From positions 2,356,001 to 2,420,000 of the forward strand of contig CANXME010002317.1 in NCBI GenBank assembly GCA_948144175.1: a stretch of DNA of 64,000 nucleotides, in the 5' to 3' direction. Positions 1-64,000 of the stretch are shown here, piece after piece (the first letter of the stretch is position 1; each line of letters starts with the position of its first letter). The notes below the pieces were generated by a model. That model saw only the letters and a list, made by a program, of their open reading frames with translations. It was not told where the DNA came from and ran no database searches. The DNA comes from Closterium sp. NIES-65. Its lineage: Eukaryota > Streptophyta > Zygnematophyceae > Desmidiales > Closteriaceae. The translations under genes and the position numbers were made by a program.

Positions 1-717
1 TACTCCCCCATCCTTCCCCTCCTCTCCGCCCCCATCCTTCCCCTCATTTCCTTCCCCCTCCTTACCCTCCTCTATGCCCCTCTGCTCCGTTATGGTGTCT
101 CCAGCCCTCCCTCCCCCAGTCCCCAAGTCTGCCGCGGGACTCGATATACTAACTTCTTCTTCCGAGCCAACTTTCGTATCGGGTGTGATTATAACGGGAC
201 CGGGTCCGAATCTCGCTGCTTCTGTCTCCCACCAATAATACGCTCCTCCCGCCGCGCCCGCTATGGCGGCAGCCGTGATCACGCCCACCAATCCCCGCCC
301 GCCCTTCCGCCCGCCCGCTCCGCCAGTACTTCTGCCAATGCTTCCGCCAACGCTCGGAGCGGAGTTCGGCGGGATCGGGGGAGATGTGGCGGCGGAAAAA
401 CTGCGCTTGCTACCCGCAGGCGCACGCGGATCAGGGATCAAACGGCGGAATGGCGCAAACGCGGAGGAGGGGGGTGTCGGAATAGGGCGACACCTGTCGA
501 CACCCCATTGGACGGGACGGGATTGGATCAATCTGGCCTGCCCGCTGCCTTCCACGTGGCAAAGTTCGCGTACGACCCAGTGAAGGGCGTGGAGAGAATG
601 GGGTGGAACTGCGGGCGCCGCGGGGGAGATGCCGGAAGGCAAGGGGATTCGGAGGAAGATGCAAGCGGCGGATCGGACGGCCAGCAGCCGGTCGGATCGC
701 CGAAGCTGATGCGCCAT
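1..717 (-). CDS. Probable mitochondrial inner-membrane protein, MIC60-like (partial)
   Basis: The frame is open from an ATG at 717 (context ACCATGG) to the left edge, 239 codons with no stop, so the 3' part lies outside. Residues 1-115 are rich in Arg, Ser and Ala with almost no acidic residues, like a mitochondrial presequence; KRSFSA near 105-110 resembles a processing region. A Gly-rich basic stretch (GGRKGGRG) precedes one hydrophobic segment at about 142-160 (GLVGVITAAAIAGAAGGA), then YYWWE and an acidic, Gly/Glu-rich stretch. Presequence, single membrane segment and low-complexity tail is the order seen in MIC60/mitofilin of the cristae-junction (MICOS) complex, but the diagnostic coiled coil and mitofilin domain would lie outside, so the family is an inference. 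It could be another single-pass inner-membrane protein. Confidence 0.5.
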   Translation of the reverse strand, partial: MAHQLRRSDRLLAVRSAACIFLRIPLPSGISPAAPAVPPHSLHALHWVVRELCHVEGSGQARLIQSRPVQWGVDRCRPIPTPPSSAFAPFRRLIPDPRAPAGSKRSFSAATSPPIPPNSAPSVGGSIGRSTGGAGGRKGGRGLVGVITAAAIAGAAGGAYYWWETEAARFGPGPVIITPDTKVGSEEEVSISSPAADLGTGGGRAGDTITEQRGIEEGKEGEGNEGKDGGGEEGKDGGV

Positions 718-802
718 GGTTGTGAGGAGCAGAAGCAGAAATTTGGTGTGGAGAGAGTTTTTTGTTAATGAATCAATATAAACATGTTTTCCTTCTCAAC
801 GT

Positions 803-874
803 GGAGCTATAGCTCAGTGGTAGAGCAATCGACTGCAGATCGATAGGTCCCCGGTTCAAACCCGGGTGGCTCCT
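803..874 (+). tRNA. tRNA-Cys(GCA)
   Basis: A 72-nt cloverleaf. Acceptor arms GGAGCTA and TGGCTCC pair over seven positions with one G-U; the D arm contains AGCTCAGTGGTAGAGC; the anticodon stem ATCGA/TCGAT encloses the loop CTGCAGA with anticodon GCA; the T arm is CCGGG-TTCAAAC-CCGGG in form; the discriminator is T. There is no intron, and CCA is not encoded, as in eukaryotes. It closely resembles nuclear tRNA-Cys of plants. Confidence 0.95.
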
Positions 875-1257
875 GAAAGAAACTATTGTTTATGTTTGTT
901 TGTTTTCCGCAGGTACCTGTCTGGAAAGATGATGTGCCATGTGATGGGCTGCTCTCTGATTGCACGTCCAGTAAAGTTAGAAATGTGTGTCCTTGATGGA
1001 TTACCTGTACTCATCTGCCAACTGAACACAGCCGTGGAACATCCTGTAATGGAGTTGTTCGTAATTCAGTGAGAGAGTGGGTTCATAACTCTATAGAAGT
1101 CTGGATTCCAGGCCCATCCGGACGAAGGAAGCCATTCCTTCGTGCTGGGATTTCAGTTCATTCTCTCACAGCTGCGTTAGCTCTACATAACAAATGGTAC
1201 GGTATTAACAAGCTTCTATTGCATGTAACCGATTGTCTGACACTCAGTTGAGGAAAT

Positions 1258-1356
1258 CTTTTAGTCGTCGAGTTCGTCGTTCTACTGTAGAGCCTTGCCT
1301 TGTGCTTGATCTGCTCATATCCACCCACGTTAGCATGTCCTCCGTTGCTCTCACAT
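1258..1356 (-). repeat. Degenerate copy of the IMP3 last exon, beyond the stop
   Basis: On the minus strand this stretch matches the last coding exon of IMP3 ([10 protein letters not shown] for [10 protein letters not shown], then a diverged tail) but lies downstream of its stop codon. It is the most diverged of the exon copies in this locus. The rest of 875-1391 shows nothing else I can support. Confidence 0.6.
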
Positions 1357-1391
1357 CTACGGTACATGATATGTTACAAACAACATCTAAT

Positions 1392-4300
1392 CTAATTGAG
1401 TAAATCATAGTCGTCAACCTTATCGTTGTACTGTAGAACCTTGTGCTTGATCTTGCTCGTGTCCACCCATGTCAGCATGTCCTCCATTGCTCTTGTCACC
1501 AGAAACGCCGGGTCCCTCACAGCTTCCGGACCAATGCGCACATGGCCCTGGGGGGAGCATGAGGGAATGCGAGAAGGGGGGAGACGGGAATAATAAGGGA
1601 TCAGACACGTCAGCGTGTCCTCCATTGCTCTTGTCACCAGAAACGCCGGGTCCCTCTCGGCTTCTGGGCCGATGCGCACATGGCCCTGTGGGAAACATTA
1701 AGAGGGGACGCGAGAAAGGGGAGAAAGGAAAAAGGGGATCAGATCACCCACGTCAGCCTGTCCTCCATGCACCTGCACACATATTACCCACACCTACACA
1801 CATATTACCCACACCTACACACATATTACCCACACCTACACACATATTACCCAAACCTACACACATATTACCCACACCTACACACATATTACCCACACCT
1901 ACACACACCCACCCACCCACCTGCTGCACGAATGCCATGTGCTCTGCCATCTTCAGTCGCACCATCACCACTGCTAGCCTGCTGTGAGTCTGTGAACACA
2001 CCCCTTCACACACATAACCACGCCTAACACACCCACACCTGAACAGACCTGCTCAGCCACACCCAACCCCTCCCCACCTGCTGCACGAACGAAACTGCTT
2101 CTCTTATGTGTTCCGCGATCCTGATTTGCACCATCACCACTGCTAGCCTGCAGTGAGCACACCTAGGGACACCCAGACACACACCCACACACCTGCACAC
2201 CTGTAAACCTGCACACCTGTGCACCTGCACACCTGCACACCTGCACACCCCTGTACACCCCGGCATACCCTTGTAGACCCAGAGAAACACATCTTTCCCA
2301 CCTGTTGCACGAACGAAACTGCTTCTCTCATGTGTTCTGCCATCTTGAGTCGCACCATCACCACTGCTAGCCTTCGTCTGGAGGGAGATGAAACCAGGAA
2401 GAGATGAAACCAGGAAGAGATGAAACCAGGGAGAGATGAAACCCGGGAGAGATGAAACCAGGGAGAGATGAAACCAGGGAGACATGAAACCCGGGAGACA
2501 TGAAACCCGGGAGAGATGAAACCCGGGAGAGATGAAACCCGAGAGAGATGAAACCAGGGAGAGATGAAACCCAGGAGAGATGAAACCAGGGAGAGATGAA
2601 ACCAGGGAGAGATGAAACCAGGGAGAGATGAAAACAGGGAGAGATGAAACAACAGAAAGATAAAACCTTTTCTGAGACTCATTTGTGTGGGTCGGGAGCA
2701 AGGCCCTTGTTCTTGGGACAGAAAAAAACGCCGTGTGACATTATACCGAGCTGACTTTTGAGTCGACTCAGAAGTCAGCTTCTGAGGTTCATTTGTGCAG
2801 GTCGGGAGGAAGGTTCTTGTTCTTGAGACAGCACGAGTTATCAATAAATAGTTTCTTGATAGAGCTTGTGCCCACTTTCAATCTCATCAAATAAGCTCAA
2901 TAGCTTAAAAAAAAAAAACAAAAAAAAAGAGCAAAGAGTGGCTTACCTGCAAAACGAGGAGACGGAGAGCTTATCACAAAGGTTGAGGCTTTTCGTTGTG
3001 GGAATGACTCCCATGTTGTAGCTGTGTGGGGGGGAGGGAGATACGAGGGATTAAGGGACGGGTATGGTTTTTCTATGTGGGAATGACTCCCATGTTGTAA
3101 CTGGCGGGTTTCGGGGTGGGGGCAGAGGGAGGTCGGGTACGGAAAGGAGAGAAGAGGGGTTACAAAAAACTGTCTGCCCTTTCTGCGTGGGTATAGACTC
3201 CCATGTTGTCGTGGGGGGGGGGGGGAGGGGAGGAAAGTGAGGGGGAAGGGGTTAGGAGAGCAGCGGGAGTACATTAGGTGAACCGTGAAAGAATTGTGTC
3301 TGACTCTCCTGTGTCAGTCTCCCATGCTGCACCTGGTGTTGTGGGGGGGAAAAAGAAAGAGAGGAAAGATAATGACAGAACTGAAGGGAGAAAAAAGAGA
3401 GGGGCACTGTCTGGCTTGTCTGTGTGGGTATTTTTTTAGAGTTTTCGGGTTTTTTTTTTTATCTAAAGAAATCCCTGCAAAAATTGGGTATGACTGTCAG
3501 AGCTTGTGAAGCAGCTGGTCAGTCGTTTTGATCCGAAAGGGTTGGAGGGAAAGAAGAGAAGAAGTGGGGAAATAAGAGGAGTGAGAAAAATAGGAGAGCA
3601 GAGGAAGAAGGGAACGCGCTACCAAAGCTTGTTGAGCAGCTCGTCAGTCCTTTCGATGCGGAAGGGGTTGGAGGGAAAGAAGAGAAGTGGGAAAAAGGGA
3701 GGACAGAGGGGAAATGGCATGCACTAGCACTACTCACAGTTTGTTGAGCAGCTGGTCGGTCATTTCAATGCGGAATGCGTCGGAGGGATCCAGTTTCTTG
3801 AGCAGCGTTGCCAGCTTCGTGATTTTACCGCACAGCCGGTTGTACCTGCAGTCTCAATACAAGCACAGGCACACGCACGCACAATCACAATCACAAGCAC
3901 AAGCACAAGCACACGCACACGCACACGCAGACACACACAAGCACGGACATAGCATGAATTTCCCAGTTTCCTTGAGCAGGGTTGTCGACTTTGTGATCTT
4001 ACCGCATGCATAGCTGGTTGTACCTGCAGACTCGATACAAGCACAACCACAAGCACAACCACAGCACAAGCAGGAGAGCGCACAGGAACAGTAAAATGCT
4101 CTTTTGAACATTCTCAGCACATCACCCACTTTTGTTTTGTTACAGTAGAACCCTGCTTCGCAAGTATAAATGAACTTGGCTGTCCCCCATACCCTCTCAC
4201 TCCCATATCTGACTGACTCAAAACCTCTACGCGCGTAAATGTTTCCGCAAATCAACCCCACATCAACCCCAAGCTCCCCACCCTTCTTCTTCCCCCTAGC

Positions 4301-4653
4301 TTGCTCCCCCAAAACCCCAACCCGCCTCAAAACCCCGCCCCGCGAACTCCAACGTTTACCTATTTTACACACACCGGGCTTAACCCGATTGCGGAAACTT
4401 ACGAAACACAGCCTTTCTCCCATCCACACCATCCCCCATCCCCCAACAAACCCCCATCCCAAAGCTTCTCAGCCCCCCTTCCCGCGTCCTGTAACACAAC
4501 CTCTTGCTGGTAACCCTACTTGGAGTAATCGTCGCGTTCGGTGATGTGGTATCTTCGCATGACCTCCAGCTCTCTGTCGTTGTTCTCGGTCTTCCATTGC
4601 AGGAAATTCACCTTCCGCAGCAGCCGCTGCTCATGATACTTCAATTTCCTCAT
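1392..4653 (-). CDS. IMP3: U3 snoRNP protein IMP3
   Basis: Five exons (minus strand): 4653-4520, 3845-3738, 3021-2947, 2377-2302, 1547-1392, with GT-AG borders and matching phases, giving 182 residues against about 184 in human IMP3. IMP3 is part of the U3 snoRNP/small-subunit processome in the nucleolus and helps U3 pair with pre-18S rRNA. Exon 1 encodes the conserved start [18 protein letters not shown]; exons 2-3 the helical region up to [14 protein letters not shown]; exon 4 [17 protein letters not shown] and exon 5 [19 protein letters not shown] form the S4-type RNA-binding domain; the end [11 protein letters not shown] matches the family. All four introns carry partial copies of the flanking exons. 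The listed exons are the set that reads through in frame and matches the family best. Confidence 0.93.
1590..1690 (-). repeat. Near-identical copy of IMP3 exon 5 (5' part) in intron 4
   Basis: An acceptor CAG followed by codons for [20 protein letters not shown] and MEDTLT, then divergence. Compared with the working exon it has a few substitutions and loses similarity just after the MED-LT codons. Another short fragment of the same exon lies at about 1750-1772. Confidence 0.8.
1772..1915. repeat. About 20-bp minisatellite (CACCTACACACATATTACCC)
   Basis: Seven or so nearly perfect tandem units lie in IMP3 intron 4, ending in a CCCA-rich run. Noncoding. Confidence 0.95.
1917..2155 (-). repeat. 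Two copies of IMP3 exon 4 in intron 4
   Basis: Two minus-strand copies (about 1919-1987 and 2079-2153) repeat the exon encoding [15 protein letters not shown]. The first lacks the codons for REAVS; the second carries substitutions (VQIRIAEHI). Both keep a GTGGG-type donor. Confidence 0.85.
2164..2262. repeat. CACCTG-rich microsatellite
   Basis: Irregular tandem CACACCTG/CACCTGCACACCTG units in IMP3 intron 4. The open frames across it are low-complexity shadows. Confidence 0.9.
2384..2655. repeat. 16-bp minisatellite (GAGATGAAACCAGGGA)
   Basis: About 17 tandem units with variants (CCAGGGA, CCCGGGA, CCAGGAA) in IMP3 intron 3, directly next to the exon 4 acceptor. Translated, it gives artificial repeats of the PGFHLS kind, which are not a gene. 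Confidence 0.95.
2749..2780. repeat. 32-bp palindrome centred on GAGTCGACTC
   Basis: Arms AGCTGACTTTTGAG and CTCAGAAGTCAGCT (one mismatch) surround a TCGA centre. It lies in IMP3 intron 3 and is the first member of the GAG-NNNN-CTC palindrome family found across the window. Confidence 0.85.
3065..3335 (-). repeat. Three partial copies of IMP3 exon 3 in intron 2
   Basis: Three minus-strand fragments (about 3075-3102, 3185-3212, 3308-3335) repeat the start of exon 3 (codons for YNMGV or a near match), then diverge. They lie upstream of the working exon in transcript order, so they carry its 5' side. Confidence 0.75.
3497..3667 (-). repeat. Two partial copies of the 3' end of IMP3 exon 2
   Basis: Minus-strand copies at about 3497-3530 and 3621-3665 repeat the TDQLL codons and exon end. 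They lie downstream of the working exon 2 in transcript order, as expected for 3'-side copies. Confidence 0.75.
3856..3950. repeat. CA-rich microsatellite
   Basis: Irregular (CACAAG)n/(CACACG)n repeats in IMP3 intron 1, between exon 2 and its diverged copy. Confidence 0.9.
3955..4033 (-). repeat. Diverged copy of the 5' part of IMP3 exon 2
   Basis: A CTGCAG acceptor and the start of exon 2 (GTACAACC-type codons) are recognisable, but insertions and substitutions break the frame. It lies upstream of the working exon in transcript order. Confidence 0.75.
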
Positions 4654-5727
4654 AACGGCTAATGTCTAAAAGTGCTCGCGTTATAACGACACAAGCTCCG
4701 GCTCGTTATAACCTTGTGATTTTTCAAATGCTTCAGTGAAACCCTAGCTACGCTTAAAGCCGCTAATCAGGCCTAGCACTACGAATAACTACGCCTTGTA
4801 ACAACAAGGCGAAAGTCCTCAATGGGTTGGGGAAGCCGAAGGACGAAGGAGCGATTTAATGAACGCAACGTGAACTCGAAAAAATCAGAGACCCGTAGAC
4901 CTGGAGACAATCGCTAATCTTGGGCACGAGAACGCCAACACCGAGCAGCCTTGTCAGGGACAACTTCAAGGTGATATTTCTGTCTGGGCGTTCTGTACGG
5001 TCGAGTGCGGTGAGGTCGTGACAAAGGAATGTGAAAGTAGCGGGGGACAGATAACATGGCAGGGCGAAAAATCACAAAGTTGAAATGTAAGGGCGAGCAT
5101 GTAGTAAGCAGCCAATTCGATCCCTCATACAATCATTCAATAGCGAATCGCAATTTGGTCTTTGCAGCGAAATCTCGTTGACACTTCCGCAACCATTCGC
5201 TGCACCTCCCTCACCGCAATCCCGCTCGCGTGTCTCCTGCTTGCGGAAAAGCAGAGATGTCAGGCACGCCGCCGGCGGAACTGACAGAAACGGGAACAGC
5301 AGCCACTGCCTACGCAAGCCTTCGACTCGGATCAGCTGATTGATTTGAAACCGTCGATCTGTGTGCTTTGAACCAATCCCAAGGTGCACGAGCCACTGAA
5401 ACTGCATGCGATCAGACCGTTGCCTGCAGAACAGCACCAGAACGGACTTCCGTGAATCTGTCTCTGGTTTTTCGTCAAATATAGATCACACCAGAAGTCC
5501 GTCGATCCTACCACCGACTACAATCTGTAAAGGTTTTCGCTTTCCTACCAGACCCGAGACCACGAAGTACATAAGAAGGGACTCAGTGACCATCACCAAC
5601 AGCAGCACAGAAGCCCATCCTGAAGCAGGTTTTGCTATTCGTTCTTGTCTTTTGGTGAGCGGCCTTCTCATTAGTGGTATTTCACAGCAAGAACCATCTG
5701 AACTACTCGTTTAGAGCCGAGGTAGCC
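4654..5727. other. Intergenic region between divergent genes
   Basis: About 1.07 kb separates the IMP3 start (-) from the next gene (+). A minus frame at 5072-5437 is open but resembles nothing I know. A GT...AG pair near 5655-5690 could be a 5'-UTR intron of the downstream gene. Both promoters should lie here; I see no clear TATA box. Confidence 0.5.
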
Positions 5728-6265
5728 ATGTCGTTTGCAGGATCTATTTGGATTCCATGGATCCCTGCACCTGAAGACGAGCCTGAAGAGGCATGTCAGG
5801 GGTATGGGATCAGCCAAGTGCCTGATTTAGAGCCAGCGTCTCCCCAGAGGACAAGATCGACAGTATTTACGACACTTTCGTCCACTCCAGAGCATTTTCC
5901 TGTTTTTATTAACAAGAAGCTTGGCCGTTCCGCTTCTCCTTTCAGAAGTGAAGCTCTGAAGCGAGTGAAGCGTGATGACAAAAGCGAGCCGCGCGCAACC
6001 AATGGTACGTGCCAGCGCGCGTCTCCGTTCAGATTATTCCGTTAAACAGCTATTGAGAAATGATTGTGAAATTTAATTTTACTGATCCTCGTCGTCTTGA
6101 TGTCTTTCAGGTGTCTGTGACAGTTTCACGTCTTATTCAACGCCACCAGCTCTACAACGCAGAAGTCCCACATGTCCAGCGGCACCTTACAAGGCACGGA
6201 CACGGAGCATCTTGAAGCTGACCCAGACATCGTCGATTGACCTGAGCATACAGCATCGGTGGTAG
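5728..6265 (+). CDS. Unknown Ser/Thr-Pro-rich small protein, two exons
   Basis: Exons 5728-6004 and 6111-6265, phase-1 intron with GTACGT donor and TGTCTTTCAG acceptor, 143 residues. An in-frame ATG at 5674 would add 18 residues; 5728 (GCCATG) is preferred because the protein MSFAGSIWIPWIPAPED begins compactly there. The sequence has several SP/TP sites (PASPQRT, RSASPFRSEAL, STPPALQRRSPT), basic clusters (KRVKRDD, KARTRSILKL) and no predicted signal peptide or membrane segment. This suggests a small phosphorylated nuclear or cell-cycle regulator, but I do not recognise the family. Splicing is supported only by consensus sites and frame continuity. Confidence 0.5.
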
Positions 6266-6711
6266 CACCTACCTTCCGCCAGCAGATCTCAAGCGCGAGA
6301 ACCGGGTACACATGGCTCCTCGGCAACGTTATTTCGTGCTTACCACTATCAACACCTCTCTTTTTCCGCTTGGGTTCAGGGAGAACATATCTGCACGCTT
6401 CGTACTGTTGCTGATTGTGCAGCAGAAGCTGCTCACATGTGTAAAATAGTTGACACGGCTGGGGAATTCAGTGATCACTGAGTTCTGATAGTGTTATGCC
6501 TGTTGTTTCTAACAAATCCTCCCTGCTGCTGCTGCCACAGGCATGGATATTAGGGTTTGCTTCAAACTGGAATATTCTGTTTCTTCTACATTTACAGCAT
6601 TTACACTACACTTGCCACAAATCGTTTACAACCTATTAGCTAACTAACAACTAGCCTAATATGAATCCGAGTAGGATCATGCTGGAAAAAATAGCGAGAA
6701 TGCAGTTTTCT
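6266..6711. other. Intergenic region between convergent genes
   Basis: 3' flanks of two tail-to-tail genes. AT-rich with no coding signal. Confidence 0.5.
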
Positions 6712-8758
6712 TCAAAAAGCGGTTCTTTGCTCATTATCTGCTGGCCCCACTTGAGAGAGCTTGAGAGTAGTCTCTTCGGAATTCACGGCAGCAGCAGCGT
6801 CAGCAACTTGGTTAGCCATTTCAGCTGCTTTTGACAGGATCGATTCAGTCATGTCAGCTTCCCCTAGAGCCATTTCAGCTGCCTCGGCCGCAGTGTCTTC
6901 TACCTGAACACCTGAATAATCTGCTTCTAGATCATCACCCTCACCTCGGATGATAATCTCACTGCTGGTGGTTTCGGTCATTCTGCTACTGCTGCTGCTG
7001 TCAGTGCCAGCGTTGTTGCTCCCACTGTTACTGAGATCAGCGTCGCCGTTGCTGGTCGTCTTCTTGGAAAAGAGCGAGAATTGAGTAAATTCGCAGTCAG
7101 GAGCAAGGAGGGAGGAGGTGACGTAATCTTCTGGTACACCTTCGAGTTCCCCTTCGGAGGAAGATTCGGAGGGAACCAACGGCATGGCCATCAGGTGTGA
7201 CAGAATAGAGTAGTTTAGGGTGGGTTCTGACGTGGCGTTGGCTCGGTAGAATTGACCCAAGAGCCCGTGCACTGTAGGGGAGTACGCTACATCGAGGATA
7301 GCCAGGTTGATGTGTGCCTCAGCGTCATCTGGTTCTTGTAACAGAGGGTGCACCCGGCGAACACGAACCTCCGCTTCAATCACACCCGGTACTTTTATCG
7401 CGTACACGTCCACGTCGTACGGTCCTTGCTTCTCGTATGCTGCTAGGAGAATCGTCGCAGCGCCGTCAAATAAAGAGAGCTCGTCTCCCAACTGTTCAGA
7501 CGTTACAGCCGTCAAGCACGGGAGTGAGATACGGAAGCGGCGGATAGACGTGACGGAACGGCATGGCGAAGGAAGGAATAAGCGGATAGCATACAGGAAA
7601 GAAGAGCCCCGACAAGCATTCAACCCCCCGAACCCGCAACTCCTTCTGGTAGATAACAGAAGGGCTATATTACCACTAGCTTCGGCATAGCATGGCGGCA
7701 ACTCCCTAGGCGCTTCGTGCACTCACCACTAGCTTCGGCATAGGATGCCCGTCCACTTCTATGGTCGCAACGTATCCGTCGCCCCGCTCCTGCTGCGCTG
7801 TCCTTCTTGCAGCCATTCGCAGCACGTGCTGAGCTTGTCCGGGACCCCCTCGCCCCCACATTAGCGAAACTTCACGAATCCACGCGCGAACAACGGCCGG
7901 TCGTTGAGTCCGCGAGTTACCACCAAATGCGGAGGGGGTCGAAGCGGTGGCGCCGCGGTTATCCATGTAGCCTGACAGTTGCATGTTGATGTGAAACGAC
8001 GGGTCGCTTATCAGGCAGAACGCGCGGTCCGACAATTTCTCGTGAGCTACTGGTCCGGCGGGAGCCGCGCCGATTTTGGAGTGGTAAAGCGCGGGTCCCA
8101 CGGCCCATTTGACGGCACTTGCGGCGGTTCTGGCGAGTTTGGCTTCAGAATTGCAACGGCCACCCACACTGGACAGGGTAGAGCAAGAGAAAGTGAAAAG
8201 ATACCGCAAAATAGGACATTGACAGGAGGATGAGGTTAGCAGAAGAAGGAAGCACCAGGGAGGAAGGGATAAACGAAACAACACAATGCCCTCTACAAGG
8301 AGAAAGTGAACAAGCGTGGAACGTAGACATGTGCATCTGCCATGGTTGTGTCGGCAAACCATGAGAGCGTATACTCACTATGAGTTGGGTAAACCGGGAA
8401 CGTAGACATGCGCGTCCCCGCTACAAGCTCCTTCGGTAAAGAGAAGGCAGAGACCAGAGGGCAGGAGAAGGTTCCAGTACGCGCAGTCGCCGTTACTCCG
8501 GCATTGTTGGCAACAGTCGCCCGGAGTTGTGTTAGGGCCGAGATTCACGCCGTTAGGTGCGGCGGCGAGGCGATACTGCTTCGTGCCTTGCACGGTGAAC
8601 TTTCCCTTGTAGACGTATCGTCCGCACGTGTCTTGCGTGCATGCTGATCGTTCGTTCGCAAAATTGGGGCAGTTGTTAGCGAGGATGACGGGAAGAGTAG
8701 TCATGAGGGCGATGAGGGAGAGAGAGGAAGCAGACAAGGCGATTCGTTCTCTATCCAT
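6712..8758 (-). CDS. Secreted root-cap-family protein (Root_cap, PF06830-like)
   Basis: Three exons: 8758-8379, 8168-7727, 7491-6712; phases match, 533 residues. Residues 1-27 are a signal peptide (hydrophobic SASSLSLIALMTTLPVILA). Exon 1 continues with a Cys-rich module (CPNFANERSACTQDTCGRYV, then GDCCQQCRSNGDCAYWNL) that resembles a PAN/apple fold. Exon 2 has the root-cap signature DRAFCLISDPSFHINMQLSG, then WIREVSLMWG and a strand region ending VDGHPMPKLV. Exon 3 carries AHINLAILDVAYSPTVHGLL and GQFYR, matching the family's C-terminal VHGxLGQ motif, and ends in an acidic Ser-rich tail. Root-cap-family proteins are extracellular and of poorly known function. The exon 3 acceptor (TCTGAACAG) is the least certain border. 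A fragment of the exon 2 end is repeated at about 7668-7690. Confidence 0.8.
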
Positions 8759-10308
8759 GGCGAATTGCGTTGTTATCCTGCCAACAGGCGCTTGTATTCC
8801 CCCTTGTTCTGAAATTTGCTTGCAAAGGATATCCTAACCGAGTTAGTCCAATATATTGGCAGCCGATTTGGCGCAAAATGTGTCTCACGTAGAAGTGCCT
8901 GGTCGTTGACTAAATAATTTGCTTCTCCAGACAATGGCGTCAATGCCAGGGTTGCAGGTGTTGAATACCGATTGCAGGTGTTGGTCCCATCATTTGCTTT
9001 GCAGTGAGTGCTCATCTCATGAACGGGGTGCCTACCCGCTGTTGAGTGCAGCAGTGGGGTGGTCCGGCCATGCTACATTTTCGCTTTTGGCTCTGAAATT
9101 TGAGCCCCGAGCCGCATGAAGGGCTGACAAGTTCTGCGCTTCGGAAGGCTTGGTTTTGCGCAGTCTGCGTGGAGGGGGAATTTGGATTTTGTCATTTGCT
9201 GCTGCTGCCTGCTGCGAAAAAGTGTCAGCAATAGCGAAGCGAGCAGCGAGAGATGATGGATGCTTGCCAAAGGAACGGCTACTCCGCGAGGCTCACGAAT
9301 TTTGTTTGGTTTTCCCTCGCATAGCACGAGAAAGTTAGCGGGCGCGTTACCACCTGATGACTGGGCGAGAAGTTCGATTTTGGGGTCTGGTGTATACTGA
9401 CTGTACGCGCTAAGATGCTCCATCTCCGTTTCGACTTTGCAGCGGAACACACCGCTTTGTCGGTCGGAAAGGAAATACAACCTTCATGAAACAATGTGCA
9501 GCACAAACCTTTGTCGCGCTGGCAAGACAGGCACGACCGGATGGACTTTCACTAGCTGTGTACAGAAACGAGATCGCCATGTTCTGCAGGTTCCGCGCAT
9601 TCGCGCGTCCCCCCTCCTGACCAACGGGGCATAATTTCGGGTGAATCAGGTGGATCCGGGCACACATCTAGACCGTCAGATGTTACATGTGGCTGTCAGA
9701 CCGTCGGATCATTTCCGATAACCCAGGCATAAAAACGTTCTCTCCGGCACGTCGAGCAGATCGGGAAACTCCGCCATTTTTCCGCCCACAGCGGCACTCG
9801 CTCCGCTCCCCGCAACTTCACCCTCCTTTCTGCGCCATCCTTCCCCTCAAACCGTCTTTCCACCTCCCCCACCAACTTCCGCTGCAGCAGCGGCGCTGTT
9901 CCGCAAGAGAATGGTCGAATGCACCAGCAACAGCAGGAGTTGGGAGGACCTGGACTGGTTGAGGGCATATCAACCAGAGAGAGCCAGACTAGGGTTTCAA
10001 TTTTGAGTTAGGAACGTCATTTTCTTAGTGTTGATTAGGTTTGTTAGGAAAAGGGCGAAGAGGCGTAAGGCGTTTTTCACGAGTTCTGGGCCTGACAGGC
10101 CCAAGCGTTGGCGAGTAAAGCTCTCACAGCTTGTTACCTACACCGTTTCAGGGCGATATGTATTGGTGTGCTTAGCTTCTACCTCCTCTTTATATATGAG
10201 GAGGATGGTATCTCGTGGGAAAATGAAGATGGCATAACAGTCATTTGTGGGGTGCTGGTGCTGTGTGCACGCAGCGTATTGTTGCAGCTGCTGGCAAGGC
10301 GTCTTACC
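8759..10308. other. Intergenic region between divergent genes
   Basis: About 1.5 kb between the root-cap-like gene (-) and the signal peptidase gene (+). A minus frame at 9073-9480 is open and not low-complexity (contains EMEHLSAYSQYTPDPKIELL) and could be an exon of an unrecognised gene, but I cannot fit splice partners to it. A GC-rich stretch at 9770-9960 is CT-rich on the plus strand. No other feature. Confidence 0.4.
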
Positions 10309-11904
10309 ATGGCTGCAATGGCCGGTTTTGCGGCTGGTTCTACGGGTCTCTCGTGTTGCATGCAGCGGTTGTCTGTGGGAGGGGTTTCGTTGTCGTCGGA
10401 AGGGGCTGGTGGTATCAATTCGTCGAAGTCGCGGAAATTTGCATTTTCTAACGCTCCGTGCCTCCAAGCTTTCGTGGCGAAATCTATTCGGGTTCACCTC
10501 TCCTGCCGTAAGGAGGGAGAGGTAGCCACGATGGGTCTTCGCGCGTCAGCCATGAGAAAAGGAGCACAAGGGAGTGCAAGTGTATCATACAGCAATGAAG
10601 GCGGAGTCAATGAAATAAATGGAATCAAGAATTCTGGCAGCAATTTCTGGGGTAACATCTGGCAGGCTAGGGCGTTTCTGTGCTCCTCGTTGAACGGAAA
10701 AGCCGCTTTGGAGTCCTGTGGGCCTGTTCGGGCTTCTGAGGCGGCTTCGCTGTCCAGCGAAGTGCGATATTACGACAGCCAGGTTACCAACAGCCTTGAC
10801 TTCGCAGGCTTGAAGGAGTCGGCGAAGAATTCGGTTGCCAGTCGGCAATTTATGTGGTTACCCGAGTGGCTTCCGCTGTCGGCGGAGGAGGCCAAAGCGG
10901 TGTTGGCGACGCTTGCGATGTCCCTGATCTTTCGCTTCGTCGCCGAACTGCGGTTCATTCCGTCGCTCTCCATGTACCCCACGCTTGACGTGGGGGACCG
11001 AATCGTCGCAGAAAAGGTAAGCCAACCTGTTTCGGTTTTTTTCAAACATATCGTGCAATTCGTGTTCACGAGTTAATTTATACAGCGATTAATCTGGCAT
11101 CGACTCCCCTTCCCCCATCAATGAGCAGGTTTCATACTATTTCAGGAAGCCTGAGGTCGACGATGTGGTCATCTTCAAGGCGCCCAAGGCCCTGAAGGTA
11201 GATAAGTTTTCCTCTCTGACTCCCCTAGTATTCTTCTCCCTCTTGACGATGTCTCATTGGTGCTCGCCGTCCCTGTTGCTCACTGTATCTGAAACTCGCA
11301 TTGTTACACTATTTTATGTGTGCCATGTGCGTTGTTGAAACGCGCAGAAGCATGGCTACAGTGAGGGAGAGGTGTTTGTGAAGCGAATTGTTGCCACTGA
11401 AGGAGACTTGGTGGAGGTGAGGGGGGGGCAGCTGTTCGTGAATGGCGTTGAGAAGGACGAGGATTACATATTGGAACAGCCTACCTACCACATGGAGACC
11501 CAGGTATTTCCGTCAACAGTTGCTGTTTGGGTTGTGTACAGGGTTTGCCTTGGGTGCCGGAATTGTCCATACCTGGTATCATTTGAAATTGTTCCGTTGT
11601 TTTGCTGCATGTTTCTTTACTCAACTTTTTTATCTCCTTGCCTGGTCTGATATGTGCAGTACATTCCATCTGGCCACGTCTTCGTCATGGGCGACAATCG
11701 CAACAACAGCTTCGATTCTCACACATGGTATGTGTTCGTACATTGGAATTGCTTTACACATGGTGTATCCTTGGCTCTGATAGCTGCAGCTTGCACTGGC
11801 CTTTGTGGTGATGGTAGCCTGACTTGAGCCTGGCACTGATGGTGTTTTGCAGGGGGCCTTTGGCTGTGAAAAACATTGTTGCTAGGTCTGTCTTTATTTA
11901 CTGA
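10309..11904 (+). CDS. PLSP1: Plastid type I signal peptidase (thylakoidal processing peptidase)
   Basis: Exons 10309-11016, 11129-11197, 11348-11503, 11660-11727, 11853-11904; 350 residues. Start chosen at ACCATGG; the frame is open upstream but lacks an ATG. Residues 1 to about 180 form a Ser/Ala-rich plastid transit region. A membrane segment ([17 protein letters not shown]) precedes the catalytic serine box [11 protein letters not shown] (S221), then [19 protein letters not shown], the lysine box [12 protein letters not shown] (K271), and [20 protein letters not shown]. The Ser-Lys dyad is intact. The enzyme cleaves lumen-targeting and envelope signal sequences in the plastid. The end is short: it stops at SVFIY where land-plant proteins continue with an RYWPP-type tail. 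Its introns contain none of the exon copies seen in neighbouring genes. Confidence 0.92.
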
Positions 11905-13650
11905 ATGGATTGTTTGATGGAATGGGATGGGTGGAAATGGTAGTTGAATATATATTGTAAATATCTGCATTTGTCGGTAGCATTGATTCACCGGCCAGCA
12001 CCAAGAATTTTGTTTAATTGATCCCACATGTGGCTTCGGTAGGTAGTGTTTGTTGATCCCTTTTTCATACAGAGGAGGAGCTTTTCTTCAGTTGCACAGC
12101 AGGACGATCATACGAGGAGCACTAGCGATAATGACAAATGTAGTACGGTAGTATATGGTGGTTACTACCGTATTGTGTTCTCACCTTAAGGAGTGGTGCA
12201 AAAGCTGTGCTAGTATGTGTACTAACGAATCATGCTGGTTGTGGTCGGCCTCGCTTATGCCTCATCCTGTTCTGGTGGCCACGTCATTCCACTTTTTTCG
12301 TGGCCAAACGACAGTTCGGGTGGGGCAATCCCTTCGACCGAGGAGAAAGCTGACACTGCAGCGCCGCCAATTGGTCCTTACACCTCGAGCTTCGCGACTC
12401 AGTTGTTGGGGTCGTTCTATTGGGCCACGTGAATCTTCGCGACCTCTCTTCAGAGAGTCGTATGCGGCGCCAGCTGGGCCCGTGCGACCAGTGATCAGAA
12501 ACTCGCTTGCGTGTCGTGCCGCGTCATCGAGTCGTCCTCCCGCAGAACCCCCAAGGGCAACGTGCGACTGGTGGATCCATTTCCCAAGGTCTTCGCTTGC
12601 CCCAAATCATCTGTATCGCTATCCTCGGTTTGGGATAGCGACGCTATCCTCTTTGTCGCTCACCTCGATTTCCCCGCACCTCCACGTCGCACGGATCGCT
12701 CCAAGTTCGCAGCATCACTCACCTTGCGACCCGATATTTCAGGGCGGGTCCAGCGCGTACGTTTACAGGTCCTTTACAGTTCATTCGTAGTGGTTTGAAA
12801 AGATATCAAGCGGTGCACAATGGTTTTGAATTTGCACCGTTTTGAACCGTGACGCAAGACAGATTATCGCACTGGATGAACTGTATTCTACGGAAAACGT
12901 ACGCGCTGGACCCGCCCTCAGGGCAGTTCTCTCGCTGACACCCATCCAGCCCAAGGGTCCACTCCACTCCACTGATGAAAGTGGTTTCACGGGATTCAAG
13001 TTTGTTTTTCCAATAAACGGTTGTTTAGCTTAATGAGTGGTTGGGTAGGGTCTTGCAAGATGTCCAGTTCCGTCATCAACCCAATTCATCAACTCACTCT
13101 CATACCTTCCTGTCAACCCCAAGGTCCTACAAAATCTCTCCCAAGCTTCTTCAAACTTCTCTTTTGCAGAGTCTGGTATACTCCTACAGGTTCTCCACTT
13201 TCCTCTTGGGATTCGTAGGAAGTGCCTTGCCTGCTTCACCTCGTAGCGCGTAAGGCGTCGAAAGCAGCGTCCAGTGATTTCGACAGAAGCAGCACAGCCA
13301 TTCTCACGGCAGACGCTTCTCCTCGTACCTACTAAGCCTCCAGTTTCCACTGAGTCTTTCCAGTTTCGACCTTAGCATTTGACTGGGTGCAAGTGCTAAC
13401 TTATATGGGCAAGCGAGGGTCTGTCTATAACTAGGCAATCACAGAACGTGGTTCGTGGGGGTGGCTCGCATCTCGAAGCTTCATCCTCGATACAAGTTCG
13501 CTGGAGGTGGCTGCGGGAAGTTGTGGTTGAGTCTGTGTGCCTGCTGACGTCCATTGTGCCGCTAGTCGTCTGCTCTACTGACGTCATTCTCACTGAGTTC
13601 ACGCCGACAGCTGCATTCGCCATTTGGGAGGGAAACGCGAGATTCCCAGC
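11905..13650. other. Intergenic region, includes a foldback element
   Basis: Between the signal peptidase and IF-2 genes. Open frames at 12155-12790 (+) and 13030-13350 (-) lack supporting features; the latter has no ATG. A foldback element occupies 12741-12918. The IF-2 promoter and 5' UTR should lie in the last few hundred bases. Confidence 0.5.
12741..12918. mobile_element. 178-bp foldback/MITE-like element
   Basis: Terminal arms of 24 bp (12741-12764 and 12895-12918, starting AGGGCGGGTCCAGCGCGTAC) are perfect inverted repeats. After a 10-11 base unmatched step, a second pair (ACAGTTCAT and its complement) continues the stem. No coding capacity. I see no clear target-site duplication. Confidence 0.65.
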
Positions 13651-16600
13651 ATGGCGTCAGCGATCAGCCGCACGCTCAGCGGATGCGCAGTCGCTCAGTC
13701 TGCCACGTCATTCTCTGCCACGTCATGTTCTGCCACGTCAGCCTCCGCTGACGGCAGAGCGTACAGCTGCGCGTGCCAGCAGCTCGCTCGACGCGCGAGG
13801 AGCACTTCCTCTTCACAAGTCGGAATCTCGTCATTTAAGCGAGGAAACATCGGCTCTTCTCTTCTCCTAAGCGGCACGTCGCTTGGCCACAGCAGCACCT
13901 TGTCGCGGCGATACGTTTCGCGAAGACATCCCGCGGTTACCACTACAGCGACCAGCCCTGAAACTGTAACTGTTACAGCTGTTGACTCCGCCACCACCAC
14001 TGAGGGAAATGCTTCCGACTCTTCCGCGGATGCTTCCGCTTCCCCGCTGTCTTCCGCTTCCCCAGAGCCCCCGCAGCTCTCCAAGCCCGTTCTCGTGCGC
14101 CCCGCGCCAGCGCAGCCGCCCGCTAGGCCCGCTGCGCCCGCCGCCGGCGCGCGTGGCGGAGCGAGGTCGTGGGTACCGAGGCCCGGAGTAGCGGGGGCCC
14201 GACCGAACGGGGGTGTTGCTGCGAGCGGGAAGAGTGTTTTTAGGCCGAGGGACCGCGCCGCGCGCGCCCCGGGTCCGGACAGCGCGGGTGTGGCGGCGGT
14301 GCAGAATCTAAAGGAAATTCTGGAGAAGGCGGAGCGGATGGGAAATGGCGGAATCGCGGGGGGAGCGGACGGCGGTCTCGCGCTTAATGGATCATCCGCG
14401 GGAGCAGCGGAGAGCGCGGGGGGGGAAGAGGGTGGTTCGGGTTCTGACGTGGAAGAGATTGTACTCGTGCGCAAGGAGACGCCTAACGAGGCAGCTAGTA
14501 ACGCATCAGAGGATTCTGAGTCGAGCGCCAGCGCGGCTCCGCCAAGCGCGGGTTTCGAAGATCCCGAGCCTCCAACGGTGGTTCGGCCCAAGCCGGTCAG
14601 GGTAGACAGGCCGAAGTTTGATCGACCTGTGGCGTCGTTCAGCCGCCCCACCCCGCCTGCGCAGCCGGCTCCGGCGCGGCCGGGCGTGTACGTGCGCGGA
14701 CAAGCGCCCGCCGCCAGCGCAGACGGAACGAGCGCAAGGGAGAAGCTGGCGTGGAAGCCCAAGGGTTCCGCCGACGCCTCATCTTCCGACGATGAGCGCG
14801 CTTCCGCCGCGGGCGCGGCAGGAGCCCCGCGCAGGGGCCCCATTTTGCGCGATGCTGGGCGCAGGGCGCAGCCTGCCGCGGAGGGCAGGGCCGGCGCAAG
14901 CGCACCCGGCGGAGCTCCTACCCCCGGACCTTTCGGGGGTCCGGACAAGGCTCCGGCAAGAGGCGGGCGGAAAGACACGCGGAGGAGAGGCGGGGAAGGC
15001 GACCGCGACGGGGCCGGACGGGGGAGGCGCGGGGGGAAAGGCTCAACGGTGGCGGAGCAGGCGCGGGGGAACCGGAAGCAGAGCAAGGCGTCGCGCAGAG
15101 CTGCGCGCGAGGAGGCTAAGAAGGCCGCTGCGCCCGTTCAGGCGGAGATTCTGGAGGTGGGGAAGGAGGGCATGAGCGTGCAGGAGCTGGCGCGGGAGCT
15201 GGCAGTCAACGACTCAGATGTGGTCAAAGCACTCTTCATGAAGGTGCGTGGTGTGGGGAATGGGGGGGGAATGGGCGGAAATTCTCTAGGCGGAGAGTCT
15301 GGAGGTGGGGAAGGAGGGAGGTCATGAGCGTGCGGAAGCTGGCAGTCAACGACTCGGATGTGGTCAAGGCTCTCTTCATGAAGGTACGACTGAGAAGTGA
15401 AGGGTTCAGTGATGGGGTTTGGGTGACGGACGGAGAGCATGAGATGAGAGGATGAGATAGGATGAGAGAGTATGAGAGCGCATGAGCGTGCAGGAGCTGG
15501 CGCGGGAGCTGGCGGTGAACGACTCGGACGTCGTCAATGCTCTCTTCATGAAGGTGCGTGGTGGGTGGGGGATTGGAAGAATGGGCGGAAATACTACTCT
15601 AACCTGGGAAAGCAGGCATGAGAGCGCATGAGCGTGCAGGAGCTGGCGGTCAACGACTCTGACGTGGCCAAGGCTCTCTTCATGAAGGTGCGTGGTGTGG
15701 GGAATGGGCGGAAATTCCAAAGGCGGAGAGTCTGGAGGTGGGGAAGGAGGGCATGAGCGTGCAGGAGCTGGCGCAGGAGCTGGCGGTCAACGACTCTGAC
15801 GTGGCCAAGGCTCTCTTCATGAAGGTGCGATCTGGGGACGGTTTGTCTGATAGGAGAGGGGGTTGAGTCATGGCGTGGGGTGGGAAAGGAACGTGCAGGT
15901 TTGAATGATGGGGGATTGGGTTTGGGTGTGAGGTTTGAGGCCTGGGCAATAAGGGAATTGTGTTTTTTTTTTCTGCTTTCCCTCGTTGCCTAGGCGTTGT
16001 TTATGGTAAATCAGATTCTTGACGAGAATACAGTGGGCATGGAGTGTGAGGTTCTTGACTGGCCTTTTGTTGAATCATTTGAAACCATCACACCCCGTTA
16101 TTATTACATCCCCGTTACAGGGTATTGCGACTACAGTAAACCAGGTTCTTGACGAGGATACAGTGCGCATGGTGTGCGCCGAGTACGGGGTGGAGGTTCT
16201 TGACATTGTCAAAATCTGTACCATGACCCGTTATTGTCATTCTCGTTACAGGGAATTGCGACTACAGTGAACCAAGTTCTTGACGAGGATACAGTGCGCA
16301 TGGTGTGTGCCGAGTACGGGGTGGAGGTTCTCGATGCCAGCGAGGCAGCGATGGGGGAAGCTGCCAGGAAGCAGCGCGAATTTGTGCAGGAGGAGGATCT
16401 GGAGCACCTGGTGGTGCGCCCGCCCGTTGTGACTATAATGGGACACGTGGACCATGGCAAGGTGAGACTATATTGAGAAAAGAGAATATTGGGTGAAATA
16501 TTCGAATGTAAGAGATGTTATTCGAGTGGCAAGAGGATCTGGAGCACCTGGTGGTGCGCCCGCCCGTTGTGACTATAATGGGACACGTGGACCATGGCAA

Positions 16601-19600
16601 GGTGAGACTATAACGAGAAAAGAGTATACTAGATGAAGGGTTCGCTCCCCCCCACACCCTCAACAGACCTCTCTTCTCGATTATATTCGCAAGACCAAGG
16701 TGGCAGCAGGGGAGGCGGGCGGGATCACCCAGGGCGCGTGTGGGTGCCCAAATGTTTCCTCTCGTCCTTCCCCTCTTCCTTCCCCTCCATCCTCTCACCT
16801 CGCAACAGACCTCTCTGCTGGATTACATCCGCAAGACAAAGGTGGCAGCTGGGGAGGCGGGCGGGATCACCCAGGGCATCGGAGCCTACCGCGTGTGGCT
16901 TCCCAATCCCCTTCCACTCCCCTCTGGCCCTTCTCTTCTCCCTTGCTCCTCCCACTCCCCTTCCACTCTCCCCTCTCACTCCCTCGCAACAGACCTCTCT
17001 GCTGGATTATATTCGCAAGACCAAGGTGGCAGCAGGGGAGGCAGGCGGAATCACCCAGGGCATCGGCGCCTACCGTACTAACGCACTCTCTGCCCCATAC
17101 CCGTCCACCTCCCATCCACTCCCTCCCAACAGACCTCTCTGCTTGACTACATTCGCAAGACCAAGGTGGCAGCAGGGGAGGCGGGCGGAATCACCCAGGG
17201 AATCGGCGCCTACCGCGTGTGGGTGCCGTACGCCGCTGACTCAGACGATGACTCGGATGCTGACGTGGACAGTGAGGACGAGAACGAGGCGGGGCTGCAC
17301 ACGTGTGTGTTCCTGGACACGCCAGGTCACGAGGCGTTCAGCGCCATGCGGGCGCGCGGGGCGCGGGTGACGGATGTAGCGGTGATTGTGGTGGCAGCAG
17401 ATGATGGGGTCAGGCCGCAGACCACTGAAGCTATCGCTCATGCTCGTGCCGCTGGCGTGCCTATTGTTGTCGCCATTAACAAGGTATGTCTATAACGAGG
17501 ATAGCATAGGGGTGCGGTGATTGTGGTGGCAGCAGATGATGGGGTCAGGCCGCAGACCACTGAAGCTATCGCTCATGCTCGTGCCGCTGGCGTGCCTATT
17601 GTCGTCGCCATTAACAAGGTATGTCTATGACGAGGATAGCATAGGGGTGCGGTGATTGTGGTGGCAGCAGGTAGATGGGATCAGGCCGCAGACCACTGAA
17701 TCTATAGCTCACGCCAGGTCACGAGGCGTTCAGTGCCATGCGGGCGCGGGGGGCGACTATTGAGACGTCTCAAAAGGCGTTCAGTGCCATGCGGGCGCGG
17801 GGGGCGACTATTGAGACGTCTCCAAAGGTGTTCAGCGCCATGTGGGCGCGCGGGGGGCGCGGGTGACGGATATAGCCGTGATTGTGGTGGCAGCGGATGA
17901 CGGTGTCAGGCCTCAGACCACTGAAGCTATAGCCCACGCCCGCGCTGCAGGCGTCCCTATCGTGGTCGCGATTAACAAGGTATGTATATTACTAGAAGGA
18001 GGATGCATATGGAAGGTCAGGGGTTGAGGAGAGAGTGGGTGACGGATGAGCATTGTGTTCCTGGACACGCCAGGTCACGAGGGGAGGAAAGGATACCATA
18101 GGGGGCACGGGTGACGGATATAGCCGTGATTGTGGTGGCAGCGGATGATGGTGTGAGGCCGCAAACTACAGAGGCAATCGCTCATGCTCGCGCTGCTGGT
18201 GTTCCCATTGTGGTCGCCATTAACAAGGTATGCTTATAATGAGGATGTGGACAGGGAGAGAGGGGGTGGCGGATATAGTGGTGATTGTGGTGGCAGCAGT
18301 TCGTGGGGTCAGGCCGCAGACCACTGAGGCGACTGCTCACGCTCGTGCTGCTGGTGTTCCAATCGTGGTTGCTATCAACAAGGTACGCCTATAAGAGGAC
18401 ACATCCAGAGGGTACAATGGGACACCACATGTTGGCGCGGGTGACGGATATAGCCGTGATTGTGGTGGCGGCGGATGATGGCGTCAGGCCGCAGACCACT
18501 GAAGTGATTGCTTACGCTCGTGCTGCTGGTGTTCCAATCGTGGTCGCCATTAACAAGGTATGATGATATTGAGGATATGGACAGGGAGGGAGGCGGTGAC
18601 AACTGAGGCGATTGCGCTCGCCCGCGCTGCTGGTGTTCCAAACGGGTTGCTATCAACAAGGTATGTCTGTAACGAGAACTGGGGAGGAAAGAAAGGATAC
18701 CATAGGGGGGGCGCGGGTGACGGATATCTCCGTGATTGTGGTGGCGGCAGATGATGGTGTGAGGCCGCAAACTACAGAGGCTATAGCCCACGCCTGCGCT
18801 GCTGGTGTTCCCATTGTCGTGGCCATCAACAAGGTATGAATATATCTGTAACGAGGACATTTCCATAAGGGGCATGGGGAGGAGAGGATAGCATTGGGGG
18901 CACGGGTGACGGATATAGCGGTGATTGTGGTGGCAGCAGATGATGGTGTGAGGCCGCAAACTACAGAGGCTATAGCCCACGCCTGCGCTGCTGGTGTTCC
19001 CATTGTCGTGGCCGTCAACAAGGTATGATCATGTCTATAACGAGGACATTTCCCTTGGGAGCATGGGGAGGAGAGGGTAGCATTGGGGGCGCGGGTGACG
19101 GATGTAGCGGTGATTGTGGTGGCGGCAGATGATGGTGTGAGGCCGCAAACTACAGAGGCTATAGCCCACGCCTGCGCTGCTGGTGTTCCCATTGTCGTGG
19201 CCATCAACAAGGTATGAATATGTCTGTAACGAGGACATTTCCATACGGGGCATGGGGAGGAGAGGATAGCATTGGGGGCACGGGTGACGGATATAGCGGT
19301 GATTGTGGTGGCAGCAGATGATGGTGTGAGGCCGCAAACTACAGAGGCTATAGCCCACGCCTGCGCTGCTGGTGTTCCCATTGTCGTGGCCATCAACAAG
19401 GTATGATCATGTCTATAACGAGGACATTTCCATCGGGAGCATGGGGAGGAGAGGGTAGCATTGGGGGCGCGGGTGACGGATGTAGCGGTGATTGTGGTGG
19501 CGGCAGATGATGGTGTGAGGCCGCAAACTACAGAGGCTATAGCCCACGCCTGCGCTGCTGGTGTTCCCATTGTCGTGGCCATCAACAAGGTATGATCATG

Positions 19601-22600
19601 TCTATAACGAGGACATTTCCATTGGGAGCATGGGGAGGAGACGTTATCGTTGGGGGCGCGGGTGACGGATATAGCGGTGATTGTGGTGGCAGCAGATGAT
19701 GGGGTCAGGCCGCATACCACTGAGGCTATGGCTCATACCCTTGACTGACGTCTCCTCGGTCACACAGTCCCCTCATACCGTTTGCGGCTCTCCTTTGTTC
19801 CTACCTCACACACACAGATGGACAAGGAGCGCGTGAACGTGGGCAGAGTGATGCAGGAGCTCGCAGCAGGAGGGAGACTCATGCCCTTGACTACTCTCCC
19901 CTCTCTTCGATTTTGGAGGTGCCTCTAAAACCACTCTCCCCTCTCTTCTCTCACTCCCCTCGCTCCGCACTCTTCCCCTGCGCCCCGTCCCCCATGCACA
20001 GATGGACAAGGAGGGGGCGAATGTGGACAGGGTGATGCAGGAGCTTAAGAGTCACTGGATTTTCCATGTGCCCCTTGTGTGCCCGTGTGTTGTGTCCCTT
20101 CCCATGTGCAGATGGACAAGGAGGGGGCGAATGTGGACAGGGTGATGCAGGAGCTGTCAGCAGGAGGGCTGATGCATGCCTTTAGGCACTCTCTCCCTCC
20201 CCCCTCTTATTTGCTCTGTCTCTCCTTATTCCTCCCTCGACTCCCCTCGTCCCCCCACACACAGATGGACAAGGAGGGCGCGAACGTGGACAGGGTGATG
20301 CAGGAGCTCGCAGCTGGAGGGCTGATGCTCTTATTGACCACACTCTACCCTCTATTGTCTCCCTCCACTCACTCCCCGCTCACCTTCTTCTATCCAACTC
20401 ACAGATGGACAAGGAGGGGGCGAACGTGGACAGGGTGATGCAGGAGCTGTCAGCAGGAGGGTTGATGTCGGAGGAGTGGGGAGGAGACACGCCCATGGTG
20501 CCGGTGAGTGCTGTGACTGTAACGAAATGCACACAAAGAATGGTTTTAACGGAACGGGAACTGGACGTAGGTCATGTGGTGTGGTGTGATATGGTGTGGT
20601 ATGGTGTAGTGGATGGGCACATGAGCTGGCAGTGGGAGGAGGGCTTATATCGGAGGAGTGGGGGGGGGACACGCCAATGGTGCCGGTGAGTGTCGTGTGT
20701 GTGTGACTGTAGCGAGAGATAAGCACACACACGCGCCGTGCCAATTGTGCGAAACAGCGCACTGAAAGTGACTAATATGAGTGCTTGGTGTGATTATACT
20801 GGGATGAAGGCACACTTTCTACCTCTGCATCGCACGCTCTTCTCTGTCCCTCTTGTCTCCCCTCTTCCCATGGCCGCTGCAGGTCAGCGCAAAGACAGGC
20901 CAAGGAGTGGACATACTGCTCGAGACAATCATGCCTATTCACTCCCTCACACGTACACACATCCATTTTTCTCACCCCTCCCCATCGCATTCCCTCCCAA
21001 TCGTCTTCTTGTGGCTGCAGGTCAGCGCAAAGACAGGCCAAGGAGTGGACATACTGCTCGAGACAATCATGCCTATTCACTCCCTCACACGTACACACAT
21101 CCATTTTTCTCACCCCTCCCCATCGCATTCCCTCCCAATCGTCTTCTTGTGGCTGCAGGTCAGCGCAAAGACAGGCCAAGGAGTGGACATACTGCTCGAG
21201 ACAATCATGCCTATTCACTCCCTCACACGTACACACATCCATTTTTCTCACCCCTCCCCATCGCATTCCCTCCCAATCGTCTTCTTGTGGCTGCAGGTCA
21301 GCGCAAAGACAGGCCAAGGAGTGGACATACTGCTCGAGACAATCATGCTGGTGGCCGAGGTAAGGGGGAGAGGAGGGGGGATTTTCGAAGGGAGAGGGAT
21401 TCTCTTAAATGAGAGGGAGTGTTGGAGCTCTGAAGAGGCAAAGACAGGCCAAGGAGTGGACAGCCTTCTCGAGACGATCATGCTCGTTGCCGAGGTAAGG
21501 ACGAGGGAGAGAGGGGAAGGGGGGGTTGAAACAGAGGTGTGTGAAGGGGATGGTAGTGTTGAGATGTCTCAAGAGACATAAGACGGGCCAAGGAGTGGAC
21601 AGCCTGCTCGAGACGATCATGCTTGTGGCTGAGGTGAGAAGTGGGAGAGGAGGGGGTGAATTGAGAGTGCATACAAGGAGAGGAGTGTTAGGTGTCTGGA
21701 AAGACATTAGGCAGGCCAAGGAGTGGACAGCCTTCTCAAGACGATCATGCTTGTGGCTGAGGTGAGAAGTGGGAGAGGAGGGGGTGAATTGAGAGTGCAT
21801 ACAAGGAGAGGAGTGTTAGGTGTCTGGAAAGACATTAGGCAGGCCAAGGAGTGGACAGCCTTCTCAAGACGATCATGCTTGTGGCTGAGGTGAGAAGTGG
21901 GAGAGGAGGGGGTGAATTGAGAGTGCATACAAGGAGAGGAGTGTTAGGTGTCTGGAAAGACATTAGGCAGGCCAAGGAGTGGACAGCCTTCTCAAGACGA
22001 TCATGCTTGTGGCTGAGGTGAGAAGTGGGAGAGGAGGGGGTGAATTGAGAGTGCATACAAGGAGAGGAGTGTTAGGTGTCTGGAAAGACATTAGGCAGGC
22101 CAAGGAGTGGACAGCCTTCTCAAGACGATCATGCTTGTGGCTGAGGTGAGAAGTGGGAGAGGAGGGGGTGAATTGAGAGTGCATACAAGGAGAGGAGTGT
22201 TAGGTGTCTGGAAAGACATTAGGCAGGCCAAGGAGTGGACAGCCTTCTCAAGACGATCATGCTTGTGGCTGAGGTGAGAAGTGGGAGAGGAGGGGGTGAA
22301 TTGAGAGTGCATACAAGGAGAGGAGTGTTAGGTGTCTGGAAAGACATTAGGCAGGCCAAGGAGTGGACAGCCTTCTCAAGACGATCATGCTTGTGGCTGA
22401 GGTGAGAAGTGGGAGAGGAGGGGGTGAATTGAGAGTGCATACAAGGAGAGGAGTGTTAGGTGTCTGGAAAGACATTAGGCAGGCCAAGGAGTGGACAGCC
22501 TTCTCAAGACGATCATGCTTGTGGCTGAGGTGAGAAGTGGGAGAGGAGGGGGTGAATTGAGAGTGCATACAAGGAGAGGAGTGTTAGGTGTCTGGAAAGA

Positions 22601-25600
22601 CATTAGGCAGGCCAAGGAGTGGACAGCCTGCTCGAGACGATCATGCTTGTGGCTGAAGTGAGAGATGGAGGGATCAAGGGGGAGGGATTGGGGGGAGGGG
22701 GGCTGAAGTGGGGGTGTCTGAAGGGAGAGGGAGTGCTAGATGTCTCAAGGGACATATGACAGGCGAGGAAGTGGGCAGCCTTCTCGAGAAGATCATTCTC
22801 ATTGCCGAGGTGGGAGATGGAGGGCTGTAGAGTTCCTTTGAGCAGGAGAAGAGCGTTTGAAGGACCGGGTCTAAAGGGAAAGGAGTGGGGAGGGACACGA
22901 AGGAAACGGGAGGGGAAGAATCTCCCGTCTCAAAAGGCACGGAGGGGGACAGGAAGGGACAGGCTTCTTGAGATTCTAAAGAGAGGGAGGTGTTTGCAAA
23001 TGTACCTCTAGAGAGGGGGAATGTGAGGGAGTGGCGGGTAGTGGTGGTTGCTGTGGTGACAAATGGTGACAATCCATTTTGAGGGGGAATGTGAGGGGGT
23101 GACAGACAGGCAGCAGGCACGGTGATAGAGGCGAGTCTGGACAAACAGAGGGGACCCGAGGCACTTAAATCCCTCCCCTGTCCCCCCTTCTCCTCCACCC
23201 TCCCACCCTCACCACACTTCGTTGTGTTGCAGATTCAAGAGCTCAGGGCCAATCCTGACAGGCAGGCGGCAGGGACGGTGATAGAAGCAAGCCTGGACAA
23301 GCAGAGGGGACCCGTGGCGACGCTGCTGGTGCAGAACGGCACACTCAGGCTGGGAGACGTGGTGCTGTGTGGAGAGGCATACGGGAAGGTATGACGGGGG
23401 AGGGGGAGGGGGAGGGGGAGGGGGGAAAGGGATATGACCAGAGTGGGTAGTGGACAAGCAGAGGGGACCCGTGGCGACGCTGCTGGTGCAGAACGGAACA
23501 CTGAGGCTGGGAGATGTGGTGCTGTGTGGAGAGGCGTATGGGAAGGTACGAATGACTTTATATGTGGAAGTGGGATCAAGGCATGAATGGTGCAAGGGAC
23601 AAGCAGAGGGGGCCGGTAGCGACGCTGCTGGTGCAGAACGGCACACTCAGGCTGGGAGACGTGGTGCTGTGTGGAGAGGCATACGGCAAGGTGAGGCTGG
23701 GTTGGGATGAGAGGAGAAGGGGTGGTGGAGAGGAAGAGGGGGACGGGTAACGGAGTTGGGTGTGGGGGGCAATTGGGCCTGTGGCGATGCTGCTGGTGCA
23801 GAACGGCACGATAGGCTGGGAGATGTGGTGCTGCGTGGCGAGGCGTACGGGAAGGTGAGGCTGGGTTGGGATGGGAGTAAGGGAGGGGTAGTGACAGGAA
23901 GACGGGGGCGGGTAATGGGGGACCATGTGGGCTGGTGGTGACGCTGCTGGTGCAGAACGGCACACTCAGGCTGGGAGACGTGGTGCTGTGTGGAGAGGCA
24001 TATGGGAAGGTGAGGATGGGTTGGGATGAGAGGAGAAGTATTGGAGAGGATGAAGGAGACTGGTGATATGGTAACATGAGGGCCGGTGGCGACGCTGCTG
24101 GTGCAGAACGGCATGATGAGCCTGGGAAGCGTGGTGCTGTGTGGAGAGGCGTACGGGAAGGTGAGGCTGGGTAGGGTGGGGATCGGAATGGGGAAGTGGG
24201 CAAGAGGGGAAATGAGAGCCTGTGGCGATGCCGCTGGTGCAGTCGGGGATGGGGAATGGGTGCTGCTGTGGATCCAAGCTCTAGCTGACATGGGCAGTCG
24301 CAGTGTCTGATAAGTCGAGTTTTGAGTTGACTCAAATCTCGACTTATCACACACGGCGATGCGGCTGGTGCAGTCGGGGATGGGGAGTGGGTGCTGCTGC
24401 GGATCCAAGGGTCTGTTTTTTGAGAATTCTAAAAAAATGGGTGCTGCTGCGGATCCAAGCGTCTGTTTTTTGAGAATTCTAAAAAAAAGGGTGCTGCTGC
24501 GGATCCAAGCGTCTGTTTTTTGAGAATTAAAAAAAAATGGGTGCTGCTGTGGATCCAAGCTCTAGCCGACATGGGCAGTCGCAGTGTCTGATAAGTCGAG
24601 TTTTTGAGGCGCCTCAAGAGTCGGGGATGGGGAATGGGTGCTGCTGTGGATCCCAAGCTCTGGCCGACATGGGCAGTTGCAGTGTCTCTGCTCTGCTGGG
24701 CCTTCTCTTCCACCTGCCCGCACCTCTGTCCACCCCTCTCCATTCCCCTCCACTCCCTTCCACCCCTCTCCACTCCCTGCGGCAGATCCGAGCTCTAGTG
24801 GACGATACGGGAAGCCGCAGCGACTCTGCAGGGCCTTCTCTCGCTGTCACTGCTAAGGTCCTCACCCCTATCCACCCCCCTGCACTCCCCTGCAACCCCC
24901 TCCATCTGCCCTTCAGATCCGAGCTCTAGTGGACGACACGGGAAGCCGCAGCGACTCTGCTGGGCCTTCTCTCGCTGTGGAGGTAAGCCTTCCAGTGAAG
25001 TGCAAGTCTGGGGGGATTGTTTGTTAGCTAGGGCAGCCGCAGCGACTCTGCTGGGCCTTCTCTCGCTGTGGAGGTAAGCCTATCTATCAAGTGCCAGTCT
25101 GCTGCAGAGTGGAGAGGGGTTATTTGCCTTCTCTATCTATCAAGTGCCAGTCTGCAGAGGCAATCACAAAGTAGTATTGAGACATCTCAGAACCAATTGA
25201 TTATCACACTGCCGGTCCTTCTCTTGCTGTGGAGATCTAGTAACCATTGATGGGGATCTTGTGAATATTCTGCTTCTGCGAGTTAAGGGGTTTCTTGTAC
25301 TACTACCTAGTTTTCTTGCAGCTATTCCGATATGAGTTTGGATCTAGTAACCATTGATGGGGATGTTGTGAATATTCTGTTTCTCAGCTCCGTGCCGGTG
25401 GCAGGTATATTTGCGTGACTTTTGAGGATTCTCAAAAGTCACACAGAGATCTAGTAACCATTGATGGGGATGTTGTAAATATTCTGCTTCTCAGCTCCAT
25501 GCCGGTAGCAAGCGACCCCTTTGAAGTGGGTTGACTCGCTTGACCAGCCACTCACTCACTCTCTTGGATCTTGCGTTTCTCATACCCTCTTTGTCTGGCT

Positions 25601-28600
25601 CAGGTCCTCGGTCTCAGCTCCGTGCAGGTGGCAGGCGACCACTTTGAAGTGGTTGACTCGCTTGACCAGGCCCGCAACATGGCTCAGCGCTTCCGTTTCC
25701 CATACCCTCTCCCCTCACGCACCTCAGGTCCTCGATCTCAGCTCAGTGCCGGTGGCAGGCGACCACTTGGAAGTGGTTGACTCGCTTGATCAGACCGTTT
25801 TCTCATATATGTCTGCATGTTTTTCCCTCTCTTCCCACACCTCAGGTCCTGGGTCTCAGCTCAGTGCCGGTGGCAGGCGACCACTTTGAAGTGGTTGACT
25901 CGCTTGACCAGGCCCGCAACATGGCCGAGGAAGCTGCTGCGAAGCTGCGCACCGCCAGGCTGGCAGCCCTGCAGGGCGAGTCGAAGGTGTCTCTCTCCGC
26001 CCTGGCTGGCCGGGGGGCGTCTGGAGGGATGGGCAGTGATGGAGAGGGGGACGAGGAAGGACTTGAGTTCCACCAGCTGAACGTGATTCTCAAGGTCGAC
26101 AACCAGGTGGGTCCCTGCCGGAGGGATTGGGGTTTGTGAGATTTGGCTCTGCTCGGATTGGCGCAGGCTGGAACTCTTTGAGCAGCCACGCTGGCAGCCC
26201 TGCAGGGCGAGTCGAAGGTGTCTCTCTCCGCCCTGGCTGGCCGGGGGGCGTCTGGAGGGATGGGCAGTGATTGAGAGGGGGAGGAGGAAGGACTCGAGTT
26301 CCACCAGCTGAACGTGATCCTGAAGGTCGACAATGAGGTGGGTCCCTGCATGCATGGGTCTTATAAAAATTGGCACAGGTTGGTATACCTCCAGCCTGCA
26401 GGCGAGTCAGTCAGAGCCGCCTTTTGAATCACCTCAAAAGTCATTTTGAGTCGACTCAAAAGTCACCTCAAAAGTCATTTTGAGTCGACTCAAAAGTCAC
26501 CTCAAAAGTCATTTTGAGTCGACTCAAAAGTCACCTCAAAAGTCATTTTGAGTCGACTCAAAAGTCACCTCAAAGTCATTTTGAGTCGACTCATGAATTG
26601 GCACGGGTTGGTATACCTCCAGCCTGCAGGCGAGTCAGTCAGTGCCGCCAGGCTGGCGGTGCTGCCGGCAAGACTAAGCGCTGGTTATTGTCATCACACT
26701 GTACCGCACTGCACCCAACCACACCTCTCTCCACCGCTCCATAACCTCTCTCTATCGTTCCGTACCCTGCTCTATCATCCCTCTCCAGGGTGCTGTGGAG
26801 GCAATCCGAGAGGCACTGGCGGCACCGCCACATGACACCGTGTCACTGCAGTTCCTCCTCACCCCCCTCCACCGTTTTGTACCCCTCTCTCTGCCTCTCT
26901 CATCTCGCAGGGTGCTGTGGAGGCGATCAGAGAGGCGCTGGCAGCTCTGCCACAAGACACGGACCTGCCTTCGTCTAATCCTCACTCCTCTCAACCGTTT
27001 TGTACCCCTCTCTCTCTCCCTCTCGTCTCTCCAGGGTGCTGTGGAGGCCATCAGGGAGGTGCTGGCAGCGCTGCCCCAAGACACCGTGCTATGGTGACTC
27101 ATCGCCCTGCACCGCACAGCATCCTTCTCACACCTCTCTCCACCGTTTTGTATCTATCTATCTTCCCCCCCCCTCCAGGGTGCTGTGGAGGCCATTAGGG
27201 AGGCGCTGACAGCGCTGCCCCAAGACACAGTTTCGCTGCGGTTCCTTCTCCAGGTGAGATTTGCTATAAGGTGAAACCCACTAGAAAAGTTAACTTTGTT
27301 ATAAGATTGTGAGGGTCCATTCTGCAAGTGTTGCAGTAGCAGACCTTTGCTGCAGTTCCCGCTTCAGAGGAGATTCGTTACAAGTTTGAGATACGCTATA
27401 TGTGAGTTTCATAATAACTTTCACTATTCTTCCTTCTCCCCCATTCTTCCACTGCTCTCCCCTTTCCCTACAGGCTGCTGGTGACGTGGCACTGAGCGAC
27501 ATTGACCTGGCAGTTGCCAGCGAGGCGGTGGTGCTGGCGTTCAACGTGAGCATGTCGCCCGCTGTGGAGGCAGCAGCAGAGGAGAAGGGTGTGGAAGTGC
27601 GGACATACCGAGTGATCTACGACCTTATCGATGATGTTCGCAAGGCAATGGAGGGGCTTCTTGACTCTGTTGAGGTGAGAACTGGCCGTGAAAGTGGTCC
27701 TGAGTGGTTCGGAGCGGTGCTGAGTGGTGCTGGATGGTGCTCTGGTTGTGGTGCTGGCATTCAACGTGAGCATGCCGCCCGCCGTGGAGGCAGCAGCAGA
27801 GGACGTTAGTGTCCGCACTTCCACACCATTAGTGCGGACGTTCCGAGTGATCTACGACCTGATTGACGATGTCAGGAAGGCAATGGAGGGGCTTCTTGAC
27901 TCTGTTGAGGTGAGAAGAGAGAGGGAGAGAGAGAGTGCCTGGAGTGTGCCTGTGGGAAATGTAGGCCTGTCACTCCAAGCAGCAGAGGAGAAGGGTGTGG
28001 AAGTGCGGACGTACCGAGTGATCTACGACCTGATTGACGACGTCAGGAAGGCCATGGAGGGGCTGCTTGATTCTGTGGAGGTGCGTTCCCTTGAGTGGTG
28101 CTGAGTGGTGCTGAGTGGTGCTGAGCAGTGCTCGAGCTGTCATGCTGGTTGGTGTGGAAGTGCGGACGTACCGAGTGATCTATGACCTGATTGTTGACGT
28201 CAGGAAGGCAATGGAGGGGCTGCTCGACCCGCTTCTTCCCCCCACCTCCCCCTCTCTGCCCGGTTCCGCTCCCCCCCCTCCCCCACACCATCAAACTCCA
28301 GGAGCGCACGCCTCACCCTCGGCGGAGGTTCGGGGCGGTGTTTGGGGCGGGGAGTAGCAAGGTGGCTGGGCTGGGGTGATGGTGACTGAAGGGAAGCTCG
28401 TCAAGGGGTGTGGAGTGGGGTGGGCCTTGAGTCACCTCACCTCACACGTTCTCGTGCCTCACTCACTCCACTCCCTTCACCCCACTTCCCTCTCCTCCCC
28501 CTCCCTCTCTCTTCCCCCTTCCCTCTCCTCTCGTCTCCCCTCCTTAAAATCCTGGAGCGCACTCCTCTAGGCTCAGCGGAGGTGCGGGCGGTGTTTGGTG

Positions 28601-29927
28601 CGGGGAGCAGCAAGGTGGCTGGGGTGATGGTGACTGAAGGGAAGCTCGTGAAAGCGTGCGGAGAGAGCTTTGTTTCACCTCACACGCTCTCTTGTCTCAC
28701 TCACTCCCTTCACCCCTCGTGCCTCTCCTCCCCTGCCCTCCCTCTTCCCCCTTCCCTCTCCTCTTGTCTCCCCTCTCTCGAATCCAGGAGCGCACGCCTC
28801 TAGGCTCGGCGGAGGTTCGGGCGGTGTTTGGTGCGGGAAGCAGCAAGGTGGCTGGAGTGATGGTGACTGAAGGGAAGCTCGTGAAGGGGTGTGGGGTGGC
28901 GGTAATTCGGGGGAAGAAAGAGGTGTACTCGGGTACACTCACGTCGCTCCGAAGAGTCAAAGAGCTTGCTAAAGAGGTACGCTTATAACAAGTACAAATC
29001 AAACTTGGAAGGAAGGGATCTCGTGAACGGGTGTGAGGTGGCGGTGATTCGAGGGAAGAGGGAGTTGTACTAGGGTACACTCACGTCGCTCCGGCGAGTC
29101 AAAGAGCTTGCTAAAGAGGAACGCTTATGAAGAGTACAAATCAAACTTGGAAGGAAGGGAAGCTCGTCAAGGGGTGTGGGGTGGCGGTGATTCGAGGGAA
29201 GAGGGAGGTGTACTCGGGTGCAAGGTGACTTTTGAGTCGACTACTCGAGTGCGAGGTGACTTTTGAGTCGACTCAAAAGTCACCTCGTGATTCAGGGGAA
29301 GAGGGAGGTGTACTCGGGTACACTCACGTGGCTGCGACGAGTCAAAGAGCTTGCTAAGGAGGTCAGCTTGAGTGCGGGTGGGCCTGGAAGGTTATGACGA
29401 GTGGCAGCAGGGCGACAGCATCGAAGCTTACCTTCCCTTCATTCCTACTCCCCACTCCCCATTCTCCCTTTTCTCAAACAGGTTGTGGCAGGGCTGGAGT
29501 GCAGGGTGGGCCAGGAGGCATCGAGGCTCTCCTGTTATCACACCCTATTTCTTAGCCCTGTGAACCCACTCCCATCAACTCATGTTGCAGGTTGTAGCAG
29601 GGCTGGAGTGCAGAGTGGACCTGGAGGGCTTTGACGAGTGGCAGCAGGGCGACAGCATTGAGGCGTTTGAGGTGTCCGTTCCACCATGTCCTTGCCCTGA
29701 TCTCCCTTTCCCTGTGCCTCTATCTGCAATACCCCAAACACCAGGTGGTGGCGGGACTGGAGTGCGGGGTGGGGGTGGAGGGCTTTGACGAGTGGCAGCA
29801 GGGCGACAGCATCGAGGCGTTTGAGGTGGTGCAAAAGGCGAGGTCCCTCGAAGATGCTTCCAAGGAAGTTACCAAAGCTGTGGCCGAGAAAACTGAGTCC
29901 ATGGGGATTGCCGTCAGCACAGCGTAA
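13651..29927 (+). CDS. infB: Plastid translation initiation factor IF-2
   Basis: Twelve exons: 13651-15243, 16252-16461, 17133-17483, 20405-20503, 21297-21359, 23233-23388, 24917-24982, 25846-26106, 27179-27253, 27474-27674, 28788-28976, 29745-29927. All introns are phase 0; 1,148 residues. Start is AGCATGG with a Ser/Ala-rich transit region. Residues to about 480 are disordered and Pro/Gly/Arg-rich, then the IF2 N-domain ([20 protein letters not shown]). The G domain has GHVDHGK (595-601), GITQGIGAY, an acidic insert (641-655), DTPGHE (663-668), and NKMD split by intron 3. Domain II ([20 protein letters not shown]) and the C-terminal fMet-tRNA-binding region ([20 protein letters not shown]) follow. 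It would bind initiator tRNA on plastid 30S subunits. Land-plant homologues have about 1,000 residues. Every intron has exon copies; the exons given are the longest with both splice sites and matching the family. Confidence 0.93.
15322..15825 (+). repeat. Four copies of the 3' end of IF-2 exon 1
   Basis: Copies at about 15322-15383, 15480-15551, 15627-15687 and 15751-15823 repeat the codons from [18 protein letters not shown] (the first and third shortened inside) to LFMK with a GTGCG or GTACG donor. They follow the working exon in intron 1. Confidence 0.9.
15990..16206 (+). repeat. Two copies of the 5' part of IF-2 exon 2
   Basis: An acceptor and the codons for [20 protein letters not shown] recur before the working exon. 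The first (about 15994-16063) begins [13 protein letters not shown], as if the end of exon 1 were fused to exon 2 sequence; the second (16131-16205) ends abruptly after EVLD. Confidence 0.85.
16529..16605 (+). repeat. Copy of the 3' part of IF-2 exon 2
   Basis: About 75 bases identical to the exon 2 end ([20 protein letters not shown] onward), including the G1 motif GHVDHGK and its donor, lie just after the working exon. Confidence 0.95.
16660..17090 (+). repeat. Three copies of the 5' part of IF-2 exon 3
   Basis: Copies at about 16667-16737, 16808-16900 and 16993-17076, each with an acceptor AG and the codons [20 protein letters not shown], precede the working exon 3. They differ in where they lose similarity (after TQG, after GAYRVW, after GAYR). 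Confidence 0.95.
17510..18665 (+). repeat. Irregular copies of the 3' part of IF-2 exon 3
   Basis: Seven or so copies of the segment encoding [20 protein letters not shown] to VAINK plus a GTATG-type donor, of varied length (e.g. 17515-17619, 17842-17981, 18100-18228, 18265-18381, 18430-18557). Some are strongly truncated (18595-18660). Two short copies of the [11 protein letters not shown] region are joined by GAGACGTCTC palindromes at 17762 and 17813. Confidence 0.9.
17762..17822. repeat. Two GAGACGTCTC palindromes at copy junctions
   Basis: GAGACGTCTC occurs at 17762-17771 and 17813-17822, each preceded by TATT and followed by CAAA or CAAAA-like sequence. Each stands exactly between two fragments of the same exon segment (FSAMRARGA region). 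Confidence 0.85.
18710..19745 (+). repeat. About 188-bp tandem array of an IF-2 exon 3 segment
   Basis: Six units start at about 18719, 18907, 19094, 19283, 19470 and 19660. Each holds the exon-3 3' segment ([20 protein letters not shown] to INK), a GTATGA-type donor and a shared intron piece (GAGGACATTTCC then AGCATGGGGAGGAG-like). Units are nearly identical; the last decays after the EAMAH region. A 355-codon minus-strand frame across it is an antisense shadow. Confidence 0.95.
19818..20333 (+). repeat. Four copies of the 5' part of IF-2 exon 4
   Basis: A CACACAG- or GTGCAG-type acceptor followed by codons for [15 protein letters not shown] recurs at about 19818, 20002, 20112 and 20265 before the working exon at 20405. 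The first is diverged ([13 protein letters not shown]). A further 3'-side copy lies at about 20620-20683. This exon holds the D of the NKMD guanine-specificity motif. Confidence 0.9.
20881..21296 (+). repeat. 138-bp tandem array of IF-2 exon 5 (5' part)
   Basis: Three identical 138-bp units, each with CTGCAG acceptor, codons [17 protein letters not shown] and the same intron filler, lead directly into the full working exon 5 at 21297. Confidence 0.97.
21440..22665 (+). repeat. 128-bp tandem array of IF-2 exon 5 (3' part)
   Basis: Two irregular copies (about 21443-21497, 21580-21633) are followed by about eight near-perfect 128-bp units to 22650. Each unit has the [16 protein letters not shown]-type segment (out of frame in the array form) and the GTGAGAAG donor. 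The regular minus-strand 73-codon frames every 128 bp are shadows of this array. Confidence 0.97.
23108..24245 (+). repeat. Copies of IF-2 exon 6 on both sides of the working exon
   Basis: One 5' copy (about 23113-23170, [13 protein letters not shown] then divergence) lies before exon 6, which occupies 23233-23388. Five or six 3' copies follow (about 23452-23546, 23598-23690, 23768-23854, 23937-24010, 24083-24162, 24215-24245), repeating [20 protein letters not shown] with a donor. Confidence 0.92.
24309..24348. repeat. 40-bp palindrome
   Basis: Outer arms GATAAGTCGAG and CTCGACTTATC enclose TTTTGAGTTGACTCAAAT, itself nearly palindromic. Its left half recurs at about 24589-24605, there joined to TTTTTGAGGCGCCTCAAGAG. 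Confidence 0.9.
24391..24540. repeat. 50-bp tandem repeat with GAGAATTCT palindromes
   Basis: Three units of 50 bp (24391, 24441, 24491), each with GTGCTGCTGCGGATCCAAG, GTCTG and TTTTTTGAGAATTCTAAAAA. The third unit has lost the right half of the palindrome core. Confidence 0.95.
25320..25797 (+). repeat. Copies of the 5' part of IF-2 exon 8
   Basis: Fragments encoding [19 protein letters not shown] recur before the working exon at 25846: partial copies near 25385-25405 and 25490-25550, and nearly full 5' copies at about 25605-25680 and 25727-25797. A 3' copy ([20 protein letters not shown] to the VDN codons and donor) lies after the exon at about 26190-26338. Confidence 0.9.
25415..25442. 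repeat. 28-bp perfect hairpin around GATT
   Basis: Arms GTGACTTTTGAG and CTCAAAAGTCAC are exact reverse complements around GATT. It lies between two partial copies of exon 8. Confidence 0.95.
26423..26593. repeat. 34-bp tandem array of the GAGTCGACTC palindrome
   Basis: GAGTCGACTC occurs at 26448, 26482, 26516, 26550 and 26583, with spacings 34, 34, 34 and 33. Between them lie CAAAAGTCACCTCAAAAGTC and ATTTT. It lies in IF-2 intron 8, flanked by two copies of a TATACCTCCAGCCTGCAGGC segment. Confidence 0.97.
26788..27100 (+). repeat. Three copies of IF-2 exon 9
   Basis: Acceptor plus codons [17 protein letters not shown] recur at about 26790, 26911 and 27035 before the working exon at 27179. 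Each ends differently (VSLQFLL then filler; DTD; DTVLW and stop). Confidence 0.92.
27740..28245 (+). repeat. Three copies of the 3' part of IF-2 exon 10
   Basis: Segments encoding [20 protein letters not shown] and, in the first two, the donor recur at about 27745-27912, 27985-28083 and 28155-28235. The first also repeats the VVLAFNVSM codons with a short internal duplication. Confidence 0.92.
28300..28670 (+). repeat. Two copies of the 5' part of IF-2 exon 11
   Basis: Acceptor-like CCAGGAGCGCAC or CTGGAGCGCAC followed by codons for [20 protein letters not shown] and GKLVK occur at about 28299-28412 (with a small frame change) and 28551-28665, before the working exon at 28788. Confidence 0.9.
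29000..29365 (+). repeat. Three copies of the 3' part of IF-2 exon 11, with palindromes
   Basis: Copies at about 29010-29120, 29157-29225 and 29287-29365 repeat [20 protein letters not shown] with changes. Between the second and third lie TTTTGAGTCGACTA (29230-29243) and the perfect 34-bp palindrome at 29253-29286. Confidence 0.9.
29253..29286. repeat. 34-bp perfect palindrome
   Basis: Left arm GAGGTGACTTTTGAG, centre TCGA, right arm CTCAAAAGTCACCTC: every base pairs. It lies between two copies of an IF-2 exon 11 segment. Confidence 0.97.
29478..29672 (+). repeat. Two copies of the 5' part of IF-2 exon 12
   Basis: An AG acceptor with codons [20 protein letters not shown] and DSIEAFE occurs at 29591-29671 as a nearly exact copy, and a shorter one at about 29481-29530. 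The working terminal exon starts at 29745. The 29591 copy has a possible GTGTCC donor and could be an alternative exon. Confidence 0.85.
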
Positions 29928-29964
29928 TTGTGGATGGGAGGCGTGGGGATGGGGGGGAGACAGG

Positions 29965-30357
29965 GTGGTGCAAAAGGCGAGGTCCCTTGAAGATGCTTCC
30001 AAGGAGGTTACTACCAAAGCTGTGGCCGAAAAAACCAAGTCCATGGGGATAGCGGTCAGCGCAGCGTAATTGTGGATGGGGGGCGTGGGGGCGGGGGGGA
30101 GACAGGGTGGTGCAAAAGGCGAGGTCGCTGGAGGATGCATCCATCCAAGGAGGTTACTACCAAAGCCGTGGCTGAGACAACCGAGTCCATGGGGATAGCG
30201 GTCAGCGCAGCGTAACTTGCGGGGCGGGAGGAGTGGCTGACGGGAAAGGGAAGGTGAAGAGAGAGAGGTGCAAAAGGCAAAGATGCATCCAAGGAATTAC
30301 CAAAGCTGTGGCTGAAAAAACCGAGTCCATGGGGATAGCGGTCAGCGCAGCGTAATT
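29965..30357 (+). repeat. Three copies of the IF-2 coding end beyond the stop codon
   Basis: The last coding segment ([14 protein letters not shown] to GIAVS-A and TAA) is repeated at about 29967-30069, 30109-30214 and 30270-30356, each keeping the final codons and TAA. They lie downstream of the stop at 29925-29927, so would be 3' UTR. Confidence 0.95.
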
Positions 30358-30794
30358 GTGGATGGGAGGAATGGGTGGGGGGGTAGGGTAGGGTTATGAG
30401 AGGGCTGGTGGGTGGAGGTGCCTTGAATAAGATTCGGGTGTGGATCGTATACATTTGGATCACAATTTGGTACCTTGCAAATTGTGCTTTCTGCCTTGTT
30501 TGTAGGTGTGCAAGCAATTGATATGTGATGAGAACTTTGGTCATTAATGTGGAAAATTTGCCTTGACGTTTCTGCACTAGTGTCAAGTTACAGAAAAACG
30601 TCTCTTGTACTGGACACTCAGATGGGTTAGTCAACACCACATACTTCTGATGGCACAAAACGTTGAATTTGTTAGAAAAACAAACAGCACGGTACATGAG
30701 TTAAGCACTAAGGATAAGTCACGCAAACCCACACACACACACACACACACACAAGAACACTTAGCTGACAAAACTCATAAAGAAAACGGGAGTT
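30358..30794. other. Intergenic region between convergent genes
   Basis: 3' flanks of IF-2 (+) and the next gene (-). Contains a (CA)n run at about 30730-30753. No coding signal. Confidence 0.5.
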
Positions 30795-31793
30795 TCAAGT
30801 GAACAGTACGCGGCTCGAAGCTACGTCGAAATTAAGCTTCCGCGACACGATTCGGCACCTCTTGGTCTTCGGCATAGTAGCAGCGAGATCATCCGTCCTG
30901 TTGTAACCCGGTCTCCGCTTTTTCGGCGCTGCAGGCGGAAAGGTTTTTGCTGACGTGTCCGCTACAGGAGGAACGCCGGACGCGGGCGGAGAATGCCATC
31001 CTGCGGGCGCCTGCGAAGACTGCGACAGATGCGACGCTCCATGCGACGGATGCGATCCTTCATGCGACGTCGTCGTGTTCGTCGCGACGGAGGCGACGTC
31101 GCAGGACGAGTCCCGCGGAACCTCATTGCCGTTTAAAGAGAATCCGAAGCTTAACTCTCGGACCGCCCTTCGAAATTTTTTCATATCTGAAATAGCAGCG
31201 AGCCGCGATCGGTTGTATAACCTCCGCTTCATCGGCGCTCCCGGGCAAGACCTCGCCGACTCGTCCGCCTCAGGCGGCGCAGGAGATTTAGGCGCCGGCG
31301 ACGATGATGACGACGCTTCAGGCGACGTCGCCGCGTTTGACATGTCGCCTACCGCTTCGTGCGTTGATCCAAGGCGGCTCGAGAATATGCCAGTTTCTGG
31401 CATGGCTTTACCAAATGCTCCGCCAGTCTCCTCGAGTCGCCCAATGTCCCCGCAGTTTTCTTCCGACGGGCCGCGAATCGATCCGAATCCAACGGCCGCT
31501 GGAGCCGATCCGGCCAAGACCGCAGCGGTTCCTCCAGACGACAAAATCTGTACTGAGGAAAGCGCTTCCAGCAACAACTGGCTCTTGATTCGTCCCAAGC
31601 AAGTCACTGTCGGCGCAGCACCGGCGGTTCCTTCTGCGACGGACATCTTGCCTTTCTCAGAAAAAGAAGAATTGCCGCAAAGTGAAACGGTTTGTCGGGC
31701 TGTTGCCTCTTGAAAAAACTCTTGACAACTGGCGGCTCGCGGTATGAAAAAAGGAGGCGAAACTTTTTGGGTGGAGGCGAGTTGGAGCGCCAT
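30795..31793 (-). CDS. Unknown 332-residue protein with two basic repeats
   Basis: One intron-free frame from ATG at 31793 (ACAATGGCG context). Most of the protein is Ser/Ala/Pro-rich and probably disordered. Two related basic segments stand out: residues 187-219 (PMKRRLYNRSRLAAISDMKK onward, ending ELSFGFS) and 290-326 (PKKRRPGYNRTDDLAATMPK onward, ending KLNFDVAS). They share K/M-KRR, YNR, LAA, a basic run and an aromatic end. The KKRR clusters look like nuclear localisation signals, and both repeats could bind the same partner. I do not recognise the family. The frame is much longer than chance for this composition. Confidence 0.55.
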   Translation of the reverse strand: MALQLASTQKVSPPFFIPRAASCQEFFQEATARQTVSLCGNSSFSEKGKMSVAEGTAGAAPTVTCLGRIKSQLLLEALSSVQILSSGGTAAVLAGSAPAAVGFGSIRGPSEENCGDIGRLEETGGAFGKAMPETGIFSSRLGSTHEAVGDMSNAATSPEASSSSSPAPKSPAPPEADESARSCPGAPMKRRLYNRSRLAAISDMKKFRRAVRELSFGFSLNGNEVPRDSSCDVASVATNTTTSHEGSHPSHGASHLSQSSQAPAGWHSPPASGVPPVADTSAKTFPPAAPKKRRPGYNRTDDLAATMPKTKRCRIVSRKLNFDVASSRVLFT

Positions 31794-34418
31794 TGTGTCA
31801 AGCTAGCCTAAGCAGCCAATGCGGTACACTCGCCTTGCAGAATGAACACGGTCGTCAATATTTGTCAGCAATGTGTTGAAATCACTGAGAGCAAGAAACT
31901 CATCTGTCCAGCAAGGCAAAAGGCCTTTCTCTCGAAAATACCGGAATTCAAGCAAACAGATGAGTGGGCGACTGACCAGAAAATGCCGCAAACGCGAGAA
32001 CAAACAAGCTCCTCAGAACTGCAAGCAGTAGTGCTACTGATCGGAAATCTATGGTGGCTGATTCTACTCTACGGTGATATGTGTGGCGGTGTGTGGGTTG
32101 AGTTGAGGCAGCATGGTCGGTTGGTAGTGGATGTCAGGTCAAGAGGGTGAAAGATACAATTTGCGAGTGTCCCAGGAATGGTCAGGCCCATAATGGTGGA
32201 CCATCGATATGGGATTGAACAGGTGTGGAATGGTTTTAGCTGGTTTGCGATCTACTCGGTTGGGTTGGGCTGGGTGAATGGTGGAACATGGAGTGTGATG
32301 TGAGGTGAGGTTCCAGGGTTCAGTTCAGCTCAGCACACAACTACAATGCAGTTGGTGGGCAAAAATGATGACAGCTCAGTATAGTCCCTAACAGACGCAA
32401 ATCATGCAGGGCGCTGTACACATTGTACAGTACAGGATCTTCTTGCTGACGACAGTGAGGACGGTTGCCAAAGAGATCATGCCCGATGCGTTCACAGCCA
32501 GGCGATCTCAACTCTAGGGGAGACGCGAATCTTGTCATGGGGGAACGCAGATGGTCAGTAGGGAGGACTGCCATTTTACCCATAGGAAGTCGAAAAACGG
32601 CATGTGATGTGCCAGGGCCGAGGTGTTGGGATAACTGTACATAGAGAGATCAAACTGTTGACGTAGAAATACATTACACGAATCAAGTGTTCCAGACCCA
32701 AGGGAGATAGTCAATGGTGAGGTGGAGAGTAGGCGGAGTTCCGCGCGCAGCCTGCCCGCCGGTTTATTTTGAAAGAAGGCTTGCAAATCGTGTCGGCATT
32801 CGACGTGACGTGTGCTAGGAACGGGACCAGTGGGTCGAGTCATGAGTACGAGTCAATGACCTGGCAGGTAACCCGAGTCGAATAGAGACAGGGCTGGTTG
32901 GACTAGTGATAGGTCGGATCAGATGGGATGCGTGGAAATGACGGTCAGCAGTCTCCCGTTTCATAGCCAGCCATACACCCTGTTTCTCGACCCTCTCACC
33001 TTGCGCGATTCGCTGCTACAGTGCGGTCAGGTGCCATAAACCGTATGGCTGAAACCTGCGGGCAAAGCCGCACCAGCTGACGGAGTGGTACTGGGGGCAA
33101 AATTTTTCTTTATCGCTGTATACCCTTTTCAACCGCTTTGAAACGCTTGGTTAATGTTCTTTACCATGCAGCATCCTAGCTAACCGCTTTCTTGTGAATG
33201 TGCTTGTACCGTCGGTGATAAGACCATTTCAAACGTGGTGACGTTCTACAACCTGTGCATGTTCTGCAACCAGATGCTCTGCTAGCGCGAAACAGGGTGT
33301 ACCATCACACGTCGGTGGAGTACGGCCCGATCATTGGTCAGGTGGCGTAGCAAGTGGAGCAGCGGCAGGTGTAGTTTGTGGGGAAAGGGGGAGAGGAGAA
33401 GGCACCCATTTGGGTTCGTGGATACCTCCAGGAGAGGGCACCCATTTGGGTACCTCCCCCTGCCCTTTGAGGGGGTTCATGGTGGCGGCGGCTGCCACGC
33501 TACCGTGGCACCTTGAAAAGATCTGACTCCAAGGAATCAGGGAGGATACATCCAGGATGGGGGAGCATCATTCCCCCTAGATTTGGTCTTCATTCCAGCT
33601 TCACCCTGTCTTGCAAAATGTAAGTCTCGGCCCGGGTTTTTTAGACTGAAGGGTTTCGATGTACACTAATTGTAGTGAATGTGACTTCGAAGGAGAAACC
33701 ACGGCTCGTTATATAAGAGTTGCATGCTTCTGGGGTATTCCGCCTTGGGCTCTGAGATCCTCGTCATTTCCACAACTTTGACGCAGAAGTGAGCTTCAAA
33801 CACTGGGTGAGACACCACAAATGATATTTCGGATATTCTTTTCACATTCCTTCCATTCTGTATCGTTGCGGCTCCCGAACAGGCAGACCAGCCACACACT
33901 CGACCAAAATATCCTCCACGCTTGCAAGGTGTTTGACCAATGAGGTGAAGATCTGTTGACAAGATGACAGTCTGGCATGACAAAACCTACATTCCATAAT
34001 TTGGAAGCACTATGTCTCACGTGCAGTACTGCTTCTTCACTGGTGCAATGGAAAACGAACACACAAAATCGCCTTACTCTGCCATGATTGGTTGTGGATC
34101 CCGTAAGACAAGGCTGCATTCCGCGGATCAAATATTTCCGTTTGAGACTGGATAAGGTAGTTCGTGATAATGCGACCAGATAAAGTCCAAACATGTTTGT
34201 TAGACGCCTCGATAGTGGCAAAATTCAAAATCTGAAAAGCGCATATGGTTTACCGTACATTCTAAATTGCTAGCATTAATGCGACGCCCCTGATCTTCTT
34301 ATGTGGGGTATGAGCACAATTTTAAATTTCCCGCCAAGTGCTTGCAGTCAGTCCATTCAGGCAGTAGATCCCCGCCGAGACTACGCACAACCCAACCTTT
34401 AGTATTCTCTCGCATGTC
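31794..34418. other. Long intergenic region without recognised genes
   Basis: About 2.6 kb. Short frames at 32535-32843 (-) and 33666-34221 (-) show no recognisable motif. Around 33395-33470 a GGCACCCATTTGGGT unit is repeated twice. No transposon ends, tRNA or exon copies were recognised. The promoters of both flanking divergent genes should lie at its edges. Confidence 0.5.
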
Positions 34419-37176
34419 ATGGCATCCAATTCGCGGTCTCTTTCGCGTCTTGTCGTCTTTTCCCGCCACATCGCACCTCAGACTGATGAACTCGTTCATC
34501 AGCGTCTCAATTCCCCGTTGCCTTCTATCGGATCTGACACTCGCGCATCCTTTGGCCCATCCTTCTTGCACTCGGGTGCATCAGCACCATCCCCTCTATT
34601 GAGTCTACTGGAATATCCGCTATTGTCTCCTACCATTTATTCAACTAATGATAGTGTTTCCACGCTTTCTCCGCTTATCCGAGTTTCATCCTCTTCCTCT
34701 GTCGCCGATCTCCTCCCGAATTCCCGCGCCGACCAATCAGCCGCTTCCACGAGTAAAACGGGGAGTTGTTCAAATGATTGGTGTCAAAAGCAGCAGAAAC
34801 ACCTGTCAGCAGCCTTACATAGAAATTCCGGAATTCACGCAGATTCAGCGGCAGCAGATGCAGGAAACGAATCTTCCCCAGCCAATTCTCAAGACTCAAG
34901 GGAATCGTCGCCATTAGACTCCTCTTCGTCCGAGCCCGTAGCTTTGGTAATAGGTGCGGGAGACGCCATAGGCTCGGCAGTGGCTCGGCGGTTCGCCAGG
35001 GAAGGATATGTGGCGGTGGTGGTTCGGAGAAACGGATCCAAACTCCAACGGCTAGTGGAGGAAATAGCAGCAGATGGCGGGAAAGCTGTGGCATTCGGAG
35101 TGGACGCCAGAAGAGAAGGTGAGCGAGCAGAGACGCTGTTTTTGTTTTCTGTTCTAGAAAACGGATCCAATCTCCAACGGCTAGTGGAGGAGATAATGGA
35201 GATGGCGGGAAAGCAGTGGCGTTTGGAGTGGACGCCAAAAGGGAAGGTGAGTGATGATGGGTGAGATGTGGGGAGAGAGAAGGAGAGTGATGGCGGGGGG
35301 ACGGGTCTAAGCTCCAACGGCTAGTGGAGCTCCAGGGTGAGTGATTTTGGGTGAGATGTGGGGAGAGAAGGTGAGAGTTGAAGTGTGGAATAAAGGGAGA
35401 AAAGGTGAGAGGTTAAGCGTGCGATAGGGGAGAGAGAAGATGAGAGGTGTTGGGTGAGAGGGGAAGAGGGAAGGTGAGGAATGATGTGTGGGATCGCATG
35501 TGATGGTTGCATGTGACGGGTTTGAACATTGGTGCAAGCAATACTGACACAACTCCAGTCCCTGTTCCTCTTCTCCCTCCTGCTCCACCTCTCCTCCATT
35601 GCAGACCAGGTGGTGCAACTGTTTGCTACAGTGGAAAGAGAGATCCGTCCGATCCATGTGATGGTGTTCAACATTGGAGCTACCAGTTTTGACTCCAATC
35701 CAGTTCCTCTTCCTCTTCCCCCTCCTGCTCACTCTCTCTCCTCCCGCAGGCTAGGTGGTGCAACTGTTCGCTACAGTGGAAAGAGAGAAATCAGTCCGAT
35801 TCATGTGCTGGTTTTTAACATCGGTGCGAGCAGCACTGACACGACTCCAGTCACTGCTCCTCTTCTCCCTCCTCCTCCACTCCTCTCCTCTATCTCCCGT
35901 CTCCGTTTCTATCCTCCCCACAGGCCAGGTGGCGCAACCGTTCGCTACAGTGGAAAGAGAGATCTGTTCGATCCATGTGATGGGACTCAACTTCGGTGCA
36001 TGCATCACTCCTCCTCCATCTCTCTCCTCACTCTCTCTCCTCCCCACAGACCAGTTGGTGCAACTATTTGCCACAGTGGAGGCGGAGATCGGTCCGATCC
36101 ATGTGATGGTGTTCAACATCGGTGCGAGCAGCACTGACACGTCTCCAGTCTCTGCTCCTCTTCTCCCTCCTCCACTCCTTTCATCCATCCCTCTGCTCCA
36201 CCTCTCCTCCATTGCAGACCAGGTGGCTCGGCTGTTTGCTACAGTGGAGGGGGAAATCGGTCCCATCCATGTGATGGTGTTCAACATTGGAGCAAGTAGC
36301 TCTAGAATTGCTCCTGTCTCTCCTCTTTTCCCGGCTCCTCCCACCCTTTCCTCCCCGCAGACCAGGTGGCTCAACTGTTTGCCACAGTGGAGGCGGATAT
36401 AGGTCCGATGCATGTGATGGTCTTCAACATCGGAGCAAGTAGCTCTAGGATTGCTCCTGTCTCTCTTCCTCTTTTCCCGGCTCCTCCCATTCCTTTCCTC
36501 CCCGCAGACCACGTGGCTCAACTGTTCGCTACAGAGGAGGCGGAGATCGGTCCGATGCATGTGATGGTGTTCAACATCGGAGCAAGTAGCTCTAGAATTG
36601 CTCCTGTCTTTTGAGACGTCTCAGAAATCGGTCCCATCCATGTGATGGTGTTCAACATCGGAGCAAGTAGCTCTAGGATTGCCCCTGTCTCTCTTCCTCT
36701 TTTCCCGGCTCCTCCCATTCCTTTCCTCCCCACAGACCAGGTGGCTCAACTGTTTGCCACAGTGGAAAAGGAAATTGGTCCGGTTCGAGTGGTGGTTTTC
36801 AACATCGGAGCAAACGTCAAGTTTGATGTGGTGGACACGACTTCGAGAGTTTACTTCAAGGTGTGTCAGTTGTATGCTTTGAAGAGGGTTTTTGAGAAAA
36901 TACAAAAACTCCCGGACACGACTTTGAGAGTTTACATCAATGTGTGTCAGTTGTATGCTTTGAAGAGACGGGTATGTTTGCCTTGATCCATGTGATGGTT
37001 TTCAACATTGGGGCGAATGTCAAATTTGATGTGATGGACACAACATCGAGAGTTTACTTCAAGGTGTGTCAGCTGTACATGGGGGGAGAGAGAGAGAGGT
37101 GTGGAGAGACGTCAAGCCAGCCAAGCTAGGTTCAATCGGATCCATGTAATGGTGTATCAGGTGCAATCAATCAGGT

Positions 37177-37210
<34 letters not shown>

Positions 37211-37842
37211 GGCTTATGGGTGATCAGCTGACACACCTTATGTTAGCATGTGTAATGGGGAAAACCAATCTTACAGAAATTATCCAACTTGTGCAACAGA
37301 TGGCATTCTGGTGTGAAGCTTTCAGAAGGCTACTCGGAGGCTGTTCTCTTCTCTATAGTTGGACTCAATGTAACCGTCTGTCGTTTGAACCCCTATAAAC
37401 CCCTTGAAAATGTTGTCATCCGAACCTCCAGGTTTGGGAAATGGCATGCTTGGCAGGCTTCCTCACATCTCGTGAGGCTGCACGGAGGATGCTTCCCAGA
37501 AACTGCGGCACGATTATTCTCACCGGTGCTACTGCAAGCGTTCGTGGCGCTGCAGGGTTTTCTGCCTTTGCGGGAGCTAAGCACGCGCTAAGAGCTCTGG
37601 CTCAATGCTTAGCTAAAGAATTAGGTCCCCAGGGGGTACATGTTTGCCATGTGGTGATTGATGGGGCTGTTGACACACCGTGGATTAGGGGGAATTTTCC
37701 AGAGATGGTAAAGGAGAAAGAGAAGGTGGATGGGTTGGTGCAGCCTGATGATGTGGCGGAGCTGTATTGGTCGCTGCATATGCAGAAGAGGAGTGGCTGG
37801 GCGTTCGAGGTGGACCTGAGGCCATGGACGGAGAGATGGTGA
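34419..37842 (+). CDS. Short-chain dehydrogenase/reductase-fold protein, atypical active site
   Basis: Exons 34419-35118, 36736-36860, 37432-37842; phases 1 and 0; 411 residues. Residues 1-170 are a Ser-rich extension, possibly an organelle-targeting region. The Rossmann fold starts at 173 (EPVALVIGAGDAIGSAVARR; GxGxxxIG-type dinucleotide site at 179-185), then an FNIGAN box in place of NNAG (256-261), TGATASVRG (306-314) and FAGAK (321-325) where classical enzymes have YxxxK. Tyr is replaced by Phe and the usual Ser position is Ala. FxxxK relatives with TGATAS-type motifs occur among bacterial SDR proteins, so this may be a conserved non-classical subfamily. Cofactor binding looks possible; classical oxidoreductase activity is doubtful. 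Introns 1 and 2 are full of exon copies. Confidence 0.85.
35155..35340 (+). repeat. Two copies of the 3' part of SDR exon 1
   Basis: The segment NGS(K/N)LQRLVEEI to the exon end is repeated at 35159-35247 (with internal changes, then GTGAGTG donor) and as a short fragment at about 35302-35338. Confidence 0.9.
35600..36660 (+). repeat. About eight copies of the 5' part of SDR exon 2
   Basis: Acceptor plus codons for DQVVQLFATVE and IGPIHVMVFNIGA recur at about 35605, 35749, 35931, 36049, 36215, 36359, 36506 and (5' end missing) 36624, before the working exon at 36736. Several break similarity just before VKFDVVD and are joined to a TAGCTCTAG-type filler. Confidence 0.95.
36613..36622. repeat. 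GAGACGTCTC palindrome at a copy junction
   Basis: CTTTTGAGACGTCTCAGAAATC: the palindrome replaces the intron-acceptor part expected between two copies of SDR exon 2, fusing the filler of one copy to the middle of the next. Confidence 0.9.
36862..37070 (+). repeat. Copies of the 3' part of SDR exon 2
   Basis: DTT(S/L)RVY-type segments with GTGTGTCAG donors recur at about 36916-36945 and 36982-37063 after the working exon. At 36890-36914 arms GGGTTTTTG and CAAAAACTCCC form an imperfect palindrome. Confidence 0.85.
37179..37209. repeat. 31-base poly-T tract
   Basis: An uninterrupted T run in intron 2 of the SDR gene, an unstable and assembly-prone site. Confidence 0.97.
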
Positions 37843-38738
37843 TTGTCTTTCTATTTTTTGTGATTTTTTCTGTAAATAGCAGTTTTACAGGAGGCTTTTC
37901 ATCGATGGCATTATTTTCTAGTGCGTAGGTAGATGCCAAGTATTAAATTTAATAAGAGGTTCATGTCATGCCTTAATTCGTTTCAGGTGTTCATAGTTTC
38001 GCTTCGTCCTCACTTCTTTGTGTCTATAGCGGACATTTTGGCTTGAGTATCGACAGCCATGTGCCCAAGCGAAACTCAAGGGTCAAGCGACGGCGGCGCC
38101 CCCCACATCGCCGCACCGCCCTACATGAACCGCCGCCCGTCCCAACCATCGTTTTCAATCTTGTTCGTCCATCCAGCTCGTCGATCCCATCCGAACGGTC
38201 GATCTACCGACCACAAACAATCATCCAAATGGGGTATGTGAATGTTTTCCAACCTCCCCACCTCACCAACAAAAATTGGCATCAATTCCAAGCCATGAGA
38301 AATTTGTCCCTCACTGCTCCAACAATTCCTACCTCCCGCATACCTACCTCCCTCCCGTTTCAGCCAGTCGCTATGACTTAATGATTTTCCAGGTTCATCC
38401 ACCGCTGCGCACTTTGCATTGAACAGAGAATATCGTCCACGTGAGCCCAGCAACATAGAAACACAGCGAACACAGCAAACAGAATCTAGCAACATAGCCG
38501 CAACATACAGTGAGACGATCATACAAGCTAAGCTAAGAACCAGCACAGGTTTCCTAGTTCGCTGTGCTGCAGCTGGAGGTAACAGAAGAAGATGTTTCTT
38601 TATTTAAGCGTAATACTCAGTAACGAATCGTCTTTCCCCCTCTGCACTCGCTTCTAATAGTTCGCTCAAGCCAGCCATCAAAACACTCCAGCAGCAGAAC
38701 CGCCTACGCGTTACGAGCCGGCTACCCGTTTATCCGCC
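37843..38738. other. Intergenic region, possible small gene
   Basis: After the SDR 3' UTR, an ATG frame at 38059-38241 (MCPSETQGSSDGGAPHIAAP) ends near a GTATGTG donor, and a GATTTTCCAG acceptor at about 38391 could join it in frame to a second segment up to 38607. I cannot name a product; treat as a candidate only. The fasciclin gene promoter lies at the right end. Confidence 0.3.
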
Positions 38739-41700
38739 ATGGCGCGTCGCCTTTCTCCCTGGGGATTGTCGCTGGTCCTGCTTGCGCTTCTCGCGGCGCT
38801 TCTTCCGGAGCTGTGCGCCGCGGACGATGATGGCAGCTCTCGCCAGTACGATGGGAAGACCGGCGCGAAGAAGCTTATAGCGGAGATGAAGAAGAAAGGC
38901 TACAACACTGCGCTGTCGCTTTTCGAATCGACAGGTACTCTTGAGAATTACAAGGTTAATCTAACGGTACTCCTATTGAGGCTCCTCAGTTCTTTATAGC
39001 GGAGATGAAGAAGAAAGGCTACAACACTGCGCTGTCGCTTTTCGAATCGACAGGTACTATACTCCTGCTGCGATCCTCTTTTCCCTGCTCGTCATTTTTC
39101 CCTTTATTTCTTTTCCCCTCTCGTTTCCTTCCCCCGGTCAACCCGCGTTTTCCTTTACGACTCGCGCCACCATCCTCCCGCCCATGGACGAGGCCTTAGC
39201 AAAGCACTCTCCGCCCGTCCGTCCCCCTACATTCTGCCCCCGTTCCCTCCATCCTCCCCCAGGCGACTTCTGAGACGTCTCAACCTCGCGGCGACCATGG
39301 GCGTGGCCTTTGCAAAACTCTCTCCGCCCGTCCGTCCCCCTGCATACTGCCCCCATTCCCTCCATCCTACCCCAGGCGGTGCAAAGGAGTTCCCTGCAAC
39401 AATGAGTTACTACCGCCTCACCGTTCTCGCGCCCACCGATGAGGCCATTCTGCCCCCTCTCGTTCAATGTGCCCCGATTTGCCTCCAGGTATCGTAAAGG
39501 AGCTCCCTACAGAAATGAGTTACCACCGCCTCACCGTCCTCGCGCCAACAGACGAGGCGTCGTCAACAGACGAGGCGCGAGGCTAAGGCGCCAACAGACG
39601 ACGCCTTTGCCTCGCGCCCACAGACGACGCCTTTGCCTCGCGCCCACAGACGACGCCTTTGCCTCGCGCCCACAGACGACGCCTTTGCCTCGCGCCCACA
39701 GACGACGCCTTTGCCTCGCGCCCACAGACGACGCCTTTGCCTCGCGCCCACAGACGACGCCTCTGCCTCGCGCCCACAGACGACGCCTTTGCCTCGCGCC
39801 CACAGACGACGCCTTTGCCTCGCGCCCACAGACGACGCCTTTGCCAAGCTCCCTGCTCGTCCTCCCCCCTGCATACTCCCCCCATCCTCTCCATCCTCCC
39901 CCAGGAATAGCCAAGGAGCTTCCAGAAGCAATGAGCTACTACCGCCTCACCGTTCTCGCGCCCACAGACGAGGCCTGTCACCAAATAACACTGCTCCCCC
40001 CTCTCTTCCCCACCCTCCGCCGCATCACTCTCCTCTTTCAGGAATAGCCAAGGAGCTTCCAGAAGCAATGAGCTACTACCGCCTCACCGTTCTCGCGCCC
40101 ACTGACGAGGCATTTGCGAAGCTTTCTTCGAGCGTGACCAAGGGGCTGAGCAAGGCGGCGATGCGGGATATCACGATGCTTCATATTGTAAAGGGGAGAA
40201 AGACCGCTGCTACTTTAATTCGCATGCGGAGGGAGCACGAGGTACGATATTCTGTACTCTGTTATACTCAGTATAAGCTTCTCCGAGTTGAAATTGGTAG
40301 GCTCCAATCGCTCCAAGCTCCCCGAGAGCGTGACCAAGGGGCTGAGCAAGGCGGCGATGCGGGACATCACGATGCTGCATACTGTGAAGGGGAGGAAGAC
40401 GGCTGCTACCCTCATTCGCATGCAGAGGGAGCACGAGGTGAGTGCTATAGAAAGCTTCTCCGCATTGCAATGTGTACTGCTAACCTTCTACAAGCCACAT
40501 TGTGAAGGGGAGGAAGGATGCCGCTACCCTGATTCGCATGCAGAGGGAGCACGAGGTAAGTAGAGAGACGTTGCACCCTCGTTCTCCCTTGCACTGCTGA
40601 AGGGGCTGGGCAAGGCGGCGATGCGGGATATCACGATGCTGCACACCGTGGTGGTTTTTGAGAATTCTAAAAAACCAGCTCGATGCTGCACATCGTGAAG
40701 GGCAGGAAGACCGCATCCGCACATGCAGATCGTATCCTGAGCTCCTGGATATCCCGTGCAGCATATGTCAGTGTGAATATGTCACAAGACCAGTTGGCAC
40801 ATTGTGAAGGGAAGGAAGACCGTAACCGCACATGCAGGCAGCACGAGGTACGATGTTCTGTACTCTTTATAAGCTGCTCTTTACTAGTCAGGCAGTGTAT
40901 GTCTTGCCCGCCCTCCCCCTCTCCTCTCCCTTTTCCTTCCCTCTCCCCTCCCAGTGGCGCACTCTCTAATACCGGAGAAGCAGGGTCGGTCAAACCAGTC
41001 AATTTGTGTGTGACTTTCCCTCTCTTCCCCTCTCTTTCCCTCTCCTCCCCTCTCTTTCCATCCCCTCTTCCCTCCTCTCCCTTTTCCTCCCCTCTCCCCT
41101 CCCAGTGGCGAACGCCCTCCAAGGCCAGAGAAGCAGGTCTCTTCAAAGCCACAGAAACGAAAGTCAAGCCGGTCAACTCGGTGAAGCCAGTCAAGCTGTG
41201 TATGTGGTTCCCTCCCTTCCCCCTTCTCCCCTCTCCAGTGGCGACGTCCTTCCAAGAACGGAGAAGCGGGTCTCTTCAAAGCCACAGAAACGAAAGTCAA
41301 GCCAGTCAACTCGGTCAAGCCAGTCAACCAAGTCAACCTGTGTGTGCGTTTCCCTCTCTTCCCCTCCCTCTCACCTCCCAGTGGCGAACTCCCTCCAGGA
41401 ACGGAGAGGCAGGGCGTTTCAAAGCCACAGAAACGAAAGTCAAGCCGGTCAACTCAGTCAAGCCAGTCAAGCTGTGTATGTGGTTCCCTCCCTTCCCTTT
41501 TCTCCCCTCTCCAGTGGCGAACGCCCTCCAAGAACGGAGAGGCAAGTCTCTTCAAAGTCACGGAAGCAAAAGTCAACCCAGTCAAACTAGTCTTACGCTT
41601 CCCTCCCCTCCCTTTTATCCTTCCCTTCCCTCTCCCTTCCAGTGGCGAACTCCCTCCAAGAACGGAGAAGCAGGTCTCTTCAAAGCCACAGAAGCAAAAG

Positions 41701-41906
41701 TCAAGCCGGTCAAACTACATGCAGAGGGCGGCAAGAATGTGACTATAACGAAGCCGGATTCGGTGCTGCTGACGATCTCTGCCGTCCACGGCATCGACAA
41801 GGTGATCATTCCGGGCGGCAAGCTGACCGGGGCGAAAAAGAAGCTGTCGCTGAAGGAGTGTTTGGATCTGAGCAATGGGGAGGAGGACTTGGATTATGAC
41901 AACTAG
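38739..41906 (+). CDS. Secreted fasciclin (FAS1)-domain protein
   Basis: Exons 38739-38934, 40042-40241, 41643-41906; phases 1 and 0; 219 residues. Residues 1-28 are a signal peptide (LSLVLLALLAALLPELCAA). One FAS1 domain follows: GYNTALSLFESTG, the H1 motif LTVLAPTDEAFAKL, ITMLHIVKGR in the middle, and an H2-like VHGIDKVIIPGG before the acidic end NGEEDLDYDN. No GPI signal is visible. FAS1 proteins are extracellular adhesion or cell-wall proteins. All three exons have many partial copies: exon 1 end at 38998-39053, exon 2 5' part at 39375-40000, exon 2 3' part at 40318-40850, exon 3 5' part at 40950-41640, exon 3 end at 41955-42600. Confidence 0.85.
38998..39053 (+). repeat. Copy of the FAS1 exon 1 end
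   Basis: A near-perfect repeat of IAEMKKKGYNTALSLFESTG codons with the GTACT donor lies 63 bases after the working exon end. Confidence 0.97.
39272..39281. repeat. GAGACGTCTC palindrome in FAS1 intron 1
   Basis: GACTTCTGAGACGTCTCAACC joins two copies of a CCCCGTTCCCTCCATCCTCC-like filler, each preceded by a short piece like the H1 codons (GAGGCCTTAGCAAA, TGGCCTTTGCAAA). Confidence 0.85.
39375..39976 (+). repeat. Copies of FAS1 exon 2 (5' part) with a 26-bp minisatellite
   Basis: Copies of the KELPEAMSYYRLTVLAPTDE segment lie at about 39375-39450, 39487-39560 and 39902-39978. Between the last two, 39585-39846 is a 26-bp tandem array (unit CCTCGCGCCCACAGACGACG plus CCTTTG, about ten copies) derived from the LAPTDEAFA codons. 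Confidence 0.95.
40318..40850 (+). repeat. Copies of the 3' part of FAS1 exon 2
   Basis: Segments encoding MRDITMLHTVKGRKTAATLI and REHE recur at about 40318-40439, 40498-40557, 40605-40650, 40680-40740 and 40800-40850, with GTGAG, GTAAG or GTACG donors where complete. An AGAATTCT palindrome (40653-40676) joins the third and fourth. Confidence 0.92.
40653..40676. repeat. 24-bp palindrome with AGAATTCT centre
   Basis: GGTTTTTGAGAATTCT followed by AAAAAACC pairs end to end except one position. It sits between CACACCGTGGT (one copy) and AGCTCGATGCTGCA (the next). Confidence 0.92.
40950..41640 (+). repeat. Copies of the 5' part of FAS1 exon 3
   Basis: CCAGTGGCGAAC- or GTGGCGAC-type exon starts followed by TEAKVKPVK-type codons recur at about 40953, 41103, 41236, 41381 and 41513 before the working exon at 41643, about 140 bp apart. 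The copies keep the acceptor and lose similarity after the VKPVK codons. Confidence 0.93.
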
Positions 41907-41954
41907 ATCATGGGTGGGGGGGGTGAGGAAGAGGAGTCCGATCTCGACGCGCCT

Positions 41955-42605
41955 TGGAAAGGAAACTGCCGCTGAAGGAGTGTTTGGATCTGAGCAATGG
42001 AGAGGAGGACATGGATTATGACAAGTAAGCAAAGGGGAGGACGGAGATGAGGAGGGAAGTTCGAGTTGCCTGAAGGGAAGCAGTGTTTGGGTGTGAGCAA
42101 TGGAGAGGAGGACATGGATTATGACAAGTAGATGTTGGGTGGGGGGGTTGAAGAGGCTGACCTTGAGGCGCCGTGGAAAAGAAGCTGTTGCTGAAGCAGT
42201 GTTTGGATGTGAGCAATGGAGGAGGAAGACTTGGATTATGACAAGTAGACCGCCGCTGAAGAACGTACCGTCTGTACGCGCACCGGGGCAGAAAAGAAGC
42301 TGTCTGTCCCTGAAGCAGTGTTTGGTTTGGATGTGAGCAACGGAGAGGAGGACTTGGATTATGACAACTAGGCTGTTGGGGGGGAGAATGAGGAGTCTGA
42401 CATTCAGACATGTCTCAGTGAGCTGCGTGCGTGCAGTAGGCTTAAAGCACAGCCTACTCGGTTGACTCGAACAAAAATCGATTTTGACAACTCGGTTGTT
42501 GGTGGGGAGAATGAGGAGTCTGAAATTGAGGCGCTATGGAAAAGAAGCTGCTGCTGGAGTGCTTGGATCTAAGCAATGGAGAGGAAGATGAGGATTATTA
42601 CAAAC
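41955..42605 (+). repeat. Copies of the FAS1 coding end beyond the stop codon
   Basis: The final segment (LKECLDLSNGEEDLDYDN and TAG or its variants) is repeated at about 41965-42029, 42075-42131, 42185-42248, 42300-42371 and 42545-42600, all downstream of the stop. Several keep the terminal stop codon. Confidence 0.92.
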
Positions 42606-44098
42606 AAAACAGGAGGAGACTACCGTATTGCTGAGGCGCCTAAAAGGAGGGGATGTTTGGATACGAGCAACCAGTGAAGTGGCTGCGGTTCTTCTGCACG
42701 GTTGCTGTTCAGTGCGAAGGTGACTATAAATATTTTTTTTTGCGGAAGCGTGGTAATAAATTGCGATAGAAGGATGATGGTGGTGGAGGGTATAGGCAAA
42801 TCGTGTATTTCACAAGGCTCGGGGCTGCGTTGTTTTCCATCTATATGCAATGCTACCGGTTTTCATAAAAAAACAAGAAATGAGCAATATGAAATGAACT
42901 CCTACAAATGAGCGTCCACACAAGAGCTATACCTTCCAGACGACACTCTCCCACCAACTTAGGCCACCTATATTCGCCTGGCTACTGCTAGACTCTTCTT
43001 TACAAACTCCTTTGCTCACGTCGCCTTTTACCATAACTCCCTGTCAAGATATGTTGCTAGGGTTTAGCCTTAGGAGCCATGCTAGGAGGTAGAGTGTGAG
43101 GGAGTTGGCAATGAAAGAGGACTTCACTATAGAGCTAAGGGTACAAATATGATAGGAAAGGGGGTAATCCACCAAACAGAATGTGATAACTACACTACTG
43201 CTATATCTACATGCAGTTACAATAATATAACTCTGACATCCCCCCTTAACTGCATGCAGGAATAGCAAAGCATAAATCACAACCCGGAAGTGTACTGAAA
43301 GCATTAGCACGCAAGAGCAATGACAACCAGTGCAGCAGTGGCAGAAACAACAACAGAAACCCCTTAGCCAATACAGAAACGAAAGAAAGGTGCATGTGGC
43401 GCAGGTCGCCTGGAGAGCGGCGTGCGGCGGCAACAAGCGGCGGCACAGCAGGCTCAACGGCAGCACCTGCCGCTCAACAGCAGCAAACGAAAGAGACGAA
43501 TTAAGTGGCAACAGGGGCTGCAGCTGGAGGTGCCACAGGAGCAGGGGGTGGCAGTTGCAAATGCAGGGCTGCTGCTTCTGCCACTCTCTCTCATACCCTC
43601 CTTTATCCCCCCTTACCCTCTCTCCCCCCCCCCTCCCCTCAGCAACAATTGCTGCAGGGAGAGAGGAAGAGGGAAGGGAGGGAGGAGCGGCAGGCTCCTC
43701 ACACCCGCCCCCTCCCCCCAACCCCCCCCCCACGACGGAAGGGAAGGGCGGAATCACCCACTGCCGGCGCTGGCGGTCGCGTTGGCGCTAGCGCTGGCGG
43801 CCGTCGCAGCTGCTGGCGGTGGCGCTGGCGGTCCGCGCAGGCGCTGGCGCTCGCGGCTGGCTGCAGCGTTGGCGCTCGCGGCTGGCCGTGGCGCTGGCGT
43901 CCGCGCTGGCGAAGGCGGATCACGGGGCGACGGGGGGAGCGTGACGGACGAAAAGGGCGCACGGGCGCGACGCGAAACGAAGGGCCTGCAGAAAGCGAAA
44001 AACGGGACCCGCGGGGTTCGTCCACGGGGCGATTCGGGGGACCCGCGGGGCGCATTACGGGCGGCACGACGGGTGGGCCCATGATCATTAAAAAAAAA
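42606..44098. other. Region without recognised genes
   Basis: Flank between the fasciclin gene and the transposon block. 43044-43757 is open on the minus strand but low-complexity. 43600-43740 is a C-rich/GA-rich tract and 43750-44060 a GC-rich CTGGCG-like repeat. An A-run touches the proposed transposon end at 44099. Confidence 0.5.
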
Positions 44099-44294
44099 TA
44101 GGTCCCCAGATTGGTTTGAGGGTATGCTGATGGATCAGCGTGCCCCTGCCAACCAGGTGTCCAAATCAGCGTTGGTGGTTTTCAATATACTGATCCTGTC
44201 AGGGTAAAATTTTCCACTGTACTGATCCTTCAGTGTAAAAAAGTCCAAAATAAATATACCTAACCTAACCTACCTAACTAGTACTACTAGAGAA

Positions 44295-47200
44295 CTAGCT
44301 CATGTCATCATCTGAAGAAGAAACGCTACTGCTACTGCTGCCATCATCATCACTCTCACTCAGGGCCTCAGATATCAGGAAAAAAACCCTGAAATTCCTG
44401 ATTTTGGCAGTCGTTTTTTTACCTACACTGAAAAATCAGTGTTGGGATTTTTGTGGGACTGATCTTTTAGCCTTTTTTGTTAGGCCACACTGAAATTTCA
44501 GACTTTTTTTCCCAAGTACACTGATTCCACAACGTTGTAATGAAACTACCACTGAATGCAATTCTGACTTGTTCCGTGTGAATTTGCCCGCAATTACCGG
44601 GAATCTCAGATTCCTGCGGTGCCAGCACTCCATTGGGCAGTTTCGCTGCAGCATAAGCGTTGGCTAATCAGAATGTGGCAACCATGTGGTGCTGGAGGGC
44701 TGCGAGGGTTCCTGCACCGTTGACTGTGCTGGCGAGCTCTGATGGTCCCGTTCCCTCCAATCTAATCTCTCTTGTTTCTTTTCCTCCTGTTTCTCTCTCC
44801 CTCCCTCTCAGCCAGATTCCTCTCGTGCTTTCTCGTCTGCACTATTACATGGCGCCACCAGCACCAGAAACGGCGGGTTGTCTGGAATCGAACCCATCGC
44901 GAGCGCCGCCGAACCTCCTCTAGTCTCGCCGAACACATCGCTCCCGTTCGACGCGATCCGCAGCGCATGCGTCGTCGAATCGTAGCGGGCCTGCGAGATG
45001 CCCGTCGGCGTCGCAGGCCCGCTACGACTCGACGACACGTGGTTTTTCGTGCTAATGGCGACGACCGAAGGCTGCCTCGTCGCCAGCACGAACCGCGGTT
45101 GAAAGGCCATCTGCGTCGCGGGCGGCGCGCATAGCGTCGTGCTGCGCGACGGCATGACCCGCGCATGACCCGCGCGCCCACCGTCCATTCCCCCGCTCCC
45201 TTTACCCCGCACTCCGTCCACTCCCTGTCTCCCCCGGTCGTTCCCCCCCCAACCATGCCAGTCTTCCCTCCTCTCTCCCTCCGATTCTCTCTTTCCCTGC
45301 CTCACCCTGCCTGTCAATCAGGTTCCTCCCCCAAACCCTGCCCCTGCAGCTTCAACGTGTATGTGTCGCAAGCAGAAGTGAAGACGGGGTGTGTGCTGCA
45401 GCAGAGCACTGTCACGTACTGGTGTCCCAAGCTGAGGATGAGAGAGAAAAACCAAAGGCTAAGGGCAGTGATGATAGCACGGCTGGTGATGATTCATGAG
45501 GCATGTTAGCTTAGCAATGTTTCGGAAGGCCGCTACTGACCTATTAATTAAAATAGAGATTTCTAGTAATAACAACCTTTTATATTATTGAACACTGATG
45601 CATCAGCCTTTTTTCAAAGGCAACACTGATATTTCAGGCTTTTTTTGTTAGGAACACTGTCAATCAGGGTTTCTACATAGGGGTACCCTGATGGGTCGAC
45701 GACCCTAAAAGTGAATCTGAGGCCCTGCTCTCACTGTCATCGCCTGCAGAACCACTCATGCCCTCATCTAGCTCCTCCTCCACCTGCACCAGCCGGCGGC
45801 CACTCCCCTTAACAAACTTGGCCTTGGCCCGCTCCTTCTCTGGCGCAGCTTGCTCCTTGCGCTTGCTGGGGCACCTGTTCCTGGTACTCCGCCAGATGTC
45901 CACCACCTTGTCCCAGTCCATGTCGTAGTCGAGCAGCGACATCGCCATCAAATCTCCCAGCTTGGCGTTGCAGAGACTCGTCCGGCGCCACGACTTTATC
46001 ACATTCTGGCGGGAAAACCCGCGCTCGCACTCGACTATGCCGAGCGGCAGTACAGCGACGGCAGCCCACAAACGGACTAGGTTGGGGTAGCTGGTTTGCC
46101 AGTCGCTGGTCTGCAAAATGGCCTTCAAGCCTGCGTGAAAGGGCTGCTCTTCCTTGGGCGCAGTGGAGAGCACCGGCAGGAACGTGCGCAGCTCCGCTCG
46201 AGCTGCACGCTTCTGGACACCTGCCAAACAGGAGAGCACAACCGGGTAGAAAGTCAAGCTCTCAACATGGCAATAACGCAACCACGGAAACGGCTACGCA
46301 TACACGCAGAGCATAGGGGTTCCGTCTCTAGCTCACCTGGCAAGATCGTGTCCCGGTTCTTGGCCTGGAACAGATGGACGAGGCCGTGCAGGTGCTCCTT
46401 GCACTCGGCGTCTCTAGCCTCGGCGCCCCTCGGCCACGAGCGGGGCATGAAGAGCTTCGCCCCGTTCAAGCGCGTCAGGTCTCCCAAGCGCAGCTCGAGG
46501 TTGTACACCAGCTCGCGGGCGAAGGAGCGGCAGCAGGTGTAGCAGCCTTGCATGTCCCCGCTGCTGGTGGTGTATCCCTTCACGGCCTCCTCGTGCAGGT
46601 CGAACTTGTGTACCCGGGCCTCACCATCCTTGTCCACCCCCTCCACAGTCACTTCATGACAGTCCGGGGAGGCGTGCCGCGCGAGGAATGCAGACAGCAG
46701 CTCGCTGGTCCCACCGCCAAACTGCTGGCCACAGTGCAGGTACCGCTGCTCCATGTAAATGATGGTCCGCCTCACCTGGGAGTGCACTGCAGTGAGGTCA
46801 ACCTGCTGGTAGGGGGAGAGTAGGTACACCGAAACAAAAGATAAGTAACTGGGTTTAGAAGATGAGAAAAGCACTACGTAACTCAACACCTCACCTGACG
46901 CTTCTGGAATAGCAAGTTGAGCGCGTTGAGTGCCGTGTGCACATCTGCCAAGAAGAACAGAAAAAAATGAAACTTGAACGACGTCACCAACTGGTACATC
47001 GTCTTGTCCGTCTCCTCGAGCATGACGATGACCGCAGGGAAAACGCGGACGAATCGGGCGATAGCATCGCCCCGACTCAACCAGCGGACCGAGTGGATCC
47101 CCTGGACCTCGAGGTTGGTGTGCGTGAACACCTCCTGCAGCTCCTTGAACTTGCGGTTGTAGTTGCTGGATCTGCCTAGATCTTCCGCCAATGCGCGGAT

Positions 47201-48680
47201 GACCGCGTCAATGATGCCAAGCTCGGGCAGTGCCTTAGCCGCCTCCTTTGCAGCAAGCGCCTCCCTGCCACGGGTAGGAAAGCACAGGTGGGGGTGTTAG
47301 AATTCGCACTGCCACGTTGCACATTTCACACAGCTACAACACCACCACAGCATCAGCTTACCTGTGTGCGATGCAGTGACAAGCCACCACGTGCGGGATC
47401 TCCAGGCGAAGGCGCCCAACGAGGCCCGTGTCGTTGCCTATCATCACAGGTGCCCCATCGGTGCTGATACCCGCAACCTTCTCCAGCGGGAGGTTGATAC
47501 TGTCAAGGAATTTCGTGAGCTTAGAAAAAAGAGAAGCTGCATCACACTTCTCGATGGAGAGGTTAGTTAGGAACTCTGTGGTGACGGCGTGCTCACGTAG
47601 AAAGGTTGCAAACACAATCGTGTGCTTGCCTTTGACGCGGTCCGTACTCTCGTCGCAGGTCAGACCAATAAATGGACTCGAGTTGATGAATTCTCTCTGG
47701 CGCGCACGAAGGTATGTCGCTATTGCGGCGGTTATCTCCTCGAATCCGTACCTGCACGGGCATCAACGGGTGGGGTCAGAGATAGCTGCAAGTACATCAC
47801 AACCCGCTGCCAGTTGAACAAGAGCAGTGTCACTTACGTCGTATAGTACGCACCATAACTGTTCTTTGGGAAGCCCGGGGTGCCACGCTGCGCCAGGTGT
47901 TGGACGAGGTCCACGTACATCTCTATCGGGGCGTCGGACTTAGCGATGAAGAGCGCCGTCTGAAACAGCGCGAGCAGGCGCTCCTTCTCCACGTCTTTCA
48001 CATTCGGGTTGTCGTTAATACGGGCATTTGCTTTGAGAGCCGCCTCGGCTGTCTTCTGTCTGCGCACAGCGCGGCGGTGCTTCCTTGTGCGCTGATGCTT
48101 CCGCATCGCCTGAGTCTGAACATCGGTCGCCCCTTCTCCTTTGGCGCCGAAGTTCGTCCCCGTACCGGCGTGTGCAATGCAGACCTTGCACTTGATTGAC
48201 GGGAACCCTGCTTTATTCTGCAGCAGTACAAGCCACGGGTAGTCGTCAGACCATTGTTTGTTAAACATAGCTAAAGCCTCTTGGTATTTCTCCTCGGCAA
48301 TGTCGGGCAGTTCTGTATCGGAAGACACCTCAACCGCTTTCCCCTTCATTTTACGCTGACGGGCCTTCGGGGAAGAGTTACCCACACCGGACGTTGGTGT
48401 AGCTTGACTGGAACCCCACCCGATCTTGGTCTGGTGGTACCTCACTTTAATACCCCTTTTAAGACGAGGACCTTGCCGAGTAGTTCCGGCAGCGACAGGT
48501 TGACGGTTCCGTGTGGGTTCGGGAGCGGCAGGTGTAGATCCGACAGCGTCAGGAGTTGATGCGGCAGCGACGGGCGTTGATGCGGCAGCGACAGGCGTTG
48601 ATGCGGCAGCGCCACGAGTTGATGCAGCAGCGACAGGAGGTGAAGCGGCAGCGCCTACATGCGTCGAACACTCGCCCTGC
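44295..48680 (-). CDS. hAT transposase (ZNF862/DUF4371-like), interrupted by a smaller hAT element
   Basis: Exons on the minus strand: about 48680-47838 (start unresolved), 47751-47362, 47264-46895, 46805-46337, 46220-45728, with the original end at 44360-44295 beyond the insertion. Exon 1 has a STPVAAA-type repeat region and a zinc-finger-like module (KCKVC, then HQRTRKH). Exon 2 carries the catalytic-core motifs GLTCDESTD and [12 protein letters not shown] and ends ACHCIAHR. Exon 3 includes [15 protein letters not shown]. Exon 5 has the hAT dimerisation signature [30 protein letters not shown] and a basic/acidic tail. A putative ATG at 48857 would need one more intron. The 44361-45727 insertion splits the acidic tail. 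With it present, the frame runs into the insert and stops at 45673, after about 18 foreign residues, so the core stays open. Confidence 0.8.
44361..45727. mobile_element. Non-autonomous hAT element with 8-bp target duplication
   Basis: The ends are CAGGGCCTCAGAT (44361) and its inverted match ending at 45727. The 8-bp sequences outside, 44353-44360 and 45728-45735, are both CTCTCACT, a perfect hAT-type target duplication. The ends resemble those of the host element, so the same transposase may have moved it. Inside are subterminal palindromes (CACTGAAAAATCAGTG near 44426) and a coding-like, high-GC segment (about 44790-45150) that is not transposase. An inverted repeat of 26-bp arms at 44971-44996 and 45011-45036 forms a strong hairpin. 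Confidence 0.92.
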
Positions 48681-49290
48681 GTCTAGATGGTAGGTGCCTC
48701 GGGGCCAGTGGAAGGGAACGGCACGGCTTGAGCTGACGGCGGGACTAACGCGGGAGCAGCGTGAACGCGTCGTAAAAAGTATAAGCCAGTAATAGCGGCT
48801 GGCCTCGTGCCTGCGACGGGCGGAGGGCCGTCACCTGCGGGCGTCGAAACCGCCATGGCTGCTCAGCGCTGGAGAGCATGCCGAGCTTGAGGGAGAAGCT
48901 ACTCCTGCTTCAGCTCGAACATCACTTCCTGCAGGGGTTCACGAGGAGTGCAGGAACAGAATGAGGGAGCAGATGGGGGTACCCCCTCTCCCGAGCTGCG
49001 ATGACGAGGGATCTTGGTCCAGGCCAGGGTTGCCGTCTTCCCAGGCAAGATGACAACACCCCCACTCCACTCTGCCATCCCTGGCGTGTTGGCGTGGACC
49101 CTGCCACCAGTGGTGTGTTGTCTGTGTTCTCATTGGGTAGTTGTGAACTAGGTTAGCCGTTCTCTGGTATTCTGGCTTCCAGCGCGGCAAAACGGTTCGG
49201 CGCGCACTAGCTGTAAATACAGCGCATGTGAGAAGATTCCAAGTGTGTGTGGGGTTTCGTGAATCACGCGAAGGAACAGCCTGTACACGC

Positions 49291-49292
<2 letters not shown>

Positions 49293-49321
<29 letters not shown>
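49293..49321. repeat. 29-base poly-C tract
   Basis: An uninterrupted C run in the subterminal region of the outer hAT element, a likely quadruplex on the opposite strand and a sequencing-error-prone site. Confidence 0.97.
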
Positions 49322-49431
49322 TTTCCCCCGGCCGGTCAAATCCGTTTCAGGGTGACAGCACTGAAGTATACTGATTCCTCAGTGTAACTCGTTCAGAAAC
49401 ACACAAAACCGTCAGTGTGGCAAACTCACAT

Positions 49432-49872
49432 ATTGAGAAAGCTTGCTTTCTTTCTTATCAATTGGCATCGTTCTCATTACAAATGGGGCATCGTTCTCAT
49501 TACAAATGGCGTATTACAACATTTGCATCATCGTTCGACATAAGCTAGTGCGGACTAATAACACTAGCTATTATGTACCCTATCCAAGTGGCATTAGCAA
49601 GGCGGTTTACACTGGGGTGGGTGGTGGGAATGTTGAGTGAGCCGTTTGAAAATTGAGAAACGTGGGTGGAGGGAAATGAGCTCCAACCCACGGTTTTTGT
49701 AGTTGGAGAAGGGCGTTTAGCGCGCTTCGACGATGCCAATTGTGCAGTACAAGCAGCTTCGCTTTCACAATACACAATTTTAAAAAACACTACATGTGTG
49801 TTTAAAAATTATAATATTGAGAAAGCTTGCTTTCTTTCTTATCAATTGGCATCGTTCTCATTACAAATGGGG
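49432..49872 (-). repeat. DIRS/PAT right-hand split repeats B1-A2-B2
   Basis: B1 (49816-49872) and B2 (49432-49488) share the start ATTGAGAAAGCTTGC. A2 (49629-49815) matches A1 at 54815-55000. A 140-base unique segment lies between A2 and B2. This layout suits a circular intermediate resolved by the recombinase. Confidence 0.9.
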
Positions 49873-50907
49873 TCTCTGAGACATGGGCAGCGGGGGCCTC
49901 CGGTTGCGTACGAGTGCCTCTGTGTGTTGCGCCGATGACACCGCATGCGTCGAATCTTGTAGGGTACGGGAGGCTTCGATGAGGGGCTCGACGTATGGCG
50001 TAACATACATTTCCTTTGCTGTGTCGCTTCGCCATCTGCCCAGCCGTTTGAAGACTCTGTCTGGCACTCCCGTGTTGGCTGCTACTGTGGCTGCACCTTT
50101 TCGGAAAGAATGGGTGCCTAGCTGCAACTCTCCAAGGCCAACCTTTGCGAAGGCTTCCTTGCACCAGTTCCGGATCGTAGTGTATGAAGGTGGCCTAGCC
50201 TGGCCCTCGCTGGTTGAACCGTGACCGAAGACACGAATCAATGGTCCCTCTGACCGTGGGCCATAGCCAGCGAGTCGGATGAAGCGTCGGGTGCAGCGCA
50301 CTGGGCAGCAGGGGTCCGCCGTTGCTGCAATGGGTATCCAAGTGCCGTGACCAGCTTGATCGGTCTTGGAGTGTGGTATGAGAATCCACATGACCTCGTC
50401 GTCGAATTGGATGTCTTGCCATTTTATGGCTACTAGGTCAGAGTATCGCAGGAATCCGGAGTACATGAGGATGGGTATCAACCCTTTCTGAAATTGCGCA
50501 GGATCGTCGGACTGCAAGTAGCTCGCGGCCATTTCCTGGACTTGTTGGATCGAGACGGGTTCCTTCAGACGAGTAGGGCGTGGGCAGTGTCGCTTTGCAT
50601 AGTCACGGACTTGGGTGGTGAACGGTCCGGTTGTCGGGCATTTGCTCCCGGTCATGCGATGGGCGAAGCTGACCGCCGAGCAGGTTAGCTGCACTACGGA
50701 CAGGGTGGCTTTGCGTCGGATTGCGTGTACCAGGTATAGCGCGAGGGTCATGTCGGATGCCGGGAGGAATGGAAGGTTCACTTTTGTGCAGAAGGCTCGA
50801 AACTTGGCCCAGTATGGTTCATATGTCCGGATCGTAGAATCGGCGCGGGACTGCGCGAGCATGTTGATCAGTTGGTCGTGTAACTTTGGGAGCAAATCTG
50901 AACACAA
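49861..50907 (-). CDS. Tyrosine recombinase of the DIRS/PAT element
   Basis: 348 codons. Shows the phage-integrase-type fold with SGFLRYSDLVAIKW (first Arg region), a late HSFRKGAATVAA box and an LGRWRSD segment near the end, as in DIRS-element recombinases. In this family the enzyme integrates the cDNA in place of a DDE integrase. Confidence 0.9.
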   Translation of the reverse strand: MCSDLLPKLHDQLINMLAQSRADSTIRTYEPYWAKFRAFCTKVNLPFLPASDMTLALYLVHAIRRKATLSVVQLTCSAVSFAHRMTGSKCPTTGPFTTQVRDYAKRHCPRPTRLKEPVSIQQVQEMAASYLQSDDPAQFQKGLIPILMYSGFLRYSDLVAIKWQDIQFDDEVMWILIPHSKTDQAGHGTWIPIAATADPCCPVRCTRRFIRLAGYGPRSEGPLIRVFGHGSTSEGQARPPSYTTIRNWCKEAFAKVGLGELQLGTHSFRKGAATVAANTGVPDRVFKRLGRWRSDTAKEMYVTPYVEPLIEASRTLQDSTHAVSSAQHTEALVRNRRPPLPMSQRPHL

Positions 50908-50924
50908 GGTGTATATATTTTGAG

Positions 50925-53030
50925 TTAGTCAAATGCCACTCGCAGTGCAATGATTGGGCTGTGCGGTAGTCCCATGCCCGAAAAAGCAGATGAATGGGAC
51001 CCTACGTCTAGGCATTGGCTTCCGTGTGTCAGAGGGATGTGCGCGTGGATGTGTGGTGCCCAAGTGCGTGGGGAGGGTTGCAAGAGTGGCCACCAGCTTG
51101 CGCCTGGCCAGTGCGGAACTATCAGTGTGAGTGATGCATGGGTGCGTTGTGCGTGATGGAGGACGGCTGGGACCAGTTGAGGTGGGGGGAAGGCGAAGTT
51201 GTTTTCAGGTGTCCACGCGATCGAGAACGCATCAACTGCAATGGCTGCCGGGTGGGGAATCTTTGAACAGAAGCGCGGCAGTTGGGTGTTGCGGGAGTTT
51301 GCGAAAAGGTCGATGGAGTGAGGGCCCCAACGACGTTCCAAGATCCGGAACCACGGCGTTTTCAGCGCGTAATCGTCGTGGTCGACCATTTTTGAAAGCT
51401 CGTCGGCGTGTGTGTTGAGCTCGCGCGGAATCCATTCAATGATCAAGCGCGTGCCAAGCGCCATGCATGTTCGGATGATGCTCTTGCATGCCGTTGTGAG
51501 GTCGGGGATGTGAGAGCCGCCTTTGCGAAGGATGAAGAATACGCCCTGGTTGTCCACCCGCACGAGAACGTGTTTTTGCTTGATCTTGTTCGCGTACGTT
51601 TGTAGCGCCCAAAGGACGCCTTCGATCTCCCGTCGCGTGCTGGACGTTCCTCGTAGCGGCTCTGACATGGTTGCGCTAGCTTCTTCGATGCCACCCGGAA
51701 ATGTGGTCAGAGTGGCGCCCCAACCATGAGAGCTGGCATCCACGTGGATTACCGCGTCGTAGCTGTTCTTGACGTGAAAAGGTGCGCCGTTGAAACGGTC
51801 GAACTCCTCGAGCCAAAATTGGAGCTCTTCTGCTGCAGATGGGGGGATAACGACGCTGCTTTTCCATGACGGTGCGTCGTCGATCACTTGTAACATAGCA
51901 TGGCTGAATGCGCGAGCTGTCGCGCCAAGTGCGACACCCATCGATGCGAGCATGCCAGTGATTCTGGCCACGTGGCGGACCGGGACTGGTCGGCATGCCT
52001 TGCTTGCGCTCAGGAGGTTCCGGATGGTTGCATGTAGTGAGGCTCGTCGGTCCAGACCGATGGAGAATCGGCCGGTATCGGTCTCGAGTTCTACGCCCAG
52101 GAAACGGAGACGCTGCGATGGTGACAGTTGTGATTTCTTCGCGTTTATCACAAGGCCTGCCTCTTTAAGATCCAATATCACCCGCTGGCAAGTTGCTTGC
52201 GCGTCCTCTTTGGACTGGCAGAGAAATAAGATGTCGTCCACGTAAGGTACGACTCGGATGCCTTGTTCTCGCCAACGCCGAGCTAGTTGCTTGATGAGCT
52301 GCGTGAAAACGAATGGAGCTGTCGCGAGGCCAAATGGTAGTGAACGGAATGCGTATGTGCGCTTATCAAATTCAAAGCCAAGGAACTTCCAGCACGATGG
52401 GTGGATGTCGATGTGGTGGTAACCAGATTTGAGGTCAATGGAGAACATCCAGTCCCCAACGCGCGCAAGGTCGGCGACGCGGCTGAGCCCTTCGTACTTG
52501 AACTTGGGGATGATCAAGTTGGCGTTGACTTTCCTCAGATCAAGAATGAGCCTGCATTTGTCTTTTTGCTCGACCACGTTGAGTGGACTTATGCATGTAA
52601 GCTCCGTTGCGGCCATCGGAATTGCCGCTCCCGTCTCTATGAGTTCTTGGATGGCGGTACGTGTGAACGTGGCATGCGTGTTTGCCCCGACATGATTGCG
52701 ATCGTGGAAATGTTGCGGTGGGCCGTGGCTCCATGGCAACCAGTAACCCTTGGCGATGACGGAGAGGACAAGGCTGCTGGGGCACCATGAGCTCCACCAC
52801 GCAAATGTCGCGCGAAGACGACCGCGCATGTGTGTAATAGTTCTGTCTGTAACGGCAAATTCGTACGGATCGTCGTGGCATCCCGCCTCGCACCGTCGTG
52901 CTCCTGTACCTTTGAGACCAAGTGGTATAAGCTTTGAGTATTCCACGTTAAAGCATACGTGTGCATGTACTTGTACGGGCAACCATTGATCGAAGGTGTG
53001 AAGAGAATGAACAATTGAATGAAATGTCAA
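50925..53030 (-). CDS. Reverse transcriptase/RNase H of the DIRS/PAT element
   Basis: 701 codons including an upstream extension without an assured start. The reverse transcriptase part has the LDLRKVN, SLPFGLATAPFVFTQL and YVDDILFL motifs; an RNase H-like part starts near VIHVDASSHGWGATL. Located between the gag-like and recombinase frames, as in PAT-like elements. Confidence 0.92.
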   Translation of the reverse strand: MTFHSIVHSLHTFDQWLPVQVHAHVCFNVEYSKLIPLGLKGTGARRCEAGCHDDPYEFAVTDRTITHMRGRLRATFAWWSSWCPSSLVLSVIAKGYWLPWSHGPPQHFHDRNHVGANTHATFTRTAIQELIETGAAIPMAATELTCISPLNVVEQKDKCRLILDLRKVNANLIIPKFKYEGLSRVADLARVGDWMFSIDLKSGYHHIDIHPSCWKFLGFEFDKRTYAFRSLPFGLATAPFVFTQLIKQLARRWREQGIRVVPYVDDILFLCQSKEDAQATCQRVILDLKEAGLVINAKKSQLSPSQRLRFLGVELETDTGRFSIGLDRRASLHATIRNLLSASKACRPVPVRHVARITGMLASMGVALGATARAFSHAMLQVIDDAPSWKSSVVIPPSAAEELQFWLEEFDRFNGAPFHVKNSYDAVIHVDASSHGWGATLTTFPGGIEEASATMSEPLRGTSSTRREIEGVLWALQTYANKIKQKHVLVRVDNQGVFFILRKGGSHIPDLTTACKSIIRTCMALGTRLIIEWIPRELNTHADELSKMVDHDDYALKTPWFRILERRWGPHSIDLFANSRNTQLPRFCSKIPHPAAIAVDAFSIAWTPENNFAFPPPQLVPAVLHHAQRTHASLTLIVPHWPGASWWPLLQPSPRTWAPHIHAHIPLTHGSQCLDVGSHSSAFSGMGLPHSPIIALRVAFD

Positions 53031-53087
53031 CGAATGTGTCGGGAATATTAACGCATGTCAACGCATGTCTCTTCTTCTCCTCGTTTC

Positions 53088-53090
<3 letters not shown>

Positions 53091-53120
<30 letters not shown>
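53091..53120. repeat. 30-base poly-T tract
   Basis: Uninterrupted T run in the spacer between the gag-like and reverse transcriptase frames of the DIRS/PAT element. Confidence 0.97.
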
Positions 53121-53122
<2 letters not shown>

Positions 53123-53492
53123 CCCGTCGTCCACTTGGTAGGACATGGTTGTGCCTGCCCTTAGTGCGTAGGGGCTGATGCCTAGGGCCATGGACACCGT
53201 TGTCCATTGTGCTTTCTCTCATTCTCTCTTTGCCAAAACCATAGGCCTTTAGGAAGGTAGTTTTTATTAAATCAACCAACACACATAGCAATGCTTTCCT
53301 AGCATGCCACCAAGTGGCCAACATATGGGACCGAGGGGTTGTTGTTCCCCTTCCCTATCCTAGGCCCAAGCCTATCCCACCCTTTACTAGGGCTGGCCTC
53401 TTGCCATCGCAAACCCCTAGGGTTGCCCACGGTTTTCGCACTCAAGAGTGCACCGTGCCTAGCGCCCAAGCGCCTAGTCTCATGGCCCGCTC

Positions 53493-54703
53493 CTACACCA
53501 CCGGAGCGGGTCCCTGGCCTCCATGCCCGTTCCGAGGGCAGGCACTTGCCACGTGGCCCGGCTGGCCGCAGCGGAAGCATGAGCCCCGGAACCCACGGCA
53601 ATTGGCCGTGGGCGGGGGGCCTCGCTTGGGTAAGAACGGCATCGGCCCGTTGTTTCCGCCGCGGTTGACACGAGCGTATCCGCTTGCCGCACGGTCCATC
53701 GCTGCCATGTCCGCGACCGCCTGCTTGAAGGGTCGAGAAGTCAGCAGGCTCTTCTGCTGGTACAGCTTAAAGCGCTTCGCCGTGCGAAAGTCGGAGGCGT
53801 CCTCCACTTGAAGCACCTCGAAACGCCCCGCGATGAGGTTGAGAGCGTGTGAGATGAGTTCGAGTCCGCCCGCCGGATCACCGCGCTGCGCCTTGTATTC
53901 GGCGTGCAGCAGGTACGCCCGCAGGTCCTCCAGTAGCTCCGCTTGCTCTCGCACGGAGTCGTTGACGAAGGTTGCCGCCGAGAAGGTAAGATTAGAAGAA
54001 GGGAGGGGGGGAAGGTTTTCCGTGCCAATAAAATTAACATTGTCGACTGGAGCCTCACCGGCTTCATCTTCAGAGTCGTCGGTGTCGTTGTCGACCGCTG
54101 GAGCAGGGGGAGCGGCAGTCGCTGCGTCGTTGTCATGCCGGTTCGTCCGTGCTCCCCGTGTGCCTTTCTCCTTTTTTGCAGTTTCTTTTTTAGCCGACGC
54201 AGATGCGGCGGGTAGTGCAGTTTCCGCGGCTGTAACGCTGACGGGTTGCTGCTGTAGAAGGGACAGCAGCGCGTTGACCTGGTCCGGGGTCAACGCCTGC
54301 GTCAGCGCAGGGGCGGCGGTCGCGTCAGACGAGGAGACTGCAGTCCGCCTCCTCTGACGCTGACGCGACGGTCCAGCAGCGGGTGCTGGCGTGTGCTCGG
54401 CGTCAGTCGCGTGTGCCGCGCCAGTCCCCGTCGCCACTTGCGCCACAGGTGCCACTGGCGCCACAGGCGCCACTGGCGCCACAGGCGCCACTGGCGCCAC
54501 AGGGACCGAAGGGTGCTGCTGGGTTTCGGCGTTTTTGTGGACCTCGAGCCCGCCCAGCAGCACGTCCACTGCAGTCGGGGCGGAAGGTCCGTCTTCTGCC
54601 CGACGCTTGTTACGGCGTTCGCCCGCAGAATCGCGGGCGTTACGGTCGGAGTCGGAAGCGGGGGTTGACGAGTTCCCGTTGTTAAGTGTCGGCGTAGGTG
54701 CCA
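53493..54703 (-). CDS. Gag-like protein of the DIRS/PAT element
   Basis: The likely start is ATG at 54703 (ACGATGGC); the frame is open further upstream to 54962. The protein has an Ala/Pro-rich N-terminal half with a VAPVAP repeat, a helical middle part, and a CCHC zinc knuckle near the end (CFRCGQPGHVASAC). Confidence 0.85.
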
Positions 54704-54814
54704 TCGTTGAGCGATTGAAGTTGAAAATGTCGCTGAGTAAAGTAGAGGGTGACTCGCCTCTAGGAAGCGATTTAATCATAGCCAGCTTGGAGGGAAAAAC
54801 TACTCGAGCGGAAA

Positions 54815-55000
54815 ATGTTGAGTGAGCCGTTTGAAAATTGAGAAACGTGGGTGGAGGGAAATGAGCTCCAACCCACGGTTTTTGTAGTTGGAGAAGGGCG
54901 TTTAGCGCGCTTCGACGATGCCAATTGTGCAGTACAAGCAGCTTCGCTTTCACAATACACAATTTTAAAAAACACTACATGTGTGTTTAAAAATTATAAT
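54815..55000 (-). repeat. DIRS/PAT left-hand repeat A1
   Basis: 186 bases nearly identical to A2 at 49629-49815, in the same orientation, ending ...AAAAATTATAAT at the element boundary. Confidence 0.92.
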
Positions 55001-55158
55001 TTACTGAAATTTCAGCCCAAAATGGAAGCATTTACTGATTTTCCAGGGAAAACGAAATTCAGAGCTACAAAATCAGCGTAATCAGCGTGTTTTACGCTGA
55101 CATCTGAGGGCCTGAACACCACAGTATAACTCCTCGCTACAGTCACCTACGTTACACC

Positions 55159-56328
55159 TCATTGTCTCAATACACTCCCCTTCGTTTCAAGCACCTTTGG
55201 TCTTATCACATCGTTCACTCCGTGCACAACCACCGATCTCAGCATCACAACATTCCCCCTCGTTACAGTCACCCTCGGCCCTTTGTCGGTGTACACTCTA
55301 ACACTCCAGTTCCCCTTAAGAGACGCCTTCTTAAGCCGCTGAGTGCCGTTGAACGCAAGTGTGACGTACTGGGAAGGGAGGGGGTTGGGGAGGGGAGAAT
55401 AAAATGAGCAGCATGGGTAGGATATGTAGGAACAGAACGCAAAGTACTTTCACTACCGTTAGCTTACCTGGTGGCCTCTCCGCTGCAAGACCAGCCTCGC
55501 CAGCCGTTTCTTGCCCTTAACGAAGTTCAGAAGCGTCCCGTTCCGCAGAAGCTGCACGTCGCTCCCTAGTAGCTGCTGCGTAGCAAACAGTTTCCTCTCC
55601 TCTCCCCTCACCTGCCCGCAGCCCTCACCTGGTGGCCTCTCCGTTGGGAGACCAGCTTCGCCAGCCGTTTCTTGCCCGTAACGAAGTTCAGAAGAGCCAC
55701 GTTCCGCAAAAGCTGCACGTCGTTCCCTAGCTGTTGCGCCACCGCGCGAGGCAAGGCGCGAATCGCGGCGTCGGTTGGGGCGAACACGGTGGCGTCGTCG
55801 CAAGAGAGGAAGGACGGAAATTCTGGAAGAAGGCCTGGAGAGACGGGGTGGGTTGAACAAACGTGTGTGAACGGTTGTGTTTCTAAGAGTCAACGCACGA
55901 GGCGCAGCGCAAATGGCGGCGTTGGACGGGGCGAATAAAGTGGCGTCGCAAGAGATTCGCATTGCTGAACAGCTCAACTTGGGCTCCGAACCGCCTCAAA
56001 ATGCGGGATTCTAGTAGATCTCGTAAATATCAATCTGAACGGTCCCACTGGGATAAATCAGTGATATATTTCTGATGTTATTCGCACCTGTGTCATTCAA
56101 AATCTCTGAGAAAAGCTCGAAACCGTTCGACCTAAGACCTCGGACGAGTTGTCTGGTTACTACCGAGCCATCATATTTCGCGAGCCCCCCGTAACTAGTG
56201 CAGGATCCGATTCCATCAGAGGAAGTAGAGGATTTTGAAAGGAGGTGTTTCGCTTCGCCAAAGAAACCCCTGTTAACTGTCGCATGGAAGCACACGAGAA
56301 AAATGATGACCTGTAACCCCAGGAACAT
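55159..56328 (-). CDS. Second secreted fasciclin (FAS1)-domain protein
   Basis: Exons 56328-56088, 55834-55629, 55368-55159; phases 1 and 0; 218 residues. Residues 1-17 are a signal peptide (MFLGLQVIIFLVCFHAT). The FAS1 domain has LRSNGFELFSEILNDTG, H1-like DDATVFAPTDAAIRALP, NDVQLLRNVALLNFVTGKK, and H2-like VVMLRSVVVHGVNDVI near the end. Length, exon number and intron phases match the fasciclin gene at 38739-41906, and intron 1 falls at the same place (after the T of ESTG/NDTG), so the two genes are paralogues separated by the transposon block, in convergent orientation. A copy of the exon 2 end and a diverged copy of its start are present in the introns. Confidence 0.82.
55468..55575 (-). 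repeat. Extra exon-like copy of FAS1-2 exon 2 (3' part)
   Basis: 108 bases, ACGCAG acceptor and GTAAGC donor, phase 0 at both ends, encoding QLLGSDVQLLRNGTLLNFVK and GKKRLARLVLQRRGHQ. It could be spliced in without a frameshift, repeating 36 residues, or replace the end of exon 2. Confidence 0.85.
55880..55965 (-). repeat. Diverged copy of the FAS1-2 exon 2 start
   Basis: Codons for SCDATLFAPSNAAICAAPRA mimic SCDDATVFAPTDAAIRALPR in intron 1, upstream of the working exon, but diverged. Confidence 0.8.
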
Positions 56329-58269
56329 TGCTAGTCGTCCAGTATCTACTATGTTAGCCTACTAAACCCGTGCTTTCTCTCCGAAATTCTGCCTTTTTTC
56401 ATGGGCCACAGCGCATTCCTGAACGCTCTCACTGATCCAATTCTTCGCTCTTCTTCATAAGTTCACTATGCTGGTTGGATCCTCGACTAAGTCTGAGTAG
56501 CTATTCTGGAGCGCGAAAAAATACCGGAAAGAGGGATCAACAAGAACCAGAGGGAAACGATTGATAGAAGTTACCACCTTTAGGTTACCAGCCGATTACA
56601 TAGATTCAGCTGCTGTGCTGCAAGGATATACAGTTCGCCTAAACTCGTCCCCGCATTTCGCTTACCAGATTCTGCATGCTCGCGACGATCAAGATTTCGC
56701 TAGATGCAGTGTGCTTCGTGGCTCGCAACGCAATCAACTTTGCGTGGTTTGTCTTGCACAAGAAGACGGAACGCGCCGCCGTCGACATTTGTGATGTGTT
56801 TGTCATGGAGCGGCTGCGATTTCGCGAGTTCCTTCCTTACTTGAAACAGATTATGGAGTTTGCGATGAAATGCGACAAGTTTGCGCTTCGCTGTGGTAAC
56901 CGGATGTCGTAGTATCGGTGACGAGACGCAACATTCGTGCGGTTTCCGATTGCAATGCGTGGCTGACGGCTGCCAGTTGCGTGCTGACGCTTCCACGTCA
57001 AGTATGTAACGTGGCCTCGTTCGGTATCGCTGACCCCGTTGCAGTGCGTCGCATCACTGCATATGAACAAAGATATTTGTGCTGTCAGCGTGCCATATCC
57101 TAATTTATATGAAACAAGTCGATTAATCAATCGTCTGTAGTGATGAATCATATTATATAGGCGAAATGATCTTTCTTGAAATAAGATAAATATATATATG
57201 ATTATTTGATTACACAGCACGATACATCGTTCAACGTAGAATCAGCCGTGTTTACATGTCTCACCTTTTCACTGTTAGATTTCACTCATGCCTGCAACGA
57301 AAGATTTCTGCTCTTTACAGTCACACGAGGTCGTGGCTAGCTCCATGCCTTTTTTGGTTCGTTCCCTCGCGGGGAAGGGTACCCGCCATACCAAATGTAT
57401 TCCCCAACCATGGACAAGCCAAATCACCGCGGCGCGACTGTGATAACCAGGCCAAAGTGCCACGTATGCTGGCCTGGGCATGAGTGGTTCGGGACAGGAT
57501 ACAGAACGCCCGTCTGGACCAGCCCACCCCAGCCACATCACATCACCACGTGCTTCTCGGAATTGCCGCGCCGCCCGGGATGGAAGCCCTCCTCACGAGT
57601 GCTGCATGGCATTTCACCAGGGTCCTCCCACACCACCACACCAAACCGCATGGACAAACTCGAGGCAAATGTGCGGCTCGAGATTGCTACATCCAAGGCG
57701 TTCATCATCCAGCTGCTGTTTTGCAGCCATCGATCCCCAGGCTAACCAGTCTCAAAGCCCCCATACCGTCTCAGTCATCATCACCCTCCAAAAACCACAA
57801 CCGAACCCATTCCCTTTTCTCCCCTCCTTGTTAGCGCTGAGACGCACTACTTCACATCACCCACACACTGCTTTTCAGCCTGTCAGTCAAGTTTCTGCTT
57901 CCGCCCGCTGCGAAACACCGAATTTTGCGGTCGACCAATGCTGGCTCCGTTTTCTTCGCCCTGCCGCCTGAGTCTTAGACCGCAGCTCGCGTGGTTTTTG
58001 TCGCCCTGCTGCTTGTGTCTTTGACCTCAGCGAGCGTGGCGGCAAGTGCCGCAGCTAGTTTGCTTTGAAGTATCTCAGACTCTCAGACCGGAGGTTACCT
58101 GTTTCGTTGCGAGCCTGTCTCTAGGGGAAGCTGTCCTCGTCGAGGTTGAATTAGCACCCTGCTTTCCGAGATTCTGTTGTCCTGTTTTCGTAATTGCAAA
58201 GAGAAAGGTTTTTTAATCGGAGTCATTTTCCAGAGTACTCTCCCAGCTTACTCAGAAAAGTCGCTGAAA
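56329..58269. other. Intergenic region between divergent genes
   Basis: About 1.9 kb between fasciclin gene 2 (-) and the kinase gene (+). A 116-codon frame at 57395-57745 starts with ATG (MYSPTMDKPNHRGATVITRP) and ends SHRSPG; it is not low-complexity but resembles nothing I know. AT-rich stretches at 57110-57220. No repeats of the exon-copy kind. Confidence 0.4.
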
Positions 58270-59787
58270 ATGGTGAGCTACGTCGATGGGCCAGAGCATT
58301 CGCCTTCCGTCGGCGGGCGACTCATAGGCGGTCGCTACCTTCGCCTGCGAAAGATCGGAACCGGGTCGCAAGGCGACGTATGGGAGTGTGAGGACATTCG
58401 CACGTCGCACCGCGTCGCATGCAAGTCCTTCTCCCCGTCCACGCGACGAACCAAATCCTCCGTGGCCGTCCTCGATATATACGCGGAGATGCGCGCGTTA
58501 CAAACCCTCGGCGGGCACCCGAACGTCGTACGCCTTATAGACTTCTTCGTCGATGCGACAGAAGTCCATATCATAATGGAACTTGTACAGGGCGGGGATT
58601 TGTGCACAGAAATCTGCGAGAACGGGCCGCTGCCGGAGCCGCTGGCTGCTACAGTGCTGCGTCAGCTCGCATCCGCTGTCGCTTTCTGCCACGCCAACGG
58701 CGTCGTGCATCGCGATATCAAGCCGGAGAACGTGCTGTTGGTGCGGCCGGTGCAGGAGAAACCAGAAGATTGGGAAAGTGAAGGGCTGGATAATTGTCAC
58801 CAGCAACAGAAGCTCCAGCCGCAGCAGCTTCTGGATTCGTGCCCGTTACCTCTCAGTTTTATCACACCAGAGGCGAGAGAAAATGCGCTGCTACGAAAAG
58901 GGGGCCTTCGTGGCGAGCAGGAAAAGAGTGCGATCATGGAGATGGCTTTGAGGAACAGGACGAATATCGCAGCACTCTTATCGAGTACGGACCTGGTAAC
59001 GGGGCAGACCTGCGCCGATATCAGCCCGAACGTCGTTCCGCAGAATCTGTCACCGCTTCCTGACCTCCAGTCACCGCCTCCTCATTCCCCCGCAGCTACT
59101 CCCAAATCAAGCCCGGTTCGGCCGTCCGTGTTTTCGCGCTTCGGGAGGCTAAAGATCCAGCAGGCCTTGGCGCATCGGCTAGGCCACGTGGGCGCGGGGC
59201 GGGGGATTGTCGGAGTGAAGCTGGCGGATTTCGCGCTGTCGACGACCGTGGATGGAGGGATGTCGGGGCAGAAGCACGGGCGGGGAGCGGGCACGCGCAT
59301 GTACATGGCTCCTGAAATGAAGCAGCGCGGTTCGGGACGGGGCTCAGGAGAGGGGAGAGGTGGAGAGGGAGGAGGTGGAGGGAGGAGAAGTGGCGTGACG
59401 GATGGTGCGCATAAGGATGTAACGAGAGGTGGAGAAGGGGAAATAGGAGGAGGAAAAGAACATTTTCGGTATTATGGGTGTAAGGCCGATGTTTGGAGCT
59501 TAGGAGTGACGCTGTGCGTGATTCTAACGGGGCTCATTCCGGTTTTCGACCAATCAGGCTGCTTGGATCTAGGCGACCCAGTCTGGAGAAGGGTTTCGTG
59601 GGCGGCGAAGGATCTCGTCCGTAAGATGCTCCAGGTGGACCCGAATCAACGGCTGAGCTCGTTCGAGGTTCTGGAGCACCCGTGGCTGAATCAGAGGGCG
59701 GTTCGGATGAGAGACATTGCCACCCGGTGCCCGAACCTACTCTCCCCGCTGCTTCCTGCCCCTGCTGTAAAGTCGCTGCGGGCTTGA
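58270..59787 (+). CDS. Ser/Thr protein kinase, CAMK-like, with large insert and DFA motif
   Basis: Intron-free, 505 residues from ATG at 58270 (AAAATGG). Kinase motifs in order: GTGSQGDV (30-37), VACK (K52), E73 in helix C, HRDIKPEN (148-154), ADFALST (DFA at 320-322), GTRMYMAPEM (341-350), ADVWSLGVTLCVILTGLIPV, and a C-terminal lobe ending RLSSFEVLEHPWL. About 160 residues are inserted between the catalytic loop and DFA, and a Gly/Arg-rich insert of about 45 follows the APE motif. The HRD and DFx aspartates and K52 are present, so it may be active. The lobe pattern fits the CAMK/SnRK/CDPK group, but there are no EF hands. Target unknown. The coding end is repeated downstream of the stop. Confidence 0.85.
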   Translation: MVSYVDGPEHSPSVGGRLIGGRYLRLRKIGTGSQGDVWECEDIRTSHRVACKSFSPSTRRTKSSVAVLDIYAEMRALQTLGGHPNVVRLIDFFVDATEVHIIMELVQGGDLCTEICENGPLPEPLAATVLRQLASAVAFCHANGVVHRDIKPENVLLVRPVQEKPEDWESEGLDNCHQQQKLQPQQLLDSCPLPLSFITPEARENALLRKGGLRGEQEKSAIMEMALRNRTNIAALLSSTDLVTGQTCADISPNVVPQNLSPLPDLQSPPPHSPAATPKSSPVRPSVFSRFGRLKIQQALAHRLGHVGAGRGIVGVKLADFALSTTVDGGMSGQKHGRGAGTRMYMAPEMKQRGSGRGSGEGRGGEGGGGGRRSGVTDGAHKDVTRGGEGEIGGGKEHFRYYGCKADVWSLGVTLCVILTGLIPVFDQSGCLDLGDPVWRRVSWAAKDLVRKMLQVDPNQRLSSFEVLEHPWLNQRAVRMRDIATRCPNLLSPLLPAPAVKSLRA

Positions 59788-59799
59788 TGCGCCCACAAC

Positions 59800-60410
59800 G
59801 CAAGGGTTGAAAGACATTGCCACTCGGTGCCCGAACCTGCTCCCTCTGCTTCCTGCTCTCTCCTCTGCTTCCTGCTCCTGCTGTAAAGTCGCTGCGGGCT
59901 TGATGCTCTCACAACGCAAGGGTTGAGAAACGTTGCCAGTTGGTGCCCGAACCTGCTCTCTCCGCTGCTTCCTGCTCCTGCCGCAAAGACGCTGAGGGCA
60001 TGACTTTACCCCTGCATCCTGCTCTCCCCACTGCTTCCTGTCCCTGCTGCGGAGACGCTGAGGACTTGATGCCACTACCTGCATTTCCCTCTCCAACACC
60101 CACGCAGCCACGCAACCCCTCACATACACGCTATTGCGGCTCCTCTAACAAGGTTGAGGGCCCATTTACACTCCGGCGGGGTTGAGAGGGGTTGAGAGAC
60201 ATTGTTATACGGTGTCTGAACCTGCTCTCCCCTCTGCTTCTTGCTCCTGCTACCAAGACACCAAGGGCTTGACACATACTTTTATGGATGGCCCTTATAC
60301 TCTTATACTTCCTCTCCCACTTATACTCTTTGCCTCGTCTTTGCCCAGCTGAGTCAATTCTCATATTACCAACTGCTTCCTGCTCCTGCTACCAAGACAC
60401 TTGATGGCTT
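59800..60410 (+). repeat. Copies of the kinase coding end beyond the stop codon
   Basis: The RDIATRCPNLLSPLLPAPAV-type segment is repeated at about 59808-59905, 59927-60003, 60015-60070, 60198-60272 and 60372-60410, increasingly diverged. Two keep the AAGTCGCTGCGGGCTTGATG end with the stop. It shows that an intron-free gene also has 3'-end copies. Confidence 0.88.
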
Positions 60411-61202
60411 GACACATACTTTTATGGATGGCCCTTATACTCTTATACTTCCTCTCCCTTATACTCTTTGTCTCTTCTCTGCCCTTCGGACTACGCCTCC
60501 TTCACCCTTCACTTGCTTTCCGAAATTCACCCTTCACCTGATTTTCGCCGGTCACCATTCACCTGCTCTCTGCCGTTCACCCTCGACCTCCTCTCCCCTT
60601 TTGGCACCACATACCCATACCAGTTACCTCCCTTTTCCCCTCTATTGCTGCTTCTGCACTGCTGCTCCAATAAGGAAGGTGGCTTCCACAAGCTTTTGCA
60701 TAAGTTTTGAGGTCGGGGTTTATACGGAGAATGGTTGGCCTGACCAGAGATTTTAATACGGGCTGATCAGGTTGTGAGAAGTTGTTGGGAAGGAAATAAA
60801 GGGGTTGTTGAATAAGCTATGGGGCGTAGCAGCACTTGATGTCACTATACTATTCACACTGTCAATGTGATCAATACATGTACATGCAAGCTTTATTGCT
60901 TTTCATCCTGATAATTTGAACTTATATTGCAAACCAAACAAAAATTCCTTACATGTCATTTCACTTAAGATTCATGGCACATAGGACGCGTAACATGATT
61001 ATTGGCAAGTTTTAGGTTGTAGCGAAACCATGCTAACTTGCGGTAATATAATTTGCATCAGGGCAGTTCATTCTTCCACGTAATTGATCGTTCACCACAT
61101 GTTTGCACCGCCTGATAGGGCCGCGTGACAGGAAGGTATCGTTAGCGTTCCTTTCGGCTTCACGCGTATAGCAGCGTTCACGTGACACAGGTGACCGAAG
61201 CT
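60411..61202. other. Intergenic region
   Basis: Kinase 3' flank and promoter side of the next gene. CT-rich at 60440-60650, AT-rich at 60840-61050. A TACTTTTATGGATGGCCCTT segment is duplicated (about 60276 and 60417). No gene seen. Confidence 0.5.
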
Positions 61203-64000
61203 ATGGCGATCGCGTTACAATTAGCTGCCGTGACTTCGAACGTCCCAGGAAGCCTAAATCGCGGCTCACTGCAATCGCTGCGGCCCGCACAGGTACGTAC
61301 AGGGTAGAAGGTAGGAAGCTACGTCGCAGGACGTCGCAGGAAGGTCCGGCTTGGGAGACTACGACGCAACATGAATCACACAACGATTAGGCTGTCACGA
61401 AATCGTTTCAAGAATTATGAGACGCGGGCTTTAAAATCTATGACATTCCGAAATCGTTTGTGGCTCCTAATTACGTGACATTACCCACTGTTTTCTTTAA
61501 CTTGCCGTTCAGGCATCTCGCTTGGCGATTCCACTCCGTCGGCGTCAAATTCAAGTGACAGCGTCCCAGGACCAGCAGCGGCAAGGTATGCAAGTTAACA
61601 GAGTTGAACAGATGATTGAGTAGCAGTAGCAGAGTCAGAATCAGAAGCAGAAGCAGAAGCAGCAGCAGAAGCAGAAGCAGAAACAGAAGGTGGACAGCTT
61701 TCTTTTTTCCCCACCCTCAACCCCCCTTATCCATCACTCCCCACCAAAATCAACTGGTGATGAGCGCAGCAAAATGGTGCTTCACGCTATCTCCTCCATT
61801 TACCTCAGCCACCCTCCCCTCCTCCCCTCCTCGACTCTCCTCTCTCCCCCCTTAACTCTCTCCCCTCTTTGGCTGCCCCCTCCATTCTTCTTCCCAGCAC
61901 AACCAACCATCCCGGTGATGAGCGCAGCAAGGAGGTGCTTGAGGCCTTCTTTCCCCTCCATTCACCTCTGTCCCCGCCACCCTCCTCGCCCCACCTCCCC
62001 TCCCTCACCCCCTCCATTCTTCTTTCCAGCACAACCAACCATCCGGTGATGAGTGAAGCAAGGAGGTGCTTGAGGCCTTCTTTCCCCTCCATTCACCTCT
62101 GTCCACACTCCCATTCACCCCCCCACCCACCCCCTTTCCATCACTCCCCAGCACAACCATCCATCCGGTGATGAGCTGAGTGCAGCAAGGTGGTGCTGGA
62201 AGATTCCTACCCTGCTGCACTCATAAGATTTCTGCCCCATAAACTCTTCCCCTTCCCCTACCGCCTCCCCCACCCGCCCCTATCCATCGCTCCCCAGGAA
62301 GTGATGAGCGCAGCAAAGTGGTTTTGAGAATTCTCAAAAACACTCTGCAGCATCAGGAAGTGATGAGCGCAGCAAGGTGGTGCTGAAAGATTTCTACCTT
62401 GCTGCACTCAGCTCCATATACTCTTCCCCTACCCCTACCGCCTCCCCCCAACCGCCCTCAATCCATCACTCCCCAGGAAGTGACGAGCGCAGCAAAGTGG
62501 TGCTGAAAGATTCCTACCTTGCTGCACTCAGCTCCATATACTCTTCCCCTTCCCCTACCGCCTCCCCCCACCCGCCCCTATCCATCGCTCCCCGGGACGG
62601 GATGAGCGCAGCAAAGTGGTGCTTGACGCTCTCTCCTCCATATAGTCCCCCATCCCCCTTTCCCGCCTCCCCCTCAACCCCCCACGCCCGCCCACCTGTA
62701 TTTATCTCCCCCCAGGAAGTGATGAGCGCAGCAAAGAGGTGCTGGAAGATTTCTGCCCCATGAACTCTTCCCCTTTCCCTACCGCCTCCCCCTACCCACC
62801 CTCTATCTATCCATCTCCCCCCAGGAAGTGATGAACGCAGCAAATAGGTGCTGGAAGATTTCTCCTCCATATCCCCCCCTTCCCCCCCTTCTTCCTCACC
62901 CCCTTCTCCCCCCTCTCCCTCACGCGCTTTCCCCCCCACTCCCTCACCCCCGCCGCCTCCCCCTCAACCCTCAACCCCCACCCGCCCCTGTCCATCACTC
63001 CCCAGCAAGTGATGAGCGCAGCAAAGAGGTTCTGGACGCCTTCTTTTCTCGGCAAGGCCGTAGCAGAGGTGTTTTTCCTCCCCTCTACCCCTCCCCCCTC
63101 GTACATCACTCCCCAGGAAGTGATGAGCGCAGCAAGGAGGTTCTGGACGCCTTCTTTCTCGGCAAGGCCGTAGCAGAGGTGGTATCAGAGCGGTTGGGGT
63201 CGGCTGTGGGAGAGATTCTGAGTGAGGTGGGGAGGCGGCAGGCGGAGCAGCAGCAGCAACTGAAACAGTTTCAGGTGAGCTGGTGTGTCTAGAGCAAGTG
63301 AATCCAGAGGTGGTATTGGTTTTTGTATGAGCAGGTGGGGTCGGCTGTGGGAGAGATTTTGAGTGAGGTGGGGAGGCGGCAGGCGGAGCAGCAGCAGCAG
63401 CAACCGAAACAGTTCCAGGTGAGCCGGTGTGTCTCGAGCAAGTCAATCAGAGGAAGCATTGGTTGGTAGGAGTGAGATTCAGAAGTGGGAAGGTGCCAGG
63501 CGGAGCAGCAGCAGCAGCAGCAACCGAAACAGTTCCAGGTGAGCCGATGTGTCTCGAGCAAGTCAATCAGAGGAGGCATTGGTTGGTAGGAGTGAGATTC
63601 GGAAGTGGGGAGATGGCAGGCGGAGCAGCAGCAGCAGCAACTGAAACAGTTTCAGGTGAGCCGATGTGTCTCGAGCAAGTCAATCAGAGGAGGCATTGGT
63701 TGGTAGGAGTGAGATTCAGAAGTGGGGAGATGGCAGGCGGAGCAGCAGCAGCAACCGAAACAGTTCCAGGTGAGCCGATGTGTCTCGACCAAGTCAATCA
63801 GAGGAGGCAATGGTTGGTAGGAGTGAGCAACTGAAACAGTTTCAGGTGAGCCGATGTGTCTCGAGCAAGTCAATCAGAGGAGGCATTGGTTGGTAGGAGT
63901 GAGATTCAGAAGTGGGGAGATGGCAGGCGGAGCAGCAGCAGCAACCGAAACAGTTCCAGGTGAGCCGATGTGTCTCGACCAAGTCAATCAGAGGAGGCAA
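61203..64000 (+). CDS. Plastid-targeted protein like cyanobacterial thylakoid-associated proteins (partial, DUF6825-like)
   Basis: Exons 61203-61292, 61513-61585 and 63117-63274 (phases 0 and 1, then 0); the gene continues past the window. Exon 1 starts CTATGGCG and encodes MAIALQLAAVTSNVPGSLNR, a Ser/Leu/Arg-rich transit-type start; exon 2 continues basic (RLAIPLRRRQIQVTAS). Exon 3 encodes DAFFLGKAVAEVVSERLGSA, VGEILSEVGRRQAEQQQQL and KQFQ. The FFLGKAVAE...LSE-GxxxAEQxxxLxxF pattern resembles a small cyanobacterial thylakoid-associated family and its plant plastid relatives; I recall this as DUF6825 but cannot verify it. Many copies of the exon 3 start precede it and copies of its end follow. 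Confidence 0.6.
61617..61690. repeat. AGCAGA microsatellite
   Basis: (AGCAGA)n/(AGCAGC)n tract at the start of intron 2 of the plastid protein gene. Confidence 0.95.
61745..63060 (+). repeat. About eleven copies of the 5' part of exon 3 in intron 2
   Basis: The segment GTGATGAGCGCAGCAA plus A/GG-GGTGCT (codons SDERSK(E/V)VL) recurs at about 61757, 61915, 62047, 62168, 62302, 62357, 62479, 62600, 62719, 62827 and 63009, before the working exon at 63117. Most have an AG acceptor. Spacing 55-180 bp with a CT-rich filler. Confidence 0.95.
62322..62339. repeat. 18-bp perfect palindrome TTTTGAGAATTCTCAAAA
   Basis: Perfect palindrome with EcoRI-like centre between two copies of the SDERSK segment; the left copy breaks off at AGCAAAGTGG. 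Confidence 0.97.
63325..64000 (+). repeat. Copies of the 3' part of exon 3 up to the window edge
   Basis: The segment GSAVGEILSEVGRRQAEQQQ to QFQ and GTGAG donor recurs fully at 63339-63418, then as shorter GEMAGGAAAA-frame variants (AGCAGCAGCAGCAA-CTGAAACAGTT) at about 63500, 63620, 63740, 63828 and 63930. A 120-150 bp unit with GTGTCTCGAGCAAGTCAATC filler is tandemly repeated. Confidence 0.93.

Follow-up and report, generated by a model that had tools for sequence, protein, structure and literature searches.

Potato RdRp provides a precedent for tandem duplication that spans an exon-intron boundary (PMC4974935; model of Rogers 1989). As in the window, the whole 64,000-nucleotide stretch of Closterium sp. 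NIES-65 DNA analysed here, the potato duplication is a head-to-tail copy of the 3' end of an intron together with the 5' part of the exon that follows, splice signals included (PMC4974935). However, it was a single event which created a new intron, whereas the events found here are many, flank most of the exons studied both upstream and downstream, and lengthen existing introns while leaving the exon set apparently unchanged. In vertebrates, local repair-mediated duplications with a median length of 147 bp sometimes carry partial exons or splice sites, although pairs less than 50 bp apart were excluded as tandem and the 824 probable human cases hold few exon pieces, as far as the accessible part of that paper goes (Pace et al. 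2009; PMC2671141). Closer to the present organism, most genes of the Closterium psl complex occur in near-identical pairs (Kawaguchi et al. 2023; PMC10407611); that work covers the copy number of whole genes, and intronic exon pieces go unmentioned in its passages on introns, exons and tandem repeats. Duplication over an exon-intron boundary is a known process; on the scale seen here, with exon-edge copies filling introns, no report was found in the open-licence literature, and the accessible part of the Zygnema genome preprint makes no mention of such copies.

To find copies, every listed exon plus 40 nt of flank was compared with its own gene (blastn, E<=1e-3). A first-pass count of 125 copies was made without DUF6825 and with four exon edges 1 to 78 nt off; in the corrected count these edges were fixed, DUF6825 was added and no match overlaps its own exon. 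The corrected search yields 148 partial exon copies around six genes of the window (plastid IF-2 72, fasciclin 28, DUF6825 22, SDR 12, IMP3 10 and a kinase four), at least five of which sit just beyond the window end. The original prediction, that introns are packed with partial copies of the neighbouring exon, is borne out, and the observation is confirmed as real. It had also claimed a consistent polarity, and this holds by a strict rule of 2-3 nt, under which the wrong exon edge is reached by none of the 148 window copies. The expected edge is reached by 118 and the other 30 are internal: upstream copies touch the 5' edge (47) or are internal (19), and downstream copies touch the 3' edge (71) or are internal (11). 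With a tolerance of 5 nt, four copies hold nearly the whole exon (two of IMP3 exon 4, one of IF-2 exon 24917-24982 and one of IF-2 exon 27179-27253), none with both splice sites. Window self-matches are direct in 348 of 364 rows, and 333 of these direct rows join sequences less than 2 kb apart; in three shuffled versions of the sequence (10-base blocks) no direct repeat appeared. Introner-like or transposed elements, which would put one sequence into introns of unrelated genes, do not fit the window, where nearly all self-matches link neighbours and each copy is similar to its own exon. Inside the 24 exons tested, blastn gave a single marginal match of 15 nt and otherwise no repeat, although steps shorter than about 30 nt may go undetected. 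Arrays of 15-bp units, short and in frame, are present inside the first IF-2 exon and the kinase.

Spliced alignment provided the models of IF-2, IMP3, SDR, fasciclin and signal peptidase; for fasciclin the reference was stitched from the window itself, and for the signal peptidase most of it was. The alignment of the IF-2 gene (plus strand) with E. coli IF-2 falls into 12 blocks, and one of the block boundaries is probably false. The final ~100 nt and donor of its first modelled coding exon (13648-15243; copies by blastn) are repeated four times downstream (15288-15829), and none of its copies lies upstream. The exon which ends in ...GHVDHGK at 16461 (about 16.2-16.46 kb; region 16006-16637, from alignment and frames) is excluded from both counts as its 5' edge is not modelled; repeats of its 5' part precede it, a 3'-part copy with donor lies at 16533-16637, and judged by eye its repeats obey the same polarity. 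The exon encoding the GTPase core (17133-17483), split by the aligner within a fully open frame (17082-17495), is preceded by three 5'-part copies, each with an acceptor (16645-17075), and followed by 14 3'-part copies, 11 of them with the donor (17514-19736), among which is a 189-bp array at 18707-19729. Blastn places four copies upstream and one downstream of the exon at 20405-20503. The next exon, 21297-21359, lies inside the last unit of a 138-bp array (20876-21348; 3.4 units, 100% alike), and 11 3'-part copies of it with donor follow as a 128-bp array (21438-22824). Partial copies were found by alignment and blastn at each of the further exons between 23233 and 29927 (23233-23388, 24917-24982, 25846-26106, 27179-27253, 27474-27674, 28788-28976 and 29745-29927).

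The IMP3 gene on the minus strand (1248-4656), modelled on human IMP3, carries its 10 copies among five exons (4656-4520, 3845-3738, 3021-2947, 2377-2302 and 1547-1392). SDR, fasciclin, the kinase, DUF6825 and the signal peptidase are on the plus strand. SDR (34380-37842; exons 34380-35118, 36736-36860 and 37432-37842) has eight upstream copies at exon 2 and none at exon 3. Both of two fasciclin genes had been named as affected; this is correct for one (38739-42603; exons 38739-38954, 40053-40241 and 41643-41906; PF02469), while a PF02469 search of the window revealed no second fasciclin gene. Copies of last exons lie beyond the stop, as predicted, in the kinase (frame 58150-59787, four copies of its 3' end within 58150-60272) and in fasciclin (five of its 28), and downstream copies occur at four of five last exons. 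The DUF6825 exon 63117-63274 (gene region 61721-64000) has 10 copies upstream and 11 downstream, six within the window and five beyond it. Two genes were expected to lack the pattern and do so: the signal peptidase (10096-11901; introns of 112-156 bp) has no copies of any of its five exons, and no direct repeat starts within 4073-12740, which covers the two-exon gene at 5728.

The pattern is not local to the window, since seven genes elsewhere in the genome also carry partial copies, 64 in all and none at the wrong edge, in line with the recurrence that had been proposed as a check. These are 38 copies in four genes (aconitase, a putatively Mic60-like gene, RhoGAP and one unnamed) and 26 in three chaperonins, the wrong edge being reached by 0 in each set and by 0 of 212 copies when window and outside genes are pooled. 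The four genes, on L018, L019, L025 and L026, are a biased sample because they were examined for their high repeat cover, and a further L019 segment, whose copies lie close by on the downstream side, is not among the 38, nor are four distant low-complexity matches. The chaperonins were picked by family and are nearly unbiased, although the one on C43 had shown overlapping matches beforehand; their exon edges are the ends of Pfam matches. Codon usage was scanned in eight of 14 random 10-kb pieces, and two of the eight were taken to genes; one piece, L029, contains a repeat-free open frame of about 290 codons. In an IF-2 paralog, 18 of 20 kept copies lie on the expected side and the other two are whole-exon copies, nine of 29 matches having been dropped (low-complexity codons, more than 4 kb distant). 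Overlapping partial matches in exon-level searches of this genome are explained by such exon-edge copies in introns.

Our favoured explanation, which we consider probable, is that repeated head-to-tail duplication of short pieces within genes builds the introns. Pieces of genic DNA of about 80-290 bp would be duplicated head to tail many times over. A duplication that starts or stops within an exon and has its other breakpoint in adjoining intron or 3' sequence would leave an intact exon plus a partial copy, the copy lying upstream if the piece holds the acceptor and downstream if it holds the donor or the stop. The polarity thus needs no special machinery, as a head-to-tail duplication with a single exon breakpoint forces the side. 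Splicing would pair the acceptor and donor which flank one exon and skip unpaired sites, as in exon definition; if unpaired sites are ignored the normal protein survives, and so the event may be tolerated, presumably as neutral, and the intron lengthens. Duplications which add a further exon complete with acceptor and donor, or which repeat sequence within an exon, would be rare and probably removed by selection. Arrays may then expand and contract, most simply by unequal exchange, while the copies decay as dead DNA. The primary event would be a repair or replication step. Engineered nicks reportedly yield short head-to-tail duplications in a study in PNAS in 2016, and nicks are a candidate source of the first duplication; that study is not known to describe a natural build-up of introns.

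Over 49 exon sides, 15 of them from outside the window, the median step from exon to nearest copy is 147 bp (interquartile range 132-176), and it falls within 100-180 bp on 36 of the 49. On these sides 4.6 whole-exon copies were expected against 0 observed by the strict rule (P 0.004), a weak test given that four window copies miss a whole exon by no more than 5 nt and that the IF-2 paralog has two whole ones. Where introns or 3' regions are affected, local repeats make up 35-86% of them, compared with 2.2% of the 30.1 kb outside modelled genes and 0% of the signal peptidase introns. Upstream copies occur at none of five modelled first exons versus 15 of 18 other exons (P 0.002). The near-absence of repeats outside modelled genes, and their lack in the signal peptidase introns, are not predicted by uniform random duplication and count against our favoured explanation. 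This contrast in cover, the bare upstream sides of first exons, the copies at four of five last exons and the preserved decoy splice sites (mismatch at 5 of 176 GT/AG letters) lead to a more tentative reading, possible though on balance doubtful, in which a process tied to transcription repeatedly copies about one nucleosome length head to tail, exons are lasting sources, introns are their exhaust, and strict exon definition passes over very many intact unpaired splice sites.

It is unlikely that the copies arose as dispersed local insertions templated during double-strand-break repair rather than by head-to-tail duplication. The vertebrate repair duplications, likewise proximal and with a median length of 147 bp (PMC2671141), give this idea some appeal, as does a 100% identical 65-bp exon piece, without donor, that lies in fasciclin intron 1, 40 bp from its start. 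Head-to-tail duplication predicts that the spacer next to the exon, as the intron part of the same unit, is similar to the flank of the copy. Of 34 nearest comparisons, 22 show such similarity above the 95% level of 60 shuffles, though the overlap is often partial, and 12 lack significant likeness; in two of these 12 the exon parts are 94% and 100% identical despite the unlike spacer. Such copies may be local insertions or may reflect turnover of the flank. However, templated insertions could land on either side and strand, which fits poorly with the pooled absence of wrong-edge copies and the predominance of direct matches, and tandem arrays account for 89 rows of Tandem Repeats Finder output, many of them at 110-190 bp.

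The copies decay mostly as dead DNA while retaining intact GT/AG sites; the affected genes carry many intact splice signals, which are probably unused. In the four outside genes mismatch at codon positions 1, 2 and 3 is 6.9, 6.9 and 15.0%, with 11.9% in the flank, as expected for a dead copy compared with a constrained exon. The silent excess is strongest in window IF-2, where the values are 4.5, 3.7 and 24.3%. Repeated counting of near-identical array members inflates the codon-position signal, which becomes smaller and is still present with one copy per side (34 sides): the third position exceeds positions 1+2 by a ratio of 4.0 (95% range 3.1-5.3) and the flank by 2.5 (1.6-3.7). A simple dead copy predicts ~2 for each ratio, and the excess counts against our favoured explanation. 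Mismatch follows CpG > other G/C > A/T in every class, and third positions are richer in CpG; this context, drawn from either sequence and thus a rough control only, accounts for part, not all, of the excess. Hypermutation of exons was rejected, as third positions differ at 6 of 2549 sites between the window and its near-identical counterpart, contig C1863, versus 31 of 21067 in genic non-coding DNA, so no several-fold excess operates now (at low power). Fast exon evolution alone was likewise rejected: with the IF-2 paralog as outgroup, distinct third-position changes fall on the copy (58), on the exon (40) and on neither (36). Possibly, IF-2 exons were replaced by a diverged functional homologue. 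The nearest copy is more alike than the farthest on 19 of the 22 exon sides that differ, a trend and not a strict age gradient.

That the copies are instead functional alternative half-exons under protein-level selection is very improbable. In window IF-2, positions 1 and 2 are little changed and mismatch at position 3 is above 40% in some copies, as such selection would produce. Yet 32 of 39 gaps in the 125 first-pass copies shift the frame (seven are in frame), frame-shifted copies have nearly the same mismatch pattern as the others, half-exons lack one splice site, the four outside genes show the ratio of dead copies, and the outgroup comparison spreads the IF-2 changes over both copy and exon.

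Intron sequence has a visible source here, since the outward copies of exon edges differ by a few percent and can be traced to their origins. The many intact unpaired acceptors and donors which adjoin real exons in the genes examined amount to a natural splicing experiment, and the copies may record past exon states and serve as an internal neutral clock.

Local tandem duplication or an assembly artefact had been offered as alternatives, and of these the first is supported. Many regions are present twice in the assembly, but that chained reads or haplotypes repeated the exon pieces is hardly credible, since C1863 has the same arrays (main blocks 97.6-99.9% identical to the window) with differences mostly of unit multiples, the partial copies bear their own decay and frame shifts, and the PacBio reads of Closterium NIES-65 have an N50 of 30 kb, exceeding the 17-kb IF-2 gene. 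In two IF-2 arrays the two contigs differ by 276 bp (2x138) and by 896 bp (7x128), the latter adjoined by one extra 109-bp copy; they are also distinguished by an additional 224-bp unit at the copy of IMP3 exon 4 and by an additional unit of 52 bp next to the first IF-2 exon. For IF-2 exon 21297-21359, the window has three upstream and 11 downstream copies, and C1863 one and five, respectively.

Partial copies of exons recur throughout the introns and 3' sequences of several genes in the window, which belongs to a eukaryotic assembly of 874,075,685 bp in 2400 contigs. A self-comparison of the window returned 364 repeat rows, 348 of them direct, and 333 of these 348 join sequences less than 2 kb apart. 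Local direct repeats make up 32.6% of the window, filling 73-91% of each 2-kb bin between 16 and 30 kb and 0% of the 2-kb bins between 6 and 14 kb, and none were found in three control shuffles of the window in 10-base blocks. The genes were modelled on E. coli IF-2, human IMP3 and, for SDR, structure 3h7a, while the fasciclin and signal peptidase references were pieced together entirely or for the most part from the window itself, which makes these two models less independent. Each listed exon with 40 nt of flank was then compared with its own gene. A first pass without DUF6825 yielded 125 copies: 39 upstream ones that include the 5' edge, 60 downstream ones that include the 3' edge and, as internal pieces, 16 upstream and 10 downstream. 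With corrected edges and DUF6825 included the final count is 148: 72 in IF-2, 28 in fasciclin, 22 in DUF6825 (21 in a separate count over a longer region), 12 in SDR, 10 in IMP3 and four at the kinase. The same search found no copy in the signal peptidase gene. The original prediction holds for the genes modelled here that were said to carry copies and for signal peptidase, said to lack them.

Its claim of a consistent polarity is likewise borne out. The 5' edge is included in 47 of the copies upstream of their exons and the 3' edge in 71 of those downstream, the other 19 upstream and 11 downstream being internal, and none of the 148 reaches the opposite edge when an edge is required within 2-3 nt. 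At a tolerance of 5 nt, four copies contain almost an entire exon with one splice site missing: two of IMP3 exon 4, both downstream, and one for each of two IF-2 exons, both upstream. This polarity would follow from head-to-tail duplication with one breakpoint in the exon and the other in the intron or 3' sequence. If the duplicated stretch ran from exon into the next intron, the first copy would complete the exon and the second would be left downstream as a 3' part with its donor; if it ran from intron into exon, the first would be an upstream 5' part with its acceptor and the second would complete the exon. Since this geometry fixes the side, neither selection nor a special polarity is required.

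Selection, if acting, would rather be visible in missing types of duplication. Whole-exon copies are absent on 49 exon sides under the strict edge rule, against 4.6 expected (P 0.004), but this shortage is weak evidence for selection, because four nearly whole copies occur in the window and two whole ones in a diverged IF-2 paralog. Within 24 exons blastn found no repeats except one marginal 15-nt match, a search which steps below about 30 nt may escape; 15-bp arrays lie inside the first IF-2 exon and inside the kinase. The splice letters of the copies are largely intact, with mismatches at 2 of 96 letters of the donor GT (48 downstream copies) and 3 of 80 letters of the acceptor AG (41 upstream copies), compared to 3 of 141 in an earlier count with some edges off; decoy sites are therefore not being destroyed. 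Exon definition, judged from the sequence, would pass over decoy acceptors and donors alike, as upstream copies lack a donor and downstream copies an acceptor.

Local repeats cover 81% of the introns of IF-2, 72% of fasciclin, 71% of SDR, 35% of IMP3 and 0% of signal peptidase, as well as 86% of the DUF6825 region and 62% of the sequence 3' of the kinase. Outside the modelled genes (30.1 kb, including mobile elements and unmodelled genes) the figure is 2.2%. Copies past the stop accompany four of five last exons, and upstream copies accompany none of the five modelled first exons against 15 of 18 other exons (P 0.002), though the modelled first exons may not mark the true transcript starts. 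Duplication may be linked to transcription units; alternatively, 5' ends may be intolerant of it and sequence outside genes may lose repeats.

The pattern is not local to the window. Four other genes (aconitase/IRP1-like and one which we take to be Mic60-like, on the same contig; a RhoGAP on contig C1721; an unnamed gene on contig C2144) hold 38 copies, of which 37 reach the expected edge and one is internal; these genes were found via repeat-rich pieces and show recurrence of the pattern, not its frequency. Three chaperonin genes on other contigs, picked by family and examined in part, have 26 copies at nine of ten exon segments, none at the wrong end of its segment. Eleven chaperonin genes are distinguishable, ten of them present on two or more contigs. 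The second, diverged IF-2 gene (C741:3653352-3659520, also on contig C1886; protein matches 49-87% identical) has its own partial exon copies: 20 were kept out of 29 matches on C741, 18 with the usual polarity and two spanning a whole modelled exon. The pattern is real and very strong, and the genes that show it lie on at least six contigs. Duplication in tandem across exon boundaries is a known kind of event; no published report of it at such scale was found among the open-licence papers searched.

The step from exon to nearest copy has a median of 147 bp (interquartile range 132-176, range 79-288; 100-180 in 36 of 49). Nearest repeat pairs, exon-bearing or not, peak at 120-160 bp (33 of 86 in the window), also their commonest spacing in 12 other 10-kb pieces. 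Nucleosomal DNA is 147 bp long. Human proximal repair duplications have a median length of 147 bp according to PMC2671141. Both lengths are leads only for explaining the step. Shorter units occur as well: 34-bp repeats with inverted symmetry in an IF-2 intron (26429-26593; 4.9 units, 99% alike), a 26-bp piece of which recurs at 29261-29286, itself resembling 2747-2780, and a 26-bp array at 39588-39845 (9.9 units, 98% alike), 88% like positions 40-65 of fasciclin exon 2, a short exon piece amplified separately.

In the decay of the copies, first and second codon positions would record one lineage, flank and silent sites about two. Mismatches in the four outside genes (6.9, 6.9 and 15.0% at positions 1, 2 and 3; 11.9% in flanking intron) fit a dead copy next to an exon under constraint. 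The 125 first-pass copies give 6.1, 4.9 and 24.1%, with 11.2% in the flank; taking one copy per exon side, the ratio to positions 1 and 2 is 2.5 (1.6-3.7) for the flank and 4.0 (3.1-5.3) for third positions, above the expected 2. This silent excess is greatest in IF-2 (4.5, 3.7 and 24.3%), and CpG and G/C context accounts for part of it. In the 189-bp IF-2 array at 18707-19729, each of the five full copies mismatches the exon at 19-21 of 42 third positions and, among the 84 first and second ones, at 1-3, which plain decay does not account for. One idea is that a functional but diverged homologue may have taken the exon's place. When the paralog serves as outgroup, distinct IF-2 third-position changes fall 58 times on copies, 40 on exons and 36 on neither, a pattern that fits neither hypermutation of exons nor change confined to copies.

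An assembly artefact, the other explanation first offered, is not borne out: a near-identical duplicate contig, C1863, carries the window with different copy numbers in its arrays. The main blocks are 97.6-99.9% identical, and across 55,830 aligned bases the two copies differ at 118. Two IF-2 arrays differ in length by 276 bp (2 x 138) and 896 bp (7 x 128), an extra 109-bp copy on C1863 beside the 128-bp array leaving a net change there which is no unit multiple. Exon 21297-21359 is preceded by three of its copies and followed by 11 in the window, against one and five on C1863. C1863 has a further 224-bp unit joining IMP3 exon 4 to its copy and, next to the first exon of IF-2, a further tandem unit of 52 bp. 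These differences in unit number indicate that the arrays change on a recent time scale. A 16-bp array adjoining IMP3 exon 4 (2381-2667; GAGATGAAACCAGGGA, 16.6 units) shows small unit shifts between the two. Other differences are 326 bp of the window missing from C1863 (32946-33300), which are not a tandem copy in the alignment, and a 5,520-bp insertion in C1863 at 9451-9477, missing from the window. About 5.6 kb at 49401-54999, also missing from C1863, is probably a recent mobile-element insertion, because a reverse transcriptase/RNase H frame (Pfam matches) lies within it, as does a second, presumably recombinase-like, frame. Minus-strand frames at 45673-48682, almost free of local repeats, resemble a DNA-transposon transposase.
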